This document shows positions 1-53,773 of a stretch of 53,773 bases of DNA, piece after piece. The position numbers were made by a program, and so were the translations under genes. This DNA comes from a virus. Every line of letters starts with the position of its first letter. Position 1 is the stretch's first letter. Where the stretch lies: positions 1 through 53,773 of IMG/VR virus record IMGVR_UViG_3300020596_000028; one strand, given 5' to 3'. The notes under the pieces were generated by a model. That model was not told where the DNA came from. It made no database searches and saw nothing but the letters and a program-made list of their open reading frames with translations.

Positions 1-117
1 GAGAAATTCGTTAAAGCTCAAGAACGTTTAGAGCGTTTTAAAATCAATCCTTCAGAACAATGGCTTGGGTTTTCTGAAGAGATTGAAGACATTTCTATCC
101 CTGGCTATTTGTTTTAA
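1..117 (+). CDS. 3' end of an unidentified phage gene (partial)
   Basis: An open frame enters from the left edge and ends at a TAA at 115-117. Only 38 C-terminal residues are visible; they are charged and end in GYLF. The fragment is too short to assign. It lies 21 bases before the next gene on the same strand and is probably in the same operon. In related phages the neighbour of the next gene is often a recombination exonuclease, but nothing in this fragment proves that. Confidence 0.6.
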   Translation, partial: EKFVKAQERLERFKINPSEQWLGFSEEIEDISIPGYLF

Positions 118-138
118 ACAACGAAGGAAACTAAAAAT

Positions 139-1017
139 ATGAATAACGAAACTAAAGAAGTCATCACTATAAATCCAACTGCCATTCAAAGAGCAGCTCC
201 AAGTGCAACTTCAGCTGTTGAACTTTCAAGAGCTGTTCAAGAAGTTCAAGGCGCTTTGATGATTGCACGCATGAACCCACGCGATGAAATCAGAGCACGC
301 GATCGCATTATGAAATCCTGCCAACGCGAAGCCCTAGCTAAAGATGCATTGTATGCATTTCCGAGAGGGGGCGAGATGGTCACAGGTCCAAGCATTAGGC
401 TGGCTGAGGTGTTGGCTCAAAACTGGGGCAACGTGGATTGCGGTATTCGTGAGCTTTCACAAAACGAAAAAGAATCTGAAATGATGGCTCACTGTTGGGA
501 CTTAGAAACCAACTACCGCCAGACGAAAGTCTTCACCGTGCCTCACAAACGATTCACCAAACGCGGTGAAACGGTCTTAAAAGACCCACGCGACATTTAT
601 GAGAACAATACGAACAATGGATCTCGTCGTTTAAGAGCGTGCATCTTAGCTGTGATTCCGCCTGATGTAATTGAAGAGGCGGTTGAACAATGCCGAAAAA
701 CCCTGGAAAAGGGTGGCTCTGAACCGATCGTAGATCGTATTCGAAAGATGGTGGGAGCTTTTTTTGAGATCGGAATCACTCGTGAGTTGCTTGAAAAGCG
801 TTTAGGAAAAACGATTGATCAAACCACACCTCCCGAACTCGTTGAACTCACGAGCATCTTTAAAACTATTCGTGATGGCATGTCTAAGAAAGAAGACTTC
901 TTTGACTTGCCAAGTTCACAAGTAGGTGGAGCTGCTGATTTAAATGCTAAATTTGCAGTGAAAAACTCACATAAGGTTGAAGCAACTCAGGCTGAATCAA
1001 CCGTAGTGAAGTCTTAA
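139..1017 (+). CDS. Conserved phage protein with GPSIRLAE motif, possibly recombination-related
   Basis: This 292-residue protein has a motif combination I associate with a widespread phage family: FPRGGEMVTGPSIRLAEVLA (about residues 75-94), then WGN, a GIREL stretch, AHCWDLETN, a KDPRDIYE motif and RRLRACILAVIPPDV. The family commonly sits beside exonuclease and SSB genes, so a role in DNA recombination or annealing is an inference from context only. No catalytic motif is visible. An AAGGA element precedes the ATG. The SSB gene lies downstream on the same strand. The family call is fairly secure, the function is not. Confidence 0.75.
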   Translation: MNNETKEVITINPTAIQRAAPSATSAVELSRAVQEVQGALMIARMNPRDEIRARDRIMKSCQREALAKDALYAFPRGGEMVTGPSIRLAEVLAQNWGNVDCGIRELSQNEKESEMMAHCWDLETNYRQTKVFTVPHKRFTKRGETVLKDPRDIYENNTNNGSRRLRACILAVIPPDVIEEAVEQCRKTLEKGGSEPIVDRIRKMVGAFFEIGITRELLEKRLGKTIDQTTPPELVELTSIFKTIRDGMSKKEDFFDLPSSQVGGAADLNAKFAVKNSHKVEATQAESTVVKS

Positions 1018-1024
1018 TTTTCCA

Positions 1025-1069
1025 TTTAAGCCAAGCAGCTTGGTAATATGAATAGCTGCTTGGCTTAAA
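1025..1069. repeat. Long perfect inverted repeat (hairpin)
   Basis: The arms 1025-1040 and 1054-1069 are perfect 16-base complements around a 13-base loop. The hairpin sits between the 292-residue gene and the next small gene. No T-tract follows on the plus strand, so it is not a classical Rho-independent terminator. It could be an RNA-processing or attenuation hairpin, or a protein-binding palindrome. Confidence 0.7.
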
Positions 1070-1087
1070 ATCAGTGGGGGAAACTTT

Positions 1088-1306
1088 ATGACAAATGCAC
1101 TTGATAGAATTGCCGCAAACCAGGAGAACTTTGTTGAACAGGAATGCGATGCTTTGAGATTTTTAGCGCAAGGTCAGAAACAAACTTTGGAAAGCGCAAC
1201 AGAAGCTCTAAAACTGATCTCACTCCTAGACGACTCAGACCCGAAACAAGCTCTCAATAAAGCTAAAAAGATTGCAAGGACATGGATAAAACTAACAAAT
1301 CTCTAG
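1088..1306 (+). CDS. Small hypothetical protein (72 aa)
   Basis: A purine-rich GTGGGGGAAA stretch precedes the ATG. The protein is predicted to be largely helical and acidic to neutral, with no recognisable domain. Its 3' end overlaps the next gene by 25 bases in another frame, typical of compact phage operons. I do not recognise a family. Confidence 0.6.
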   Translation: MTNALDRIAANQENFVEQECDALRFLAQGQKQTLESATEALKLISLLDDSDPKQALNKAKKIARTWIKLTNL

Positions 1307-1674
1307 AGAAAAAAGTGTCTTCAACGATTGTGTATTTTATTCTGTGCGCGTCTCTTTTTACAGTTTCAAAAGTATTTGAAATTGATTTTAATTCTCTCGC
1401 ATCACTCACAACTCTCGCTATTTCATGCAGCGTTTTATATATGATGGATAAAAAGAAAAGCGTTCGCAGGTCCACGAGTGACGGAGGACATGTTTCTATT
1501 CCAGTCAATCGAGTGAGTGAGGATCACTATGTGCTGCCGATGGGAGAAGTAAAAAGACTTGCTCCAGAGAATCAATGGATTGCAGTTCCCTGTATTCAGG
1601 GCTGCGAAAATCTTGGGCCATTTCCGTCCAAGGAAGAAGCTTGGAACGCTTTAGTCCAGGCAACGATTGAATAA
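1282..1674 (+). CDS. Small membrane protein (130 aa)
   Basis: Two hydrophobic segments are visible, about residues 13-30 and 38-54, followed by a basic KKK turn. The roughly 75-residue C-terminal region contains a WIAVPCIQGCENLGPF stretch that suggests a small soluble domain. An AAGG element lies just before the ATG. The gene lies directly before the SSB gene. Function is unknown; a two-helix inner membrane protein of the early module is the most that can be said. Confidence 0.6.
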   Translation: MDKTNKSLEKKVSSTIVYFILCASLFTVSKVFEIDFNSLASLTTLAISCSVLYMMDKKKSVRRSTSDGGHVSIPVNRVSEDHYVLPMGEVKRLAPENQWIAVPCIQGCENLGPFPSKEEAWNALVQATIE

Positions 1675-1705
1675 ATAACGGAATGACAAATAGGAGAAAA
1701 TCCAG

Positions 1706-2185
1706 ATGAGCGTAAATAAAGTTCAGTTAATTGGAAACCTCGGACAAGAACCCGAGATTAAATACACAGGCCAAGGAACGGCAGTTGCAACTTTGTCTGT
1801 TGCGACGAGTGAAAAATACACGTCTAAGGATGGACAGAAGCAGGAAAAAACCGAATGGAACCGAGTTGTGGCGTGGGGAAAGCTAGCTGAGATCGTATTC
1901 CAACTATGTAAAAAAGGCAGTAAGGTCTACGTGGAAGGCAAACTTCAAACCCGAAAATGGCAGGATCAAACCGGAGCAGATCGATTCACAACTGAGATTA
2001 ACGCTGCAACGGTTCAGCTTCTCGCTAACGGAAAGAATCGCCCAGCTGAAGAAATGCCATCCACTCATCATCAATCAGCTCCATCCAATCAATCGGGCTC
2101 GAGCACGTATCGGGACGCCTCCTCTTCTTCTCCAGGGGATCCGAATCAACAACAAGCTTTCACTGACGACGACATTCCGTTTTAA
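1706..2185 (+). CDS. ssb: Single-stranded DNA-binding protein
   Basis: The 159-residue protein has the bacterial-type OB fold: VNKVQLIGNLGQEPEI at the N terminus, the WNRVVAWGKLAE strand, and KGSKVYVEGKLQTRKWQDQ, up to about residue 107. A disordered Ser/Gln/Pro-rich linker follows, and the protein ends in the acidic tip DDDIPF, the conserved peptide that recruits partner proteins. It coats single-stranded DNA in replication and recombination. A GGAG ribosome site precedes the ATG. A terminator follows directly. Confidence 0.96.
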   Translation: MSVNKVQLIGNLGQEPEIKYTGQGTAVATLSVATSEKYTSKDGQKQEKTEWNRVVAWGKLAEIVFQLCKKGSKVYVEGKLQTRKWQDQTGADRFTTEINAATVQLLANGKNRPAEEMPSTHHQSAPSNQSGSSTYRDASSSSPGDPNQQQAFTDDDIPF

Positions 2186-2203
2186 GTGACTGAATGAAGA
2201 CCG

Positions 2204-2238
2204 GGCAGAAATCTCTCCCGTGGGGTTGCTGCCTTTTT
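2204..2238 (+). terminator. Rho-independent terminator after ssb
   Basis: GGCAG (2204-2208) pairs with CTGCC (2229-2233) around a loop with an inner CCC/GGG pairing, and five T residues follow. It lies 18 bases after the ssb stop codon and would end the upstream rightward transcript. Confidence 0.65.
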
Positions 2239-2241
2239 CAT

Positions 2242-2257
2242 TGTTCTACGTGGAACA
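2242..2257. promoter_or_regulatory. parS-like 16-bp palindrome
   Basis: TGTTCTACGTGGAACA has matched arms TGTTC and GAACA around a TACGTG core. It differs at one position from TGTTCCACGTGGAACA, a form of the bacterial chromosomal parS site bound by ParB. It sits in the gap between the ssb terminator and the next gene, 17 bases before that start codon. No parA or parB is in the window, so it could instead be the operator of an unrelated dimeric repressor. Confidence 0.45.
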
Positions 2258-2273
2258 TTTTTAAAAGGATTAG

Positions 2274-2804
2274 ATGAATATGGAACGCCTTCTTATTGAA
2301 AAAATCATTCACCTTTCAGTCTGCCGACGAAGCGGAAGAACCACAGCCCTCTCGTTAGCGACAAAATCGATTCGTGGAACTTTGATTTGCGCTAATAAAG
2401 TTCACGCCAATATGGTTTCAAAACAGTTTGAAGTCGATACTGTTTCAGTGGATCAGGAGTTGATCGGAGTTACCAGGACTCTGATTTATGATCATTTCAC
2501 GGTTGAAAAAGCGGCTTATGAGGCTTGGGCTGAAATCCAGAGCTTAAAAAAGGAACTTAAACTCACTCGTGAGACCGTCAAAAAAGCTTATCGCCTTGGA
2601 CAGATCGCGATGCAATGTGATGCCGCAGTTATTTGTATGGCACCTGTAAAATTAAAGATTAAGGCAGCTGATAAAAACTATGCTTTAGGAAAAAAACATG
2701 CTGCCCATAATGTGATGGCTTTAGATGCAAGCCTCGCCACAGAAGCTCAGGTGGATATAATGGTGAACGAAACCAAGAATGAAATTTATTTAAATCAAAC
2801 ATGA
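2274..2804 (+). CDS. Hypothetical phage protein with RRSGRTTAL loop (176 aa)
   Basis: An AAAAGGA element precedes the ATG. The N-terminal RRSGRTTAL (about residues 19-27) resembles the P-loop-like SGRTT motif found in several small phage proteins. IRGTLICAN follows and could be the next strand of a nucleotide-binding fold, but no Walker B is evident. The C-terminal half is helical. The parS-like palindrome lies just upstream. Function is unknown. Confidence 0.7.
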   Translation: MNMERLLIEKIIHLSVCRRSGRTTALSLATKSIRGTLICANKVHANMVSKQFEVDTVSVDQELIGVTRTLIYDHFTVEKAAYEAWAEIQSLKKELKLTRETVKKAYRLGQIAMQCDAAVICMAPVKLKIKAADKNYALGKKHAAHNVMALDASLATEAQVDIMVNETKNEIYLNQT

Positions 2805-2867
2805 ATATACTTCCAAAGTGTAATTGGTTTTTATTTTAATAAATCTCGTCAGGTGAAATTATTCCTA

Positions 2868-2894
2868 TTGACTCCGTGTATAGTTAGCTAAAAT
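2868..2894 (+). promoter_or_regulatory. Candidate sigma-70-type promoter
   Basis: TTGACT (2868-2873) and TAAAAT (2889-2894) are separated by 15 bases, shorter than the usual 17. The pair sits just before the GTG start of the phosphoesterase gene in an AT-rich gap. The match is weak. Confidence 0.3.
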
Positions 2895-2903
2895 AGAAGC
2901 ACA

Positions 2904-4109
2904 GTGACGAAAACTAAACGCAAGGAAGCGGATAGGAATCAAGAGCCAGTCGAAAAGAAACTCTCCGAGCGAGAGCTGGCCCTCCTGTCTGAAAAAAATA
3001 AGAAATTTAACCAAGATGCAACAGCGAATGATTGCGTTGCTGACCTTAGAGCTTTGCAAGAGGAGTTCCCTCTTAAGTTCATTGGTCGCAATTTCTATCG
3101 TTGTAATGGCACCTTTTCAGATTCAACTTGGAATCAGTTCTACGGCACATTTGCCGAGTTCAGACGCCAAGCCAAGTTAGAACTGACTCGTGAACAGCAC
3201 GAGCTAGAACGAAGGATCGCAAAGCACGCGGCTTTAGATCATTACCGAAACTTCTATAATAAAGAAGTGCTCCCATACCATAAAAAGTATGTGCGTACGA
3301 AAGAGCAAAGGTCCCGGTTTCGGGATATCGCGGTCTGCTCAGACTTGCACGACGAAGAATTAGATCCTTTTGTTTTCGGCGTGTTCTTAGATGCTTGCCA
3401 ACAAAAACAACCCAACGTGATTGTTTTGAATGGCGACATTTTTGATAATCCAGAATTCTCTAAATACAATATCGATCCAAGAAGCTTCGGAGTGAAGCGA
3501 CGGTTTGATTTTGTGAAAGAAAATATCTTTGCCCCACTCAGAAAAGCCTGCCCAAAGTCTCAGATTGATTTCGTGATTGGCAATCATGACTGGCGAATTA
3601 TTAAACTCATGGCAGATAAAACGCCTAATTTACGCGTTCTTTTATCTGATGTCATGGGCCTTTCATTGTCTGATGTGTTTGGTCTTAAGGACTTTCAGAT
3701 TAACTTAGTGGCTAAAATTGATCTCGCTGCTTTTCAGCACAGTGATGTGAAAGATGAGTTGAGAGAAAACTACGAAGTTTATTATGATCGCTTTGCTTGC
3801 TCACACTTTAAGAATCTAAATTTAGGCATTGCAGGCACTAGTGGTCACACGCATCGCCCAACTCAAATCACCTTTGCGAGTGTTCCAATGGGGAAAATGA
3901 CCTGGACTGAAACAGGTTGCATGTCACGGACTCGAGCAGAGTACACAGACGGCATGGATAACGCTCTTAACTCATTCTTATTTGCGACCGTTGACACTAG
4001 TAAAATTAGAGATGCTGTGCAGACTCAGCATTACATTATTACTGGAGATCACGCAGTCGTTGAAGGACAGTTGTATGAAAGAAAGCAGTTTGAAGATGAA
4101 GAAAAATGA
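2904..4109 (+). CDS. Calcineurin-like metallophosphoesterase
   Basis: The 401-residue protein contains the full set of metal-binding motifs: SDLHD (146-150), NGDIFD (176-181), GNHDW (226-230), FQHSD (about 277) and GHTHRP (314-319). The family hydrolyses phosphomonoesters or phosphodiesters, including nucleic acid ends; the substrate here is unknown. The first 130 residues are a charged, probably helical extension with a small FIGRNFYR segment that may bind nucleic acid. The start is a GTG with only a weak GAAG ribosome site. The next gene overlaps its 3' end. Confidence 0.9.
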   Translation: MTKTKRKEADRNQEPVEKKLSERELALLSEKNKKFNQDATANDCVADLRALQEEFPLKFIGRNFYRCNGTFSDSTWNQFYGTFAEFRRQAKLELTREQHELERRIAKHAALDHYRNFYNKEVLPYHKKYVRTKEQRSRFRDIAVCSDLHDEELDPFVFGVFLDACQQKQPNVIVLNGDIFDNPEFSKYNIDPRSFGVKRRFDFVKENIFAPLRKACPKSQIDFVIGNHDWRIIKLMADKTPNLRVLLSDVMGLSLSDVFGLKDFQINLVAKIDLAAFQHSDVKDELRENYEVYYDRFACSHFKNLNLGIAGTSGHTHRPTQITFASVPMGKMTWTETGCMSRTRAEYTDGMDNALNSFLFATVDTSKIRDAVQTQHYIITGDHAVVEGQLYERKQFEDEEK

Positions 4110-4293
4110 ACGTTGGCACATTGCTGTTGATTTAAATCACGACGCTGAAACTGAAGAAGTCTTGATGTCGTTTATTCAAAACGGACGTGAACTTAAAAAA
4201 GTGATTGGACCTCATTCATCTGAATACGCTTTACTTACAAATGAGATCATTAAAATCATCCGAGAACTCAATTCAAAAGCTGTTACTAACTAA
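4075..4293 (+). CDS. Small hypothetical protein (72 aa)
   Basis: The chosen ATG at 4075 has AAGGA seven bases upstream and overlaps the phosphoesterase gene by 35 bases in another frame. A longer frame is open upstream, but it lacks a comparable ribosome site and encodes a shadow of the phosphoesterase. The product is helical and charged with no recognised domain. It is the last gene of the rightward block and overlaps the next, leftward gene by 8 bases at their 3' ends. Confidence 0.55.
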   Translation: MKESSLKMKKNERWHIAVDLNHDAETEEVLMSFIQNGRELKKVIGPHSSEYALLTNEIIKIIRELNSKAVTN

Positions 4294-4510
4294 CAGGCTT
4301 ATCTAAGAGAAACTTTCTAAACGCGTTCTTCGCTGCTTTAAAAGTTGCGTGTTCGCTATTGACAGGGCCTGGAGTAATTTCAAGCTTATATGGGTTTGGC
4401 TTCACATCAAGTGTGATCGTTCCCGTGTAACCGCGTCTTGGTCCTTTGGTCTGACATTCGGTGTCTGAAGTTTTGTTCCAAGTAATTTTATCTGAGTTTC
4501 CGAACGCCAT
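4286..4510 (-). CDS. Small hypothetical protein (74 aa)
   Basis: A basic, strand-rich protein containing RRGYTGTITLDVKP and a C-terminal helix FKAAKNAFRKFLLDK. It overlaps the upstream leftward gene by 23 bases and converges with the rightward operon. Both genes of this pair contain a GYTG turn, but the similarity is too short to claim homology. Function is unknown. Confidence 0.5.
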   Translation of the reverse strand: MAFGNSDKITWNKTSDTECQTKGPRRGYTGTITLDVKPNPYKLEITPGPVNSEHATFKAAKNAFRKFLLDKPVS

Positions 4511-4697
4511 CTGATTTGTCGCCTTTCTTTGAATGAATCATTTCTGTGAGTCTCACTAGGATCACGGTTGGCTTTTCTTCTATTTCTACTTTCACGAGGA
4601 AAGTCGATCCATACGCAACACTCACAATCTCACCAGGCCCCGTATATCCTTGCTTCGAGCGCCTGACCTCCACCTTGTCTCCATCCTGGAACAGCAT
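4488..4697 (-). CDS. Small protein, possible SH3/KOW-like fold (69 aa)
   Basis: The pattern DGDKVEVRRSKQGYTGPGEIVSV, with the YTGPGEIV turn and later strands, is typical of small SH3-like beta barrels. No ribosome site precedes the ATG at 4697, and a TATAAATA element lies only 8 bases upstream, so the message may be leaderless. An internal GTG nine codons in, with GGAGAC before it, is an alternative start. It is transcribed leftward from the divergent region. Confidence 0.5.
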   Translation of the reverse strand: MLFQDGDKVEVRRSKQGYTGPGEIVSVAYGSTFLVKVEIEEKPTVILVRLTEMIHSKKGDKSDGVRKLR

Positions 4698-4762
4698 CGT
4701 ATACTATTTATATGTCGTGATACCATGAATGAAAGAAAGAAACACTAATCGAGAGGTCAAGG
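4698..4762. promoter_or_regulatory. Divergent intergenic region with TATAAATA element
   Basis: This 65-base AT-rich gap separates a leftward and a rightward gene, so it should carry promoters in both directions. On the minus strand TATAAATA lies at 4705-4712, identical to the core of T4 late promoters. A GAGGTCAAGG ribosome site for the rightward gene ends the region. No clear -35 box is seen. Confidence 0.4.
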
Positions 4763-4945
4763 ATGATCTGTCCAAAATGTTCCAGTTGTCTACTCCAACC
4801 CCATCCAGAGCAACCGCAGTTTCATGCTTGGCTGAAATGCAACCTGTGTGGCTACTCCATCGATGTGGATGAAATAAAAAAACAGCATGGAGAGCTGTCT
4901 AGAGCAGAGATTCTAGAGCGGCAACGAACGAAGGTCAGGCCGTAG
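4763..4945 (+). CDS. Small zinc-ribbon-like protein (60 aa)
   Basis: Two paired-cysteine motifs are visible, CPKCSSC at residues 3-9 and CNLCGY at about 26-31, consistent with one zinc knuckle or ribbon. The C-terminal part is a charged helix (RAEILERQR). An AAGG ribosome site precedes the ATG. It is the only rightward gene between the leftward blocks. It may bind nucleic acid or a protein partner. Confidence 0.6.
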   Translation: MICPKCSSCLLQPHPEQPQFHAWLKCNLCGYSIDVDEIKKQHGELSRAEILERQRTKVRP

Positions 4946-4954
4946 ATCTAAGAT

Positions 4955-5206
4955 CTATTCTGACCGCTCTATTCGTTCCGCCAGCTGCCTTCGGTATTGC
5001 TGGGTGATCATATTGACGAGTTCGCTGATCTGTTGGCCTGTGGCTTGACAGAAGCGTTTCACGTAGCGAGCTGGGAAGGTCGCAACTCCGCGCTCGATGT
5101 TCGCAATCTGCTGAGGCTTTTTCATCCCCAGTTTTTCAGCGAGTTCACGTTGAGTTATTTTATTTTGGGTCCTCACTTGCTTGACCCATTCTCCCAGTTC
5201 GTTCAT
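4955..5206 (-). CDS. XRE-family helix-turn-helix regulator (83 aa)
   Basis: The protein is a single Cro/C1-type HTH: VRTQNKITQRELAEKLGMKK gives helices 1-2, then QQIANIERGVATFPARYVKR gives the recognition helix and helix 4, followed by a basic C-terminal helix. It lacks a dimerisation or protease domain, so it resembles Cro or an accessory regulator rather than a full CI repressor. It is the last gene of the leftward late block and overlaps the upstream gene by 4 bases. Confidence 0.85.
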   Translation of the reverse strand: MNELGEWVKQVRTQNKITQRELAEKLGMKKPQQIANIERGVATFPARYVKRFCQATGQQISELVNMITQQYRRQLAERIERSE

Positions 5207-5457
5207 ACCTGTGTCTCGTTCAACTCTTTCTCAACAGCTAATAAGAAATAAAGATCACTCTTCAATGCGATCCTAGACTTTTCAATCCCATCCAGTTCCT
5301 TTGCGTATTGAAGGGCTAGGTCAGGTTGTCCAATTGCCTTGGCACCTGAAATCTTTTCTTTCAAGTCCCGCATCTGTGGACGTGTCTTTTCAAGCTCTAC
5401 CTTGATTCGGTCAAGCTCCAGTTTCACTAATTCTTTTGTCGGTGGTTTAACAGCCAT
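5203..5457 (-). CDS. Small coiled-coil protein (84 aa)
   Basis: Almost the whole protein is predicted helical with charged heptads (LELDRIKVELEKTRPQMRDL). A strong AGGAGGAAT ribosome site precedes the ATG. It lies between the terminase large subunit and the HTH regulator and overlaps the latter by 4 bases. Function is unknown. Confidence 0.6.
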   Translation of the reverse strand: MAVKPPTKELVKLELDRIKVELEKTRPQMRDLKEKISGAKAIGQPDLALQYAKELDGIEKSRIALKSDLYFLLAVEKELNETQV

Positions 5458-5483
5458 AATTCCTCCTGCTCTATTTTACCCGT

Positions 5484-6869
5484 TCAGTCCTCATCCATCA
5501 GTTCATCTAGTCGTGAGCGAGGTCTTTGGATCTCATTCATGAGGTCTAGGAACGATTCAACTTCTTCAACTTGAGTCTTTCCGCTGCTCTCCGTGCAATA
5601 CCAGTTCGCTAGAGCAACCGCAATTACCGTGTCGTCATGCTTGCCAGAGGGGGCTGAATAAGAAAGCTTTCCTGTTTTTGTGAGCGAGTAGGTGAATAAC
5701 TCAAACTCTTCTCGCATCGTGACAATGTTCGGAAGCTCTATTTCAGCGTATTCACAAGCGACAATCAGGCGATTAACGAGTTCTTTTTTAGTTTCATTGG
5801 TGAAGTTGTAGGGCATTGAGTGCAAGCTAGACGATAAAAAGTCACCTAATCCAGCTCCGACACCGGTTGAATCGTAGATAAGATCTGCTCCGTTATACGC
5901 TTTACTCACGCGCTTAATTCGTTCAAGAACAACTTTGTAATCTGTTTTGTTCATGCGCTCGTAATACACGCATTTACGCTGTTCAATGGACATCACTATG
6001 ATGACTGTGTAGTCGGCACTCTTAGCAAAGTCGACTGCGACCACGTAGTTATCTGAGTTAAACGATTCACTCGTGAGAGTCGCTTCCCATTTTTGAGGAA
6101 TATCGGGCAGCTGAATCGCTTGGCCTTTGAAAATTTTCGATAGGTTTTTAAACGCGCCTGAACCATCGGCAATGAATTGAGCCTCAAACTCCTGCTCTCT
6201 CATATGAGTAGGCATGTCCTTCATGAGACGTTTCAACACTTCGGGATAGTTCGGACGCTTCCACCAAGGTTGCATGAATGAAATGTATTCAGTGCGAGAA
6301 AGATCCTGGCCGGCTAAGTAGATCTCATAAAACCAATTGCGACCTCGAGGTGTGGAAATCAACATGATTTTACAGCCTGAACGTCGAGCCGTAGGCAAGA
6401 TGTGTTGCATGAATACGTCTCGATCAATGATTGCAGCTTCGTCGATAATGATGAGGTTATAGCCTTTAGCGACAATGGAATTTGGGCTATCAGCAGACCG
6501 AATATAAAGTCTGGACTCATTAAAGACATGGACTTCCATGTCTCCTTTTTTAAAATCCCAAAACTGAAACCCAGTTGCTTCATCAAACTGAGGCACGTAC
6601 CTTAAGCCAGTGTGCTCATCATAACCAAACCACACGTCATCAATCGGTGCTTTTCCGATCTTATAAGTCGGCGCTACCCACATGACTTGACAGCCAGGGA
6701 TGCTGAGGAGCTTAGGAATAACTAAATCGCACGTAGCGAATAGAGTTTTCCCCCAGCCTCGAGACGCATCTACGACGATGATATCGGCATCACTCTTTAG
6801 AATGCCCGTGAGCACTTCAAACTGACCGGGATGTCTCCGATAATTGATCTTGAATTGCTTCACACTCAT
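5484..6869 (-). CDS. terL: Terminase large subunit (packaging ATPase/nuclease)
   Basis: The 461-residue protein has a deviant Walker A ASRGWGKT (35-42), a Walker B with catalytic acid in LIIIDEAA (139-146), and a coupling motif ISTPRGR. The RNase H-like nuclease domain contributes acidic residues in VAVDFAKSADYT (D280), IYDSTGVG (D333) and HDD (411-413). Length and order match phage TerL. It pumps DNA into the prohead and cuts concatemers. Unusually it is more than 38 kb from the portal and the probable small subunit, among DNA-metabolism and regulatory genes. Confidence 0.95.
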   Translation of the reverse strand: MSVKQFKINYRRHPGQFEVLTGILKSDADIIVVDASRGWGKTLFATCDLVIPKLLSIPGCQVMWVAPTYKIGKAPIDDVWFGYDEHTGLRYVPQFDEATGFQFWDFKKGDMEVHVFNESRLYIRSADSPNSIVAKGYNLIIIDEAAIIDRDVFMQHILPTARRSGCKIMLISTPRGRNWFYEIYLAGQDLSRTEYISFMQPWWKRPNYPEVLKRLMKDMPTHMREQEFEAQFIADGSGAFKNLSKIFKGQAIQLPDIPQKWEATLTSESFNSDNYVVAVDFAKSADYTVIIVMSIEQRKCVYYERMNKTDYKVVLERIKRVSKAYNGADLIYDSTGVGAGLGDFLSSSLHSMPYNFTNETKKELVNRLIVACEYAEIELPNIVTMREEFELFTYSLTKTGKLSYSAPSGKHDDTVIAVALANWYCTESSGKTQVEEVESFLDLMNEIQRPRSRLDELMDED

Positions 6870-6875
6870 GACAGT

Positions 6876-7259
6876 TTATTTCTTTTCAGTCTCGTTTAAA
6901 GCTTGATTTGAAGAGTAAAAGTCATTCAAAACTCCATCGATTGTTCTTTCACCTTCGATGAGTTTCGCTAAAGCTTGCTGAGCTTGCTTGACGGCTTCAA
7001 CGACTGAGTCCCGAAAGAGTTTAGGATCTACTGGAATCGCAAACTCATTATGAGTTGGAGTATTAGTATACGCCATCACGTATCGCTGCCAGCACATATG
7101 CGGACGAACTCCAGCAGATCTCACGATCCCTTTGTCGTCTACTTGCATTTGTTCCATGTACCTAACGACTTGAATTGCAGCTCCACTGTAATTATCTTTC
7201 GCAAGTACGATGGCGAATGAATCTTTTTTATAAAGGAAAATGTTATTTGGAATTTTCAT
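6876..7259 (-). CDS. Hypothetical protein (127 aa)
   Basis: The protein looks like a small alpha/beta domain: an N-terminal strand-rich part (IFLYKKDSFAIVLAK) and a C-terminal helix rich in Gln and Ala (VVEAVKQAQQALAKLIEGER). It lies in an operon directly before terL and overlaps the sigma-like gene by 4 bases. No family is recognised. Confidence 0.65.
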   Translation of the reverse strand: MKIPNNIFLYKKDSFAIVLAKDNYSGAAIQVVRYMEQMQVDDKGIVRSAGVRPHMCWQRYVMAYTNTPTHNEFAIPVDPKLFRDSVVEAVKQAQQALAKLIEGERTIDGVLNDFYSSNQALNETEKK

Positions 7260-7873
7260 ACCGTATCCTCTTCGTCTACAAGTTCTTGAATATTGAGTTT
7301 GATTTTAAGTTTCACTGATTTCAAAACGCTGATGACTACGTGGCGTTTGATTCCTAACTTTTCAACCATCGTGTTAATACTCACACCTTCAACTAAGTGA
7401 AGAGCGAGCACTTCTTTTTCTAGCTGATTGAGCTGATCTAAAACTCGAGTCACTGAACTAGAATAGGAGAGCCAATCATCCAAGCCTTCAACAAAAATTT
7501 CCTTGTCTTCATAAACTTCTTCAACGCACAAGAGTTTTGTTCTAGCGTTGCGTTTAGATCTGCATTTTTTTGATAAACTTTTAAAGTGATTCTCAATGAC
7601 TGCTGAAAGATAGGTCGTGAGCTTGACGTTTTGACTTGTGTCAAACGTCGCTAGTCCCTTCCACATGGCGATCCTAACTTGCTGTTCAAGATCGTCATAA
7701 GCCCAACCAAACGTCTCCTGAGCTCTGTACTGGTATTTAGAACACCAGCTTTTCACGACATATCTCATGTCGCTTTTCATCAGCACTTCAATTTGCGAAC
7801 TAATGTTCCGACGCTGCTCAGGAGACATCTCGTTTAAGATCGTTCTGATTTTTCCAGGGGCGTTATTTTTCAT
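7256..7873 (-). CDS. Sigma-70-like RNA polymerase factor (first copy)
   Basis: The 205-residue protein resembles small group-4 or phage sigma factors. Region 2 is visible as YDDLEQQVRIAMWKGLATFD followed by KLTTYLSAVIENHFKSLSKK (about 58-103). Region 4 is LNQLEKEVLALHLVEGVSIN and the HTH MVEKLGIKRHVVISVLKS (about 147-190). Such factors redirect host polymerase to phage promoters, often late ones. A second sigma-like protein is encoded at 12359-13033. The gene overlaps both neighbours by 4-11 bases. Confidence 0.8.
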   Translation of the reverse strand: MKNNAPGKIRTILNEMSPEQRRNISSQIEVLMKSDMRYVVKSWCSKYQYRAQETFGWAYDDLEQQVRIAMWKGLATFDTSQNVKLTTYLSAVIENHFKSLSKKCRSKRNARTKLLCVEEVYEDKEIFVEGLDDWLSYSSSVTRVLDQLNQLEKEVLALHLVEGVSINTMVEKLGIKRHVVISVLKSVKLKIKLNIQELVDEEDTV

Positions 7874-8195
7874 TGTAAAAGAGTATTTTGAATACGACGT
7901 TGCTTTTTGAAGCCACGACTTGCATCGGCATTTTCAAGTCAACATCTTCATCACTCAAGAATTTGTTTTCAAGATCTTGAAGCATTTGAGAGCTCACATC
8001 GCGAAACACTTTGCACTTAGTTTTAGCCGGAGCATCTTTTTGATAATAAATACTCACGTACAAGCGACCTGATTGGCTTTCGTTAATCTGTGCTGATTTA
8101 AAAGCACCTTTAGCTAAAATCAAGTTCAGTTCTTCTTCTAGTATTCTCGGGCTTTTTTCAGATCTTGTAAAATCAGTCACAGAAACTTGAATCAT
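7863..8195 (-). CDS. Hypothetical protein (110 aa)
   Basis: A strand- and helix-mixed protein with SGRLYVSIYYQKD and VVFKILFY strands flanking a central helix. It overlaps the sigma-like gene by 11 bases and the upstream gene by 4 bases, so translation is probably coupled. No domain is recognised. Confidence 0.6.
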   Translation of the reverse strand: MIQVSVTDFTRSEKSPRILEEELNLILAKGAFKSAQINESQSGRLYVSIYYQKDAPAKTKCKVFRDVSSQMLQDLENKFLSDEDVDLKMPMQVVASKSNVVFKILFYNEK

Positions 8196-8518
8196 ACTTT
8201 ACTCTCCTCAGTGGTTTCATCAGGTTCAATTTCAAACCTGTCGAAAATGAATTGAACTTCAACCCCTGCTCTGATGTTTCTCTTTGAAAGAGTTTGGTTT
8301 AAGTTATCAACCAAACGTTTTAAAGCAGGATTAAAAGCTTGATCGATCACTAACTTTGCGTAGGCAATGTCATTATCGGTCGCAGTCAAATAGCGTTTCA
8401 TCATCTTATCGTTATGTTGCGTCGATGGAGCTGGTAAGAGGTTGTGCTTCGTCTGTTCCTGAAGTTTGAGTTGATTCAGTTGATCCTGCGACTGGTTCTT
8501 TTTGTTCCACGGCCACAT
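8192..8518 (-). CDS. Hypothetical protein (108 aa)
   Basis: The start MWPWNKK resembles the MWPF/W-plus-lysine start common in small phage proteins, which favours the long form. That form overlaps the upstream gene by 107 bases in a different frame and has only a weak AAGAAG ribosome site. An internal ATG at 8404 would remove the overlap. The C-terminal half contains a KLVIDQAFNPALKRLVDNLN helix and a QFIFDRFEIEPDE segment. Function is unknown. Confidence 0.55.
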   Translation of the reverse strand: MWPWNKKNQSQDQLNQLKLQEQTKHNLLPAPSTQHNDKMMKRYLTATDNDIAYAKLVIDQAFNPALKRLVDNLNQTLSKRNIRAGVEVQFIFDRFEIEPDETTEESKV

Positions 8519-9278
8519 CTTCTTTTGTCTCCGGTGCTACAGCAGGTTCATCTTGCTTCACTGCTTCAGATTGTTTCGCAAGTTGTTCTTCTTGAGCCTT
8601 CTTTGAAACTTCTGTCGCAACTTCATCCGCACGTTTATAAACGATATTTTCAAATTCCCTTTGGAAGTCAGCCATTGAAATTTTAGATTCATCAAATCCA
8701 GCAACTGATTCTGAATGCTCTACTCGAAGCGACTTAATCATTTCAGCAGTGAGAGGGCTCATGTTTTGATTCTTCGTCATCTCATTTAAGATCGCTTCAA
8801 TTGTGTTGATGCGATGACTTAGATTCATGTTGAAAGTTTTTTGATTCTCATTCAACTGATAAATCCATTGAGCGACTTCTTCCATCAACGCTTTCATCGT
8901 GATATCCACGGTGAAAACTTTGCGCTCAAGGTTGAAAAACACCTGACGAAGCAGCATGGAATAACGTTTTTTACTTTCAAGATCGAGCTTTGCTAGAGCT
9001 TCATCCATTTTTTTAAATGTATTTTGAAGACGATTTTCAAGAACGTTGGCGACTTGAAACGTGTAGGCTTCAAATATTTTCTTCTGCTCGTCTTTGAAGG
9101 TTCTGAAAAGCTTTTTTACAACACCTCGAATAGCGAGCTTGCTTTCAGCTGCCTTAGATTCTAAGTCAGTCACTTCGCACATCGAATCGGTATCAGGAGT
9201 TTCAGGCATCGTGATGGTATCCCCGAAGCTTGTCTCTTGAATTTTTTCGTCTTTCTGCTCTACGTTCGTCTCGTTCAT
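8412..9278 (-). CDS. Coiled-coil hypothetical protein with Glu/Gln-rich tail (288 aa)
   Basis: Residues 45-200 are long amphipathic helices, suggesting an elongated or oligomeric protein. The last 70 residues are low-complexity and rich in Glu, Gln, Ser and Thr. A TCAAAGGAG ribosome site lies within the end of the RuvC-like gene. The low-complexity tail is the part overlapped by the next gene in another frame. Function is unknown. Confidence 0.65.
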   Translation of the reverse strand: MNETNVEQKDEKIQETSFGDTITMPETPDTDSMCEVTDLESKAAESKLAIRGVVKKLFRTFKDEQKKIFEAYTFQVANVLENRLQNTFKKMDEALAKLDLESKKRYSMLLRQVFFNLERKVFTVDITMKALMEEVAQWIYQLNENQKTFNMNLSHRINTIEAILNEMTKNQNMSPLTAEMIKSLRVEHSESVAGFDESKISMADFQREFENIVYKRADEVATEVSKKAQEEQLAKQSEAVKQDEPAVAPETKEDVAVEQKEPVAGSTESTQTSGTDEAQPLTSSIDAT

Positions 9279-9994
9279 TGATTCATCTCCTTTGATTTAT
9301 AGTACCCATAGCCAATCAAAATCGCGTCTGCGATGTCGTTTTGGTTTTGGAGTAGATCGATTCCAAAAAGTTCTTTGACTTTTTTTACTGATAAATGCTT
9401 ATTGGTAATCTTACCTTTAACGTTTTCGCCTCGAATGGATCGCATCCGTTTGGTGATTAAAGATTTGATTTCATTTTTACGAGCTTTTTCAAGTTCACCT
9501 TTGAATGCTCGAGAGCCATGCCGCATTTGATAGTTATATGTGACTTCAGAAATTGCCTTGGCCGTGATCTCGTTTTTTAAACGCATTCGTTCGAGTTTGA
9601 TTTCCTTATTAGCTGCTCGTTGGTCTTTCGACATCTTCATTCCCGAATGCTTGTGCCATTGACTCGTGTCCATGTAGATGGGAGTTCTTCCGAGTGAAAA
9701 TAAAACCACGGCCACTGAGTAGTGAATAAACTCGAGAACTTTTTGAGCATCCCGATTTCTGCCTAGACCGGATTGATTGGTTTGCTCAATCACGATGGCG
9801 TCCACATAGCCCTTTTCAACTAGAACTTGCTTCACTTGATTGCCAATTTGCACTGACAGTTGGATTAAATTCATCGGATATGGCAGTGAAAAGTCTTTAA
9901 TATTGTAACTAATTTGACCGTAATGAGCAGCTCTCCCGTCTTCAGTAATTGCCCAACCCGTCTTCGTTGAGAGATCAAGTGCTAGAATTCGCAT
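9275..9994 (-). CDS. RuvC-like Holliday junction resolvase
   Basis: The 239-residue protein shows the RNase H-like resolvase pattern: the first acid in ILALDLSTKTGWA (D7), the second in AIVIEQTN (E70), and C-terminal acids in NDIADAILIGYGYY (D220, D223). A basic lysine- and arginine-rich segment (about 120-200), longer than in bacterial RuvC, separates the last two. It probably resolves branched DNA before packaging, consistent with its position in the same operon as terL. It overlaps the upstream gene by 20 bases. Confidence 0.85.
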   Translation of the reverse strand: MRILALDLSTKTGWAITEDGRAAHYGQISYNIKDFSLPYPMNLIQLSVQIGNQVKQVLVEKGYVDAIVIEQTNQSGLGRNRDAQKVLEFIHYSVAVVLFSLGRTPIYMDTSQWHKHSGMKMSKDQRAANKEIKLERMRLKNEITAKAISEVTYNYQMRHGSRAFKGELEKARKNEIKSLITKRMRSIRGENVKGKITNKHLSVKKVKELFGIDLLQNQNDIADAILIGYGYYKSKEMNQ

Positions 9995-10295
9995 TGTTTT
10001 TCTTCCTTAGTTCTTCTGCTTTTTTTCGAATCGCTTCTTCAGCGGACTCAGAATCCTTGCTCACCTTTTCATTCTCACCGACGACATCACGATCCGACTG
10101 ATCCCGGTTTCGTTCGCTTTGCTCATGTGAAACTCGGTCTTGAAGGTTCTTAAACCAGTTGATAAATAAAATACTCAATCCACCCACACCTAGAAACCCA
10201 ATCAAACCCACAAGCCAGCCCCAAGGGCTCCCAGAAATTAGGCCCGTGAGAAACGTCATGCCTTGAGTAAAAGTAAATTTAACCACGTCATCCAT
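9975..10295 (-). CDS. Single-span membrane protein with charged C-terminal coil (106 aa)
   Basis: One or two hydrophobic stretches span about residues 11-48 (WGWLVGLIGFLGVGGLSILF), followed by a highly charged helix rich in Asp, Arg, Glu and Lys. The layout resembles spanin inner-membrane subunits or small holin-associated proteins. An AGGGGG ribosome site precedes the ATG. It lies two genes after the holin-like gene. A lysis role is plausible from context only. Confidence 0.6.
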   Translation of the reverse strand: MDDVVKFTFTQGMTFLTGLISGSPWGWLVGLIGFLGVGGLSILFINWFKNLQDRVSHEQSERNRDQSDRDVVGENEKVSKDSESAEEAIRKKAEELRKKNNANSST

Positions 10296-10308
10296 ATCAA
10301 ACCCCCTA

Positions 10309-11244
10309 TTAGTTCAGCCAAGTCCAGCCCTGTTCGGGACGATAGACACCAATCATTGATCGACCTGTCACGGTGAGAAGTCTCAGCACATGAGGAATCG
10401 AACGATCGAATTTAAACTTGGAATCAAAATCTAAATCAAACTGGTCATCTAATGAAATCGCTGTGACTGAATCTTGCCCAATCACTTGAATTTTCTTTCC
10501 CTTGTACTTAACGAGTGGAACAGACAGTGGAATGAATTCTTTTGAGTACATCCAAACCATCCAAGAAAAGAATTTGATGTCATTTCCATCTACAAAAACA
10601 CCCTGAAAAATACAGCTTTCAGGTTGAAAAGGTTGAATGAGTTGACTGAGTTTCAGCTTTGCGTTGCCTGCTTTAACTGGTAACGGTCCTTCAAATTGAG
10701 CTCCACATCCTTGAACAGCGGCATACACTGAGCCTAATGAGTTCACTGGAAGGTCTAAAACTGCATCAACATCAAACCTTGTTTTAGTCGTGTAACCATT
10801 CCAATGTTCTCCAGGGCGGCTCACTCGGATGAACGCGTGACCTTCAAAGGGATGAATTTGAATAGATTGATTTTTTTCTTTTGGGAACTCAGGTTGAAGC
10901 GACACGCTAATCAGGCAAGACTTTACGGCCGGGCCTGAGAGTTCATAAGTGAGCACTTGATTTTTTTCATAACGTTCACGTTGTTCGATCTGACAATCTT
11001 TGGATCGAATCGTAATCTTTCCGCTGTAATAACCTTGTACTGAAAATGAAACTGAATCTAGAGGATCGCCTTGCTGCATCTCAAGAATAATCAGTCCTTG
11101 CGCAGTCACTCCATTCACTTTGAATTCAACGGTGGGGTAATTGGATTGAGCCGCAGGCACCGAACTATCAGGCCGAATTCGCTTGACGCAAGAAACTAAA
11201 AAGCAAACGGCTACAAGGAGAGCTAACATTCGCGCGAGTTTCAT
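10309..11244 (-). CDS. Predicted outer-surface lipoprotein (311 aa)
   Basis: The start MKLARML is chosen because GGAG lies nine bases upstream; an ATG five codons earlier has no ribosome site. The N terminus is a signal peptide ending in the lipobox LVSC, so the mature protein would begin at that lipidated cysteine. The rest is a strand-rich domain with several cysteines and no recognised family. It follows a terminator and is in the lysis region. It might alter the cell surface, for example in superinfection exclusion, but this is inference. Confidence 0.75.
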   Translation of the reverse strand: MKLARMLALLVAVCFLVSCVKRIRPDSSVPAAQSNYPTVEFKVNGVTAQGLIILEMQQGDPLDSVSFSVQGYYSGKITIRSKDCQIEQRERYEKNQVLTYELSGPAVKSCLISVSLQPEFPKEKNQSIQIHPFEGHAFIRVSRPGEHWNGYTTKTRFDVDAVLDLPVNSLGSVYAAVQGCGAQFEGPLPVKAGNAKLKLSQLIQPFQPESCIFQGVFVDGNDIKFFSWMVWMYSKEFIPLSVPLVKYKGKKIQVIGQDSVTAISLDDQFDLDFDSKFKFDRSIPHVLRLLTVTGRSMIGVYRPEQGWTWLN

Positions 11245-11280
11245 TTTCTCTGACTCCATTTTTTAAAGATCAGCAGACAT

Positions 11281-11322
11281 AAAAAAAGCCCCTGTGCATT
11301 TTTATTCAAAAGACAGGGGCTT
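11281..11322 (-). terminator. Rho-independent terminator after holin-like gene
   Basis: On the minus strand, AAGCCCCTGT pairs perfectly with ACAGGGGCTT around a 17-base loop, and the 3' arm runs into seven T residues. It lies between the holin-like gene and the lipoprotein gene. Confidence 0.85.
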
Positions 11323-11340
11323 AGATCAAAACTGAATCAA

Positions 11341-11766
11341 TTAGCTAGCCGCAACAGCAGGCTTAGCTTCATCTTTCTTTTCAATGAACTGTTTATAGAT
11401 CTGATGGATCAGAACTTGGAGTCCAGCGATCGTCGATGAATGAAGAAGTGCAGCAGGAGCGCTCACACCTGAAGCCACCATTGCGAGCACGCCAGTAATC
11501 AAACTGAGCACCACAACGATGAGCAATCGGTACTTGCCAGCCATATTAGCAATCGGAGTTTGAAACGCTTTCATCATCAACTGAGTCACGATGACTGCGA
11601 TTACAAGTCCGCTAGCTCCTTTAATTTCGCCCACTGATTTCAAAAGCATTTGAACGAATTCATCCATCCCTACGACTACGACAGTTGGGTCTTCCACTGC
11701 GAAGGCAACCGCGCTCATTACCAAAGTCATCAACATCAAAGACAGAAACATGAAAGCTTTTTTCAT
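11341..11766 (-). CDS. Holin-like membrane protein (141 aa)
   Basis: The N terminus looks like a signal peptide or first membrane segment (FMFLSLMLMTLVMSAVAFA). Two more hydrophobic segments follow, ASGLVIAVIVTQLMM and LLIVVVLSLITGVLAMVA, then an amphipathic helix and a charged KKDEAK tail. Three membrane segments and a charged tail fit a class I holin. The endolysin gene is 1.4 kb upstream in the same direction. Sequence alone does not prove pore formation. Confidence 0.6.
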   Translation of the reverse strand: MKKAFMFLSLMLMTLVMSAVAFAVEDPTVVVVGMDEFVQMLLKSVGEIKGASGLVIAVIVTQLMMKAFQTPIANMAGKYRLLIVVVLSLITGVLAMVASGVSAPAALLHSSTIAGLQVLIHQIYKQFIEKKDEAKPAVAAS

Positions 11767-11789
11767 TTCATTTCTCCTAGGTTTTTAAT

Positions 11790-12362
11790 TTACTTCACTA
11801 AGTAAAACGGACCGTACAGGATTGAATCAAACATCAACCCTTCCAATACGGTCGCGTTCATCACGTGAACGGCTTCCAGAATATCATCAGCAAATTTACT
11901 TGGCAGCAACCAAGTCAAATCTCCAGCTTTAGCTGAAGGTCTTACTTTGGTTCTTACTTCAATGAAATGCTCAGGCTTTGAGCCTTCACCGATGATAAAA
12001 CAATAGTCTGGAAAAGCAGTTGCATACACTGGCAGATGTTCACGGCATGGAACGATGTGGCTTCCGTAGTAATCGGACCAGCTTTCACTTGCTTGTTCGC
12101 CAATGAAAAACGTAAGAGTTTTAGTCTCTTCGTTGTAATCGAAGTCCATGAAATGAACTAAGGTTGATCTTTTTGTTCGCCATTCAAACCGAGACTTCAT
12201 CAGATGTGCGCATTGATCTTTTGAGCAATCAACGTCCACTTGAACACCGACAATCGGTCTTTCATGCTCCAAGGGTTGATCAATTGGGAGCTGGTTCACT
12301 TTTAAGGCTTCGAGATAATCTTTTAGTTCCTGTGAAATTTTCGGAAATTCGTTAGTGTTCAT
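11790..12362 (-). CDS. Hypothetical protein (190 aa)
   Basis: A soluble, strand-rich protein with several cysteines (DCSKDQCAH) and aromatic residues. It overlaps the second sigma-like gene by 4 bases and is followed by the holin-like gene. I do not recognise a family. Confidence 0.65.
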   Translation of the reverse strand: MNTNEFPKISQELKDYLEALKVNQLPIDQPLEHERPIVGVQVDVDCSKDQCAHLMKSRFEWRTKRSTLVHFMDFDYNEETKTLTFFIGEQASESWSDYYGSHIVPCREHLPVYATAFPDYCFIIGEGSKPEHFIEVRTKVRPSAKAGDLTWLLPSKFADDILEAVHVMNATVLEGLMFDSILYGPFYLVK

Positions 12363-13033
12363 CTTAAGAATTCTTTCCTTTGCATTTCTTTTTCAAGATT
12401 CTCAATCAGAAATTTAATTCTATTATACCCGATGTCGGGATGCTTCTCGTGAATCTCTGTCTTGTTGAGTCCGTTCATGAAGAACTCGATGAAGACTTTT
12501 CTCTTATGTCCGAATATAGATTTCACGTATTCCTTGGCATCGATATAATCAGCAATGCTTCCTTCGGTGTCAGCGATCTCTCTTGTGAGCGACTGAAAGT
12601 GAATCAATACACGGTCTTGATCTCCTGAACCTTCAGGGCAACTTTGAAGCTCAAGCGTGGCCATATTGACGGTACCTTTTTTATTAGCCGTCTCAATCCG
12701 TCTTGCTTCATTGATAAACTTGCACTTTAGGACTTTAATCACCCAAGTTGAAAGCCGCATTCCCTTATCTGGTTTGTACATTTGGATTGCTTTGTGAACA
12801 ATATAGCGTCCAAATTCAAGTAAATCGTCGCGATCTAAACAGACATCGCTTGAAATGTAGTTGCCCATAAGACCTGAATTGATCATCCGATGGATGTATC
12901 TGTCGAACTGAGTAATGGTTTCTCTCTCCGTTTGAGAGACCACGAGCTGTTGTTGATTGGAAAAATAGCCCTGGAGTTCTTGTTTTAAGCCAAGCTGAAC
13001 TCGATCCGTGAATTCAAACCCTAGTTGGTTCAT
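12359..13033 (-). CDS. Sigma-70-like RNA polymerase factor (second, divergent copy)
   Basis: Residues 66-112 match sigma region 2: LDRDDLLEFGRYIVHKAIQM, KPDKGMRLSTWVIKVLKCKF and INEARRI, the polymerase-binding and -10 recognition helices. The C terminus (IFGHKRKVFIEFFMNGLN then TEIHEKHPDIGYNRIKFLI) could be a degenerate region 4. It shares little with the sigma-like protein at 7256-7873, so the two may recognise different promoters or act at different times. A candidate promoter precedes it, and GGGGGG provides a ribosome site. Confidence 0.7.
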   Translation of the reverse strand: MNQLGFEFTDRVQLGLKQELQGYFSNQQQLVVSQTERETITQFDRYIHRMINSGLMGNYISSDVCLDRDDLLEFGRYIVHKAIQMYKPDKGMRLSTWVIKVLKCKFINEARRIETANKKGTVNMATLELQSCPEGSGDQDRVLIHFQSLTREIADTEGSIADYIDAKEYVKSIFGHKRKVFIEFFMNGLNKTEIHEKHPDIGYNRIKFLIENLEKEMQRKEFLR

Positions 13034-13094
13034 CTAAATATGCCCCCCGACATGAGATATGTGTAATAATATTTGTTACCGTTAATGCGGGGTG

Positions 13095-13123
13095 TGTAAA
13101 GAAAAAAGTTACTAACGTGTCAA
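13095..13123 (-). promoter_or_regulatory. Candidate promoter for the second sigma-like gene
   Basis: On the minus strand a perfect TTGACA (13118-13123) is followed after 17 bases by TTTACA (13095-13100), a poor -10 box. It lies 62 bases before the gene start in a 106-base gap after the endolysin gene. The -35 box is strong, the -10 weak. Confidence 0.4.
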
Positions 13124-13139
13124 ATTGTTTTCGTTTGTT

Positions 13140-13691
13140 TTACAATTTTGGATCCCAAACTTGTAGAAACCCTTTCACACGCATGGATCCATTCGGAGTT
13201 AGAACGCGACGAGTCTTAATATAAACTCCATCCCCTTCACGCTCAACAGCAGTGCCTTGGCCGGTGTTGCCTTCGATGGTTTCAATAGAATGAGCATCGA
13301 TCAATCGTTTAATAATGCCTACGTGTCCAGAGGCTGTCGCTTTTCCGTCTTTATAGTACTGCCATAAGATCAGAGCTCCTGGATGCAGCAGAGACTGAAT
13401 GCGAGCGTTTTCAAGCATGTGATTCCAAAGGGTCATGCAGTGTTCGGTTTGGTAAAGCCAGGAAGCAGGATTTGGTCCGCCGTTTTTGGTCTCGTAAAGA
13501 ACGTCAGTTCGTTTCACACAATACTGAACAAAGGCTAAACACCAAGACTCACGTTGAGCTTTTCCGTCCACGGCCTTTTGAAATAACTCCACTTCAGGAC
13601 CACAATTATCCCCGCCTTTTTCGGTTTTTCCGACAAAGCTTAAAGCCGTTTCAATCAGGAGTGCGCATTTTTTAGTATAAAGTTCAGTCAT
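13140..13691 (-). CDS. Endolysin, CHAP/NlpC-like cysteine peptidase or amidase
   Basis: The 183-residue protein has the papain-like layout: catalytic Cys in ESWCLAFVQYC (C51), His in SGHVGIIK (H123) and a downstream polar residue in TIEGNTG (E140/N142). The family cleaves peptidoglycan peptide or amide bonds. No signal peptide is seen, so export would need a holin. It overlaps the upstream collar-like gene by 4 bases and sits at the junction of tail and lysis genes. A virion-associated lysin is possible. Confidence 0.8.
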   Translation of the reverse strand: MTELYTKKCALLIETALSFVGKTEKGGDNCGPEVELFQKAVDGKAQRESWCLAFVQYCVKRTDVLYETKNGGPNPASWLYQTEHCMTLWNHMLENARIQSLLHPGALILWQYYKDGKATASGHVGIIKRLIDAHSIETIEGNTGQGTAVEREGDGVYIKTRRVLTPNGSMRVKGFLQVWDPKL

Positions 13692-14218
13692 AAAATTTTC
13701 ATAAAAGCACCGACTCCGTAGTATGCCGGGAAGTCGATCACTACTTCACCTAAGTTCTCTTCAATGGAGTGAGTATGCTCAACACGAATCCTACGGTCTC
13801 CGTCTTCTTCTAAAGCAAGCGGACCGCTAGGAGTATCCGGTCCAGTCTCAGCGCCGTGGTCATGGGTGAAGTCAAACTCTTGAGATCCGCCGGTGCCGTT
13901 TGAAGTTTTACTGGAAGAAAAGCGAAGGTACTTTTCAGTCATGTTCGGAGTGAACCTAGCGAATACTCCGATCGTTCGAAGCGGCGATAACGGATGCGTG
14001 ATCTCTGTTCCGTCGCAACGCTGATACACGTCCTGACTTAATAGGCCCACTCCAATTTGATTTTCCTGCCAGATCAAAATCTTTCCAATTGGAACCAGAT
14101 CATTCAGGTAATTCATATTGAGTGCAAGTTTTTTCAGAGCTTCTTCTTGCATGGAAGCAAGCGCCCTAATCTCTTCCGTGTGATGGCCAGTAAAAAGAGC
14201 AGGCGTAGGAAGAGACAT
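13688..14218 (-). CDS. Tail collar-like protein, paralogue 3 of 3
   Basis: The layout matches the phage tail collar or short fibre fold: VPIGKILIWQ, RCDGTEI, FTPNMTEKYLRFSS, then GGSQEFDFTHDHGAETG and HTHSIEENLGE near the end. The two genes just upstream share the same pattern, so all three come from tandem duplication. HDHG and HTH repeats are typical of these proteins and may bind metal. It probably forms part of the tail tip or receptor-binding apparatus. Confidence 0.75.
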   Translation of the reverse strand: MSLPTPALFTGHHTEEIRALASMQEEALKKLALNMNYLNDLVPIGKILIWQENQIGVGLLSQDVYQRCDGTEITHPLSPLRTIGVFARFTPNMTEKYLRFSSSKTSNGTGGSQEFDFTHDHGAETGPDTPSGPLALEEDGDRRIRVEHTHSIEENLGEVVIDFPAYYGVGAFMKIL

Positions 14219-14219
14219 T

Positions 14220-14735
14220 TTAGTTAATCCTCATGTAAAATTTCAGCGTGTAAAAGGGAGGCTCCATGTTGAGTGAAAAATCTAAGTCGATTTCGATCGT
14301 ATGATCATGCTGGAAGGCGACGTTAAAAGTTCCATTAGAAGGATCTGCATCGGACGTAGTTGTATGCACTCCCGTTTTTCCACCATGGTCATGCTCTAAG
14401 TCTGAGTAAAAGTTAGAGCCGCCTGCTAGTCCGACCTGTCCTGCTCCGGCTGGAACTTTCAAATAGCGACTCGTGAGGTTAGGTGTAAATCGACGTTGAC
14501 CCGGTGTGCTCCGAATAAGTGAATTCTCATCTAAAATTTCTGTCCCATTACACTCTAAAAAGAACTTGGGATCAGGCGAGGGGACGCCTGGAATGTTCAC
14601 CATGATCGGAACAATCTCGCCTACCGGCACTGACTCAGACAGATGTTTTAAGTTCTGTCTCATGTTCACGCCGAGCTCAGTTGAGCCTACGGCACCAAAC
14701 TGAATCATGTCTTCTTCAATTTGAGTGAACGGCAT
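14220..14735 (-). CDS. Tail collar-like protein, paralogue 2 of 3
   Basis: The same order of motifs is seen as in the neighbours: VPVGEIVPIM, ECNGTEIL, FTPNLTSRYLKVPAG, GGSNFYSDLEHDHGGKTG, FQHDHTIEIDL and a final LKFYMRIN. It abuts the upstream paralogue by one base. Divergence among the three suggests different partners or receptors. Confidence 0.75.
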   Translation of the reverse strand: MPFTQIEEDMIQFGAVGSTELGVNMRQNLKHLSESVPVGEIVPIMVNIPGVPSPDPKFFLECNGTEILDENSLIRSTPGQRRFTPNLTSRYLKVPAGAGQVGLAGGSNFYSDLEHDHGGKTGVHTTTSDADPSNGTFNVAFQHDHTIEIDLDFSLNMEPPFYTLKFYMRIN

Positions 14736-15256
14736 TAGCGAATCCTCATATACGGTTGAACGTCAATGTATGGAGGAATCGTTGAAATCTCTCCTAAGGC
14801 GGGCTCGATCGGATGGGCATGGAGATTAGGTCCTGCGACATCGTTATTATTATCCGTCGTTTTTAAGTTCTCACGGTCAAATGTTTCACCAGTAAAACCC
14901 GAGTGATCATGTTCAAGGTCAATCGTTTCTTGACCGCCTGTGCTTCCGATATTTGAAAACGCCTTAGCAAACTTGCTTCTTAAATCCGGAAGCGTCACTC
15001 CATTTAGAGGCGACAAGGGGTCACTCACGGCTGTTCCATCCATGTACTTCCAGTTCGCATTAGGCTGAGGGATCTGAGATCCATTTGCAAACGTTTGCGA
15101 TTGATAAAAGTACATCACAAACCCAATTGGAACCGCAGCATTTATCCAGTTCAACTGCTGATGAATCCTGATCCAAATCCCTGCCGCAATGGAACTTGCA
15201 AAGTCAGTTTCCATTTTCTTAAGAAGAAGCGGTCTTGAGTTTGGAATGATGATCAT
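14735..15256 (-). CDS. Tail collar-like protein, paralogue 1 of 3
   Basis: This copy has VPIGFVMYFYQSQ, KYMDGTAV, LPDLRSKFAKAF, GGQETIDLEHDHSGFTG and LHAHPIEPALGE, and ends in VQPYMRIR. It is the first of three tandem paralogues and follows the large tail tip gene. The fold is common in phage short fibres and baseplate collars. Confidence 0.75.
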   Translation of the reverse strand: MIIIPNSRPLLLKKMETDFASSIAAGIWIRIHQQLNWINAAVPIGFVMYFYQSQTFANGSQIPQPNANWKYMDGTAVSDPLSPLNGVTLPDLRSKFAKAFSNIGSTGGQETIDLEHDHSGFTGETFDRENLKTTDNNNDVAGPNLHAHPIEPALGEISTIPPYIDVQPYMRIR

Positions 15257-15277
15257 AGTTTCCTCAATTATACCCTT

Positions 15278-18200
15278 CTACACACTCGGAACGAAGTCTT
15301 TTGGATGCAGAATATAAGGCGGACGATTGTCGCTGAAGTGATGAGTTCCGGATCGTTGCTCCTCAATTTCATTTGAAGTTGTGGACGGATAACCGACAAC
15401 AGGAGGGCCGTAAGAAGCAAAGTATTTTCTCTGAGCCACTGAAGTTGAATCGTAATCCGCATACCTCAAGTAATGCCCGCTTTCGATCACGCCTGAAATG
15501 TTCCTCACGGTCGGACTTAAGACTGTCGTCAAAGCGTCTTCGAACTGAATCACTTGACCAGACACGCTTTCAATAGTCGCTTCTTCCAAAACTTCGTGAG
15601 TCGTAGCATCGACAATGGCGATCTTAAAGCCTACCTGCCAAGCCTTGCCACAAATCGGAGCTTCACGGACCTCAGCAGTCTCGCCGTTCACGTCTTCAAT
15701 TGTGGCCGTATCTGCGGTGGCTGAAGTAATGGCACCCACTGGGGCAATGTACCCAATCGTTCCAAGTGTCGTTAGAACGATCAAATCATTTTGGCCGCCT
15801 GCTACTAAACCCTCAGGAATGTAGTTTCCGAATGCTGTTGTTCCTAATGACCAGACTTTTAGCCCTAAAGTCATCGTATCTAAGTCATACCGAATCTGTC
15901 TCACAAAGCATGGAACGTTGTTAAAGCGTCGTCCACCTAACTTAGTTCCATCAATCGGACTGATCGGCGTATCAAAAGCGATCCTAAAAAAGTCCATCGG
16001 CTGAGTAAAAAGCATTCTCCAAGTCACTGTCATGTTCACAAACTCAGGTTCAGCAGCAGCCAGACGAACAAAAAGAGGCATTAATTTATCGACGTCTTGA
16101 CGGCGATACACGGAAGGCATGAGAAGTTTTTTATCAATCTGCCTACCTGAAAGTGTAATGCCTGAAGGAGAAAGATAAGTGTCCGACGTCTTTTGTTTTC
16201 CGCTTGCTGGAAACTGTTTGTAATCACAAGAAGCAGAATTGAAATACTGATTCCATTCTTTAGCTGGATTAAAAGTTGCGTCTTTTAAATCCCCTTCACG
16301 AATTAATCCGCCATCGTTTCTGAATTTTTCAAACGTGATTTGATAGGCAGCATACTTTCCAAACCGTAAATAATAAGCCGTATTATATTGCTGAAGAAGT
16401 TTTGAAACCGTGGAAGTGAGTTCAGCAAATTCACCAATGTAAATCCGAGCACGGTATTGAGACAACTGTTCACGAGAGGTTTGATTCCAAACTAAGTCAA
16501 AGTCTCCACTGGTTTTTCCGGCATATGATTGAAGCAAGTCGCGTGCAATAAATCCAGGGTTCGTATAAGCGTTTTCAATCTCGTTAAAGTTATAAAGTGT
16601 GACAGTATTTCGATTTAAAACAAAAACAGTTCCATCTTGAGCACTCGAAATACCAACTGGATAGTTGATGTCTTCGCCTACTTCTGAAAAAAGAATTGCA
16701 CTATCTGCGATCAATGCACCTGTGGTGCGATTGATGCGATAAAATTTTCCTGTATAACGATCTGCCACGAGCAAGTTTTGTTGATTCACGTCAGCTGATA
16801 AATCCGTGATCTCAACCGCACTAGCTTCAAATGCAGATCGATTCCAGCTTGTCACAAGGAGTGGATTAATAGCATTGAAAGGATTGATTTTATAAAACGT
16901 GCCTGTTGAATTATCCACAATGTAAAGCACGTTTCCTTCATCAATCGTTAGCCCTCGCCCATCGACTAAAGTGGAACTCAGTCCGATCACATTCAGCGTT
17001 GAAAACTTAAGTCCTAATGCTTCTTGCTCAAGCATGTACCTATAAACCGTGCTCGTTGGATGATCGTAAATCCAAATGCTTTCGTCTTGCTGCCAAGTAA
17101 TTCCCGTGATTTTCGTGATATTTGAATCAACGTCGTCGTAGCTAATTTCTTTAATCACGTTTCGTTTGAAGTCTAAACAGAAAATCTTTCTCGCTGAATC
17201 GTCGGCATACCAGAAGTTATTATCGAAATCTAAAGTAAGGCCGTAAGGTTCATTGTCCGTTATACCGTAATCCGGTATACGATTCTTTGACATGCGTCGA
17301 GTGTTTTTACCTTTGCACTTGATCGTGATCTTATCGCCTTGAATGAAACGGTAGTTCAACGTGGTGACTGCATACTCATCCCCTTCGTTAAAGATCGTTC
17401 CTTCAATGACACCTAGTTGAGCATTCGCGACGTTGTTAATTGTAGAGCTTTCAGACGTAGAAAGCTTAATCACGTTATCGCCAACGCTCACATGTTTTTC
17501 AATGTAGTTGACGTTTGCCTCTGCGGTAATAAAACTCTGTCCAGATCCAATGCCTGCTTTTCCTTTTTCTAGAATCGTTGAAGCTTCGAAAAGAACAGGC
17601 GTGAACACGGGAATATAAAACTCACCTTTATCTAAATCGACTGTAATGAGATCCACATCAATTCGGATCGGGCCTTCAGGCTTGTCTTCGCCTCGGTTGC
17701 CTCGGTGTAAATAAATTTCATCAATACTCTGAAGCCCATTGTCGCTCACTTTAAATGTGAACGAGGTTGGGTCTTCTTGATTGGCATTCGTGCAGTAGGC
17801 AGGGATCGCTCCATATTTAGGAACGTCTTCAGTCCAGTCTCCGTAGACAATCGGGATTGCTTTTCCTTCAGCTTCTTCTTGAACTTCTGGATTAGAAATC
17901 GTGCTGAAAACTTGTGAAGGAATCTGGCGATTGTCTTGGTCAAATTGATCGTAACACTTAATGGTGACATCGTTTTCAGTTGTCGTTACGCCTTGCTTCT
18001 GAGTGATGTAACCATTGAAAAGAGTGAAATAGTTTTCAAATTTAATTCCGAAACCAACTTTGATTTCAACCTTGGCACTGATCCACTGCTGATATTGTTT
18101 TCCGTGAGGCAAGTATTTGTTGAAAAAACCATCTCGATTATTGAGCGTTAAACTCATGTCGCCTACTTGGAACTGAGGATTCAGCCATTCGCCAAGTGTG

Positions 18201-18574
18201 ACGTTGATCTGAGGAGCTTTAGAAACTCGGGCTTCATAATATCGCGGAGACCCGTCTTCGTCTTGAACGTATAAGTTTTTATCAGATACTCGGATCGTGA
18301 CACCGTTTCTTAAGTGAAGGTCAGCGATCCAATTGAGTTCCATGAACGGATAAGCAGCGTTCAGAAGCTCTTGAGAGAGATTAGCGAGTTGATTTTTCCA
18401 AGGTTCGCGTGAAGTGGGAGGAGGAAAAAAAACTGGGACGAGCGTTCCTGCCGAGAGTCCAGAACCAGCTGGACCACCGCCAAGGAAATTTAAGTCCCCA
18501 CAGAAATTCAAATAGCCAACTTGGTTGCCTGTGTAAAACCACCGAGTTGAACCACCTCCTCCACAGTCACTCAT
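15278..18574 (-). CDS. Large tail tip/baseplate protein with beta-propeller-like insert (1098 aa)
   Basis: The first 400 residues are a strand-rich tail-hub-like region (VSKAPQINVTLGEWLNPQF, then LTLNNRDGFFNKY). Residues about 435-660 contain five repeats of the type GLT-D-x-x-N-x-x-Y/W-x-x-D, each ending near Y-x-x-N, resembling NHL or six-blade propeller repeats. A further strand-rich region follows. The start overlaps the stop of a small lipoprotein gene by one base. It probably forms the central tail tip; the propeller could contact the host or a carbohydrate. Confidence 0.7.
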   Translation of the reverse strand: MSDCGGGGSTRWFYTGNQVGYLNFCGDLNFLGGGPAGSGLSAGTLVPVFFPPPTSREPWKNQLANLSQELLNAAYPFMELNWIADLHLRNGVTIRVSDKNLYVQDEDGSPRYYEARVSKAPQINVTLGEWLNPQFQVGDMSLTLNNRDGFFNKYLPHGKQYQQWISAKVEIKVGFGIKFENYFTLFNGYITQKQGVTTTENDVTIKCYDQFDQDNRQIPSQVFSTISNPEVQEEAEGKAIPIVYGDWTEDVPKYGAIPAYCTNANQEDPTSFTFKVSDNGLQSIDEIYLHRGNRGEDKPEGPIRIDVDLITVDLDKGEFYIPVFTPVLFEASTILEKGKAGIGSGQSFITAEANVNYIEKHVSVGDNVIKLSTSESSTINNVANAQLGVIEGTIFNEGDEYAVTTLNYRFIQGDKITIKCKGKNTRRMSKNRIPDYGITDNEPYGLTLDFDNNFWYADDSARKIFCLDFKRNVIKEISYDDVDSNITKITGITWQQDESIWIYDHPTSTVYRYMLEQEALGLKFSTLNVIGLSSTLVDGRGLTIDEGNVLYIVDNSTGTFYKINPFNAINPLLVTSWNRSAFEASAVEITDLSADVNQQNLLVADRYTGKFYRINRTTGALIADSAILFSEVGEDINYPVGISSAQDGTVFVLNRNTVTLYNFNEIENAYTNPGFIARDLLQSYAGKTSGDFDLVWNQTSREQLSQYRARIYIGEFAELTSTVSKLLQQYNTAYYLRFGKYAAYQITFEKFRNDGGLIREGDLKDATFNPAKEWNQYFNSASCDYKQFPASGKQKTSDTYLSPSGITLSGRQIDKKLLMPSVYRRQDVDKLMPLFVRLAAAEPEFVNMTVTWRMLFTQPMDFFRIAFDTPISPIDGTKLGGRRFNNVPCFVRQIRYDLDTMTLGLKVWSLGTTAFGNYIPEGLVAGGQNDLIVLTTLGTIGYIAPVGAITSATADTATIEDVNGETAEVREAPICGKAWQVGFKIAIVDATTHEVLEEATIESVSGQVIQFEDALTTVLSPTVRNISGVIESGHYLRYADYDSTSVAQRKYFASYGPPVVGYPSTTSNEIEEQRSGTHHFSDNRPPYILHPKDFVPSV

Positions 18575-18705
18575 TATACATCCTTACATCGAAAGTAGGG
18601 ACCATTTTCCTGTTCACAGTCTTCTTTTAAGTTATGAATATGAGTGCCAGCACAGCCTGACAGAAGCACTCCAAGGATTAAAAATAAGGTCATTACTAGT
18701 TTCAT
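18574..18705 (-). CDS. Small lipoprotein (43 aa)
   Basis: The reading frame starts at an ATG at 18705 after a strong AAGGGAGA ribosome site. It encodes a signal peptide MKLVMTLFLILGVLLSGC with a clear lipobox LSGC. A 26-residue mature part follows, with two more cysteines (EDC and RCKD). Its stop overlaps the next start codon. Size and lipobox resemble Rz1-type spanin outer-membrane subunits, but the proline-rich body of Rz1 is absent, so a surface or exclusion role is equally possible. Confidence 0.7.
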   Translation of the reverse strand: MKLVMTLFLILGVLLSGCAGTHIHNLKEDCEQENGPYFRCKDV

Positions 18706-18719
18706 TGTATCTCCCTTTC

Positions 18720-18727
18720 TATTTATA
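18720..18727 (-). promoter_or_regulatory. TATAAATA late-promoter-like element
   Basis: TATAAATA is read on the minus strand, overlapping the stop codon of the upstream gene and 14 bases before the small lipoprotein start. It equals the core of T4 late promoters. A transcription start six bases downstream would leave a short leader carrying the ribosome site. Confidence 0.35.
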
Positions 18728-19442
18728 CCCAATATTTCACGAGCGGATGATTTGGTCCAACTTCATTAGCCAAAACGACTTTCATCCCTCCTGGAAACTG
18801 TCTCAGCATCTGAGCAGTCCACAACTCACGAACAGCTAAAATGAGCTCACTCTTGTCCTTAGCAGCCTCAAGCATAATGAACTGGGTCAGAACTTGGAGC
18901 GGATCTTGCTTTAGTACGAGCATCAAATAAAAAGCTTGGCAGATTTCCCGGAAAAGATGTGGCTCAATGACAATTCCTTTGACGTTTGAACACCATTGCA
19001 TATGACAAACTACATGAGGCCATTTCCCAAACCATGACTTAAATGTTTTTTTATCTAACAATTTGAATTCGTCAGCCTTGACGTTTTTGAAAAACCATTT
19101 AAAAAATAAAAACCTTCTCACGTTTCCAGCATTCAAAATCATCCAAGACATTTTTGAATTCATTAATTGAGCAGCGTGAAATACTGCAATGTAGGTTTCT
19201 TTACTAGTATGACATAGATTTGAACCTGGTTTAGTGTTCAAAATTCCAGTTTTTTCAAAGCAACGAGAAACGATCTTTTCAAATTCTTCGAGGTCAGAAA
19301 CTTTAACTTCACCTCGTCTTACTAAAAGAATCACATACAAACTATAATAAAATAATCTGCGTTCAGTTGAGTGATAACGTTGAACTGGAAATACGAGCCC
19401 TTGTGCGTCTCTGAATTTCTCAATGTCATCTTTAAGTCTCAT
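18723..19442 (-). CDS. Hypothetical phage protein, paralogue of 50610-51407 (239 aa)
   Basis: The protein is helical and aromatic-rich. It aligns in layout with the protein at 50610-51407: F-x-D-x-x-GL near the start, then LLVRRGEVKVSDLEEFEKIV, a C-x-E-x-x-G-x-x-N motif, a W-x-G-x-x-P central motif, and a C-terminal FPGGMK followed by HPLVKYWV. The set occurs in uncharacterised phage proteins linked to tail genes. It sits between two large tail genes. No catalytic motif is visible. Confidence 0.7.
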   Translation of the reverse strand: MRLKDDIEKFRDAQGLVFPVQRYHSTERRLFYYSLYVILLVRRGEVKVSDLEEFEKIVSRCFEKTGILNTKPGSNLCHTSKETYIAVFHAAQLMNSKMSWMILNAGNVRRFLFFKWFFKNVKADEFKLLDKKTFKSWFGKWPHVVCHMQWCSNVKGIVIEPHLFREICQAFYLMLVLKQDPLQVLTQFIMLEAAKDKSELILAVRELWTAQMLRQFPGGMKVVLANEVGPNHPLVKYWV

Positions 19443-19472
19443 TTTTCTCCCGATACAAAAGTGAGCAAGTCA

Positions 19473-19501
19473 GGGGAATGAATTCAAATCATTCACTCCC
19501 C
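19473..19501 (-). terminator. Hairpin after the large fibre gene, possible weak terminator
   Basis: GGGGAATGAAT (19473-19483) pairs with ATTCACTCCCC (19491-19501) with one G-T wobble and a 7-base loop, just after the stop codon of the 1238-residue gene. No T-tract follows on the minus strand, so termination may be inefficient or the hairpin may protect the transcript end. Confidence 0.45.
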
Positions 19502-19509
19502 CGATCAAA

Positions 19510-22500
19510 CTAAATAGTTGATTTTGGAAAGACCGTATTCATCCCTTTCACATAAGATGGATCAAACGAGCTAGCGCGATCAAGCGTCAGCTTCAAACTC
19601 ATGTTGCTTCCATGAACGCCTGCAATCGTATGGTCCCACATGAATAAAAGATCATTGGAATCTACCACTGAAGTTGCCGTCTTGTTGCTTGAGGTTCCAA
19701 TTTGATCGAAGTTCGTTTGACTGGAAGGAGCCAGAATCGAGTTCTGACCCACTCTGTGCTCAGCCTTAATGCCGTTTCCAAAGTTAAACAAACTAATCAA
19801 CGGAGCTTGAGGGGCATAGTTTGCATTCACAAAAGTGGAAGCATCCCGAGCGATTCTGACGTAACCCAATTTTCCAATCCACTGAGTATCAATAGCTCGA
19901 GAATTACCATACGATCCTAATCCAACTCCAAGTGCAGGTCCGTTAGATGAAACAGCAATCGTATAACCTGCCGTCGTTTGAGAACTATAGGCACACTCGA
20001 CTCCATCCACGTAAAGACGAATCGTCGTTCCATCTCCAGTGACTTTCACTTTATACTTAGTCGCTAAAGAGAGAGTTAAGTTACTCGCTAAAGTGACCGT
20101 CGTCCCGTGAGCCCACCTGAGTTTTCCAGTGCCATCGGTTCCAAAGGTCCATCCGCTCGTTGTATCTGAACTGTGCTTATAACCCACAAAAATCGGCTGA
20201 GTGCTAAGAGTTGCAATCTTCACTTCACACTCAATCGCAAACTTTCTATTGACGCCAGACAAGCTCACAGGTTCGCCTGAGAGAAGAATTCCACCGTTGA
20301 TGAATTCAGTCGTACTGCTACCTGCAAAGTTCAGGGCTTTTCCTTCTTGGAAATCGACATCACTGACGAAGTTCGATGAACTGATTCCGCCTTGATAAGT
20401 GGAAGGCAACACCCAACCAGAACGATCTTCCGCTTTCGCAGCTGCGGTCACAGCTCCGGTAACCGTATCGAGTCTTGCACAATCGTCTGTCCCTAGGCCA
20501 ACATTGAACACTAGGTTGTCATCAAACACGTCGTAACCTTTTTGTTCAATGGCTCCGATCGTTGACATGGCTCCTGCATTGAATGTGAGAAGCCGAGTGT
20601 AGATGTGTCCAGTGGTTGGGAATGCATTCGCAGCAGTAGCAGCGCCAGGATTTTTTATTTTTCTCCAAGCTACTTGGGCTGTTCCTGTATCACCAAGAGC
20701 GACTGTACATTCAAAGTTATGACGATCTCTGCTTTCGAAATTTGCACTTGCTGGAGTTGCATTACCGCAATCATAAACATAGTCACCGTCAATTGCGAAA
20801 CAGTAATCAAGCGTAGCGTGACCGACCCACAGAGTAGAAATGCTGTCATAACGAACACGCTCTCCTGAACCATAAGAGTTACTGTTGCTACAAATTGCCT
20901 GTAGTAAGTTGACTCCATCGATTGGAAACGTAGGCTTCATCACGACAGCGTAGACCGTGCCGTTTGTGAGAGCAGTGGATGGAAAATTCCACATCAACCA
21001 TTGACCATTTGCACTCGTAGTGATCTTAGATGGATCGTACTGGTTGATTGCGGTAGCCAACACGGTCCCATTTGGAAGACCCCCTGTCGTCGCTTGAAGC
21101 TCCGCGGTGATTGTGTATCCAGCAGGAATAGCGCCTTGCTGATAAACTCGAAACATCGCTGTTCTAATTCGAGTCAAACCAGCCGTTGCAGTAAACGTTT
21201 GACCGTGCCAAGAATCACTCGTATGTGATCGGATCGCGTTCGTATTATTGTTGGTGTACTGAGTGATCTGAGGCCCTACAAAGTTTGAGGCATCTAAGAT
21301 TTCAAACAATGTTGCTCTTTCACATCCGTCTGGATGCTGAATTTCAGTGATCATTAAAGCATGAAGTTCATTATTTGGATCAATAACAATACGATTCCTG
21401 ATTTGCTTGTAGTAGTTTTCATGATTCGTTGAAGTAGAAGTGTAGTTACCTTGATAATTAGATGGAGTTAAACCGCTTCCACCTATAGAGCTGATCAGAG
21501 TCTTGATAGAACCGAAGGTGGTCGCTGAAATTAAGTCTTGATGGAACTCTAAAGCATCAGTGGTGAGATTTCTTTCAAAGTGATACTTGCGAGTTGATCC
21601 AGCTTTAAGACCTAGCGTCCTGAAGTTATTGGTCGAGAGAGTAGCTCCATCGGTAGAAGCAGGGCTAGTCGTTCCTTGGTTATAAACGTGGTATGAGTTC
21701 GCTGATCCAGTGTTGATCATCAAGTGCGTTTTATGTGTAGTGCTTGATCCAGTAACTTGAAGATCGTAAGGTTGTTGGTAAGTAGTTCCAGATATGGAAG
21801 ATGATAGGGCACTATGAGTAGCTCCACCGGCAGTATACCAACGGATATACATCTCATTTCCAGTTGATTTACCGCTAACTGCTACAAAACTAAGATCGGT
21901 TAAATCACCATGGACTTGGCCAAACCATGAATTACCTGGGGAAGTATTCTGAAAGATGAATGCAGCACTGGCACCTTCGGAATTTGCAGCATCAACTCCG
22001 GTGGCCACAGAAGCGCTCAACGTAGGACTTCCTACCGAAAGATCGCTGTATTTACCTTTAACTTTGTATCCACCGGCTCCTGTGAGTGGACTCCAAATGG
22101 AAAAACATTTCCCGTTGTCCGCAACGATGGAGGAGGCTGGATTATTAAAGTACTGAGGCAAGAAAAGATTGAGCTCGTCATCTCCGCCAAGCCCCATTAA
22201 CTCTTGAACGCCAAAATCAGTCCAATTTGATCCTCTGTTTTTCGTGTACAACCAACGAAACCCTACATCGCTACTGATCTTAGTCGCTACAAGGAGGAGT
22301 CCATAAGTTCCGTTCGGGGAGAAAAAAATGTTTGATTTAAAGATCGTTCCCGCAACAGATCCAGATACTTGAAATCCACTGACTCCCAAAGATCCCAATA
22401 AGCTGATCGTTTCAAGTCCCTGAGCATCTGTGATTTTAACTTGCTCATAGGATCCTGAAGTTTTTGATTTCACTTCACACTTATGGTTAAAAGGCATCAC

Positions 22501-23226
22501 TCGCAAGTTCGTAAAATAAGAGCTCGATGAAAGATCCATATCGAGATCTAAAGAATTTGGATTCAATAAAACTAGAGTAGTCTCATCCGCTACTGAATCG
22601 TAACTCACTGAATCGATTTCGAGTTGAGCGACATTATTATCTACGTTCACTAGAAATAAATGAACATCACTTCCGTCGCTCGTGGTTTTTGTAGCGATGA
22701 TGACGTTCTTTCCTACACTAAAATAGCCTGTCACATCTCCGTTAAAGATAATCGTATTTGAAGAGATGGCAGTATTCTTAGGCGCTAAAGCTTGAAGCGC
22801 CATGATCATAATGCCTTTTGATCCGCTGAGTCTCACTGAAACAGTTTTCAATCTCTCGTAAGATCCATTAAGGCTGGATCCAGAAAACTTAAGAGCACTT
22901 AGATCTTGAATGAGGTTGGTTTTCGTTCCCTTTTCAGTGTCGTCAAAGTCATCGATCAGCTGATTAATAATAGGGGAATTCAATAGATCCAGTTCATCTA
23001 ATCTGAGTTCGTCATACAATTGATTGGTGTCGGTTCCACTTCTTGAGCTACTTCCGCCACCGCTGCCTGTGTTCGTATCCAAATCAGACCATGCATTTGC
23101 CTCGTATTTTCTGAATTTATTTAACGGACCATCGTAGTAGATGGCTCCGTTAACAGGATCTGAAGGAGGTCCTGCTTGAGAGGTGAACACAATACCGCGA
23201 TCAATTTTATAAAACTTCTTACTCAT
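19510..23226 (-). CDS. Tail fibre / receptor-binding protein with LamG-like domain (1238 aa)
   Basis: The N terminus has a short anchor, PVNGAIYYDGPLNKFRKYEA, matched in the next upstream gene. A Gly/Ser linker and a long strand-rich shaft follow. A jelly-roll-like segment with WHGQTFTATAGLTRI and ITAELQATTGGLPNGTVLA spans about residues 670-765. A laminin-G/concanavalin-like domain spans about 995-1125 (FAIECEVKIATLSTQPIFVG, LYVDGVECAY, GKLGYVRIARD). Such domains bind glycans, so it is the best receptor-binding candidate. Hairpins flank the gene. Confidence 0.75.
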   Translation of the reverse strand: MSKKFYKIDRGIVFTSQAGPPSDPVNGAIYYDGPLNKFRKYEANAWSDLDTNTGSGGGSSSRSGTDTNQLYDELRLDELDLLNSPIINQLIDDFDDTEKGTKTNLIQDLSALKFSGSSLNGSYERLKTVSVRLSGSKGIMIMALQALAPKNTAISSNTIIFNGDVTGYFSVGKNVIIATKTTSDGSDVHLFLVNVDNNVAQLEIDSVSYDSVADETTLVLLNPNSLDLDMDLSSSSYFTNLRVMPFNHKCEVKSKTSGSYEQVKITDAQGLETISLLGSLGVSGFQVSGSVAGTIFKSNIFFSPNGTYGLLLVATKISSDVGFRWLYTKNRGSNWTDFGVQELMGLGGDDELNLFLPQYFNNPASSIVADNGKCFSIWSPLTGAGGYKVKGKYSDLSVGSPTLSASVATGVDAANSEGASAAFIFQNTSPGNSWFGQVHGDLTDLSFVAVSGKSTGNEMYIRWYTAGGATHSALSSSISGTTYQQPYDLQVTGSSTTHKTHLMINTGSANSYHVYNQGTTSPASTDGATLSTNNFRTLGLKAGSTRKYHFERNLTTDALEFHQDLISATTFGSIKTLISSIGGSGLTPSNYQGNYTSTSTNHENYYKQIRNRIVIDPNNELHALMITEIQHPDGCERATLFEILDASNFVGPQITQYTNNNTNAIRSHTSDSWHGQTFTATAGLTRIRTAMFRVYQQGAIPAGYTITAELQATTGGLPNGTVLATAINQYDPSKITTSANGQWLMWNFPSTALTNGTVYAVVMKPTFPIDGVNLLQAICSNSNSYGSGERVRYDSISTLWVGHATLDYCFAIDGDYVYDCGNATPASANFESRDRHNFECTVALGDTGTAQVAWRKIKNPGAATAANAFPTTGHIYTRLLTFNAGAMSTIGAIEQKGYDVFDDNLVFNVGLGTDDCARLDTVTGAVTAAAKAEDRSGWVLPSTYQGGISSSNFVSDVDFQEGKALNFAGSSTTEFINGGILLSGEPVSLSGVNRKFAIECEVKIATLSTQPIFVGYKHSSDTTSGWTFGTDGTGKLRWAHGTTVTLASNLTLSLATKYKVKVTGDGTTIRLYVDGVECAYSSQTTAGYTIAVSSNGPALGVGLGSYGNSRAIDTQWIGKLGYVRIARDASTFVNANYAPQAPLISLFNFGNGIKAEHRVGQNSILAPSSQTNFDQIGTSSNKTATSVVDSNDLLFMWDHTIAGVHGSNMSLKLTLDRASSFDPSYVKGMNTVFPKSTI

Positions 23227-23277
23227 TTTAGATCACTTTCCCTAAAATTAGTTTTTTCAAACTTCAATTTTAAATTA

Positions 23278-23308
23278 GGGTGGAGTGAATTTCGAGTTCA
23301 CCACACCC
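23278..23308 (-). terminator. Hairpin between two fibre genes
   Basis: GGGTG and GTGAA in the left arm pair with TTCAC and CACCC in the right arm, interrupted by a two-base mismatch, with a TTTCGAG loop. It lies just after the stop of the 389-residue fibre gene. An AT-rich stretch rather than a clean T-run follows on the minus strand. Confidence 0.45.
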
Positions 23309-23321
23309 AGTTCATACTACC

Positions 23322-24491
23322 TTAAGCAATGGCTTTGAATCGTTTCACGTCTGCACGCATGGTCTTTGCGCCAGCTCCCGTGGTGTATTTCACTTCCACG
23401 TTCGCTCCGTTGATCGCAGCATCCCAAGACACGCCAACGTCGCCAGTCTCACCGTGACGATCGTTGATCGAGATATCGGTTCCATTGGTTCCGATTTCTA
23501 ACGTTCCTTTTCGGACTCGACCTGTCGTTGCGTCTTTAATCAAGTAACCAATCTCAACGCCTTCGAATGAAGCGTGAGCAAAGGTGAAGCCTGCTAGCAC
23601 GGTGTCTGTCTGACTGGCTAGCAAGGAGAGCGAGTGCATGTACTCTTGCTCAAGAAAGTCCGTTGGAGAAGCGACAGCTCCACGTTTAAAAGTTCCAAGA
23701 ACAGCTTGGCCGTTTAAATCGAGGTTGCCACCTAGCTGAGGTGTCGTGTCTTCAACGACGTTCGCAAGCTTAAGTGCAATAGCATCGAACACAGCATTCT
23801 GAGAAGGTGCTACGTCTGTGACTCCGTTTGTGATGGAATCAGCCACCGTGGCAGCTTTAGCAGCAGCAGCGGTGAAGTACAGATTCGTACCTTCAGCAAT
23901 GTTTGTGGTCGTAAGAGAAACGGTTCCAGTCTGACCGTTGACTGAAATGACCGCACCTGCGGCCGTGAGTTCAAGCCATGCAGATCCGTCGTAGATAAAT
24001 GTTTTCCCAGTACCGGTAACAATCGCAACGTCGCCTTCTTGAACTGTGAGAGCATCGCGAGCCGTGTTATCTGCTACGACGTTCACATCCACTAATGAGA
24101 TCGGAGGAATCTGAGCCGATGGAATTTTTGAGTCTGCACCTAAAGTTGCTACACCGTTTGCGGCACCTTTTTCAGTGGACTGAATCGCAGAAGCAACGAG
24201 ACCTAAGTCCACGTTAGTGTCAGGCATCGTTACCGTGCGGGTGGTACCCGTAGCGATTGAAGCTGCACTGAACGCGATCTTTTTAGTTTGGTCAGTCGCA
24301 TCTAAGATGCGGAAAATCGTTGCGAGAACTTCACTTGAAGCAACTTCAGAAACCGCGCCGGCTTCGTACTTCTTAAATTTTCCATCCGTAGAATTGTACC
24401 AGATCAAACCATTAGAAGGAGATGCTGGATCAGCAGCAACACTTCCGATTTTAATTGGACCACCAAAGTTCTGAATCTTATTATTTGCCAT
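23322..24491 (-). CDS. Tail fibre protein (389 aa)
   Basis: The N-terminal anchor SPSNGLIWYNSTDGKFKKYE parallels that of the 1238-residue fibre. A collagen-like/phage fibre core follows, with VISVNGQTGTVSLTTTNIAE and LYFTAAAAK, a motif common in tail fibre shafts. The C-terminal third is strand-rich and ends in a small domain (INGANVEVKYTTGAGAKTMR) that resembles the C-terminal strands of the 1019-residue protein upstream. It is likely a trimeric fibre component. Confidence 0.75.
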   Translation of the reverse strand: MANNKIQNFGGPIKIGSVAADPASPSNGLIWYNSTDGKFKKYEAGAVSEVASSEVLATIFRILDATDQTKKIAFSAASIATGTTRTVTMPDTNVDLGLVASAIQSTEKGAANGVATLGADSKIPSAQIPPISLVDVNVVADNTARDALTVQEGDVAIVTGTGKTFIYDGSAWLELTAAGAVISVNGQTGTVSLTTTNIAEGTNLYFTAAAAKAATVADSITNGVTDVAPSQNAVFDAIALKLANVVEDTTPQLGGNLDLNGQAVLGTFKRGAVASPTDFLEQEYMHSLSLLASQTDTVLAGFTFAHASFEGVEIGYLIKDATTGRVRKGTLEIGTNGTDISINDRHGETGDVGVSWDAAINGANVEVKYTTGAGAKTMRADVKRFKAIA

Positions 24492-24526
24492 GACTTTCTC
24501 CTATAAAAGTATATACACCGAATTAT

Positions 24527-27500
24527 TTAAGCCCATCGTTGGAGCCAGTATTTAAACTGTGCATTGAATCCCGTCGAAGTGCTCGAATAAGTAACCACCA
24601 CATTCCCACCTGAGATCGATGCATCAAACGTGATGCCTAAATCTATCAATTGATCCGCCTTAAAGAAGGCTACCGAACAGTTCACATTCACGCCGTCGTT
24701 CACGAGATTCATCACCCCTTGTTCACGCTTCCCATCTCGCACTAAGGAGAAGTGAATGATGATATGAGGGTACTGAGTTGCGTTTAAAACTAAGAGTGAA
24801 ACATCGGTTGAGTTGTCGATCAGCACAAAGGCGCTAGAAAGTCCCTTGAATTCAAGACCATTCAACGTCAAAACTTTTGAAACTGAATCCCAAGTGAACG
24901 AAGAATCTGTAGATAAAAGATCACTGGAATTAAATTGAATTTCGCCGTTCGATCCAGCTGCCTGAAGTGATCCACTCGATCCGGTTGAGTAGCTGGGGAT
25001 TCCGCCAGGACCTCCTGCTGCATCACTCCATCGAGAAACGAAATACTTCATCGTTCCTGAAGTCCCTGTGGACTCAGATTCGTACTCAAGAACTAAGTCA
25101 TCTCCGTCTAAGTACGCATCGAAAGTAACTTGAATGTCCGTGATCACTGCACCGGCACGAACTAAAGTCACATCTGATCCGTTAGTTGAGATCAGGAGTT
25201 GCATGATTTCTTTCGCAGTACCTCGCAGTACAGAAAGATTGACAATCATGTTTTCACTGCCTGAAGAAGTCACTCGGAACACTTCGCCGGTTGAGTTGTC
25301 CGTGATGTCGCAGGTTTTTAGGGAACTCATTTCCCAGTAATCGCCTACGTTAAAGTATCTCACCGTATCGTTGATTTTAAATTCAGTTCCATCAAACACG
25401 GCAAGCTGGCCTGCGAATGCAATTCCTTTTTCTATGCGAACCGAATCCCCAATCCCGGGATCGGTTCCGTCTGGATAGTCAGCGACCTCAGTCCAGATAA
25501 TACTTGAGCCTACGCCACTAGATTCATAGATGCGGTTATTGAACGCAAATAAAACTCGGTCTTCGTTCGCCACTGCAACGCCATCAAACGTCGCAGCTGA
25601 ACCTGTCGGAATCACGGTTGCAAAGGGATCGTAAAAGGTGACTTGAATCGTGCCACCGTCGCCGCCGCCTTCACCAATTCGAGCTGCCTTATTATTTCTG
25701 ACTAACGTGTTGTCAAAAAAGATCAGTGAATCGCCGATACGAGTTGCAATTCGAAACGCATTCACCGTGCTAGGAACGAGTGAAGCCACGACTGGAATTA
25801 AGTTCACGTTGGCTTGCTGATTGAGTAAAACGTAAATACTATCGCCATCGGCAACTGGACCGATGGGAGAATTTGCAGCCGTTACCGTATTCACGATGCC
25901 GGTGTCGTTGAAACGAATCTTGATGTCCGTCGTGAACGAAAGACTTGTAGCTTGCCAGAACACTTTTTTATCGTCCACAGTGGCAACCGTGATGCGTCCA
26001 TCAGCAATTAAATAATTGATGTACTGCTGAACGTTCGCAACCGGAGAGCCTGAAAGGTTCGTATCGGCATTTAAATCATCCAGTGAAAGAATGCCGCCCA
26101 CTTCAGAGTTGCCTCTTAAGTACGCACCACTCAAGGCCACCAAACGATCCAGGAGAAGCTTGCCTGATCCTTCAAAAAAGTTATCTGCATCTGTCAACTC
26201 TTCAACGTTCAGTCCGTAGTGAAGAGCGCCGATGCCTGAATTTAAATAGCGCCGAGAGGTTGGGCAGCTTTGAGGTTCAGTCGAGAGTCCGACAATGGAC
26301 ACCGTGACTAAATCCGTCACCGCACTCACCGCAACTAACGCATCGTATAAGTCTTGAGCCGTGCTGAGACCGGATTGGAAACCCACTTTGATATGCCGTC
26401 CGGTAACAGTAACGATTTCTGATCCCGGAGCTCCGACTGAATCCTGGCCGCCTGTGAGAAACGTTTGGGCATACGGAGCACTTTGAGGAGCTGAACCTGT
26501 GCCGGTGATCGTGGTGTTAATTAAAGCCGCTGCTCCCACGTGAGCATCTAAAGCCGCTTTCACTTGAGTGGCAGTTGAGACTCCGCCTTCTAGCGTTACG
26601 CTAATGGCATTTCCTACAACGCTCACCACTTCGTTTCCAGCGTCGCCGATAGCTTCAGCTCCACCAGACAAGGTCACAGGCCCTGCTGGAGCCGTCTGGG
26701 TGCCTGTGCCGGCATCTAACGAGTAGGCATTGATGAGAGCTGAAGCTCCAACGTGCGCATTGATGGCAGTCTTAATTTGGTTGGCCGTTGTGACGCCGCT
26801 TTGTATCTGAACGCTGATCGCTGTGCCGATCACACTCACCACAGGAGTTGAGGTCGGAGCGCCGGTCGTGAACGCCACCGTGATGCCGTTTCCAGCAATC
26901 CCAATCGTATCGGCAATGAACCCTAAGTCTTGAAGTGTCGCTGAAGCGTATACGCCTGGAGTCCAATCCAGGTATTGCAAACTAATTAAGTTGCCTGCTA
27001 CGCCAGCCGTATCCGCTTGGAACGTGAGGTTTTGAATCAGGGATGAAGCTTTAATAGGAACAGCCGTGTCTTCGTACTGAACCGAAATTGTGTTGCCGTC
27101 TTCTTCAGTCAGCACGCTCACAAACTCGAGCTCTTGAACGGTGAGCCGAGCTAGACGAGCAGTTGAAGTGAACCGAAAATTATGATCTCCTGCGACCGTT
27201 CCCGCAACGCCTGCTCCGAAGTTTTTCTGCGGCTGTTCGTCGTAAGAGTCAATGTTCGTTTGATTAACATCCGTGCCTTGAGCGACTTCAAATTCAAACG
27301 TATCACCGATCTCAAAAGCCGTGGGGCCTTGATTGAGGGTGATAAATATTTTTTGGTCTTCGTCTATGTACTGTTGACCGACAATCGCAACCCCAATCGG
27401 TCCATCTAAAGCTCCGATGACTTGGAAGGTTGTAAAGGGTGCAACTGAGACACAGATCACCGTATAGAGTTGATTGATCGTGAAGTGGGTGAGTCGATTG

Positions 27501-27586
27501 ACCGTGAGAGTTCCATCGCCAACCGCTCCACTGAGAAGCACGGGAGCACTTAAGACGTATGGATCTTTAAAAACAGATTGGCTCAT
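24527..27586 (-). CDS. Large tail protein with tandem copies of the dispersed beta module (1019 aa)
   Basis: Residues about 145-450 consist of tandem copies of a unit with consensus I-Q-x-L-x-F-x-A-D, G-x-x-GN-x-I-x-V, V-x-G-x-x-I-x-V-x-x-x-x-G-V-x-T-A, then I-K-x-A-x-x-A-H-V-G-A-A-L and a final L-x-GG. The same unit appears singly in four other virion proteins. The C-terminal 400 residues hold further small strand-rich domains, including two related to the fibre gene downstream (ITDIQVTFDAYLDGDDLVLE and IDLGITFDASISGGNVVVTY). It probably forms tail-tip or fibre structure. Confidence 0.75.
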   Translation of the reverse strand: MSQSVFKDPYVLSAPVLLSGAVGDGTLTVNRLTHFTINQLYTVICVSVAPFTTFQVIGALDGPIGVAIVGQQYIDEDQKIFITLNQGPTAFEIGDTFEFEVAQGTDVNQTNIDSYDEQPQKNFGAGVAGTVAGDHNFRFTSTARLARLTVQELEFVSVLTEEDGNTISVQYEDTAVPIKASSLIQNLTFQADTAGVAGNLISLQYLDWTPGVYASATLQDLGFIADTIGIAGNGITVAFTTGAPTSTPVVSVIGTAISVQIQSGVTTANQIKTAINAHVGASALINAYSLDAGTGTQTAPAGPVTLSGGAEAIGDAGNEVVSVVGNAISVTLEGGVSTATQVKAALDAHVGAAALINTTITGTGSAPQSAPYAQTFLTGGQDSVGAPGSEIVTVTGRHIKVGFQSGLSTAQDLYDALVAVSAVTDLVTVSIVGLSTEPQSCPTSRRYLNSGIGALHYGLNVEELTDADNFFEGSGKLLLDRLVALSGAYLRGNSEVGGILSLDDLNADTNLSGSPVANVQQYINYLIADGRITVATVDDKKVFWQATSLSFTTDIKIRFNDTGIVNTVTAANSPIGPVADGDSIYVLLNQQANVNLIPVVASLVPSTVNAFRIATRIGDSLIFFDNTLVRNNKAARIGEGGGDGGTIQVTFYDPFATVIPTGSAATFDGVAVANEDRVLFAFNNRIYESSGVGSSIIWTEVADYPDGTDPGIGDSVRIEKGIAFAGQLAVFDGTEFKINDTVRYFNVGDYWEMSSLKTCDITDNSTGEVFRVTSSGSENMIVNLSVLRGTAKEIMQLLISTNGSDVTLVRAGAVITDIQVTFDAYLDGDDLVLEYESESTGTSGTMKYFVSRWSDAAGGPGGIPSYSTGSSGSLQAAGSNGEIQFNSSDLLSTDSSFTWDSVSKVLTLNGLEFKGLSSAFVLIDNSTDVSLLVLNATQYPHIIIHFSLVRDGKREQGVMNLVNDGVNVNCSVAFFKADQLIDLGITFDASISGGNVVVTYSSTSTGFNAQFKYWLQRWA

Positions 27587-27624
27587 AGTTTAGTTCTCTC
27601 AGCTCTCTATGTGTTTTTACTTCG

Positions 27625-28440
27625 TTAGAACATCTCTGTGATGCTTAAGCTCATAGTGACGTAACGATTGAGGGTGAACTGTTCATCTGGAACGTCATCG
27701 AACTGACCCCAGAGACTACAAAATGATGGATCATAACGGTCAATAATTACTAAGAACGGTCTCGAAGATCCCACATGATCAAACATCTCTCGAAGTGCCA
27801 CGAAGTTTTCAACTCCATCCGCTTCAGCCACAGACGTTCTTAACTTCTGGAACTTCGCTTTCAGGGTTCTCACTTTTACTTTTTCAGTCGCAACTCGAAA
27901 GAAGCCTTCCGTCTTCACCAGCTCAGCCATGTCTTTATTGGCGATCACAAAGTCATCAGTGATGTCTTCGTTGGCAGTTAAGGTGACAGCTCGGCCTCCT
28001 ACTATTCTACCAATCTGAACGTAACCACACGGATTAGCTGTGTCTAAAATTCTCAATCGATAATGCGAATACGTGCTTCCAAACGTTTGCGTAAGAACCA
28101 TGTTTCCCTTCGACCAAGGAATCGTGAGACTCACCGGAGGAGCTAGCCAGTTGTCTGAAATATTTGCTTGAATTTTCACGACCGCAGTCGGTGAAAAATT
28201 GTGTCCTAAGATCGCAAACGTATCAATGTTTGAAGCTTGATCGGCTTCAATCACAATGTCCTGAGAAGCTAAAACGTTTGCACTTCTCCATACATGCCGA
28301 ATGGATTCAGTGGTGAGGTTGGATTTATCAAAGTCTCCGTCAGCAGTTGAAGTGACTGATAAAATCTTAGAGCCAGGCATAAGGTAATCACGATTGCCAA
28401 GATCGAAGTAATGGAGAAAACTAATTCCTTCAGCACTCAT
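27625..28440 (-). CDS. Minor tail protein, possible distal tail component (271 aa)
   Basis: The gene directly follows the tape measure gene, the usual place of distal tail or tail-to-tip proteins. The middle of the sequence (SNIDTFAILGHNFSPTAVVK, then HYRLRILDTANPCGYVQIG) looks like a galactose-binding or F5/8-like beta sandwich. The end is RYVTMSLSITEMF. It overlaps the tape measure gene by 4 bases. Confidence 0.7.
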   Translation of the reverse strand: MSAEGISFLHYFDLGNRDYLMPGSKILSVTSTADGDFDKSNLTTESIRHVWRSANVLASQDIVIEADQASNIDTFAILGHNFSPTAVVKIQANISDNWLAPPVSLTIPWSKGNMVLTQTFGSTYSHYRLRILDTANPCGYVQIGRIVGGRAVTLTANEDITDDFVIANKDMAELVKTEGFFRVATEKVKVRTLKAKFQKLRTSVAEADGVENFVALREMFDHVGSSRPFLVIIDRYDPSFCSLWGQFDDVPDEQFTLNRYVTMSLSITEMF

Positions 28441-31400
28441 CCGTTCACCACGCCTCTCTGATTCACAACTGCTTCACCGCGTTCACTGGCTTCACGAATT
28501 GAATTAATCACGAGATCTTGAAGGTCACGCTTGGCACTTTCGCTCATTTCATTTCCAACGTTGAACGTGTTGCTGAAGTTTTGTTCAGCCATCCCGCCGC
28601 CTTGATTAATTTTCTTAGCCGCGTTTCGTAAATCTTTATTTGCTTCAGGTTGAAGAACTGCTTCTCCCCCGTTCAAAATAAATGATCGACCCGACATGCT
28701 TTGTGGCACTTCGTCTAAGCCTTCATGGGCTTGACCGCCAAGCTTCTGGTTTCTGATGTTGTTTACTTGCATCATCCCTGCGGCAGCAATCGCAGCAGCG
28801 GCAGCCGTAGCGAGAGCAGGACCGACGATTGGGATGCTCGACAACGCGGCAAAGGCTCCCGTAGCAGCCATGAAAGTATTCACGGAAGCTTGAGCAATCG
28901 CTGCCCCTTTTCCGATATTAAACATGGTTTCATTTTTAGATTGCATGAGAGAAGCAGCAGCCGTTAAGCCTTGGTTCATCGCCTGATACTGGGACGACTG
29001 TTGAATGCCGACCAACATCCCCATGAACTGTCCATGCTTCTCTTGTTGAAGCCGGATATTCGCAAGCGTTTCACCCCAAGAGTCCCGCAGCTTCTGTTGA
29101 CGAGTCACCTCGGCTTGAAGCTGAGTCTCACGAATCTGATTCATGTTAGCTTGATGATTTTGTTCCGCTTGCTCAATTGCAATCTTTCGTTCGCCTTCAG
29201 TGAGATCCTGATTCATTCGGATCTCAGCTTGGCTCGCTTCAAATTCCATTTGGCTTGCAGCTAACAATTCACGCGTCGCCATTTCATCGTTCATCAGGAG
29301 CTGAGCTTTTTCTTGATGAATCGCTAACTCTTCAGCGTTCCTAGCTTGCAGTTCTTGAAGACGAGAAGCGGACATCGCTCGCTCATAATCCTGGCGATTC
29401 ATTTCTCCCGTTTGCATTGCAAGCGTGAGTTGCTGTTGACGGGCTTGTTCTTGAGCAACTTTAACATCAGCTCCGCCTGAAGCTTCTGATGCTCCACCTA
29501 AACCTTGAGTCATCTGAGCTCTGGCTTGAGCGAGTGCGATTTGTTTTTCAGTTTCAGAGCTCACCGCAAGTCGCATCTGAGCATCGAGATGTTCTTTATA
29601 AGAAGCCATCTCAAGATCGCGTGCAGCAAGACGCGCTTGAGTCATTACTTCAACACCGTGACGGTCAATGTTTTGTTCTTCGATCATGCGCTGAGTAGCC
29701 ATCTCGACATGATGACTTCTCACTTCTTCAGCGAGAGCAATGCGTTTCGTTTTGATCTCATCAGCGACAGTGAACGTTTTATTTCGCTCACGAGAGATCG
29801 CAAGATCAACTTCTTTCATGCGAGCTTCACGTACTTCCATTTCGGATTTAATTTTTAAACCCTTCAATGCAAGTTGAGCTTTCGTTTCTTCTTCTTTCGC
29901 TTTTTCTAGAAGTTGTTTTTGAGCGTCATCCAAAGGAGCAATCTGAGTTGTGAGCTTGATGATGACTTCTTTTGAACGAGACTGAAGATCTTTAAGTGAG
30001 CCTTCAAATTGTTTTTTATTCTCTTCCCAGTCCATCAAAGCAAGTTGAGGAGAGACATCTTTCATTTTATCAATTGCAGATTTCGCAGCTTCTGAAGCCT
30101 TAATGAAGCCTGTTTCAAGCTTAATCATTGCTTGATTGCTAGCTGAAGCTTGAGATTCTAAACCTTTCAACGCATCGTTTTGTTCGCCTACAGCAACCGC
30201 TGTCTCTTCAGCTCTACGTGCAACTTCAACTTGAGCTTTTCCATTTGCCCAAAGTTGGTCAGAAAATCCTTCCATGCTCTGACGAATTCCTGCCACCGAT
30301 TTCGCCATATCGGAATCGACGAGAGAAACGATCGCTTCAATTCCTTTGAGAAGAAGTCTGATTTGAAAAGTGACGACATCAAATGCAGCTGCTAAACCTT
30401 GTTTCGCAAAACCAGCGCACTTATCGAAGTTGTCAATCAAGTACCCAATGCCAAGCGTGAGTCCAGCAACGGCAGCAATCGCAATGCCGACAGGCGATAA
30501 AGCCATTGTACTATTGAGAGCGATCTGAGCAATTTTCCATGCAACCGTTGCAACCCGTGCAGCGTTGGTGACGGCGATGTATCCACCGACTACTCCGACC
30601 GCGATGCCTAATGCCATGCCATAGTTTTTTAAACTATCAGAATTTTCATTTAACCACTGAGCTCCACTTGCGATCGATTCAGCCATGCTCGTGAACATGA
30701 CCGCTGATTTAGAAAGAGCAGAAATGACGGCAGGATTTTTCGTAATTAAAAATCCAATTTGCTTGAGCACGTCTCCCCAAGCTTCTTTTGATTTCTTTAA
30801 AGCGCCTTCATAAGTCTGAGAAGAGTTAGCAGCAAAGTCCCTGTACTTAGCCGCGATCAAATCAATCGCAGCCCCGCTTCTTAACTGTTCTTGAGTGAGT
30901 CCTTTTAGGGCCGTAACCTGAACGCCTAATTTACCAGTCGTTCCAGTCATCGTAATCGCGAGCTGTTTCATGGCAGCATTCGCATCGATGTTCAGAGCAG
31001 CGCCTAAGTTGACGGCAGCTTCAGTTGCTTTCGCAGCTTGTTCGGCACTCATTCCTAAGTTCATGCCGTAAGAAGCGAGGTCTTTTACGGCATCATCTGA
31101 GATCCCGATTTGCGCTTGCATCGCGCCTGAGAGTTTTTGGATCGCTTGATAAGCCTTCTCCGTGTAGTTCCCAGTCTGAACCATGGAGGCAGCAAGCTTG
31201 CGGTCTGAGGCTTCAGCTCCCGAAGCCGCATCGATCGTGGCACTGATGGCAGCGTTGACGCGACCAAACACAGCACCCATCACTTCACCAGCGCCTTTGA
31301 GAGCTAAGAAGGCAGTTGAAGCAGCAGTAACGGATTGGCCAAGACCCGTTTCACCTAAAGCGGCAGCGACCTTTTTTATGGCCGAACTGATATTGTCTTC

Positions 31401-31442
31401 CGCGGTGAGTTTGAGTTTTAACTCTCGATCATTATTACTCAC
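28437..31442 (-). CDS. Tape measure protein (1001 aa)
   Basis: The protein starts LKLKLTAEDNISSAIKKVAA, a common tape measure N terminus. It has an Ala- and Gly-rich helical region with two or three hydrophobic segments (about 265-340 and about 890). Long Gln/Glu/Arg-rich coiled coil occupies roughly residues 430-860. Length, context after the frameshifted chaperones and coiled-coil content all fit. By the usual rule of about 1.5 angstroms per residue, the tail would be near 150 nm. It sets tail length and is ejected with DNA. Confidence 0.95.
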   Translation of the reverse strand: MSNNDRELKLKLTAEDNISSAIKKVAAALGETGLGQSVTAASTAFLALKGAGEVMGAVFGRVNAAISATIDAASGAEASDRKLAASMVQTGNYTEKAYQAIQKLSGAMQAQIGISDDAVKDLASYGMNLGMSAEQAAKATEAAVNLGAALNIDANAAMKQLAITMTGTTGKLGVQVTALKGLTQEQLRSGAAIDLIAAKYRDFAANSSQTYEGALKKSKEAWGDVLKQIGFLITKNPAVISALSKSAVMFTSMAESIASGAQWLNENSDSLKNYGMALGIAVGVVGGYIAVTNAARVATVAWKIAQIALNSTMALSPVGIAIAAVAGLTLGIGYLIDNFDKCAGFAKQGLAAAFDVVTFQIRLLLKGIEAIVSLVDSDMAKSVAGIRQSMEGFSDQLWANGKAQVEVARRAEETAVAVGEQNDALKGLESQASASNQAMIKLETGFIKASEAAKSAIDKMKDVSPQLALMDWEENKKQFEGSLKDLQSRSKEVIIKLTTQIAPLDDAQKQLLEKAKEEETKAQLALKGLKIKSEMEVREARMKEVDLAISRERNKTFTVADEIKTKRIALAEEVRSHHVEMATQRMIEEQNIDRHGVEVMTQARLAARDLEMASYKEHLDAQMRLAVSSETEKQIALAQARAQMTQGLGGASEASGGADVKVAQEQARQQQLTLAMQTGEMNRQDYERAMSASRLQELQARNAEELAIHQEKAQLLMNDEMATRELLAASQMEFEASQAEIRMNQDLTEGERKIAIEQAEQNHQANMNQIRETQLQAEVTRQQKLRDSWGETLANIRLQQEKHGQFMGMLVGIQQSSQYQAMNQGLTAAASLMQSKNETMFNIGKGAAIAQASVNTFMAATGAFAALSSIPIVGPALATAAAAAIAAAGMMQVNNIRNQKLGGQAHEGLDEVPQSMSGRSFILNGGEAVLQPEANKDLRNAAKKINQGGGMAEQNFSNTFNVGNEMSESAKRDLQDLVINSIREASERGEAVVNQRGVVNG

Positions 31443-31822
31443 TTCGTTCTCCCACCCGCGTTTCTTTTATTTTGAATCTCGGCGAACTGTTTCTTTTCAA
31501 CGTCTTGTGCCTTCTTGGCCTCCCTAGAAATATACTCCGAAGAGAGGTCATCAAGATATTTGAACAGCTCAATAGTGTAAGCAGTTTGGTCAACCATACT
31601 GCCCGGATGAGGATAGATTTTTGAGTCCCGGCAATCAAAATAAAGATCGACCAAGAACTCGTCCTGCCGGCTCTGCATGTAAAGTCCCTTAGGACATTCG
31701 TCATACAGATGACCGGCAAGCAGGTTCTTAGCAGGCTTAAACAGATTGCAGCAGTTTCGAAGGCGTTGCAGACCTCGGTCGCACTTGGTGCAATTAAACG
31801 ATGGACCCTTCTTGCGATCCAT
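31439..31822 (-). CDS. T-domain of the tail assembly chaperone, made as a G-T frameshift fusion
   Basis: The 127-residue frame starts in the -1 frame relative to the upstream chaperone. It is open back to the slippery site at 31849, so a frameshifted ribosome would make a fusion of about 283 residues. The domain has a cysteine cluster (CTKCDRGLQRLRNCC), then IYPHPGSMVDQTAYTIELFK, typical of gpT-like domains that bind the tape measure. An ATG exists at 31822 but has only a poor ribosome site. It overlaps the tape measure gene by 4 bases. Confidence 0.8.
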   Translation of the reverse strand: MDRKKGPSFNCTKCDRGLQRLRNCCNLFKPAKNLLAGHLYDECPKGLYMQSRQDEFLVDLYFDCRDSKIYPHPGSMVDQTAYTIELFKYLDDLSSEYISREAKKAQDVEKKQFAEIQNKRNAGGRTK

Positions 31823-31842
31823 CTTGAGATGAATAACCGCCT

Positions 31843-32289
31843 TTAAGACTTTTTTTGGTCATCTCCTAGGTTCGATCGAGTCATCACATAGGAACCAATC
31901 TCTTGAATAATCGGACCTGGAATCTCAGCAATCACGAAGTCTCTAGCGACTCCATTTTCTTCGATTTGCTTCACACCTTCGGTAAAGTATTTCACCATCA
32001 TGGATCCACGGCTCACGACATCCACTTGAGGGGGCAAAGGTTTGCCTGTCGTTTTGTCGTTTCCAACGGGAGTGAACTGATAGTGAACCTCGTTGATTTC
32101 AGCTTGAGTAATGGGGTTGATATTTTTCGTTAAGAAAAAAGTCGGCGTCATTCCTTCTAGGAACTTGATGTGCTTGAGATTCAACGTATTTCCATACGCT
32201 TTGACATCGCTATTTTCTAAGTCAACGGCTTCGTCTTGGATGCTAATCAGCCTTACGACTGCATTCGGATCAATCAGTTTAATCGCCAT
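31843..32289 (-). CDS. Tail assembly chaperone G
   Basis: The 148-residue protein lies between the tail tube and tape measure genes, the conserved place for gpG. It ends in a helix IIQEIGSYVMTRSNLGDDQK, much like other G proteins, whose last codons form the slip site. An AGGAGAAAA ribosome site precedes the ATG. Zero-frame reading gives G alone and -1 reading gives G-T. Together they coat the tape measure during tail assembly. Confidence 0.8.
   Translation of the reverse strand: MAIKLIDPNAVVRLISIQDEAVDLENSDVKAYGNTLNLKHIKFLEGMTPTFFLTKNINPITQAEINEVHYQFTPVGNDKTTGKPLPPQVDVVSRGSMMVKYFTEGVKQIEENGVARDFVIAEIPGPIIQEIGSYVMTRSNLGDDQKKS
31849..31867 (-). other. Programmed -1 ribosomal frameshift site
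   Basis: On the minus strand the zero-frame codons CAA AAA AAG contain the heptamer A AAA AAG (31849-31855), the slippery sequence of E. coli dnaX. AGGAG (31863-31867) lies seven bases upstream, like the stimulatory internal Shine-Dalgarno in dnaX. Downstream, ATTCATC and GATGGAT can form a 7-bp stem with a TCAA loop. A -1 shift continues directly into the T-domain frame, and the zero frame ends two codons later. Confidence 0.85.
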
Positions 32290-32317
32290 GGGAAAATTTT
32301 CTCCTGTTTAAGAAATG

Positions 32318-32363
32318 AAAAAAGCAAGGGCCAGTAAGGTAGTTGAACCTCACTAGCCCTTGT
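32318..32363 (-). terminator. Strong Rho-independent terminator after the tail tube gene
   Basis: A 17-base stem (32324-32340 with 32347-32363, few mismatches) around a 6-base loop is followed on the minus strand by six T residues. It lies between the tail tube gene and the chaperone genes. It probably limits downstream transcription so that the abundant tube protein is made in excess. Confidence 0.9.
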
Positions 32364-32393
32364 TCTAGGACCGACCTACCACCTACGGTTATA

Positions 32394-33953
32394 TTACCGG
32401 ATGGTCAGCGTGATCTCGGTATCGAGTGCGTTCTTGCTTGTCGCCATACAAGTTCCTTCAAGAGCCAAACTCACGTAGCTATCGCCAGGCTGTTCAATCT
32501 CAGGAATATTGAACTCCACTTTAGGCATTTTCCACTCAAAGGTTCTTCCAACGCCGCTCGTATAGGACGGAGCTGGAATGTCTTGAGGCTCAAGAGTGAG
32601 GGTGACGTCTTCAGCAATGAACTGTTTGCTTCTCATGAAATGAACGAAGTTATCTTTATTCAAGAGCACTTCACATTTTAAAGTCACAGTTCGGCGCTTG
32701 TCTGGAAGGTAACCCTTGTTCTTTGAAGTGCCGTACAAGAAGTCCTTCTTCGTGAAGTTGTTGGCAATCGCAACTTCAGCACTAATGGCTTCTGCTTGTC
32801 CACCGCTTGCAAAGCTCACTGAACCTTTCAGTCCAAGGAGAGCGTTGCTGGAATCAATCGGATCATAACTCACCGGAGCATGACCGATCACAATGTCGTT
32901 CACGTCAGCAGCTGCAAATGCAACTGAGACCCGAACGATATCCGCGTTGACTCCGGTGCCGATTGCGACGACTTTTTTAGCCGAGCTCTTCACCGTGTTG
33001 CCATCGTCTTTATCGATCACATCGATATAGCCGTCAGCTTCAAACATCTGGCCTTGGCCCGATCCAACTTTAGCTTCCGTATCCAGTAATCCGCCAGCTA
33101 AGTTCACTGCTGCTGCCACAACCTGAGCATTACCGCCCACGCCTGACACGGCAACACTGACCAAAGCAGAAGCGCCTACGTGAGCGTCAACTGCGGTTTT
33201 GATTTGAGAAGCAGTGGTGACTGCCGTTTCAATCTGAACGGAGATCGCAGTTCCTGTGAGGGAAACGACTTCAGCACCGGCCGTTGCTCCACCTGTGTAG
33301 GTAATCGTGATCAAGTTCCCGTTTGAACCTACAGCGTCAGCTGTATAGGTCAGGTCTTGAACGATCTTACTTGCCGCTACAGATGCACTTGTGAGGGCTT
33401 GAGCAAGAACGGATTGTCCAGCAAAGAAGGCGTCTTGTCCGAAGCCTTCCATCGAGACCATCGACTTGCCATCACCTGGCAATTGGAAGGTCATGGAATC
33501 CGCTACGCAACCAATGGCAAGCTTCGTGAAGTGCGAGGTTTCTTCCAGCATCCGGAAGCTGTTGTTATTTAAGCTCGTGAGCTTATAAACAATCTCAGCC
33601 GGATCAGTGAGATCCACGCTTCCGAACACGCTTAAGAACATCGCGTGCAAAGGGGGTAGCGTTGGGTTTCCAGATCCGTCTGGAGTGCCTGGAATCACAT
33701 AGCCTTCGTAACTGATTTCAACTTCTTTTTTCCCTGAGTGACGAGTCACCACAGATCGGCCAGATCGTGCTTCACTGTCAGACCGTGGAATATCGAACTT
33801 GATATTTCCGTTAATATGCTCAACCGCGTCAGATCCAATCGGAAGTAATCCGCTGGTTGCGTCTTCGCCGTATCCGCCTGATTCGATCGAAAGCCAAAAC
33901 TTCTGATCCAGGCCTAGGGCTTCATGACTTCTGCTTAAAAGATTTCTGCTCAT
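32394..33953 (-). CDS. Major tail tube protein carrying an inserted beta module (519 aa)
   Basis: Position before the G/T chaperones, with its own terminator, fits a highly expressed tail tube protein. The N-terminal 190 residues (KFWLSIESGGYGEDATSGLL) and C-terminal 220 residues (KNKGYLPDKRRTVTLKCEVL, then YVSLALEGTC) look like tube domain strands. Residues about 192-289 hold one copy of the dispersed module (IVQDLTYTADAVGSNGN, TYTGGATAGAEVVSLTG, IKTAVDAHVGASALVSVAVS). At 519 residues it is longer than most tube proteins, explained by the insert and possible extra domains. Confidence 0.75.
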   Translation of the reverse strand: MSRNLLSRSHEALGLDQKFWLSIESGGYGEDATSGLLPIGSDAVEHINGNIKFDIPRSDSEARSGRSVVTRHSGKKEVEISYEGYVIPGTPDGSGNPTLPPLHAMFLSVFGSVDLTDPAEIVYKLTSLNNNSFRMLEETSHFTKLAIGCVADSMTFQLPGDGKSMVSMEGFGQDAFFAGQSVLAQALTSASVAASKIVQDLTYTADAVGSNGNLITITYTGGATAGAEVVSLTGTAISVQIETAVTTASQIKTAVDAHVGASALVSVAVSGVGGNAQVVAAAVNLAGGLLDTEAKVGSGQGQMFEADGYIDVIDKDDGNTVKSSAKKVVAIGTGVNADIVRVSVAFAAADVNDIVIGHAPVSYDPIDSSNALLGLKGSVSFASGGQAEAISAEVAIANNFTKKDFLYGTSKNKGYLPDKRRTVTLKCEVLLNKDNFVHFMRSKQFIAEDVTLTLEPQDIPAPSYTSGVGRTFEWKMPKVEFNIPEIEQPGDSYVSLALEGTCMATSKNALDTEITLTIR

Positions 33954-33970
33954 TTTTTATCTCCTATTCC

Positions 33971-34585
33971 TTAGGCTGCTGGGTTAGCAGATCCATTGAG
34001 AATGATTTTGTACTTCTTCGTTCTCAAGCGTTTAATTTCAATAATGTCTGCTTTGTCGAAAGTGGAAGTATTGGATCCACCTAAAAGAGCTGTGCTCACT
34101 TGGGTAGTCAATACACTCACGCCTGAACCCGCAACGGAAACCAAAGCTGAAGATGGAGCTGAAGCAATGATTGCAGCTTTCACTGTGTTCGCAGTGGAAG
34201 TAATTGCAATTCCGTCGTGAGCTAAGTTGACCGTAATTGCGTTTCCAACTACGCCGACTGAAAGAGGAGCAGAAACACCTGGATCAACATAAGTGATCGT
34301 GATTGAGTTTCCGCCAGTTCCTAGAGCGACTGCTGTATAAGTCAGCCCTTGAATCACCTTGCTAGCTGCGATCACGCCAGCTGCACTTGCGATGATGAGA
34401 CAACCCGTACTGAGAGTTTCATCAATGGTGAATGAGGAAAGCTCGTTACCTCGGTAAAGAGTTTTTCCTTTGAGAATTTGAAGTCGACTTGCTTTAACAG
34501 CTGAGGCGAGACGGATCTTTTCTAGGAGCTTCGTCTTTTTAGCAGCAGTCAAGCCAGTCCCATATTTTGATTTGAGTAATGGCAT
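33971..34585 (-). CDS. Small virion protein with inserted beta module (204 aa)
   Basis: About half the protein (residues 72-171) is a copy of the dispersed module (VIQGLTYTAVALGTGGNS, VGVVGNAITVNLAHDG, SSALVSVAGSGV). The flanks are a basic helix (AAKKTKLLEKIRLASAVKAS) and a short C-terminal strand pair (ADIIEIKRLRTKKYKIIL). It lies between the tail tube and tail terminator genes, so a head-tail joining or tube-associated role is plausible. The ribosome site is GGAAGGA. Confidence 0.65.
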   Translation of the reverse strand: MPLLKSKYGTGLTAAKKTKLLEKIRLASAVKASRLQILKGKTLYRGNELSSFTIDETLSTGCLIIASAAGVIAASKVIQGLTYTAVALGTGGNSITITYVDPGVSAPLSVGVVGNAITVNLAHDGIAITSTANTVKAAIIASAPSSALVSVAGSGVSVLTTQVSTALLGGSNTSTFDKADIIEIKRLRTKKYKIILNGSANPAA

Positions 34586-34653
34586 CGTATGTTCCTTCCT
34601 AACCGGAATAAGGTTAATCTGGGTGGTTAAGGTCTACGATGTATCTATACGTC

Positions 34654-35160
34654 TTACTTGGCGTTGCGTGCGTTCCGCGTGTACTCAATATCAATGTCCA
34701 TGCTGAAAAGCCTCACTCCACTATTGTCCAGCTCACTGAAGAGTTGATTATCGGTCGGAATGGAGAGCACTTCCATTTTGTTAATCTGACCAAACAGCGT
34801 GTTGTTATCGTCTAAGCACTGTTCCACATCCGCTAGGAACTCCTCAAACTCAATGAATTCCATCTCGCGGCAAGTCCCAAAGATCTCTAATCGCCACACG
34901 TATTCGCGCACAGTGCCGGCATGGCGTTTAATATTATTGACCGAATCAATAATGTACATCACCGGAGTTTCAGCTTTCGCTTTATCCCGCCAGCCCTTCA
35001 CGTTGAAGGTCACGTCGGCCATGTTCTGAGTATAACCTCGGTCCTTGGTGACGGTCTTTAAGAGCATCTGAAGGGCAACCAGGATACGAGCTCGCTTAGA
35101 TTTTAAGGGCTCAATGATGGCCTGAATTTCTTGAACTTCAATGGTCGTTAACTGTGCCAT
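34654..35160 (-). CDS. Tail terminator-like protein (168 aa)
   Basis: The position between the gp10-like connector and the tail tube gene is that of tail terminator or tail completion proteins (lambda gpU/gpZ, HK97 gp10 neighbours). The alpha/beta pattern EYVWRLEIFGTCREMEFIEF followed by an acidic helix (FLADVEQCLDD) and a final strand (RLFSMDIDIEYTR) fits the gpU-like fold. The call rests mainly on synteny. Confidence 0.6.
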   Translation of the reverse strand: MAQLTTIEVQEIQAIIEPLKSKRARILVALQMLLKTVTKDRGYTQNMADVTFNVKGWRDKAKAETPVMYIIDSVNNIKRHAGTVREYVWRLEIFGTCREMEFIEFEEFLADVEQCLDDNNTLFGQINKMEVLSIPTDNQLFSELDNSGVRLFSMDIDIEYTRNARNAK

Positions 35161-35166
35161 AACGGA

Positions 35167-35754
35167 TTACTCCAGTCCAAATGTTTCATCTAAAAACAGT
35201 CCAAACTTCTCAGCTATTTCTTCCCGCTTGGCTTCTAGAGCAGGACGAATATAAGGCCGTGCTGGAACCTTGACGCTTTTTTTCATCAGGAACAGAGGCA
35301 CCATTTCGCCTCCTTCGGCTCGCATCGCTAGGATGAGATTACCGGCTCGACTCTTAATAAAGAAGGATCGGCCAGCAAAGTCCATCGGTTTCGCTCTAGC
35401 GATCCCGTCCGGGCCTTTCACTTCGTCTAAAGGAATGGCTAGGTACTTAGCGTTCTTCGGAGTGATCTCGCCGCCGAACTCATGGATCGAAGCATACGGC
35501 ACGCCTTCAGGTCCGACCTCCCCTTTGATCACGCCATTTTCTTCACTCACTCTAGAGCCTTGAGGAATGGAGTTTAGAAGCATTCCTGAACCCACGCGGA
35601 AGTTCTTTTGAACGTTTGCCATCATCTCTGCTTGCAGTGCCGTGATCGCACGCCACATGATTTTCTTCAGTCCACGGCGATAGTCTAAGCCTTCTTTTTC
35701 TAAAAGCTCAGCTAACCTTTTCGCCTCTTCACTGCCGTGGATATTTAATTTCAT
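35167..35754 (-). CDS. HK97 gp10-like / virion morphogenesis protein (195 aa)
   Basis: The protein has the features of this tail-completion family: VQKNFRVGSGMLLNSIP, then VPYASIHEFGGEI, and near the C terminus KKSVKVPARPYIRPALE. The family joins the tail to the head connector. It overlaps the upstream connector gene by 4 bases. Confidence 0.85.
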   Translation of the reverse strand: MKLNIHGSEEAKRLAELLEKEGLDYRRGLKKIMWRAITALQAEMMANVQKNFRVGSGMLLNSIPQGSRVSEENGVIKGEVGPEGVPYASIHEFGGEITPKNAKYLAIPLDEVKGPDGIARAKPMDFAGRSFFIKSRAGNLILAMRAEGGEMVPLFLMKKSVKVPARPYIRPALEAKREEIAEKFGLFLDETFGLE

Positions 35755-36773
35755 ATCTGGTTCTGGTTCCGTTGTGGAACTGGACGAGTGCCAAGAGACA
35801 CGTCTTGATAAGGCTCAAGCATTTCGTAGATCTGAGAAGGGATTCCATCGACTAGCTTCGTATAGCTCTCACCTTTGATTCCCTTAGAGCCTACGCCTAG
35901 GTCACGGTTCTCGCGTTGCATGTACCAGAACTCCATCAACTGCTTGCCTGCGAGAGCAATATCTTGAGGCAAGTCATCGACCGTTTCACCCCAGCCTGCT
36001 TTGTACTTGAGCTTGATCGCACCCAAAATGGAACCACTAAAGATCGTGCCGAGAACAAACTTCTCGTTATCATCCCGTAGTACAATGTCGTTGCCAACAA
36101 TTCTAAGCTCGGTATCGCTCGTTTTCTGTCTTCGATCTGAGCCTCCGCGTTTGAAATAATTTGCGGTCGGCATGATTGACGTATCCCCAAACCCACGATT
36201 GTAATCGATTCGGATTTCAACGATCTCAGTCACAGGCCATTGATGAGGCTTGATGACGTTTGAGTTACTGCCGTCATGCTCTTCAGTGAACGTGCGATTC
36301 AAAACTGGCGTCGATAGGATGCTCTCCACTCGATCACTAGCGGCTTGTCTGAGCTCATCGATAATGTCTTTTACGCCTTGATCATAGCGCGTGTCGTTCG
36401 TTCCAGCGGATAGTGAACCGACTGCTGCAATCACCTGAGCATCGCCTGAGTTACCCACCAAGCTCACGTCAACCAAGTCTTGAGTGCTGGCTAAAACTTT
36501 CGTCATCACTTGGAGAGCAGTACTCACCGTGTCTTCAATTTGAATGGTGATCAAGTTTCCCACCTGAGTGACGACTTCAGCCCCAGCCGTAGCGCCTCCG
36601 GTGTACTCAATTTGAATCAAAGTGCTGTCAGGTCCAGGTAGTTTTGAAGTGTATTTTAAGTCCTGGATAGTTAAGAAACCTTTAGTTCCGCCTAACAAAC
36701 CCACAACTTCTTTTTTCACCTTCAGCCAAAATGCAGCCTTCTCCAGCGTGATGAAACAATTATCTTTGACCAT
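35751..36773 (-). CDS. Head-tail connector (HK97 gp6-like) interrupted by the beta module (340 aa)
   Basis: The first 25 residues (CFITLEKAAFWLKVKKEV) match the first helix of gp6-like connectors. The expected next helix appears only at about residue 131 (YDQGVKDIIDELRQAASDRV) and continues with the usual ESILSTPVLNRTFTEEHDG. Residues about 30-125 between them are one copy of the dispersed module (IQDLKYTSKLPGPDS, EYTGGATAGAEVV). The C-terminal half has extra strands and helices. Gp6 forms a ring under the portal. Confidence 0.8.
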   Translation of the reverse strand: MVKDNCFITLEKAAFWLKVKKEVVGLLGGTKGFLTIQDLKYTSKLPGPDSTLIQIEYTGGATAGAEVVTQVGNLITIQIEDTVSTALQVMTKVLASTQDLVDVSLVGNSGDAQVIAAVGSLSAGTNDTRYDQGVKDIIDELRQAASDRVESILSTPVLNRTFTEEHDGSNSNVIKPHQWPVTEIVEIRIDYNRGFGDTSIMPTANYFKRGGSDRRQKTSDTELRIVGNDIVLRDDNEKFVLGTIFSGSILGAIKLKYKAGWGETVDDLPQDIALAGKQLMEFWYMQRENRDLGVGSKGIKGESYTKLVDGIPSQIYEMLEPYQDVSLGTRPVPQRNQNQI

Positions 36774-37572
36774 ACGTCACCCATTTTTCTTCGCCGTGAG
36801 CAATGCCAGCGGCTATTTTTTTAGGATCAAAATCTAACGTGCTCATTAGGATGCGTCCTGGAGCGAAAACTTTTAGGTTAATTTTCTTCTTACCCTTTTC
36901 ATTATTATACCGTGTGCACTTGCGAACATCGTTCACGAACACCTCGTGCTCCATCACATCAAGGGCTCGCATCCCCGCTGAAAGGAAATGAGGCCAAGAA
37001 GTCTTCCACTTGTTAAGCGGGTTTTGAACCATCGGGTTGCACAGGATGATAATGATTTCATCGGCTCCGTCTTTGATCGCTTGAGCGAGCGGTGCCTGTT
37101 CTCTCACGCCACCGTCGACATACTTCCCGAGCGGCATCTCCATAAAAAAAGGAATGCACGCTGAGGCTTCCGTCATCAGAGCAAATGCATCGTGACTCAT
37201 CTGACGGCGATAATAATAATTCAACGAGCCATCGACGAGGTTAGTGACGACGACACAAGCGTCTCCTACATACTCAAGTGCTTCCACTTTGAGTCCGGCT
37301 TGAAGCTTCTCACGTAAAGGCTTCATCGAGTACACGCTGTCAGACCAAAGCATATTCAACTTTAAAGAAAGAATGTCTGAACGGCCTTGAATGGAGCGCC
37401 ACATTTTTTCAGTGCCTTCCATTCCCATGAACGAAAGTCCAAAGGCGTTCAAAGCTCCGACTGAAGTTCCATACACGCAATCAGGCATCCACTCTTTCAG
37501 GAGGTGCTTCATCACACCGACCTGGAAACAACCTTTCGCTCCACCACCGCTCAGGACCAATGCTCGTTTCAT
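36760..37572 (-). CDS. Patatin-like phospholipase (270 aa)
   Basis: The catalytic pattern is complete: oxyanion loop GGGAKG (9-14), nucleophile elbow GTSVG with S37, and DGG with D153. The family hydrolyses acyl esters of phospholipids through a Ser-Asp dyad. It has no signal peptide. It lies within the head-tail connector genes and overlaps the connector by 14 bases, so it may be a virion protein or act on host membranes at entry or release. Patatin enzymes are uncommon within phage structural operons. Confidence 0.92.
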   Translation of the reverse strand: MKRALVLSGGGAKGCFQVGVMKHLLKEWMPDCVYGTSVGALNAFGLSFMGMEGTEKMWRSIQGRSDILSLKLNMLWSDSVYSMKPLREKLQAGLKVEALEYVGDACVVVTNLVDGSLNYYYRRQMSHDAFALMTEASACIPFFMEMPLGKYVDGGVREQAPLAQAIKDGADEIIIILCNPMVQNPLNKWKTSWPHFLSAGMRALDVMEHEVFVNDVRKCTRYNNEKGKKKINLKVFAPGRILMSTLDFDPKKIAAGIAHGEEKWVTYGQR

Positions 37573-37578
37573 CGTTCG

Positions 37579-38223
37579 TTATCCGATCTCGTAGGCAAAG
37601 AGGTTAAACTGTACATGTGCTGCTTCAGTTGCGTTGGCATGTGAGTGGTATTGAATGCGCATGAAGAGTCCTGCCATTATCGGATTACTCACATCTACAT
37701 CAGCAATCTCATTGCCGATGCCTTTATAAATCTGTAAATGAGGAACGTACTCGACAAGAAAAGTTGGGTCTTCAGGAGTTCCTCCGTAGCCAAGGACATT
37801 ATTTTTATCGATCAAAAACACTTTTACAAAATCTCCAGGACAAGAATTGATCGAAAAAATATTACCACCTCGAAGAGCAAGTTGCTGATCAAATTCAAAA
37901 TCATAATCAGTAATCGCATTCATCGCAGCTACAAAATAACCGCCTCGCATTCGAAGTGAATAATCGGAAGCCGAGTTTCCTACAGTCTGAAGGACTCTCT
38001 TTGGGATGTCGTTTTTTAGAAAATCAATTTGATTATTGAGTCCATTGAGATCATTGTTCCCGTCGTTGACTACGAGTTCACCGGCTGAAATCGCAAGTAA
38101 GATCGAGTCATCACTCGCCCATCTTGCTTCATCCGTACTTGGAATTGTGTAATAAGAACCAGATTCAATGTCTTGACCTAGATAGTTTGCGACTTCAATC
38201 AGTGTATTTTTAACTCGTTTCAT
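37579..38223 (-). CDS. Tandem virion protein family, member 4 (214 aa)
   Basis: The N terminus (VKNTLIEVANYLGQDIESGS, YYTIPSTDEARW, VNDGNNDLNGLNNQIDFLKN) parallels those of the next two upstream genes: K-N-T, Y-x-I, a W/L-x-S-D segment and V-NDG followed by a helix. The C-terminal beta region carries ISINSCPGDFVKVFLIDKN. It is probably a small fibre, head decoration or collar component. Confidence 0.65.
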   Translation of the reverse strand: MKRVKNTLIEVANYLGQDIESGSYYTIPSTDEARWASDDSILLAISAGELVVNDGNNDLNGLNNQIDFLKNDIPKRVLQTVGNSASDYSLRMRGGYFVAAMNAITDYDFEFDQQLALRGGNIFSINSCPGDFVKVFLIDKNNVLGYGGTPEDPTFLVEYVPHLQIYKGIGNEIADVDVSNPIMAGLFMRIQYHSHANATEAAHVQFNLFAYEIG

Positions 38224-38942
38224 TAGCCCTCCACCTGAGCGTTTCCAGTTCCTAAAAGGTAAATTCTAAATGCGATTCCGACTTGTGTCGGCAACGTGAG
38301 AATATTTGTTCCTTTGTCTCTCATAAACACGCGGAGTGTATCGCCGACCTCAAAGTTTAAAGGAAGAAGATAGTTTGTCTTATTTGCTTTTCTCTTATTA
38401 CGAATCGCCCATGTGAATATTTTCATCGCAGGTCCGTTTCCGTTTTTGTAACATTCAACGTCCATATCGATATCAATGTTTGTACTCATGGTGATTGCAA
38501 GTGCTCGACAACGAACAGGGATCACCATCGGAATTAAGTTTGAAGAGAGAGCATTCGATCCGTTTCCAAGCCATTTATTTGACGTGACTCCATCTGAAAT
38601 GAAATCAATTACTCCCATTTTTCCAACTGTTGAGTTTAAAATAATCTCTTCTATGAATGAATCCATGTTTCTAGAAACAACGTCAGGGTTAGAAGACTTG
38701 TACCAAACTTGGTCAGCAAGAGTATCGCATTGAAGAAACTTTAAACCGTCTGCGACGTTCGTAATGTCATCAGTGCCGTCATTCATCACAGCAATCTGAT
38801 TATTGACGTGAGCAGATACGATCGGATTATTCGACCAGATCTGGTATTCATTCGGAGGAATAACATAATACTCTCCAGGCATGACCAGAGTTCCGCACCA
38901 AGTCTGATTCACTAGAGTTGCATTCTTAATTTTTTTAATCAT
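38223..38942 (-). CDS. Tandem virion protein family, member 3 (239 aa)
   Basis: The N terminus has KNATLVNQTWCGTLVMPGE, YYVIPPNEYQIWSNNP and VMNDGTDDITNVADGLKFLQ. The C-terminal beta domain has KWLGNGSNALSSNLIPMVIP, CRALAITMSTNIDIDMDVE and CYKNGNG, matching the C-terminal domain of the next two upstream genes. It shares one base with its downstream paralogue. It was probably formed by tandem duplication. Confidence 0.65.
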   Translation of the reverse strand: MIKKIKNATLVNQTWCGTLVMPGEYYVIPPNEYQIWSNNPIVSAHVNNQIAVMNDGTDDITNVADGLKFLQCDTLADQVWYKSSNPDVVSRNMDSFIEEIILNSTVGKMGVIDFISDGVTSNKWLGNGSNALSSNLIPMVIPVRCRALAITMSTNIDIDMDVECYKNGNGPAMKIFTWAIRNKRKANKTNYLLPLNFEVGDTLRVFMRDKGTNILTLPTQVGIAFRIYLLGTGNAQVEG

Positions 38943-39664
38943 GTGACAGATCCTCCTACTCCTGCGGTTTCAGAGGTCACGTAGAAAAACGCTGTGATCA
39001 TAGACTTACTAGGATTAATCAAAGAAGTGCGGCGACCAAAGATTCCAAACTGATCCCCTGGAGAAAACTGAAGAGCAGGAGTCGTATTGACTAAATTCAT
39101 ATCAAATAAGTAGGCGTGTTTCTTGAGTGACACAGGCCAGGTGTAAACTAAATTTCCAGATTCTTTTCCGTTCTTATAAAGTTCAACGTTGATTGAAGAA
39201 CTTGATGCGTCGTTCACAAATGTGAGACCAATAAGTTTAGCTGCAAACGGAAGAATGAGCGGAGCGACATCCATGGTGAGCGCGTTCTCATGCCGCCGCA
39301 TCCACTGATTAGAGAGTGAAGAGGTTCGCATGCTCTCCACCATGATAATTCGTCCTGACACCATGACTGAAACCGCTTCATTAATTGCGGATCGAATATC
39401 GTTGGAAAGAAAGTTGGTTCCCGTTTTTAAAAATCGCCCCTCACTCGCATCGAGCTTCAGGACTAAAGCTGCGTCAGCGGCTGAAAGATTGGTGGCTCCA
39501 TCATTCACTACGGCACTTAGACCTGTCAGATCCGTGAGAAATAAAGTGTCTGACAAGAGTCTCAGTCGATCGACTTCTTGAATGGCGTACTGAGAAGCGG
39601 CTTCAATTTGAATCCCCCCCCACACCTTAACTGATCCTGTCGTATTTTTTAAAATGAGTGACAT
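38939..39664 (-). CDS. Tandem virion protein family, member 2 (241 aa)
   Basis: Like its neighbours it has an N-terminal Y-x-I, L-S-D and VVNDGATNLSAADAALVLKL segment. The C-terminal beta domain contains QWMRRHENALTMDVAPLILP, LIGLTFVNDASSSSINVELY and KNGKESGN. It overlaps the downstream paralogue by 4 bases. Function as a decoration or fibre protein is inferred from position among head and connector genes. Confidence 0.65.
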   Translation of the reverse strand: MSLILKNTTGSVKVWGGIQIEAASQYAIQEVDRLRLLSDTLFLTDLTGLSAVVNDGATNLSAADAALVLKLDASEGRFLKTGTNFLSNDIRSAINEAVSVMVSGRIIMVESMRTSSLSNQWMRRHENALTMDVAPLILPFAAKLIGLTFVNDASSSSINVELYKNGKESGNLVYTWPVSLKKHAYLFDMNLVNTTPALQFSPGDQFGIFGRRTSLINPSKSMITAFFYVTSETAGVGGSVT

Positions 39665-39666
39665 GG

Positions 39667-40122
39667 TTAAACCGTCCTAATGCAGATTGCTAGTGTCGGT
39701 CGATTGATCGTTCCTGAAGTGACTTTAAGCGAAATCTCATCTAAATCAATATAAGCAATCGAAAGCCCTTTCACTCTCGCTTTGCGATTGCCAGAAAGAG
39801 AAATCGTTGTCGATTCAACCCCATTATTAAACAACGTGACTGTTCCAGTTGAGTTCGTCGAAGCACTCAGTGAAAGAGAAATGAGTTCTGAAGGCTCAGG
39901 AATAATGAGCGGGTTGAGGTTAGAAGGATTGTTTGTGAAGAATTCAAGCCATCTCCCCACCCCTGCCGATCCGTCAAACCCGCACATTACCGCACCTCGC
40001 GAAACTAGCTTCGCGAGTGCTAACGCTTCTTCAATTGCTGCTTGAACTTCAGTCGAGGTGAACCCGTTGGCCCGATCAGGCGGAGATTTAAACTCAATGC
40101 TGTCCGCGTTTAGTCTTCCCAT
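39667..40122 (-). CDS. Tandem virion protein family, member 1, C-terminal domain only (151 aa)
   Basis: This shorter protein lacks the N-terminal NDG region. It starts with a fibre-like GRLNADSIEFKSPPDRANGF followed by EVQAAIEEALALA. The C-terminal beta domain (RWLEFFTNNPSNLNPLIIPE, LISLSLSASTNSTGTVTLF, NNGVESTTISL) matches those of the next two downstream genes. It may be an ancestral or rearranged form. Confidence 0.6.
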   Translation of the reverse strand: MGRLNADSIEFKSPPDRANGFTSTEVQAAIEEALALAKLVSRGAVMCGFDGSAGVGRWLEFFTNNPSNLNPLIIPEPSELISLSLSASTNSTGTVTLFNNGVESTTISLSGNRKARVKGLSIAYIDLDEISLKVTSGTINRPTLAICIRTV

Positions 40123-40155
40123 GGATTCACCTCAACCCTAAGTTTCAAAAATCGA

Positions 40156-41433
40156 TTACATGTCTACGTTATCAGTTGCTTTTCTGTAATCGATATCGAG
40201 CTCTTCATCCTGCTGAGGAGCTTTATTCATTCGGTTGCGTTCGTTGGTTTTGATGTGGAAACTGACCCACTTGTATCCAGTCGAAGCAATGTTATTGAGG
40301 TACACTTGCTCAAGCTCAGCATAGTCTCCTGTGCCGTCATCGAGTCCACCTGTCAAAGCAGAAGGACCAAACGTTGCGACTACTCCTGATCCGTTTCCGC
40401 CGTATTTGGCTTGGACAATCCTTTGAGCTGTAGAATCAGAGTTAATAGCTCCAGCGATATCAGCAGCAGTAGCAAGACCACCATTGTTATTGACCTTTAC
40501 CAAATACCCGGCCGATGAACTTCCGGTGATGAGCACAGTGAGGCCTGCCCCGGTTTGAACTTGGATGTCGGTCTCATTGCCGAGTAGTCCTAAGATCATC
40601 GAAGTGAGAATCAACTGAGCATTGCCAGCTCCTTGAGTAAGGGAGGCACGAGTTCCTGCGGTACCGCGACGTTTTCTCACCCCATCAATCAACACCTTGC
40701 TCGAGTTCTGAACGAACAGCAATTGACTCATGAAAGCCAAGTGAGATCCGTTTGCAGCGGCAAGCTGTTCGCCTTCAACGGGACGATCAATCTCGTCAAT
40801 GCGAGACTCAGTTCGCTCCACCATTTGCTGAAGCGTGATGCTTGTGGCTTCTAGGAATGGATTAGTTGCGCTTGAGGTATCAATCAGAGCGTTGATGACT
40901 ACTGTGGAACGATTGTTCACAGCATCCGCATTCGGGTTCACGGACTCAATGACTTGAGCCGAAGACACAATGCCTTCATCAGCTAGAACGTCTACCGTAT
41001 CGCCTGCTCGAAAAGAGCGAACGTTAGCGACGTAGAAGGTCGTCTTTCCAGCCGAAGGCGTGTTCATCGCAGAAGTGATGATCGTTTCTTTTCGGGTGAA
41101 CTTGACGTTGCCCTTGAGTACTCGGCGATAGAGTCGGTCCATGGCAGATTGACCATCGTCAATTTGCTGGACTTGGATCATCGGAGTTCCGACAGCTCCA
41201 GTTGTATCTACGGCGCTTGAAAGCACTACAGCGACGTTGTCATCAATCGCAGAGATGGTCAGGTTGTCGGCCAAAACGGAAAGGATATTTCCGTTTGCAT
41301 CGACATCCACCACATCGACGATATCGCCGAATTCAAAGTAGCCAGTAAAGTCAACTGCCTGCCTGTCATCATTGATCGGGCTGGTACAGGTAACCCGCGC
41401 CTCGAATAAAGTCCTAATCAGATTGCCTTGCAT
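40156..41433 (-). CDS. Head-associated protein with beta module and APQQ tail (425 aa)
   Basis: Residues 1-190 are strand-rich (FGDIVDVVDVDANGNILSV, FRAGDTVDVLADEGIVSSAQ). A helix follows, then a basic VRKRRGTAGTR segment. Residues about 262-366 are a divergent copy of the dispersed module (LILTSMILGLLGNETDIQVQ, LATAADIAGAI, final LTGGLDDG). The C terminus RNRMNKAPQQDEELDIDYRK closely matches the C terminus of the next upstream gene. Position downstream of the capsid gene suggests a head decoration or fibre component. Confidence 0.6.
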   Translation of the reverse strand: MQGNLIRTLFEARVTCTSPINDDRQAVDFTGYFEFGDIVDVVDVDANGNILSVLADNLTISAIDDNVAVVLSSAVDTTGAVGTPMIQVQQIDDGQSAMDRLYRRVLKGNVKFTRKETIITSAMNTPSAGKTTFYVANVRSFRAGDTVDVLADEGIVSSAQVIESVNPNADAVNNRSTVVINALIDTSSATNPFLEATSITLQQMVERTESRIDEIDRPVEGEQLAAANGSHLAFMSQLLFVQNSSKVLIDGVRKRRGTAGTRASLTQGAGNAQLILTSMILGLLGNETDIQVQTGAGLTVLITGSSSAGYLVKVNNNGGLATAADIAGAINSDSTAQRIVQAKYGGNGSGVVATFGPSALTGGLDDGTGDYAELEQVYLNNIASTGYKWVSFHIKTNERNRMNKAPQQDEELDIDYRKATDNVDM

Positions 41434-41471
41434 ATGAAATCCTCCACGGTTTCAAGTTGCGAGTCACTGGT

Positions 41472-41924
41472 TCAACTTCCGCCCTTGGTATTGAATGTGA
41501 TTCGTTTATTATAATTTACTTCCAAACCTTCGCCCTGTTGCGGAGCTCTGTTTAGTCTATAGCGGTCTTGCGGATCTACTAAAACTGTAAAGCCTTGAAA
41601 GTCTAAGTGTTCAATGTAATCCACTGCCGGAATTAATTTCATTCCTGACAGAAAAACTTCGAGTGAATCTGGGATGAATTCGAACTCAGTTTCGTACTCA
41701 AGATTAACATTGTTTTTAGTTCCAACTGGCACTTCACTTTTAATTGGAATGCCAAGTTGACTGAAGTAACTCTCGAGCGCTGACTGAACGTTCTTCTGAT
41801 CGATGTCAGTGATCGTCGCAGGCAGGACGCCATTCGTATACGCGATCTGGAACTGAATATCCCTTGCCGGGTGAATCAGCTCCGCGTGTAAGGTATGGAT
41901 TTCAGACTCGCACCCACATGCCAT
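41472..41924 (-). CDS. Small virion protein with APQQ C-terminal motif (150 aa)
   Basis: The C-terminal RYRLNRAPQQGEGLEVNYNK aligns with the C terminus of the 425-residue protein downstream. The middle (FEFIPDSLEVFLSGMKLIPA, then IEHLDFQGFTVLVDP) resembles small beta modules seen in phage fibre proteins, where a set number of strands ends in such a Y-x-K motif. The N terminus has two cysteines (ACGCE). Function is inferred as a virion accessory protein. Confidence 0.6.
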   Translation of the reverse strand: MACGCESEIHTLHAELIHPARDIQFQIAYTNGVLPATITDIDQKNVQSALESYFSQLGIPIKSEVPVGTKNNVNLEYETEFEFIPDSLEVFLSGMKLIPAVDYIEHLDFQGFTVLVDPQDRYRLNRAPQQGEGLEVNYNKRITFNTKGGS

Positions 41925-42523
41925 TAACTCACCAGAGTATCCTGCACTTCATCCAAAGTGAATGGATCGACTGCTAAATAAGAAAACGTTCTAACCAATT
42001 TCAAAGTGAGTCCTGAGTCTGCATTCACGGATTCAGAAGTGAACTCGATCATCACAATTCTCTGAACACCGTCAATTTCTGACCACGTGAACTTCTTTAG
42101 AACGTCATCCGAGCATTCGATATCCTCTTTGAGAGTGCTTGTTTGGCCATCTCCACCACCGCCGCCCCCACCACTGAGAGCATTGTCGGCACACGTAACC
42201 CCTAATGAAATCTCTGCTGATCCGTTCTGAACTTCGATCTCAACTTCAAACTGATTATGAAAATCAGACAGGGCTCGCATCGTATAGCCGAGTGATTCAG
42301 TTGTGATGGTGATCCGATTATTATAGGGAAGGCTTTGATCAAAGGTATTCCGAATATGAACGATGACCGTCGCACCTGGATCAATGGACTTCACGTAGAG
42401 TGAGAACACTAACCTAGAGCCTTCAGCTACGGCAAAGTAACTTAAGTTCGTGCCTGTGAGTACGCCTCTGAAAAGATTAATCGTCGCGTAAAGTTTGAGA
42501 AATGGCTTGGTGGCAGCACTCAT
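41924..42523 (-). CDS. Two-domain virion accessory protein with polyglycine linker (199 aa)
   Basis: An N-terminal beta-sandwich-like region (about 1-110: RLVFSLYVKSIDPGATVIVH) is joined by eight glycines interrupted by an Asp to a second strand-rich domain (FTWSEIDGVQRIVMIEFTSE). The glycine linker suggests two independently folding parts. Its start overlaps the stop of the upstream gene closely. No family is recognised. Confidence 0.6.
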   Translation of the reverse strand: MSAATKPFLKLYATINLFRGVLTGTNLSYFAVAEGSRLVFSLYVKSIDPGATVIVHIRNTFDQSLPYNNRITITTESLGYTMRALSDFHNQFEVEIEVQNGSAEISLGVTCADNALSGGGGGGGDGQTSTLKEDIECSDDVLKKFTWSEIDGVQRIVMIEFTSESVNADSGLTLKLVRTFSYLAVDPFTLDEVQDTLVS

Positions 42524-42754
42524 TTATTTACGTTTCGTTTTCGTGGTGGTTTTAAGTAACTTGTTCTCTTTAGGTTTATACGCCGGATAGTCCTCGACGA
42601 ACTCAAGGGTCCCTTCATACTGTTTCATGAACCCTTCGATGAGAGAAGCGGGAGACTCGATATTGATGATCTGCCCATTTTTAAAAGCCTTTTTTGATCT
42701 AAGTACCTGAGCTGCGAGCCTACCGTTTCCAACGACTTTGATCTTGTATTGCAT
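42524..42754 (-). CDS. Small basic protein after the capsid gene (76 aa)
   Basis: The ATG at 42754 is chosen because GGAG lies ten bases upstream. A longer frame back to a GTG at 42802 would run through the capsid terminator stem and is unlikely. The product starts MQYKIKVVGNGRLAAQVLRS and ends in a basic KLLKTTTKTKRK tail. It could be a head-closure or regulatory protein; no family is recognised. Confidence 0.55.
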   Translation of the reverse strand: MQYKIKVVGNGRLAAQVLRSKKAFKNGQIINIESPASLIEGFMKQYEGTLEFVEDYPAYKPKENKLLKTTTKTKRK

Positions 42755-42774
42755 AAGGTCCATACTCCGAATGT

Positions 42775-42810
42775 AAAAAGGGGCAGGGTGGATCAGTTCC
42801 ACCCCACCCC
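42775..42810 (-). terminator. Strong Rho-independent terminator after the capsid gene
   Basis: The arms 42780-42792 and 42798-42810 form a 13-bp GC-rich stem with two G-T wobbles and a 5-base loop, followed on the minus strand by five T residues. It lies 37 bases after the major capsid stop codon and should limit read-through from a highly expressed gene. Confidence 0.9.
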
Positions 42811-42846
42811 CTATATTACACTCTTTGAAGCTTCAACCTCGATCTA

Positions 42847-44229
42847 TTACAGACCGATGTTGATGATCATTGCAGCTGAAGACTCAGTTGCATAGTTGCT
42901 TCCATCAGACTTAAGAACTGCTTGGAAAGCTTTACGTTGAAAGCTAACCATGTCGAGAACGTCGTACTGAGTACGATTCTTTTCAACAAGCAATTGGATC
43001 GGGCGACGAGCACCGACGAACCAACGCTTACGGTTCACAAGCATCAAGCTGCCTTGAGTGTTGTTACCAGCAGTGGAAGTATTCTTTCCAGTGCTAGCAG
43101 TGTCTTCACGAAGGTACTCGGACACGATAACTGGTGCGCCTTCGTACTTTGCCAACTCTCCGGAAAGGACAGTTGCGGCTGGTCCGTATTGTTCGATCGT
43201 ACGAACATCGTCCAGGTTTAACATTTGGAAGTACACTTTCGGAGAAGAGATCCAAGCCAATTGACTTGGGTCTACGCCGAATTTGCCCATCTTAGCGCGG
43301 CACTGAGAAGTCTCAGTTTCGCTCACAGCGTTGTCGCCAGCATCAACAACTGACGAAAGAGCAGTCAGTGCATGAGCAGCCAAAACGCGTTTGCGGATAC
43401 CGTCGAAGAAGTATTCAGGGCTATCAGTTACACCGCTCACCAACGTGCCACCAGCAACGTCAGGAAGTTGTGAGAAGTGATGCAATGAACCAGCAGTGTC
43501 GCCTTCAAGGATCGCAATTTCCATTGCTTTTTCTTGACCTTCAACGAGCTCGCCGCGGATGGCTTTCACCATATCGACAGCAGAGTCTTCGTTAAGTTCT
43601 TCAGGAAGAGCATATTGATTAGTCATTTTCACAGATTCAAAAAGGATCGTTTTGTCCGTTTTGAAAACTTGTGGAGTGGAAAGAGCTGAAACTTCGCCAA
43701 CTTTACGAGCGATCGCGCCGTTGGTGAGTACAGGCCAGCGATAAGGATCGCTAGGCATTTTCACTTCCATGAACAATCCAGAAACTTTGCGCTCCAAATT
43801 GAACTCGTCAATGTATGAGCTGGAAACCATTTCAGGAATCCATTCAAAGCCGTTGTCGCCAGAATCAATACCGAAAGCTTTCAAATGAAAATCAAATTCT
43901 TCATTGAAGTATTTCAATTCTTTGATTGGTTTTTTGAAGATCATCGAAGAAAGAACGCATACGTCGATGGCTTCTTTTAGGCTCTTAACCTTTTCTTTGT
44001 CTTCGCGAGTTAGGTACGAATACTTGCGATCAGCAGTGTTGACGTCAGCAAGTTGTGCGAAAGATTTCACACCCCAGTTGCGGAGCAACTTCTTAGCAGA
44101 CTCAGGCATCACGCCTTTGGTCTGAGAAGGAAGTGGGGTTTTTCCACCTTGATTAACAGCCTGAAGGCGTTTAGCTTCTTGTGCCTTCAAGCGTTCACGA
44201 GCGAGCTTGAGTAATTCCTTGGTTTCCAT
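42847..44229 (-). CDS. Major capsid protein, HK97 fold
   Basis: Position directly after the prohead protease and before a strong terminator, and a size of about 460 residues, fit the major capsid protein. The N-terminal 100 residues are a helical, basic/acidic delta-like region that the protease may remove. The rest has the HK97-type pattern: a long spine-helix region (VDMVKAIRGELVEGQEKAME, then IAILEGD), P-domain strands and a final QYDVLDMVSFQRKAFQAVL. The second ATG (44229) is preferred because GGAG is ten bases upstream; the first, at 44238, is one base from it. Confidence 0.9.
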   Translation of the reverse strand: METKELLKLARERLKAQEAKRLQAVNQGGKTPLPSQTKGVMPESAKKLLRNWGVKSFAQLADVNTADRKYSYLTREDKEKVKSLKEAIDVCVLSSMIFKKPIKELKYFNEEFDFHLKAFGIDSGDNGFEWIPEMVSSSYIDEFNLERKVSGLFMEVKMPSDPYRWPVLTNGAIARKVGEVSALSTPQVFKTDKTILFESVKMTNQYALPEELNEDSAVDMVKAIRGELVEGQEKAMEIAILEGDTAGSLHHFSQLPDVAGGTLVSGVTDSPEYFFDGIRKRVLAAHALTALSSVVDAGDNAVSETETSQCRAKMGKFGVDPSQLAWISSPKVYFQMLNLDDVRTIEQYGPAATVLSGELAKYEGAPVIVSEYLREDTASTGKNTSTAGNNTQGSLMLVNRKRWFVGARRPIQLLVEKNRTQYDVLDMVSFQRKAFQAVLKSDGSNYATESSAAMIINIGL

Positions 44230-44285
44230 TGATTTCATTCTCCTTGTTTACGTTTGAAGTGTAACCAAACACCTTCCACGTTTTA

Positions 44286-44292
44286 TATTTAC
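44286..44292 (-). promoter_or_regulatory. GTAAATA element before the capsid gene
   Basis: On the minus strand CGTAAATATAAAACG lies about 50 bases upstream of the capsid start. It shares the TAAATA core with elements before the protease and the 48291-48590 gene. It may be a late promoter -10 element. No consistent -35 box is seen. Confidence 0.3.
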
Positions 44293-44302
44293 GCCGAAAG
44301 GT

Positions 44303-45352
44303 TTAGACCTGTTCAGCAGCTTCCAACTGTTCAGTGATTGCCAAAAGTTCAGCTTCTGCTTCGTCTTCAGACAATTCAGCAACATCTTTTTCACCATCGG
44401 ATTCGCCAGCTTTAGCAGGATCTTCAGATGATTCCATTTCCAACGCTTTGCAGATCTTGGAGCAATTCTCTTCGATCGATTTGAGGGAGGTGCTCATTGC
44501 TTCGAGCTTTTCCATCATCTTAGCGTACTTGTCTTCGCCTTCAGCTTGAGCAGCAGCAGGAGCAGCTGGATCAGCGGCAGGAGTGGTTGGAGCTCCTTCT
44601 TGTTTAGCAGCATCTACTACGGCAGCTGCGGGAGCAGCATTCTTGGTCACAGTTGTTTGGACTTTCATTTCGTCGCTTCCTTTCATGGTCTTGAGTTCTG
44701 CCACCAGAGCACCGATGCCTGACATGGCTTCTGTAAATTGAGCCATAACCGTTTTGAGGTCAGCGACGCTATGGCCCTTGCCGTCTCCGCCTTCAGCACT
44801 TGCTTCACTCTCGTTCTCATCCGCAACCGGAAGAGCTTCTGGAGCTGATTCACCGCTCACGCCGAATAGGGCTTGAGCATTGGCTGGAATTGTAACGACA
44901 GAGATCTCAAGTAACTCGAGTTCTTTGATGACTTTGATTTCTTTTTGGCTGTCGAACTCAGATAAAAGTTCGTTGTAACCAATTGAAAAAGTCTTCAAGA
45001 TGCCTTCAGAAATCTTAGTACGATAGTCTTCGCAGTCTTTCGCATTAGAGATCTGAGCTTTCACCCAAAGACCTTTGTTGGTAATCTTAGCTTCGATCAC
45101 TTTACCCATCGGCTTATCCCAATCATGCATGTACAGAAGCATGGCATTCTGCATGAACATGGGGAGATTTTTTTCGAAAGCCGAAGGCAACACGCTCTCC
45201 ATTACTCGATCCACGCTAACAGTGTTAGCGTAACCTTCGATGAACAAACTTCCGTCTGCTGCTTTCGTAATAGTCTTTTTGTCGAAGGCGATTGAGCAAC
45301 TCAGCGTCTTCATCCGAGTTCGATCCGGACGCTTATAAGCTTTGATTTTCAT
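44303..45352 (-). CDS. HK97-type prohead protease with C-terminal scaffold-like extension (349 aa)
   Basis: The protease domain has the S78/U35 signature: H76 in LLYMHDWDKPMG, S123 in LKTFSIGY and E149 in ELLEISVVTIPAN. From about residue 170 the protein becomes low-complexity, Ala/Glu/Pro-rich, then coiled coil (MMEKLEAMSTSLKSIEEN) and ends strongly acidic. That extension looks like a scaffold fused to the protease. It would drive prohead assembly and then process the capsid protein. A GAGTAAATACTC element lies upstream. Confidence 0.88.
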   Translation of the reverse strand: MKIKAYKRPDRTRMKTLSCSIAFDKKTITKAADGSLFIEGYANTVSVDRVMESVLPSAFEKNLPMFMQNAMLLYMHDWDKPMGKVIEAKITNKGLWVKAQISNAKDCEDYRTKISEGILKTFSIGYNELLSEFDSQKEIKVIKELELLEISVVTIPANAQALFGVSGESAPEALPVADENESEASAEGGDGKGHSVADLKTVMAQFTEAMSGIGALVAELKTMKGSDEMKVQTTVTKNAAPAAAVVDAAKQEGAPTTPAADPAAPAAAQAEGEDKYAKMMEKLEAMSTSLKSIEENCSKICKALEMESSEDPAKAGESDGEKDVAELSEDEAEAELLAITEQLEAAEQV

Positions 45353-45369
45353 GTTCGTGTAACCTCATT

Positions 45370-45381
45370 GAGTATTTACTC
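45370..45381 (-). promoter_or_regulatory. GAGTAAATACTC palindromic element before the protease gene
   Basis: GAGTA and TACTC form a perfect inverted repeat around AA, 17 bases before the protease start. The 13-base AGTAAATACTCAA is repeated exactly at 52100-52112 and nearly at 48650-48663. It may be a promoter core or the site of a dimeric regulator. Confidence 0.4.
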
Positions 45382-45468
45382 CGTTACTAGAAGTGTGGTT
45401 TATAACTGGCCCTCCATGGCCATGTGTACGGGACCCGCCACAGTGAGCCTCCATGCTCCCGATCCGGT

Positions 45469-48294
45469 CTATTCCTTAGCGTCTTGCTCAACCTCTTCAG
45501 CTGCGTCTGCGATGTCTGCAGCAGCTTCAGAGAAGCTATCCACCACTGAGTCTTCGTCCTCAGGAAGGAAACTCATCCAAGCGCATCGGCAATTAATCTT
45601 TTGTCCAGCCTCAGCTCTAGGTTCACGAGGAAACATGAGACCGTTACTAAATGGTTCATCGACGTCTACGACTTCCATGTTGAGCTTGTGGTCATCTCTC
45701 ACTCGATCGTCTTGAGCATCGATCCAGATTTTTTTGAGCTCTTTAGCTTCTTTTGGGAACTCTTTTTTGAAGTCCTCGTCCTTCTTGCTTTGCCCAAGGG
45801 ACACGGCAGACAATGTTTCAGTTCTAACAATCGTTTGAACTCGAGCCGCACTTTGCGTGCCTTCAAAGTAATCCCGTAAATCAGCACTGATTTCTGCAAT
45901 CGGTTTATTCTCGTCAAGTGCGTCTGCGATCATTTGACTGACGTCAGCCTTCGTTGTTTCAGTTACATACGTGATGTTGTCGGCACCAAACTCAAGTGAC
46001 ATCTGAGCTGCAATTTCGTTTGGAAGGTTCAGTTCCCTCACGCCAAAGAGCTGCTGATCGTAACCATGCTTCATGGCGTTTTCGATCGCTTTACTGGGTT
46101 TCTTTTTTTCCTGCTTGATGAAGTCCTTTAAGATACCTTCATCAACAACATCGTCTGAATCCTTAGCCTTCATATGAAGACCAAACTGACGAACCTTTTT
46201 CTCCCAGCCCTTCATGAACACTTGGCCCATGCGCTTAAACAGGTCCTTCACTTCGTCTTCACGTTCACGCATCAGGTCCACAATCTGACCTTCAGTCAAA
46301 GCTTTGAGTGCGGTCTGAACTTGCTCAAGAGAAAGTTTGTTGACCTTTAAACGGTCTAGAGCTTGTTCGTTGGCAGCAAACTGAATCACATTTTCAGCTG
46401 CTGCTTCAGACTCCCCCAACTTCCCAGCGTCCTCCGTCGGATCATTAATCAGCTGTTGAGTCGGTACATGGCCTTCTAGGGTAGCTCTTTCAATTGCCAT
46501 TCGGATCGCATCGGCCATCGAGTGACCTTCACCGAGAGCAACCTCAACGAGTTGAGCTACACGTTGCTCAAATGTAATGCCGTCCGTTTCAACAATCGTT
46601 GAACCAATGTTCGCCATATCGGGTTGAGCATTAGGCTCAGAGTTCTTTCCTTCTTCCACTGGAGTTTCAACTACTGGAGGATGAGGAGGGAGTGGAGGAA
46701 AACCCACCATCGAACGCGCCACGTTTCGATCCATCGCGAACATCGAAACGAGAACTTCGACTGCTGCACCCGGCGTGAGCTTGTCGGTTTGAACTCGTCT
46801 AATGACGTTCATGACTGCGGTGACGGCCGGGCCTTCGACAGGCATTCCAGCAGGCATCGCGACTGGGTTTCCGTTTTGATCTTTCGCCTCACCCGCTTCA
46901 GCTCCTGCGAAAATAGGAGATGGGTTTTTAGCTTGCTCAAGCACTGGAGAAACATCGCCGCCTTTGAGAGGTGCTTTTTTCCAAATGTCCTGACGGACTT
47001 CATTCACCGTGCATCCGGTGTCGAGCATGGATTTAGCGACAAGCCCTTTGGATTCAACGTTCTCTCTTAGAGCTTCCACGTTGCTGAAGTCATATCGAAT
47101 GCGAAGGCTGCGTTCAGGCTTGAGAAGTTTCTTATGCTTGTTGAGAGACTCTTCAATCTTTTTAGCAATCGGCTTTAAGCAGTCTTCGTAGTAACCCTTG
47201 TGCTGAACCAAAGCGTTAGAATAAGAAGCGTCTTCAAGGAGACCTGCTTTGACTGGCGGAACTTTGTAGGCTGAAAAGATCGGCTCACGATTCGCTTTCG
47301 TGAATTCGATCATGGAACTTTCCAGCATGTTCGATTCAATCGTGTCGTACTCCATGCCTTCAGGAAGAATGAGCGTCTTATGATGGTTCAATTTCCCGGT
47401 ATAATCCTGGTCGAAACTACGTTGCAACCGAGTCAGTTGATCCTTCGTCAGCTTGCGAGTCGTCTTAATGACACCGCCTAGACGTGCTCCTTGCTTATAG
47501 AATCGGATCATGTGCTCATGCGTATGGCGATCAAGCAGGACGTTTTTCATCACCGGAACAATCGGAGCTAATCCAATGAACGGATCAACGGGATTAGGCA
47601 TCTTGATATGAATGATTTCGTCTTCTTCAAATCGGAACGTGCCTTGAGGACAACGGTAAATGTAGCCGCCGATATGACTGCCTTGAGTTCCAGCAATGGG
47701 TTCAATCATGGCAGAGTTGATTCGGTACATTTCTAAAACAGCTTTTCGAGTTTCATCTAAGCGAGTGTGGATGTACCCGTTCCCAGTGGATAAGAGATCC
47801 ACAATCAGAAGCTCGTAAAACTCTGAAGCTGTATGGGTATCGCTCGGGTACTTAAATAAGTACGCTTCAGGTTCACCGCTTGCGTCTTCCCAAGTGTCTT
47901 TTTTAATAGTACGAGAGTTGGGGTCTTCTGGATTGAGTCGTTCGGTGACAGTGATTTTCTTTTCAAGCAAGAGAGGCAAAGCACAAAGTGATTGCGCAAT
48001 CGTGGACACGCAAACGTAGAACCAACCTTCAGTGACGAACAATCGATGAAGGGTAGCGAGGTCGATGTCCTGCTGGATCGATCCAAAGTAATTTAAATTG
48101 TTTCCGCCACTAAAAGAATCCAGAGACTTCTCATCTCCAGCGCCATAGGCCTGAATTGCATAGTTCAAATCGTCTTCAGTGGATACGTCATGAAGCTGTT
48201 GCTTGACGGTATTTAATTCTTCTTCAAGTCTTTGAAGAGCTTGGGCTTGTTGAGGGTTTGCTTTCCTGGTTAAAAGGTTTTCTAGAATGCTCAC
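45469..48294 (-). CDS. Portal protein fused to a MuF/SPP1 gp7-like minor head domain (941 aa)
   Basis: Residues about 60-450 match HK97-type portals (LHRLFVTEGWFYVCVSTIAQ, TGNGYIHTR, FKVPPVKAG-like FSAYKVPPVKAGLL, YYEDCLKPIAKKIEE). A Pro/Glu-rich linker follows. The C-terminal 240 residues carry the MuF pattern: ARVQTIVRTETLSAVSLGQS, WIDAQDDRVRDDHK, then GQKINCRCAW. Normally these are two proteins; no internal start or stop separates them here. The gene overlaps its upstream neighbour by 4 bases. The portal dodecamer is the DNA gate, and MuF proteins enter the capsid. Confidence 0.9.
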   Translation of the reverse strand: MSILENLLTRKANPQQAQALQRLEEELNTVKQQLHDVSTEDDLNYAIQAYGAGDEKSLDSFSGGNNLNYFGSIQQDIDLATLHRLFVTEGWFYVCVSTIAQSLCALPLLLEKKITVTERLNPEDPNSRTIKKDTWEDASGEPEAYLFKYPSDTHTASEFYELLIVDLLSTGNGYIHTRLDETRKAVLEMYRINSAMIEPIAGTQGSHIGGYIYRCPQGTFRFEEDEIIHIKMPNPVDPFIGLAPIVPVMKNVLLDRHTHEHMIRFYKQGARLGGVIKTTRKLTKDQLTRLQRSFDQDYTGKLNHHKTLILPEGMEYDTIESNMLESSMIEFTKANREPIFSAYKVPPVKAGLLEDASYSNALVQHKGYYEDCLKPIAKKIEESLNKHKKLLKPERSLRIRYDFSNVEALRENVESKGLVAKSMLDTGCTVNEVRQDIWKKAPLKGGDVSPVLEQAKNPSPIFAGAEAGEAKDQNGNPVAMPAGMPVEGPAVTAVMNVIRRVQTDKLTPGAAVEVLVSMFAMDRNVARSMVGFPPLPPHPPVVETPVEEGKNSEPNAQPDMANIGSTIVETDGITFEQRVAQLVEVALGEGHSMADAIRMAIERATLEGHVPTQQLINDPTEDAGKLGESEAAAENVIQFAANEQALDRLKVNKLSLEQVQTALKALTEGQIVDLMREREDEVKDLFKRMGQVFMKGWEKKVRQFGLHMKAKDSDDVVDEGILKDFIKQEKKKPSKAIENAMKHGYDQQLFGVRELNLPNEIAAQMSLEFGADNITYVTETTKADVSQMIADALDENKPIAEISADLRDYFEGTQSAARVQTIVRTETLSAVSLGQSKKDEDFKKEFPKEAKELKKIWIDAQDDRVRDDHKLNMEVVDVDEPFSNGLMFPREPRAEAGQKINCRCAWMSFLPEDEDSVVDSFSEAAADIADAAEEVEQDAKE

Positions 48295-48590
48295 TCATTG
48301 CTCCGATCTCTATTTTTTTTTCCAGCAAGCGCGGCTAAATAACCTTTGATCTCACTGAGATCGATTCTCATTGTGTTCAAGTATTTAGCGATCTCATTCA
48401 TGTCTGATTGCCGCGCAAATGTTTTAGTGTTCTCGAGTTGGATTGAATCAATCTTGGCATTCAGTTCAGACTTTGCGCTAAAAAAAGCGACCACGACAGC
48501 AACGATTGGGACCATAATTTGCAGCAAGGTCCTGATGTTTTCGTTGAACTGTGGCGACCCATCCTTGGGAACCGTTTGAGTTGTATGCAT
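48291..48590 (-). CDS. Small single-span membrane protein with coiled coil (99 aa)
   Basis: The ATG at 48590 has GAGG nine bases upstream and is preferred over a TTG five codons earlier. A hydrophobic segment IMVPIVAVVVAFFSAK lies at about residues 26-42, followed by a charged coiled coil. The layout resembles small holin or haemolysin XhlA-like proteins. It lies upstream of the portal, far from the endolysin, so a role in capsid assembly at the membrane or lysis is only inferred. Confidence 0.6.
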   Translation of the reverse strand: MHTTQTVPKDGSPQFNENIRTLLQIMVPIVAVVVAFFSAKSELNAKIDSIQLENTKTFARQSDMNEIAKYLNTMRIDLSEIKGYLAALAGKKNRDRSNE

Positions 48591-48651
48591 GTTAAATAGC
48601 CTCAAGTCTTGTCGTCATTTAAAGAGCTAGGATGATTGAAGATCCTACGTT

Positions 48652-48663
48652 GATTATTTACTC
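48652..48663 (-). promoter_or_regulatory. GAGTAAATAATC element
   Basis: This near copy of the GAGTAAATACTC element lies in a 106-base gap upstream of the small membrane protein and portal genes. One arm position differs from the palindrome. Its position upstream of the head operon supports a promoter role. Confidence 0.35.
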
Positions 48664-48696
48664 CCTTTTCATCACCGCGTTGCGGATGTTGGGTGA

Positions 48697-49095
48697 CTAG
48701 TGGACCTCTTCATACGGTTGTCTTTCGTTAGAAATTTCCTTGCGCATGAAAAAATATCCGGGCTGAAGGTAGACTTTGCCTTGAGGAACGCCAGCATGAA
48801 TCGTTGGACGAATCGCCTCCCATGCTTCTTTCAAGTCCTTATCAACTAAATCAGTATGCTTTCGTTTCAAGTACGATCGATATTGTCTGAATAGTCCGAC
48901 TGCATCGTCAGGTGAAATAGTCACCTTTTTGATATCGATGTTCACGAGCCCTCCATGAATCACGTATAGCCGCAGGATGTCATGATAGAATTGATCCATC
49001 GGAGTGACGTTGCGCTTAGGCACTCCATTCATTTTGTCGAGCTTCGGAAGGTCACGCACTTCACACATGACTGTTCCCTTTTTGTTTTCACTCAT
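48697..49095 (-). CDS. Hypothetical protein in the packaging/portal operon (132 aa)
   Basis: The protein has a helical N-terminal half (TPMDQFYHDILRLYVIHGGL) and a basic HTH-like stretch (VGLFRQYRSYLKRKHTDLVD). It overlaps the probable small terminase gene by 4 bases (ATGA), so the two are likely translated together. It could assist packaging. No family is recognised. Confidence 0.6.
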   Translation of the reverse strand: MSENKKGTVMCEVRDLPKLDKMNGVPKRNVTPMDQFYHDILRLYVIHGGLVNIDIKKVTISPDDAVGLFRQYRSYLKRKHTDLVDKDLKEAWEAIRPTIHAGVPQGKVYLQPGYFFMRKEISNERQPYEEVH

Positions 49096-49805
49096 TCGAT
49101 TCCACCCATCACATTGTCATCGGCATCAATCACACTGACTCTTTGAGAGCTTGAGTCAGCCTTTGAGCTGTCGCCAGATGAAGGTTGTTCAGGAGAGGTC
49201 AGATCCTCTTCCATTAATTCATACGTCTGTTTTCTGCGGGGTGGTGGTAGGGCTTGCTGGTCGCTAGGGGGTTCAGTTGGAGCGTCGATCTGAATAATCG
49301 CATCGTCAGGGAGTCTGGTTTTCCCAATCACTGAAACGCCTTCCATGATCACATGAACTTCATGCTTCGGTTCATTGTGAATCTGTCGGCGTTGAAGTTC
49401 GAGCTCTAGTTCAAACTCAGCCTTCTTAATTTCAATCTCTTTTGAACCCTCAGCAAAGAACAGAGCTGCTTTCTGTGCAATGCGCTCATCCCCACTATCG
49501 ATCTGGTTCCTGAGTTTCCTAATCGCTGCGATCTTGGCATCTTGAATGAGTTCAAGTGCACTCTTCTGACTCTCATAGAGCAGCTTCTGATAGAGCGGGT
49601 TCGCGCGTTTCTTATAGATCGTGTGGCGGTCGCACGTGAGCTTTCCAACGGCTTTAATCTTATCGGCGCTGATTCCTGGGTTCGCCATCTCAATCGCTAG
49701 GATCCGTCTACTGAGAGGGTCTAGGGCTCCGACAGCTTCAGGGTCGAAGTAACCTAGGAACTTTTTTCTGTGAGGCGCGTTTTGGTTGTCATGTGCGTCA
49801 TTCAT
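49092..49805 (-). CDS. Probable terminase small subunit (237 aa)
   Basis: The N-terminal half reads like a TerS DNA-binding region: PLSRRILAIEMANPGISADK, then TCDRHTIYKKRANPLYQKL as an HTH with flanking helix. A helical oligomerisation part follows, with KLRNQIDSGDERIAQKAAL, a motif common in TerS. The tail is Pro/Ser/Gln-rich and acidic. Position just upstream of the portal fits. There is no ribosome site before the ATG. The large subunit is far away, so this remains an inference. Confidence 0.65.
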   Translation of the reverse strand: MNDAHDNQNAPHRKKFLGYFDPEAVGALDPLSRRILAIEMANPGISADKIKAVGKLTCDRHTIYKKRANPLYQKLLYESQKSALELIQDAKIAAIRKLRNQIDSGDERIAQKAALFFAEGSKEIEIKKAEFELELELQRRQIHNEPKHEVHVIMEGVSVIGKTRLPDDAIIQIDAPTEPPSDQQALPPPRRKQTYELMEEDLTSPEQPSSGDSSKADSSSQRVSVIDADDNVMGGIE

Positions 49806-49889
49806 CGATCGTTCATAGTACCATCTAAACTCGTTTGGTCACGTATCAAAGCAGCCACAGGCTTGCCAGAGTCTTGACAATGCCTAGAC

Positions 49890-49937
49890 AGTGCTCGGCA
49901 GGTGACTGGCAGGTGACTGGCAGGTGGCTAGACACTG
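49890..49937. repeat. Iteron cluster, three 11-bp repeats flanked by CTAGACA, possible packaging site
   Basis: GGCAGGTGACT occurs at 49897-49907 and 49908-49918, with a one-base variant at 49919-49929. CTAGACA lies on both sides (49884-49890 and 49928-49934). The cluster is about 85 bases upstream of the probable small terminase gene in a 201-base non-coding gap. Iterons next to terS are typical of pac or cos recognition regions. They could also be repressor sites. Confidence 0.5.
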
Positions 49938-50006
49938 GCCGTGTTTTATAGGGTCTGAATGCGGGAAATACGTGGGATGAACGCTTAAATGAGGGATGCT
50001 TAAGAA

Positions 50007-50273
50007 TTAGACAGTGGATTCAGAATTATAAAGCCGCAGACAAGAATACGAGATCACATGATCCATATTATAGAACGTGAACTGTTTTCTTTTCTGAGTT
50101 TGAAAGTCAACCAGAGCAACCATGAGGAGTCCGCTGTCTCTGTTAACATTAAAAAAAGATCCATCCGGAGCGACGTGGATGATTGGAAAATCTTTATTTG
50201 GACTTGAAGGATCTGAAACTTTCACCAACACTTCAACGCATTTGATCACAGCAGATTGAGAATAAACGTTCAT
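50007..50273 (-). CDS. Small hypothetical protein, paralogue of 50341-50604 (88 aa)
   Basis: A strand-rich small domain with SAVIKCVEVLVKV, HVAPDGSFFNVNRDSGLLMV and FTFYNMDHVISYSCL. It aligns in length and spacing with the upstream gene (AV-strand, H-x-P/S, V-x-x-x-G-V/L-M, hydrophobic end), indicating duplication. Function is unknown. Confidence 0.6.
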   Translation of the reverse strand: MNVYSQSAVIKCVEVLVKVSDPSSPNKDFPIIHVAPDGSFFNVNRDSGLLMVALVDFQTQKRKQFTFYNMDHVISYSCLRLYNSESTV

Positions 50274-50340
50274 AGATACAAACCTTTATCCAGGGTTACT
50301 AGGTGTTGGTCTAGGACTAAGTAGTGGTTCCGGTAAAAGT

Positions 50341-50604
50341 CTAAGCAGGGTTAAAGAGTTGCTCAGGCGAAAGAAGAAATAAATACTGCACCGACACCAC
50401 GTGAAGCGCCGTGTAGTGAAACGACTCTTTCAGCTCATGCGTATCCCAGCGATAGTAGTCCAGCATGACCACACCCTCACACCGCTCAACCCTCAAGTAA
50501 CAATCCTTGCTTGGGCCATGCGTCACATGAGGCAAGTTATAGGGCTGAAGCACATGCACGTTTTGAAGGGTCACGACTGCCTTCTGACAAAAGACGGGCT
50601 TCAT
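50341..50604 (-). CDS. Small hypothetical protein, paralogue of 50007-50273 (87 aa)
   Basis: The pattern KAVVTLQNVHVL, THGPSKDCYLRVERCEGVVM and FHYTALHVVSVQYL parallels the downstream neighbour. Both are compact beta domains without known motifs. It lies just after the 265-residue gene and is separated from its paralogue by 67 bases. Confidence 0.6.
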   Translation of the reverse strand: MKPVFCQKAVVTLQNVHVLQPYNLPHVTHGPSKDCYLRVERCEGVVMLDYYRWDTHELKESFHYTALHVVSVQYLFLLSPEQLFNPA

Positions 50605-50609
50605 AGAAG

Positions 50610-51407
50610 TCAGTGTCTCGGCATCTGAAACGTGAAGGGCTTGTCTTCTACATACTTAGAAAGTGGATGCTCTGAGTTATTAAAGTACTTGGCTCTTAGT
50701 TCTTTAACACCCCCAGGCCAGTGCTTCTTGAATCGTCGCCACCAAACTTGTGCGGTGAGCTTCGTCATCCAGTTGTAGTTAGATCCGTAGTACAGGCAGA
50801 GGTAACTCAAGCGCCAGGAGTCTTGGTCTTGGGGTTTAAATAAGCCGCTTGTTGCGATGACCAAACACCAATAGATCAGTCTCCACGTAGAGAGCTTCTC
50901 TTGTGCCGCCATTTGCAATCCGCCAATGAGCTGAGGTTGGCGTCCCATCCAGCTGTTCTTACTCGCTGTGCCCGGCGTGACGTTGTTATAATTGTATTTG
51001 AGTTCACCATCTCCAACGAGAACGAGCAGAAGCATTTTAACCATGAGTGGAAGATTGGAGTCATGGATCATGTCGCTTGCTTTAGCGGGAATACTTCTTC
51101 CGTAGAACAAAACGCTTCTCGCGATTGCAGGATCAATCAGAGCTGAGGCACAAGCAATGCCCATGTAATCGTCTGGAGCTTGTTGGTCAGGGTGATCGGG
51201 ATGTCGATTGAAAAGCCCAATCCGTTTTTCGCAGCTCAAGATCACATCTCTAAAATGGTCCTCGTCTGACTTCGTGAGCTCTCCGCGTTGGTGAAGAAGG
51301 GCTAGGTACTCAGCCGTATAGAGTAATCCGTTGCCGCTTGGCTTTCCGTCTGGAGTAATTAAACCATACTGATCCGTAAATGCCTTAATGTCGATCCTGA
51401 TATCCAT
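50610..51407 (-). CDS. Hypothetical phage protein, paralogue of 18723-19442 (265 aa)
   Basis: The protein has F-x-D-x-x-GLITPDG, LLYTAEYLALLHQRGELTKS, C-x-K-x-x-G-x-x-N-x-H-x-D and DDYMGIACASAL. A W-x-G-x-x-P central motif and a C-terminal WPGGVK followed by HPLSKYV complete the pattern. The second copy, at 18723-19442, is in the tail region. GGAG six bases upstream supports the start. It is probably the better-conserved member. The function of the family is unknown to me. Confidence 0.7.
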   Translation of the reverse strand: MDIRIDIKAFTDQYGLITPDGKPSGNGLLYTAEYLALLHQRGELTKSDEDHFRDVILSCEKRIGLFNRHPDHPDQQAPDDYMGIACASALIDPAIARSVLFYGRSIPAKASDMIHDSNLPLMVKMLLLVLVGDGELKYNYNNVTPGTASKNSWMGRQPQLIGGLQMAAQEKLSTWRLIYWCLVIATSGLFKPQDQDSWRLSYLCLYYGSNYNWMTKLTAQVWWRRFKKHWPGGVKELRAKYFNNSEHPLSKYVEDKPFTFQMPRH

Positions 51408-51442
51408 TTACGACTCCTGCGATGCGGCTAATATGTTTTCGC

Positions 51443-51538
51443 TCAGCTAAGCTTCTTTTTTCGTGAAGACTGGCGAATGGCGACCGTAAGAATCAGTCCA
51501 TAGGTGATCACAGTGACCGAAGCGACAATCCTAATCAA
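51443..51538 (-). CDS. Possible 31-residue membrane micropeptide
   Basis: The frame from a TTG at 51538 to a TGA encodes one hydrophobic segment (IVASVTVITYGLILTVAI) followed by a basic RQSSRKKK tail, the layout of small phage membrane peptides. It sits in the 139-base gap after the Acb2-like gene. There is no good ribosome site and the start is non-ATG, so it may be chance. Confidence 0.3.
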   Translation of the reverse strand: MIRIVASVTVITYGLILTVAIRQSSRKKKLS

Positions 51539-51546
51539 AAGTTTAC

Positions 51547-51777
51547 TTATTCGAAGTCATTGGGATCGAGCGGATACTTTTGAACGATCGCACTATTGGC
51601 ACTCATCATGACAAATGAAAGCTGAGTGAAAGCGGTCTGCCGTTCATTCACATCAGGGCAGAGGAAATCAATCAACTCAGCTAGCTCTCTCACCTTCTTA
51701 CGGATCATGGTCATGTGAGCAATGCCTTGGGCATCGGGCTTATGGAAACCAAAACGGCTTTTAATTTCGTCTCTCAT
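51547..51777 (-). CDS. Acb2/Tad1-like cyclic-nucleotide sponge (anti-CBASS/anti-Thoeris candidate)
   Basis: The 76-residue protein matches the Acb2/Tad1 hairpin pattern as I know it: RFGFHKP at 8-14, IRKKVRELAELIDFLCPD (25-42), ER at 45-46, then a second helix with VMMSANSAI (56-64). These short helical proteins oligomerise and sequester cyclic nucleotide signals, blocking CBASS and, in some members, Thoeris defence. F11 and the basic residues 26-28 fall where the family has its ligand-contacting aromatic and basic residues. The call is by eye, not by search. Confidence 0.8.
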   Translation of the reverse strand: MRDEIKSRFGFHKPDAQGIAHMTMIRKKVRELAELIDFLCPDVNERQTAFTQLSFVMMSANSAIVQKYPLDPNDFE

Positions 51778-52028
51778 TTGTCGTCACTTTCTGGGTTGAT
51801 ACAAAAACAGGCACTTTACGAAGCGGACCGGACGCGAACCCGGCATCAGGCATTGAGAACTCCAGCCCTTAAGCATGTAGAGCATCCTGACCATCTTCTG
51901 TGCGTGTCTCTAGTGATCTGTTTACGGTCCAAAGGGTAATTAATCCCTCGTACTGGCTTTCACCGTAAAAGCCGTTCCGCTACCACAGCTTACCACGCCG
52001 CTGCCTCAAATCCATACTACCGATTAAA

Positions 52029-52069
52029 CAAAAAAACCCGACACTCACCATGAGCGCCGGGCTGTTTTT
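52029..52069. terminator. Bidirectional Rho-independent terminator
   Basis: CCCGACACTCA (52037-52047) and TGAGCGCCGGG (52051-52061) pair with two G-T wobbles. On the minus strand seven T residues follow; on the plus strand CTGTTTTT follows. It isolates the repeat-rich right end from the Acb2-like gene. Confidence 0.85.
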
Positions 52070-52099
52070 ACCAACCAGAAGCAGGATATTAGAAGGCTT

Positions 52100-52110
52100 G
52101 AGTATTTACT
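52100..52110 (-). promoter_or_regulatory. AGTAAATACTC element near the terminator
   Basis: The minus strand reads AGTAAATACTCAA here, identical over 13 bases to the element before the protease gene. It lies 31 bases upstream of a terminator, so if it is a promoter it would drive a very short RNA. That makes a regulator-binding role worth considering. Confidence 0.35.
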
Positions 52111-52125
52111 AGGAGACCGATCGAG

Positions 52126-52404
52126 TCAATCTAAAATTGAGCAGGCTGAACGTTTTGGTGGGATCGCACTTATAATAAGCAACGAGTTTATCTGCATCAG
52201 GTAGTCTCTGATTTCTTCCCGCAGCGCCATTTTTATATCCCTCTCACCCGCCTTACTTGATTCATAAAACCAATTCGCCGGGCGTGATTTGCCTGTTAAG
52301 AACTCCTGCTCCTGCTCCTGCTCCAACTCCAACTCCCACTCCCACTCCCACTCCAACTCCCACTTCCACTTCCACCCCAACTCCCACTCCCACTCCCACT
52401 CCAA
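52126..52404 (-). pseudogene. Degenerate frame after the hexamer tract
   Basis: The frame begins inside the hexamer tract (alternating Glu with Trp, Leu, Gln or Lys), passes EFLTGKS, and ends in about 50 ordinary residues. It is in the same frame as the gene at 52474-52716, separated by four in-frame stop codons within the tract. This suggests a gene extended and broken by repeat expansion. An internal ATG at 52230 with GAGAGGG upstream could make a 34-residue peptide. A different frame over 52120-52200 also looks protein-like (DADKLVAYYKCDPTKTFSLL), so a frameshift is possible. Confidence 0.35.
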
Positions 52405-52512
52405 CTCCTACTTAAGCTCCCACTCCAACTCCTACTCCAACTTCTAGTTCTGCTCCCTCTCCCACTCCCGCTCTCACTCCTGCTCCAACTCCCGCTCCCA
52501 TTCCCCAGAAGG
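52303..52512 (-). repeat. Hexanucleotide tract, degenerate GAGNNG repeats
   Basis: About 210 bases consist of degenerate hexamers; on the plus strand they read CTCCNA or CTCCNG, mostly CTCCCA, CTCCAA and CTCCTG. In one minus-strand frame they encode alternating Glu with Trp, Leu, Gln or Arg; in another, Gly-Ser. Several in-frame TAG and one TGA codon interrupt the Glu frame. Related short tracts are at 52569-52610 and 53720-53773. Confidence 0.8.
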
Positions 52513-52716
52513 CATGCCTGGTTCATTTTTGCTCCATAGGCAGTATGATTTGCCTGTTAAGAATTCCAACTCCTGCTCCCACTCAAGCTCCCGCTCCCGC
52601 TGCCACTTGGCCCCGGCGAGGAATATCTCCTCAACTTCAGACCACGACTTTGCGTACTCGAATTTACCATATGATTCCTGTGAGTACTCTTTCGCTCTCT
52701 TTTCACCTTCGGTCAT
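52474..52716 (-). CDS. Small phage protein with C-terminal hexamer-coded extension (80 aa)
   Basis: The start overlaps the upstream gene by 4 bases (ATGA) and has GGAGC upstream. The first 45 residues (MTEGEKRAKEYSQESYGKFE, then VEEIFLAGAKWQRERE) resemble small phage proteins that end near an AGA-x-W motif. From there the sequence turns into Glu-X dipeptides, then FLTGKSYCLWSKNEPG coded by the 80-bp direct repeat, and Glu-X again until a TGA. The tail is probably a by-product of repeat expansion. Confidence 0.5.
   Translation of the reverse strand: MTEGEKRAKEYSQESYGKFEYAKSWSEVEEIFLAGAKWQRERELEWEQELEFLTGKSYCLWSKNEPGMPSGEWERELEQE
52501..52580. repeat. 80-bp direct repeat, copy 1
   Basis: Bases 52501-52568 are identical to 53652-53719, then one mismatch, then 11 identical bases to 52580. 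An 18-base core of the repeat (TGATTTGCCTGTTAAGAA) also occurs at 52285-52302. The two long copies flank the gene at 52713-53639. Each core borders a hexamer tract. Confidence 0.9.
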
Positions 52717-53639
52717 GTCTCGCTCCGGTTCTTCACTGAGCGAGCCATCTCGATGAGTAGGTCTCGGAACTCTTCTGGCGTTAAGAGCCTCTGGCGATGG
52801 GAGAGCCTCTGGCGAATACCTGTCCCGATTGCTCGTCGCCTCTCCTCTGCCGAATGGTATCCAAGGTCCAACCGCATCTTATTCTTCGCTGGCCCCCAGA
52901 TGAGCTCTGGGTATTCAATCCCCACCGCATAGAGCCAGGTCATCTTTCGAGCTGGATGACCGTAGTGACCCTGAGAAACACAGCATGAGCGCCCATCGAA
53001 GATGTCGGGCTCCGACCAGCCGCCCTTCCATGCCGGAAGGGGAAGCCCAAACTTCTTGAATGCATGTGACGCCTCCGGGTGTTCAAGCACTCCGCCGTAA
53101 GTCCGAACTGACTTCAGCGCTGATTCAAAGCAGCCATTATCGTCACCAAGTACTCGCCTCACTACCGCTGAAGGACCTCCAGACCAGTACCTGCCCCACC
53201 TCTGGCAGGGAGAGTGCGCGACAACCGGGTGTGGACCGGCGTACTTGCGAGCGTCCCTTTCTTCCGGCCAGGCGTCCACGTTCGGCAGGTTAGAGTAAGG
53301 TCCGTCTTTGACAACGAACAATGCGGCTATCACGTCTCCCTCGGTGCCGACGTCCTTTGTGGCTTGTTGTAAATTCCCTTTGCCTCGAAGCTCTTCCATC
53401 AGCGTGTACCAAGTATTACTTAGCTTATCCTGCATCGATTCGACCGAGACCAGCCCCCTGTGCGCAATTATTCTTGGGTCTAAGTTGAGATGGTTAAACT
53501 GGTCCACCCTTTCTTTTGTCGGGTGATCATAGTTTTTGTGCCAGTTCTCATCAGCATCAAAAACAGAGATTACTTTTTTGACTTCAACGAGTAAATCCTC
53601 GCATTCCCTGACAACCTTAAGAATTTCTACTGTAGTCAT
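52713..53639 (-). CDS. Conserved phage protein of unknown function with AHSPCQRW and LEHPE motifs (308 aa)
   Basis: The ATG at 53639 is chosen for its AAAGGAG seven bases upstream; a nine-codon longer form would start within the direct repeat. Residues from about 120 show a pattern I know from many uncharacterised phage proteins: GPYSNLPNVDAWPEERDAR, KYAGPHPVVAHSPCQRWGRY, LGDDNGCFESAL, YGGVLEHPEASHAF, a Cys pair CCVSQGHYGH and RKMTWLYAVG, ending LTPEEFRDLLIEMAR. The SPCQ stretch recalls the PCQ loop of cytosine methyltransferases, but no SAM-binding motif is clear. Direct repeats flank it, so it may be mobile. Confidence 0.7.
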   Translation of the reverse strand: MTTVEILKVVRECEDLLVEVKKVISVFDADENWHKNYDHPTKERVDQFNHLNLDPRIIAHRGLVSVESMQDKLSNTWYTLMEELRGKGNLQQATKDVGTEGDVIAALFVVKDGPYSNLPNVDAWPEERDARKYAGPHPVVAHSPCQRWGRYWSGGPSAVVRRVLGDDNGCFESALKSVRTYGGVLEHPEASHAFKKFGLPLPAWKGGWSEPDIFDGRSCCVSQGHYGHPARKMTWLYAVGIEYPELIWGPAKNKMRLDLGYHSAEERRRAIGTGIRQRLSHRQRLLTPEEFRDLLIEMARSVKNRSET

Positions 53640-53651
53640 TTGCTTTCTCCT

Positions 53652-53731
53652 TTCCCCAGAAGGCATGCCTGGTTCATTTTTGCTCCATAGGCAGTATGAT
53701 TTGCCTGTTAAGAATTCCAGCTCCTGCTCCC
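53652..53731. repeat. 80-bp direct repeat, copy 2
   Basis: This is the second copy of the repeat at 52501-52580, with one difference. It lies directly upstream of the 308-residue gene and contains the start of a longer but less likely form of that gene. The hexamer tract continues from it to the window edge. Confidence 0.9.
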
Positions 53732-53773
53732 GCTCCTAGTCCCGCTCCCGCTCCCGCTCCTAGTCCCACTTCC
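53720..53773 (-). repeat. Hexanucleotide tract at the window edge
   Basis: Degenerate CTCCTG, CTCCCG and CTCCTAGTCCCG units run to the last base. On the minus strand the Glu-X frame is broken by two TAG codons; the Gly-Ala and Gly-Ser frames stay open. A coding region may continue outside the window, but none can be assigned. Confidence 0.7.

What the first reader, a model, noticed from the sequence alone, without database searches (positions are those of the whole stretch)
24527..41433. One beta-rich module is inserted into five different virion proteins
A unit of about 95-105 residues recurs in the proteins at 24527-27586 (tandem copies), 32394-33953, 33971-34585, 35751-36773 and 40156-41433. 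Its pattern is I-x-x-L-T/x-Y/F-x-A, G-x-x-GN-x-I-x-I, V-x-G-x-x-I-x-V, T-A-x-x-I-K-x-A, S/A-A-L-V/I and L-x-GG. In the gp6-like connector it separates the first helix from the rest of the fold, and in the tail tube protein it sits mid-chain, so it behaves like a surface-exposed insert. One phage decorating head-tail connector, tube and tail tip with the same domain suggests a shared ligand, such as host glycan or envelope attachment, or a mobile coding module. The copies diverge at DNA level, so the spread is old or selected for diversity.
Basis: partly seen in the sequence, partly recalled or inferred. Interest (0 to 1): 0.85.

Follow-up and report, generated by a model that had tools for sequence, protein, structure and literature searches.

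The report
Self-nesting insert domain in phage proteins
One small protein domain, related to the outer domain of contractile phage-tail sheaths, has been dropped into at least five different proteins of this apparently non-contractile phage, and in one protein it sits inside itself three layers deep like Russian dolls, which makes the spread of a protein building block directly traceable.

Summary
A ~95-residue module occurs in all five proteins; leave-one-out E-values run from 3e-33 to 8e-8, against 0.019 or worse for shuffled and reversed controls. It is a true insert: homologues lacking it exist for the adaptor, the 204-aa protein and the tail tube, and an insert-free paralogue of the fifth protein lies next to it in the window. 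The copies in 24527-27586 are not tandem. They are nested (N1 N2 [N3C3] C2 C1), each layer opening at the same loop. Eight other phages share this three-level nest; a ninth relative has two levels.

Fold and profile searches identify the module: it is homologous to the outer beta-sandwich domain of contractile tail sheaths. Yet neither this phage nor seven relatives has a detectable sheath gene, and the tube is T5-pb6-like. Elsewhere the module sits in sheaths, minor tail proteins, fibres, internal virion proteins, adaptors and another tube. In one host gene it entered at two different sites.

A shared specific ligand is not supported: conserved residues look structural, and aromatic and charged residues are scarce. 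Best reading: an old, promiscuous, loop-compatible surface domain, kept as generic exterior decoration. The function remains inferred.

The parts
36402..36677 (-). module copy in D, inserted between the first helix and the rest of the head-tail adaptor
   Evidence: profile hit 1.2e-25; leave-one-out 4.5e-21; absent from the D homologues in L059, L061, L062, L076
35751..36773 (-). host protein D, 340 aa, gp6-like head-tail adaptor
   Evidence: phrog_442 head-tail adaptor 1.6e-14
34076..34366 (-). module copy in C, in the late beta-hairpin
   Evidence: 8.9e-28; leave-one-out 2e-26; insert-free 99-112 aa homologues in L031, L066, L068, L062, L075
33971..34585 (-). host protein C, 204 aa, small protein encoded between tail terminator and tail tube genes
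   Evidence: gene order and alignment
33090..33374 (-). module copy in B, between the two tube repeats
   Evidence: 1.1e-34; leave-one-out 3.4e-33; missing from the 423-425 aa homologues L061, L062
32394..33953 (-). host protein B, 519 aa, T5-pb6-like duplicated tail tube protein
   Evidence: VIA-align Z 21.7, 298 residues aligned to T5 tube 9iny; model itself low confidence
27062..27151 (-). N1: N-terminal half of the outermost nested module in A
   Evidence: profile 1-30
26966..27049 (-). N2: N-terminal half of the middle nested module in A
   Evidence: profile 1-28
26660..26947 (-). N3C3: complete innermost module in A
   Evidence: 1.2e-28; sheath fold match Z 8.5
26447..26647 (-). C2: C-terminal half of the middle nested module in A
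   Evidence: profile 30-95, 4e-21; N2+C2 align together to sheath structures
26234..26434 (-). C1: C-terminal half of the outermost nested module in A
   Evidence: profile 30-95, 6.7e-12
24527..27586 (-). host protein A, 1019 aa virion protein encoded downstream of the tape measure gene
   Evidence: ORF and gene order; no family match of its own
40345..40623 (-). module copy in E, divergent subtype
   Evidence: leave-one-out 8.2e-8
40156..41433 (-). host protein E, 425 aa
   Evidence: ORF
41472..41924 (-). insert-free paralogue of the part of E around the module, 150 aa
   Evidence: aligns continuously to E only when the module is cut out: 2e-8 over 121 columns against separate fragments

Best explanation
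The unit is an autonomously folding beta-sandwich domain homologous to the outer surface domain of contractile-phage tail sheaths (the kind Pfam calls Phage_sheath_domII). Its two ends probably lie close together, so it can be dropped into an exposed loop of another protein without breaking that protein's fold. Across phage evolution it has been inserted repeatedly, by rare illegitimate or homology-assisted recombination, into many unrelated virion proteins. One frequent landing site is its own loop between strands 2 and 3, which produced nested copies two to about four levels deep. It is kept under purifying selection, usually weaker than on its host protein. Most likely it decorates the outside of the particle, as in sheaths: a generic surface, spacer or weak-contact element rather than a specific receptor-binding or enzymatic domain. 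Shown here: homology, insertion, insert-free homologues, nesting, sheath relationship, selection. Inferred: exposure on the assembled particle, the recombination route, and the functional benefit.
For: Homology among the five copies. Insert-free homologues of B, C and D with intact flanks and an insert-free neighbour of E. The same module in sheaths phrog_23 and phrog_205, minor tail phrog_290, internal virion phrog_511/3287, tail fibre, tail fibre J, adaptor phrog_442/40, major tail phrog_1407 and virion protein phrog_1731 of other phages. An unrelated tube (L055) where a Pfam Phage_tail_2 match begins right after the module; its module matches annotated tail sheath genes of cultured phages while its tube part matches major tail proteins. 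Nesting. AlphaFold of the nested region has mean pLDDT 88.5. Only tail sheaths match it clearly (Z 6.6-8.5, next row 2.2), including alignments of about 90 residues spread over 57..264, which is N2 plus C2 with the inner copy skipped. Sheath domain homology. No sheath gene in the window or seven relatives. In the module tree, D and A rows do not cluster by host protein and B rows do only partly. Two insertion sites in host C, L069 against the others. Purifying selection: module omega at most 0.58, above host omega in 9 of 12 pairs. In assembled sheaths the outer domain does not contact other subunits (PMC6088184).
Against: No experiment shows exposure or function. The AlphaFold model of the whole tube is poor (mean pLDDT 55.6), so the position of the insert on the tube was not modelled. 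Coordinates of the nested model could not be inspected, and the outermost layer N1+C1 is not covered by a separate structural match. Presence and absence cannot be polarised into gain or loss without a root, except that two different sites in C imply two events. The module tree rests on 95 columns and is weakly resolved. No module tested reaches Pfam's curated cut-off for the sheath domain.
Confidence: 0.75

Rival explanations
1. The module is a carbohydrate- or envelope-binding domain with one shared ligand, spread over neck, tube and tail end to tether the phage to its host, as carbohydrate-binding modules do in lactococcal 936 phages.
For: Same phage-wide placement on neck and tail as the binding modules shown to bind host cells in 936 phages (PMC6669499). 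Extra sheath domains have been proposed to aid adhesion (PMC9230969).
Against: No binding-module family matches in Pfam. Conserved positions are Gly, Asn and core aliphatics. Trp 0.1%, His 0.3%, Arg 0.6%, Lys 1.6% leave no usual aromatic or charged binding platform. Copies in one phage are nearly as different as copies of different phages.
Confidence: 0.2
2. The module is a cementing element: copies on neighbouring subunits contact each other or the host protein and stabilise the particle.
For: Some inserted beta-sandwich domains of tail proteins add ring contacts, for example YSD1 domain2 (PMC8718954), and domain II has been proposed to stabilise the sheath of phage 812 (cited in PMC9230969).
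Against: Close relatives manage without the insert in adaptor, small protein and tube together (L061, L062). In a related sheath the outer domain touches no neighbours (PMC6088184).
Confidence: 0.2
3. The module is an active intragenic mobile element, moved by a dedicated recombination mechanism.
For: Many unrelated hosts, self-nesting at the same loop, two sites in one host gene, similar modules shared between non-homologous hosts in distant phages.
Against: No near-identical DNA copies in different hosts; best local identities between non-orthologous modules in the pairs seen about 70-78%. No recombinase or terminal signal was identified with it. The nest is conserved across relatives, so it is old.
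Confidence: 0.08
4. The segments are unrelated, integral beta-rich parts of each host fold that look alike by composition.
For: The module is rich in Ala, Gly, Thr and Val, which can inflate scores.
Against: Shuffled and reversed controls score 0.019 or worse. Insert-free homologues exist. Nested halves match a fixed sheath fold.
Confidence: 0.02

Closest known systems
Phage_sheath_domII (PF17481), outer beta-sandwich domain of contractile tail sheaths
   Same: Same fold (Z 6.6-8.5 to sheath chains 9gb1, 3hxl, 3lml, phage 812). Profile-profile probability 99.2 to the equivalent domain of cultured-phage sheaths. Occupies the domain position in sheaths such as L013, L044, L047. Also an insert in its host.
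   Different: Here it sits in non-sheath proteins of a phage without a detectable sheath gene, it is nested in itself, and it scores below the curated Pfam cut-off.
Phage Ig-like domains (Big_1, Big_2), promiscuous accessory domains of virion proteins
   Same: Promiscuous beta-sandwich add-ons on tubes and other virion proteins, exchanged between phages (reviewed in PMC8718954 and PMC9230969).
   Different: In the tubes cited (lambda gpV, T5 pb6, YSD1) the Ig-like domain is C-terminal, while here it is an internal loop insert. No convincing Ig family match.
Carbohydrate-binding modules of lactococcal 936 siphophages (PMC6669499)
   Same: One class of module placed on neck, tube and distal tail of the same phage.
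   Different: Those bind host cells in assays. Here there is no binding family, aromatic platform or experiment.
Recursive insertions in cyanobacterial RNA polymerase SI3 (HABAS/hybrid motif; PMC13114784)
   Same: Nested insertion of related domains, up to six levels.
   Different: Different fold and protein; there in one cellular enzyme, here in phage virion proteins, with two- and three-level versions of one orthologue.

Membership tests
PF17481 Phage_sheath_domII | score above the curated family cut-off (31.4 bits) | tested here: not met
   16 of 60 modules match at E < 0.1, best 0.0018; Valp1 sheath 20.6 bits
PF17481 Phage_sheath_domII | fold of the sheath outer beta-sandwich domain | tested here: met
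   Z 6.6-8.5 to nine sheath entries, next row 2.2
PF17481 Phage_sheath_domII | detectable sequence homology to that domain in sheaths of cultured phages | tested here: met
   module profile hits in sheaths of Valp1, ZRG1, H905 at 1e-14 to 2e-22; hhalign 99.2 without sheath rows
PF17481 Phage_sheath_domII | lies within a tail sheath protein | tested here: not met
   window hosts are adaptor, tube and others; no PF04984 or phrog_23 in the record
Phage Ig-like domain | match to an Ig-like domain family | tested here: not met
   only one of 60 modules, Ig-CFAP74_2 at 0.025
Phage Ig-like domain | Ig fold | tested here: inconclusive
   no Ig structure listed, which is not proof of absence
Carbohydrate-binding module | match to a binding-module family | tested here: not met
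   none in Pfam or NCBIfam
Carbohydrate-binding module | binds host glycans | not testable with these tools
   needs a binding assay
Mobile genetic element | recent near-identical copies in different genes | tested here: not met
   best local nucleotide identity about 70-78% between non-orthologous modules in the pairs seen; output partly cut
T5 pb6-type tail tube (host protein B) | duplicated tube fold | tested here: met
   Z 21.7, 298 aligned residues spanning 11..519 of the model, though model confidence is low
phrog_442 head-tail adaptor (host protein D) | profile match | tested here: met
   1.6e-14, residues 65-327

The most novel reading that the evidence does not exclude
The module is a protein-level mobile unit that propagates through phage structural genes, including repeatedly into its own copies, so that nesting depth records the order of its insertions.
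Probability: 0.25. Interest if true: 0.8.

Novelty: new variant of a known kind. Interest (0 to 1): 0.66.

Why it matters
It gives a clear, testable case of how phage structural proteins gain domains: one identifiable module, many unrelated hosts, natural versions with and without it, and a nested series with two and three levels in orthologues. It ties an accessory domain of contractile sheaths to apparently non-contractile phages and connects several proteins that the Pfam, PHROGs and NCBIfam searches here left without a name for this domain. The loops it occupies are natural candidates for tolerated insertion sites in adaptor, tube and tail proteins.

Tried and rejected
tblastn of the B module and of protein D against cultured phages: no match. 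PDB sequence search with two module profiles: no credible match. NCBIfam: scattered weak hits only. Tandem-repeat reading of protein A: rejected, because the fragments are complementary halves in nested order. The full tube model was too poor to place the insert and was used only to identify the tube fold. Recent DNA copying: no near-identical modules in different hosts seen (output partly cut). Shared ligand site from conservation: none found. Gene-tree test of module against host: host classes are not clades, B clusters only partly, and resolution is low. Literature: no paper found naming PF17481 or describing this promiscuity; only open-licence papers were searched. A sample of 201 genomes from the phylum of L057 (an Armatimonadota record) had 6 with a module; their host proteins were not followed.
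Full report
What was checked. I extracted the proteins, compared the segments, and built profiles. Direct comparisons link A, B, C and D. With each host's own row and its nearest orthologues left out, the profile still finds A at 5.7e-26, B at 3.4e-33, C at 2e-26, D at 4.5e-21 and E at 8.2e-8 (for E only its own row was left out), while 21 shuffled or reversed versions of the window proteins give 0.019 at best.

Is it an insert? Two searches with the parts of D and B that lie outside the module brought in relatives. In presence/absence terms for D / C / B: the window, L012, L017, L022 and L069 carry all three; L031, L066 and L068 lack it in C; L059 lacks it in D; L061 and L062 lack it in all three; L076 lacks it in D. 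The flanks close up in the insert-free versions: B is 423-425 aa instead of 519, C 99-112 aa instead of 204, D 242-271 aa instead of 340 (lengths of open frames). For E the neighbouring gene 41472-41924 is an insert-free paralogue: it aligns over 121 columns at 2e-8 when the module is cut out, and as separate fragments when it is not.

What the hosts are. D matches a head-tail adaptor family (phrog_442). B has no family match by sequence, but its model matches the T5 tail tube at Z 21.7 over 298 residues spanning both ends of the protein, which fits a duplicated tube protein with the module between the repeats. The model is of low confidence, so I use it only for the fold. The window also holds portal, protease, major head protein, tape measure and terminase genes, a tail terminator match and a Neck1 match. 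No sheath gene was found in the window or in seven relatives, some of which are partial records. A and E remain unnamed.

The nest. In A the profile fragments fall as 1-30, 1-28, 1-95, 30-95, 30-95. Joining N2 with C2 gives 96.9 bits and N1 with C1 58.5 bits (the intact copy gives 89.6), so both joins read as complete modules. The same pattern stands in the orthologous proteins of G001, G002, G004, G005, G006, G007, G008 and G011; G010 shows the three N-halves before its contig ends; G012 (L076, L079) has only two levels, with both flanks conserved. Other nests differ in place or host: L027 and L042 open at other positions, L080 appears four levels deep, and the module in the L022 form of C is split by a different insert that L076 also carries.

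Structure. AlphaFold of A residues 120-470, given 30 aligned sequences, reached mean pLDDT 88.5. Compared with solved structures, only tail sheaths stand out: Z 8.5 to phiCD508, 7.8 to 3hxl and 3lml, 7.6-7.8 to phage 812, 6.6 to an archaeal sheath, then 2.2 for the next, unrelated, entry. Some rows align the innermost copy (93..191), others about 90 residues spread over 57..264, which corresponds to N2 plus C2. That is structural support for two of the three layers. The matched sheath residues, about 94-203 in most rows, are the sheath's outer beta-sandwich domain.

Relation to sheaths by sequence. PF17481 matches 16 of 60 modules weakly (best 0.0018). The module profile finds the same domain in sheaths of Vibrio phage Valp1, Aliivibrio phage H905 and Pseudomonas phage ZRG1 at 1e-14 to 2e-22, and a profile without sheath rows aligns to them with probability 99.2. 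A tube protein from another phage, L055, makes the point in one gene: its module matches sheath genes and its remainder matches tail tube genes.

Breadth. Other hosts include sheaths, minor tail protein, tail fibres, internal virion proteins, an Ig-domain protein, a baseplate-like protein, adaptor, tube and a virion structural protein. In host C the module of L069 lies after the first helix and those of the other phages in the late hairpin, so at least two insertions hit that gene. The module tree does not group D or A copies by host protein; B copies group partly, and mean identity is 48% for same host and different phage, 47% for same phage and different host, 43% for neither.

Selection and make-up. 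In 12 pairs of related genes the module's omega is at most 0.58 and exceeds the host's in 9; a few pairs have very few changes. The module has almost no Trp, His or Cys and little Arg or Lys, and conserved positions look structural. This speaks against a common specific binding site, not against weak generic contact.

Mechanism, with status. Shown: homology, insertion, dispensability in evolution, nesting, sheath relation, purifying selection. Inferred: ends close together in space, insertion by rare recombination, exposure outside the particle (from sheaths where the outer domain touches no neighbours, PMC6088184), and a decorative or weak-contact role. The recursive layout has a precedent in RNA polymerase (PMC13114784), and sheath proteins themselves have been called Russian dolls. 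I found no report of this module nested in itself or in non-sheath phage proteins, within the open-licence library searched.

Verdict. A real and unusual finding: a new variant of a known kind, with the functional claim still open.

Noticed in passing
window 36760-37572: Patatin-like protein (GGGAKGCFQVGV and GTSVGALN motifs) encoded between the adaptor gene and other virion genes; a similar protein is in L066 at 1663-2505. No PHROG match.
   Followed up: no
L076:3214-4335 and L022:4341-5402: A second inserted domain of about 128 aa (TTAELVELINTG ... GEGDG motifs) shared by two homologues of host C (1.4e-40).
   Followed up: partly
window 41472-41924: Paralogue of the E domain without the module, directly beside E.
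   Followed up: yes
window 45469-48294: 941-aa protein matching portal and head-morphogenesis families in one chain.
   Followed up: no
window 31435-31822: Two overlapping reading frames next to the tape measure gene start; a possible tail-chaperone frameshift site.
   Followed up: no

Follow-up and report, generated by a model that had tools for sequence, protein, structure and literature searches.

Acb2 proteins are compact homohexamers containing three binding sites for cyclic dinucleotides and two for cyclic trinucleotides, which sequester the signals of CBASS without degrading them and restore phage growth. In the Acb2 of a Pseudomonas phage, Arg 67 is reported to be a contact for cyclic trinucleotides at the three-fold interface, and Lys 26, together with the equivalent Lys 23 of the T4 protein, is presumably a residue of the dinucleotide pocket. 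For T4 Acb2, the mutation Y8A was found to disrupt dinucleotide binding and the mutation F82C to reduce binding (PMC12657218), while a lower affinity was reported for the natural variant T68M (PMC12657230). The layout of the helices in Acb2 has been described (PMC12043709, PMC10419184). In Tad1 proteins, which bind both gcADPR and cyclic nucleotides, the helical hairpin is preceded by an N-terminal β-sheet (PMC12043709).

We have analysed a stretch of viral DNA of 53,773 bases, in the following referred to as the window, which carries, among other phage genes, those for portal, protease, major head protein and terminase, and for which a preliminary description had pointed to an Acb2/Tad1-like protein. 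The respective open reading frame lies exactly where it had been placed, on the minus strand and with an ATG start and a TAA stop (Table 1), and the motifs recognized by eye, ELAELIDFLCPD, NER and MSANSAI, can all be read in its product (MRDEIKSRFGFHKPDAQGIAHMTMIRKKVRELAELIDFLCPDVNERQTAFTQLSFVMMSANSAIVQKYPLDPNDFE), which is encoded in a frame of 78 codons from stop to stop. The profile search that had been proposed as a check returned the Pfam family PF24729 (Acb2/Tad1 hairpin) with an E-value of 8.8e-11 and a score of 42.3 bits, which exceeds the curated cut-off of 27 bits and covers positions 1-58 of the 58 positions of the model. The same family is matched by T4 Vs.4 (Acb2), by the Acb2 of the Pseudomonas phage and by Acb2 homolog 43, and a search against PHROG 1454 (phrog_1454) gave an E-value of 1.1e-15. 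At the top of the list of viral matches we find named Acb2/Tad1 hairpin proteins. Relatives with identities of up to about 41% are distributed over 96 phage records, chiefly of phages of Paenibacillus, Gordonia, Lactococcus, Streptomyces and Microbacterium, whereas closer relatives, with 57-71% identity, are found in three uncultured viral contigs; a literature search for a published assay of any closer relative found none. Within the window, the protein is the sole member of the family. A single-sequence phmmer search of the PDB found nothing relevant, indicating that profiles are needed. With a profile of relatives that includes the protein itself, the first PDB match is 9ptq, 'Acb2 homolog 43' (E 5.3e-7), while Tad1 chains are matched by the same profile over 20 residues with an E-value of 1.5.

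Table 1. Position of the acb2-like gene in the window, of selected residues and predicted helices of its product, and of a hairpin in its vicinity.
Feature	Position	Strand	Details	Basis
acb2-like gene	51547..51777	(-)	76 aa, ATG start, TAA stop	PF24729, phrog_1454
F11	51745..51747	(-)	Equivalent of T4 Acb2 Y8, dinucleotide-pocket aromatic	Column alignment
R26	51700..51702	(-)	Equivalent of T4 K23 and Pseudomonas Acb2 K26, invariant basic residue	Column alignment
N44	51646..51648	(-)	Equivalent of Pseudomonas Acb2 R67, codon AAT	Column counts
T51	51625..51627	(-)	Equivalent of T4 Acb2 T68	Column alignment and hhalign
Predicted long helix 1	51661..51732	(-)	Residues 16-39	AlphaFold2
Predicted long helix 2	51583..51648	(-)	Residues 44-65	AlphaFold2
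Terminator-like hairpin with T tract	52035..52063	(-)	13-pair stem then TTTTTGTTT; upstream of the acb2-like gene	

Since the motifs had been called by eye on a protein of 76 residues, and since the PDB contains many helical hairpins, the resemblance of a short helical open reading frame to this family could have arisen by chance. When compared to a profile of relatives built without the protein itself and the three homologues nearest to it, the protein scores 70.2 bits (E 3.6e-20), against a top score of 7.9 bits in 5,000 shuffles, and no other of the 549 open reading frames with at least 40 aa in the window is among the top matches listed. A comparison at the level of codons with the homologues on the contigs L001, L002 and L003 yields 39, 39 and 44 differences in third positions, against 18-26 in first and 11-22 in second positions (for L001, 18 and 14 at the two other positions). 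This bias towards the third position, found with three separate contigs, is as expected for a conserved coding gene. The gene is thus real and under purifying selection, and a chance match, which we regard as extremely improbable, is refuted by both the shuffle and the codon-position tests.

A monomer model predicted by AlphaFold2 from 52 sequences, with a pLDDT of 94.8, places a short helix at residues 3-9 in front of the two long helices listed in Table 1, in agreement with the layout described for Acb2 (PMC12043709, PMC10419184). The addition of the 52 homologues had increased the pLDDT from 83.5 to 94.8, with the match to the PDB still not being significant. In a Foldseek search of the PDB, ranks 1-5 are all occupied by T4 Vs.4 (7uq2) or Acb2 (8h2x), with probabilities of 0.75-0.94 and weak E-values of 0.46-1.7, and the alignment to Vs.4 by VIA-align has a Z-score of 6.6, which is the same as for unrelated hairpins. 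In light of these weak E-values and the tie in Z-score, the predicted fold is consistent with Acb2 and supportive of the assignment, rather than being an independent proof. The ranking of folds and the match to PF24729 agree with the initial identification at the level of the family. Of the two names that had been offered, Acb2 fits and Tad1 does not, since the frame of 78 codons leaves no space for the N-terminal β-sheet domain of Tad1 and thus points to an Acb2 architecture. Judged by its sequence, the protein is a new and divergent member of the already known Acb2 family, which extends this family to a divergent, uncultured phage lineage without close relative among isolates.

To compare the residues of the ligand pocket, we have aligned the protein with 120 distinct relatives, T4 Acb2, the Acb2 of the Pseudomonas phage and homolog 43. 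Position 11, a Phe in the window protein, is occupied by Tyr in 104 and by Phe in 15 of the 120 relatives, and by Tyr in the proteins of T4 and the Pseudomonas phage. The Arg at position 26 is found in all 120 relatives and is replaced by Lys in both of these reference proteins, whereas the Thr at position 51 is shared by 117 relatives and by both references. The latter correspondence is also found with hhalign, which pairs residues 47-66 of the window protein with residues 64-83 of T4 Acb2 and hence Thr 51 with Thr 68. The three dinucleotide-pocket positions are thus conservative or identical with respect to Tyr 8, Lys 23 and Thr 68 of T4 Acb2, and their conservation across the 120 relatives fits ligand binding. 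The ligand-stacking aromatic residue Phe 82 of T4 Acb2 corresponds to Val 65 in the window protein. Since this position is an Ala in 114 of the 120 relatives and in Pseudomonas Acb2, Phe 82 is a trait of the T4 protein and does not define the family.

The preliminary description had called the sequence divergent and considered that its ligand range may differ, for which we find one concrete basis in Asn 44. This position is occupied by Arg in 118 of the 120 relatives, the exceptions being a Glu in L133 and an Ala in Lactococcus phage CHPC971, and by Asp in T4 Acb2; the close homologue on L001 retains the Arg. As T4 Acb2 is a bona fide member of the family, an Arg is not required for membership. 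The codon of Asn 44 is at least two base changes away from any Arg codon, which excludes a single sequencing error as its cause. We take position 44 to be the equivalent of Arg 67 in Pseudomonas Acb2, and thus of a residue reported to contact trinucleotides. The lack of the near-invariant Arg suggests, as a prediction, that the protein would bind cyclic trinucleotides more weakly. A second departure, the replacement of the usual Trp by Ser 59, is common to the protein and its three closest relatives. It is conceivable, albeit rather doubtful, that the protein is a naturally narrowed Acb2, which has kept the dinucleotide pocket and lost the trinucleotide site via Asn 44, along with the Ser 59 of its small subclade. 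If this were true, it would counter CBASS systems employing dinucleotides but not those of the cA3 type, and it might avoid setting off guard systems that monitor one of these two signal pools. As a natural variant at a near-invariant position, the protein may be useful for separating the roles of the dinucleotide and trinucleotide sites.

As best explanation for the combined observations, we propose that the gene probably encodes an Acb2-family sponge for the cyclic dinucleotides of CBASS, with its hexameric organization, ligand binding and anti-CBASS effect assigned by analogy to the family. After infection, the protein would fold into a short N-terminal helix followed by a long helical hairpin and assemble into a hexamer, which would capture the cyclic dinucleotides produced by CD-NTases of the host and keep them bound in intact form. 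The CBASS effectors would stay inactive and the infected cell would live long enough to make phage.

Alternatively, the protein could be a hairpin of this family that has lost the ability to bind nucleotides and has been recruited for another process such as head assembly or host takeover. In some phages, relatives are indeed encoded among head genes: Microbacterium phage NoodlelyBoi has one between the capsid protease and the major capsid protein, the portal gene of Gordonia phage FlyingTortilla is directly followed by one, and L002 has one flanked by terminase and portal/head genes. In addition, the described changes at positions 44 and 59 concern near-invariant residues. However, the position of the gene varies, since the relative adjoins exonuclease VIII in L001, follows an exonuclease in Lactococcus phage CHPC971 and has a regulator nearby in Paenibacillus phage Pahemo, which argues against a fixed structural role, and the conservation of Phe 11, Arg 26 and Thr 51 equally disfavours a loss of binding. 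We thus consider this scenario very unlikely. A sponge of the same fold with another signal as its main target, for example a cyclic ADP-ribose from Thoeris systems, which Tad1 targets, or an as yet undescribed molecule, would be in line with PF24729 representing the Acb2 as well as the Tad1 hairpin and with the dual binding properties of Tad1 proteins (PMC12043709). This possibility appears very unlikely to us in light of the missing room for the Tad1 β-sheet domain, of the retained positions of the Acb2 dinucleotide pocket and of the PDB search, where the E-value of Tad1 chains contrasts with the value obtained for homolog 43.

In the window, the acb2-like gene heads a leftward block that runs to the portal, protease and major head genes. 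The next gene downstream on the same strand spans 50610-51407, and the open reading frames between the acb2-like gene and the portal region have lengths of 265, 87, 88 and 237 aa. The gene had been placed beside a non-coding terminator region, and a terminator-like hairpin is indeed present but located upstream, where it would terminate the preceding transcription unit instead of following the acb2-like gene. Since the region contains about as many terminator-like sites as shuffled sequences do on average, the assignment relies on how strong this one stem is. Scans of the window for tRNAs and Rfam families were empty, hence the upstream non-coding stretch matches no described RNA family. The view that the surroundings are typical of an anti-defence locus is not supported, since none of the neighbours tested has a match among the known families of defence or anti-defence proteins.

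Several other features of the window are worth recording. In the portal protein at 45469-48294 (-), with a length of 941 aa, the first half is matched by portal models and the last part by models for head morphogenesis, and the protein thus appears to be a fusion of a portal and a MuF-like head protein. A 205-aa open reading frame at 7256-7873 (-) shows a weak match to sigma factors of phage RNA polymerase (best E 6.7e-7), and the phage may accordingly rely on a promoter type of its own. A repeat of about 110 nt is present in three copies (52237, 52498 and 53649), the last two being 92% alike, and in the regions 52237-52607 and 53649-53773 it is associated with imperfect hexamer arrays (CTCCCA or similar), with the end of the contig falling inside such an array. 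A search of other viral contigs for a 25-base core of this repeat found no identical copy. The listed start of a 317-aa open reading frame at 52713-53666 (-) lies within the repeated element; its product matches phrog_12600, a family of unknown function (E 1.5e-58), and has relatives in Pseudomonas and Caulobacter phages with up to 50% identity. With respect to the host, a scan of the genomes of 84,980 species of bacteria and archaea for close relatives found none and thus pointed to no host, and searches with portal, capsid and terminase returned only distant matches (about 23-30% identity) that are spread over phages of many hosts and thus do not point to any of them.

Among the known systems, T4 Acb2 (Vs.4, PDB 7UQ2) is the best structural match and resembles the window protein in its full-length match to PF24729, its short N-terminal segment followed by two long helices and the correspondence of Tyr 8, Lys 23 and Thr 68 to Phe 11, Arg 26 and Thr 51. 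It differs by an identity of only about 21%, a longer inter-helix stretch, and the residues Phe 82 and Asp in place of Val 65 and Asn 44. Similarly, the Acb2 of the Pseudomonas phage (p26, PDB 8H2J, 8H2X, 8IXZ) shares PF24729, the helix layout and, with Tyr 11, Lys 26 and Thr 74, the counterparts of the same three residues, whereas its identity amounts to about 19%, its inter-helix region is longer and Arg 67 takes the place of Asn 44. Acb2 homolog 43 (PDB 9PTQ), for which a literature search found no publication, is the best sequence match in the PDB and a short form without long inter-helix insertion that aligns without gaps, but it is only about 26% identical and differs at positions 44 (Arg) and 11 (Thr). 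PHROG 1454 and the cluster of Paenibacillus phage proteins (such as Pahemo_73) align over their full length without large gaps at 35-41% identity, with the motifs S-R-E-K and M-W-A replacing V-N-E-R and M-S-A of the window protein. Several GenBank records label the Paenibacillus phage relatives as phosphomannomutase, which is probably a misannotation that has spread; with many public homologues still carrying this name or that of a hypothetical protein, their annotation could be improved widely. Finally, the hairpin represented by PF24729 is also found in Tad1, which is described as hexameric sponge (PMC12043709), but there it follows an N-terminal antiparallel β-sheet domain that is absent in the window protein.
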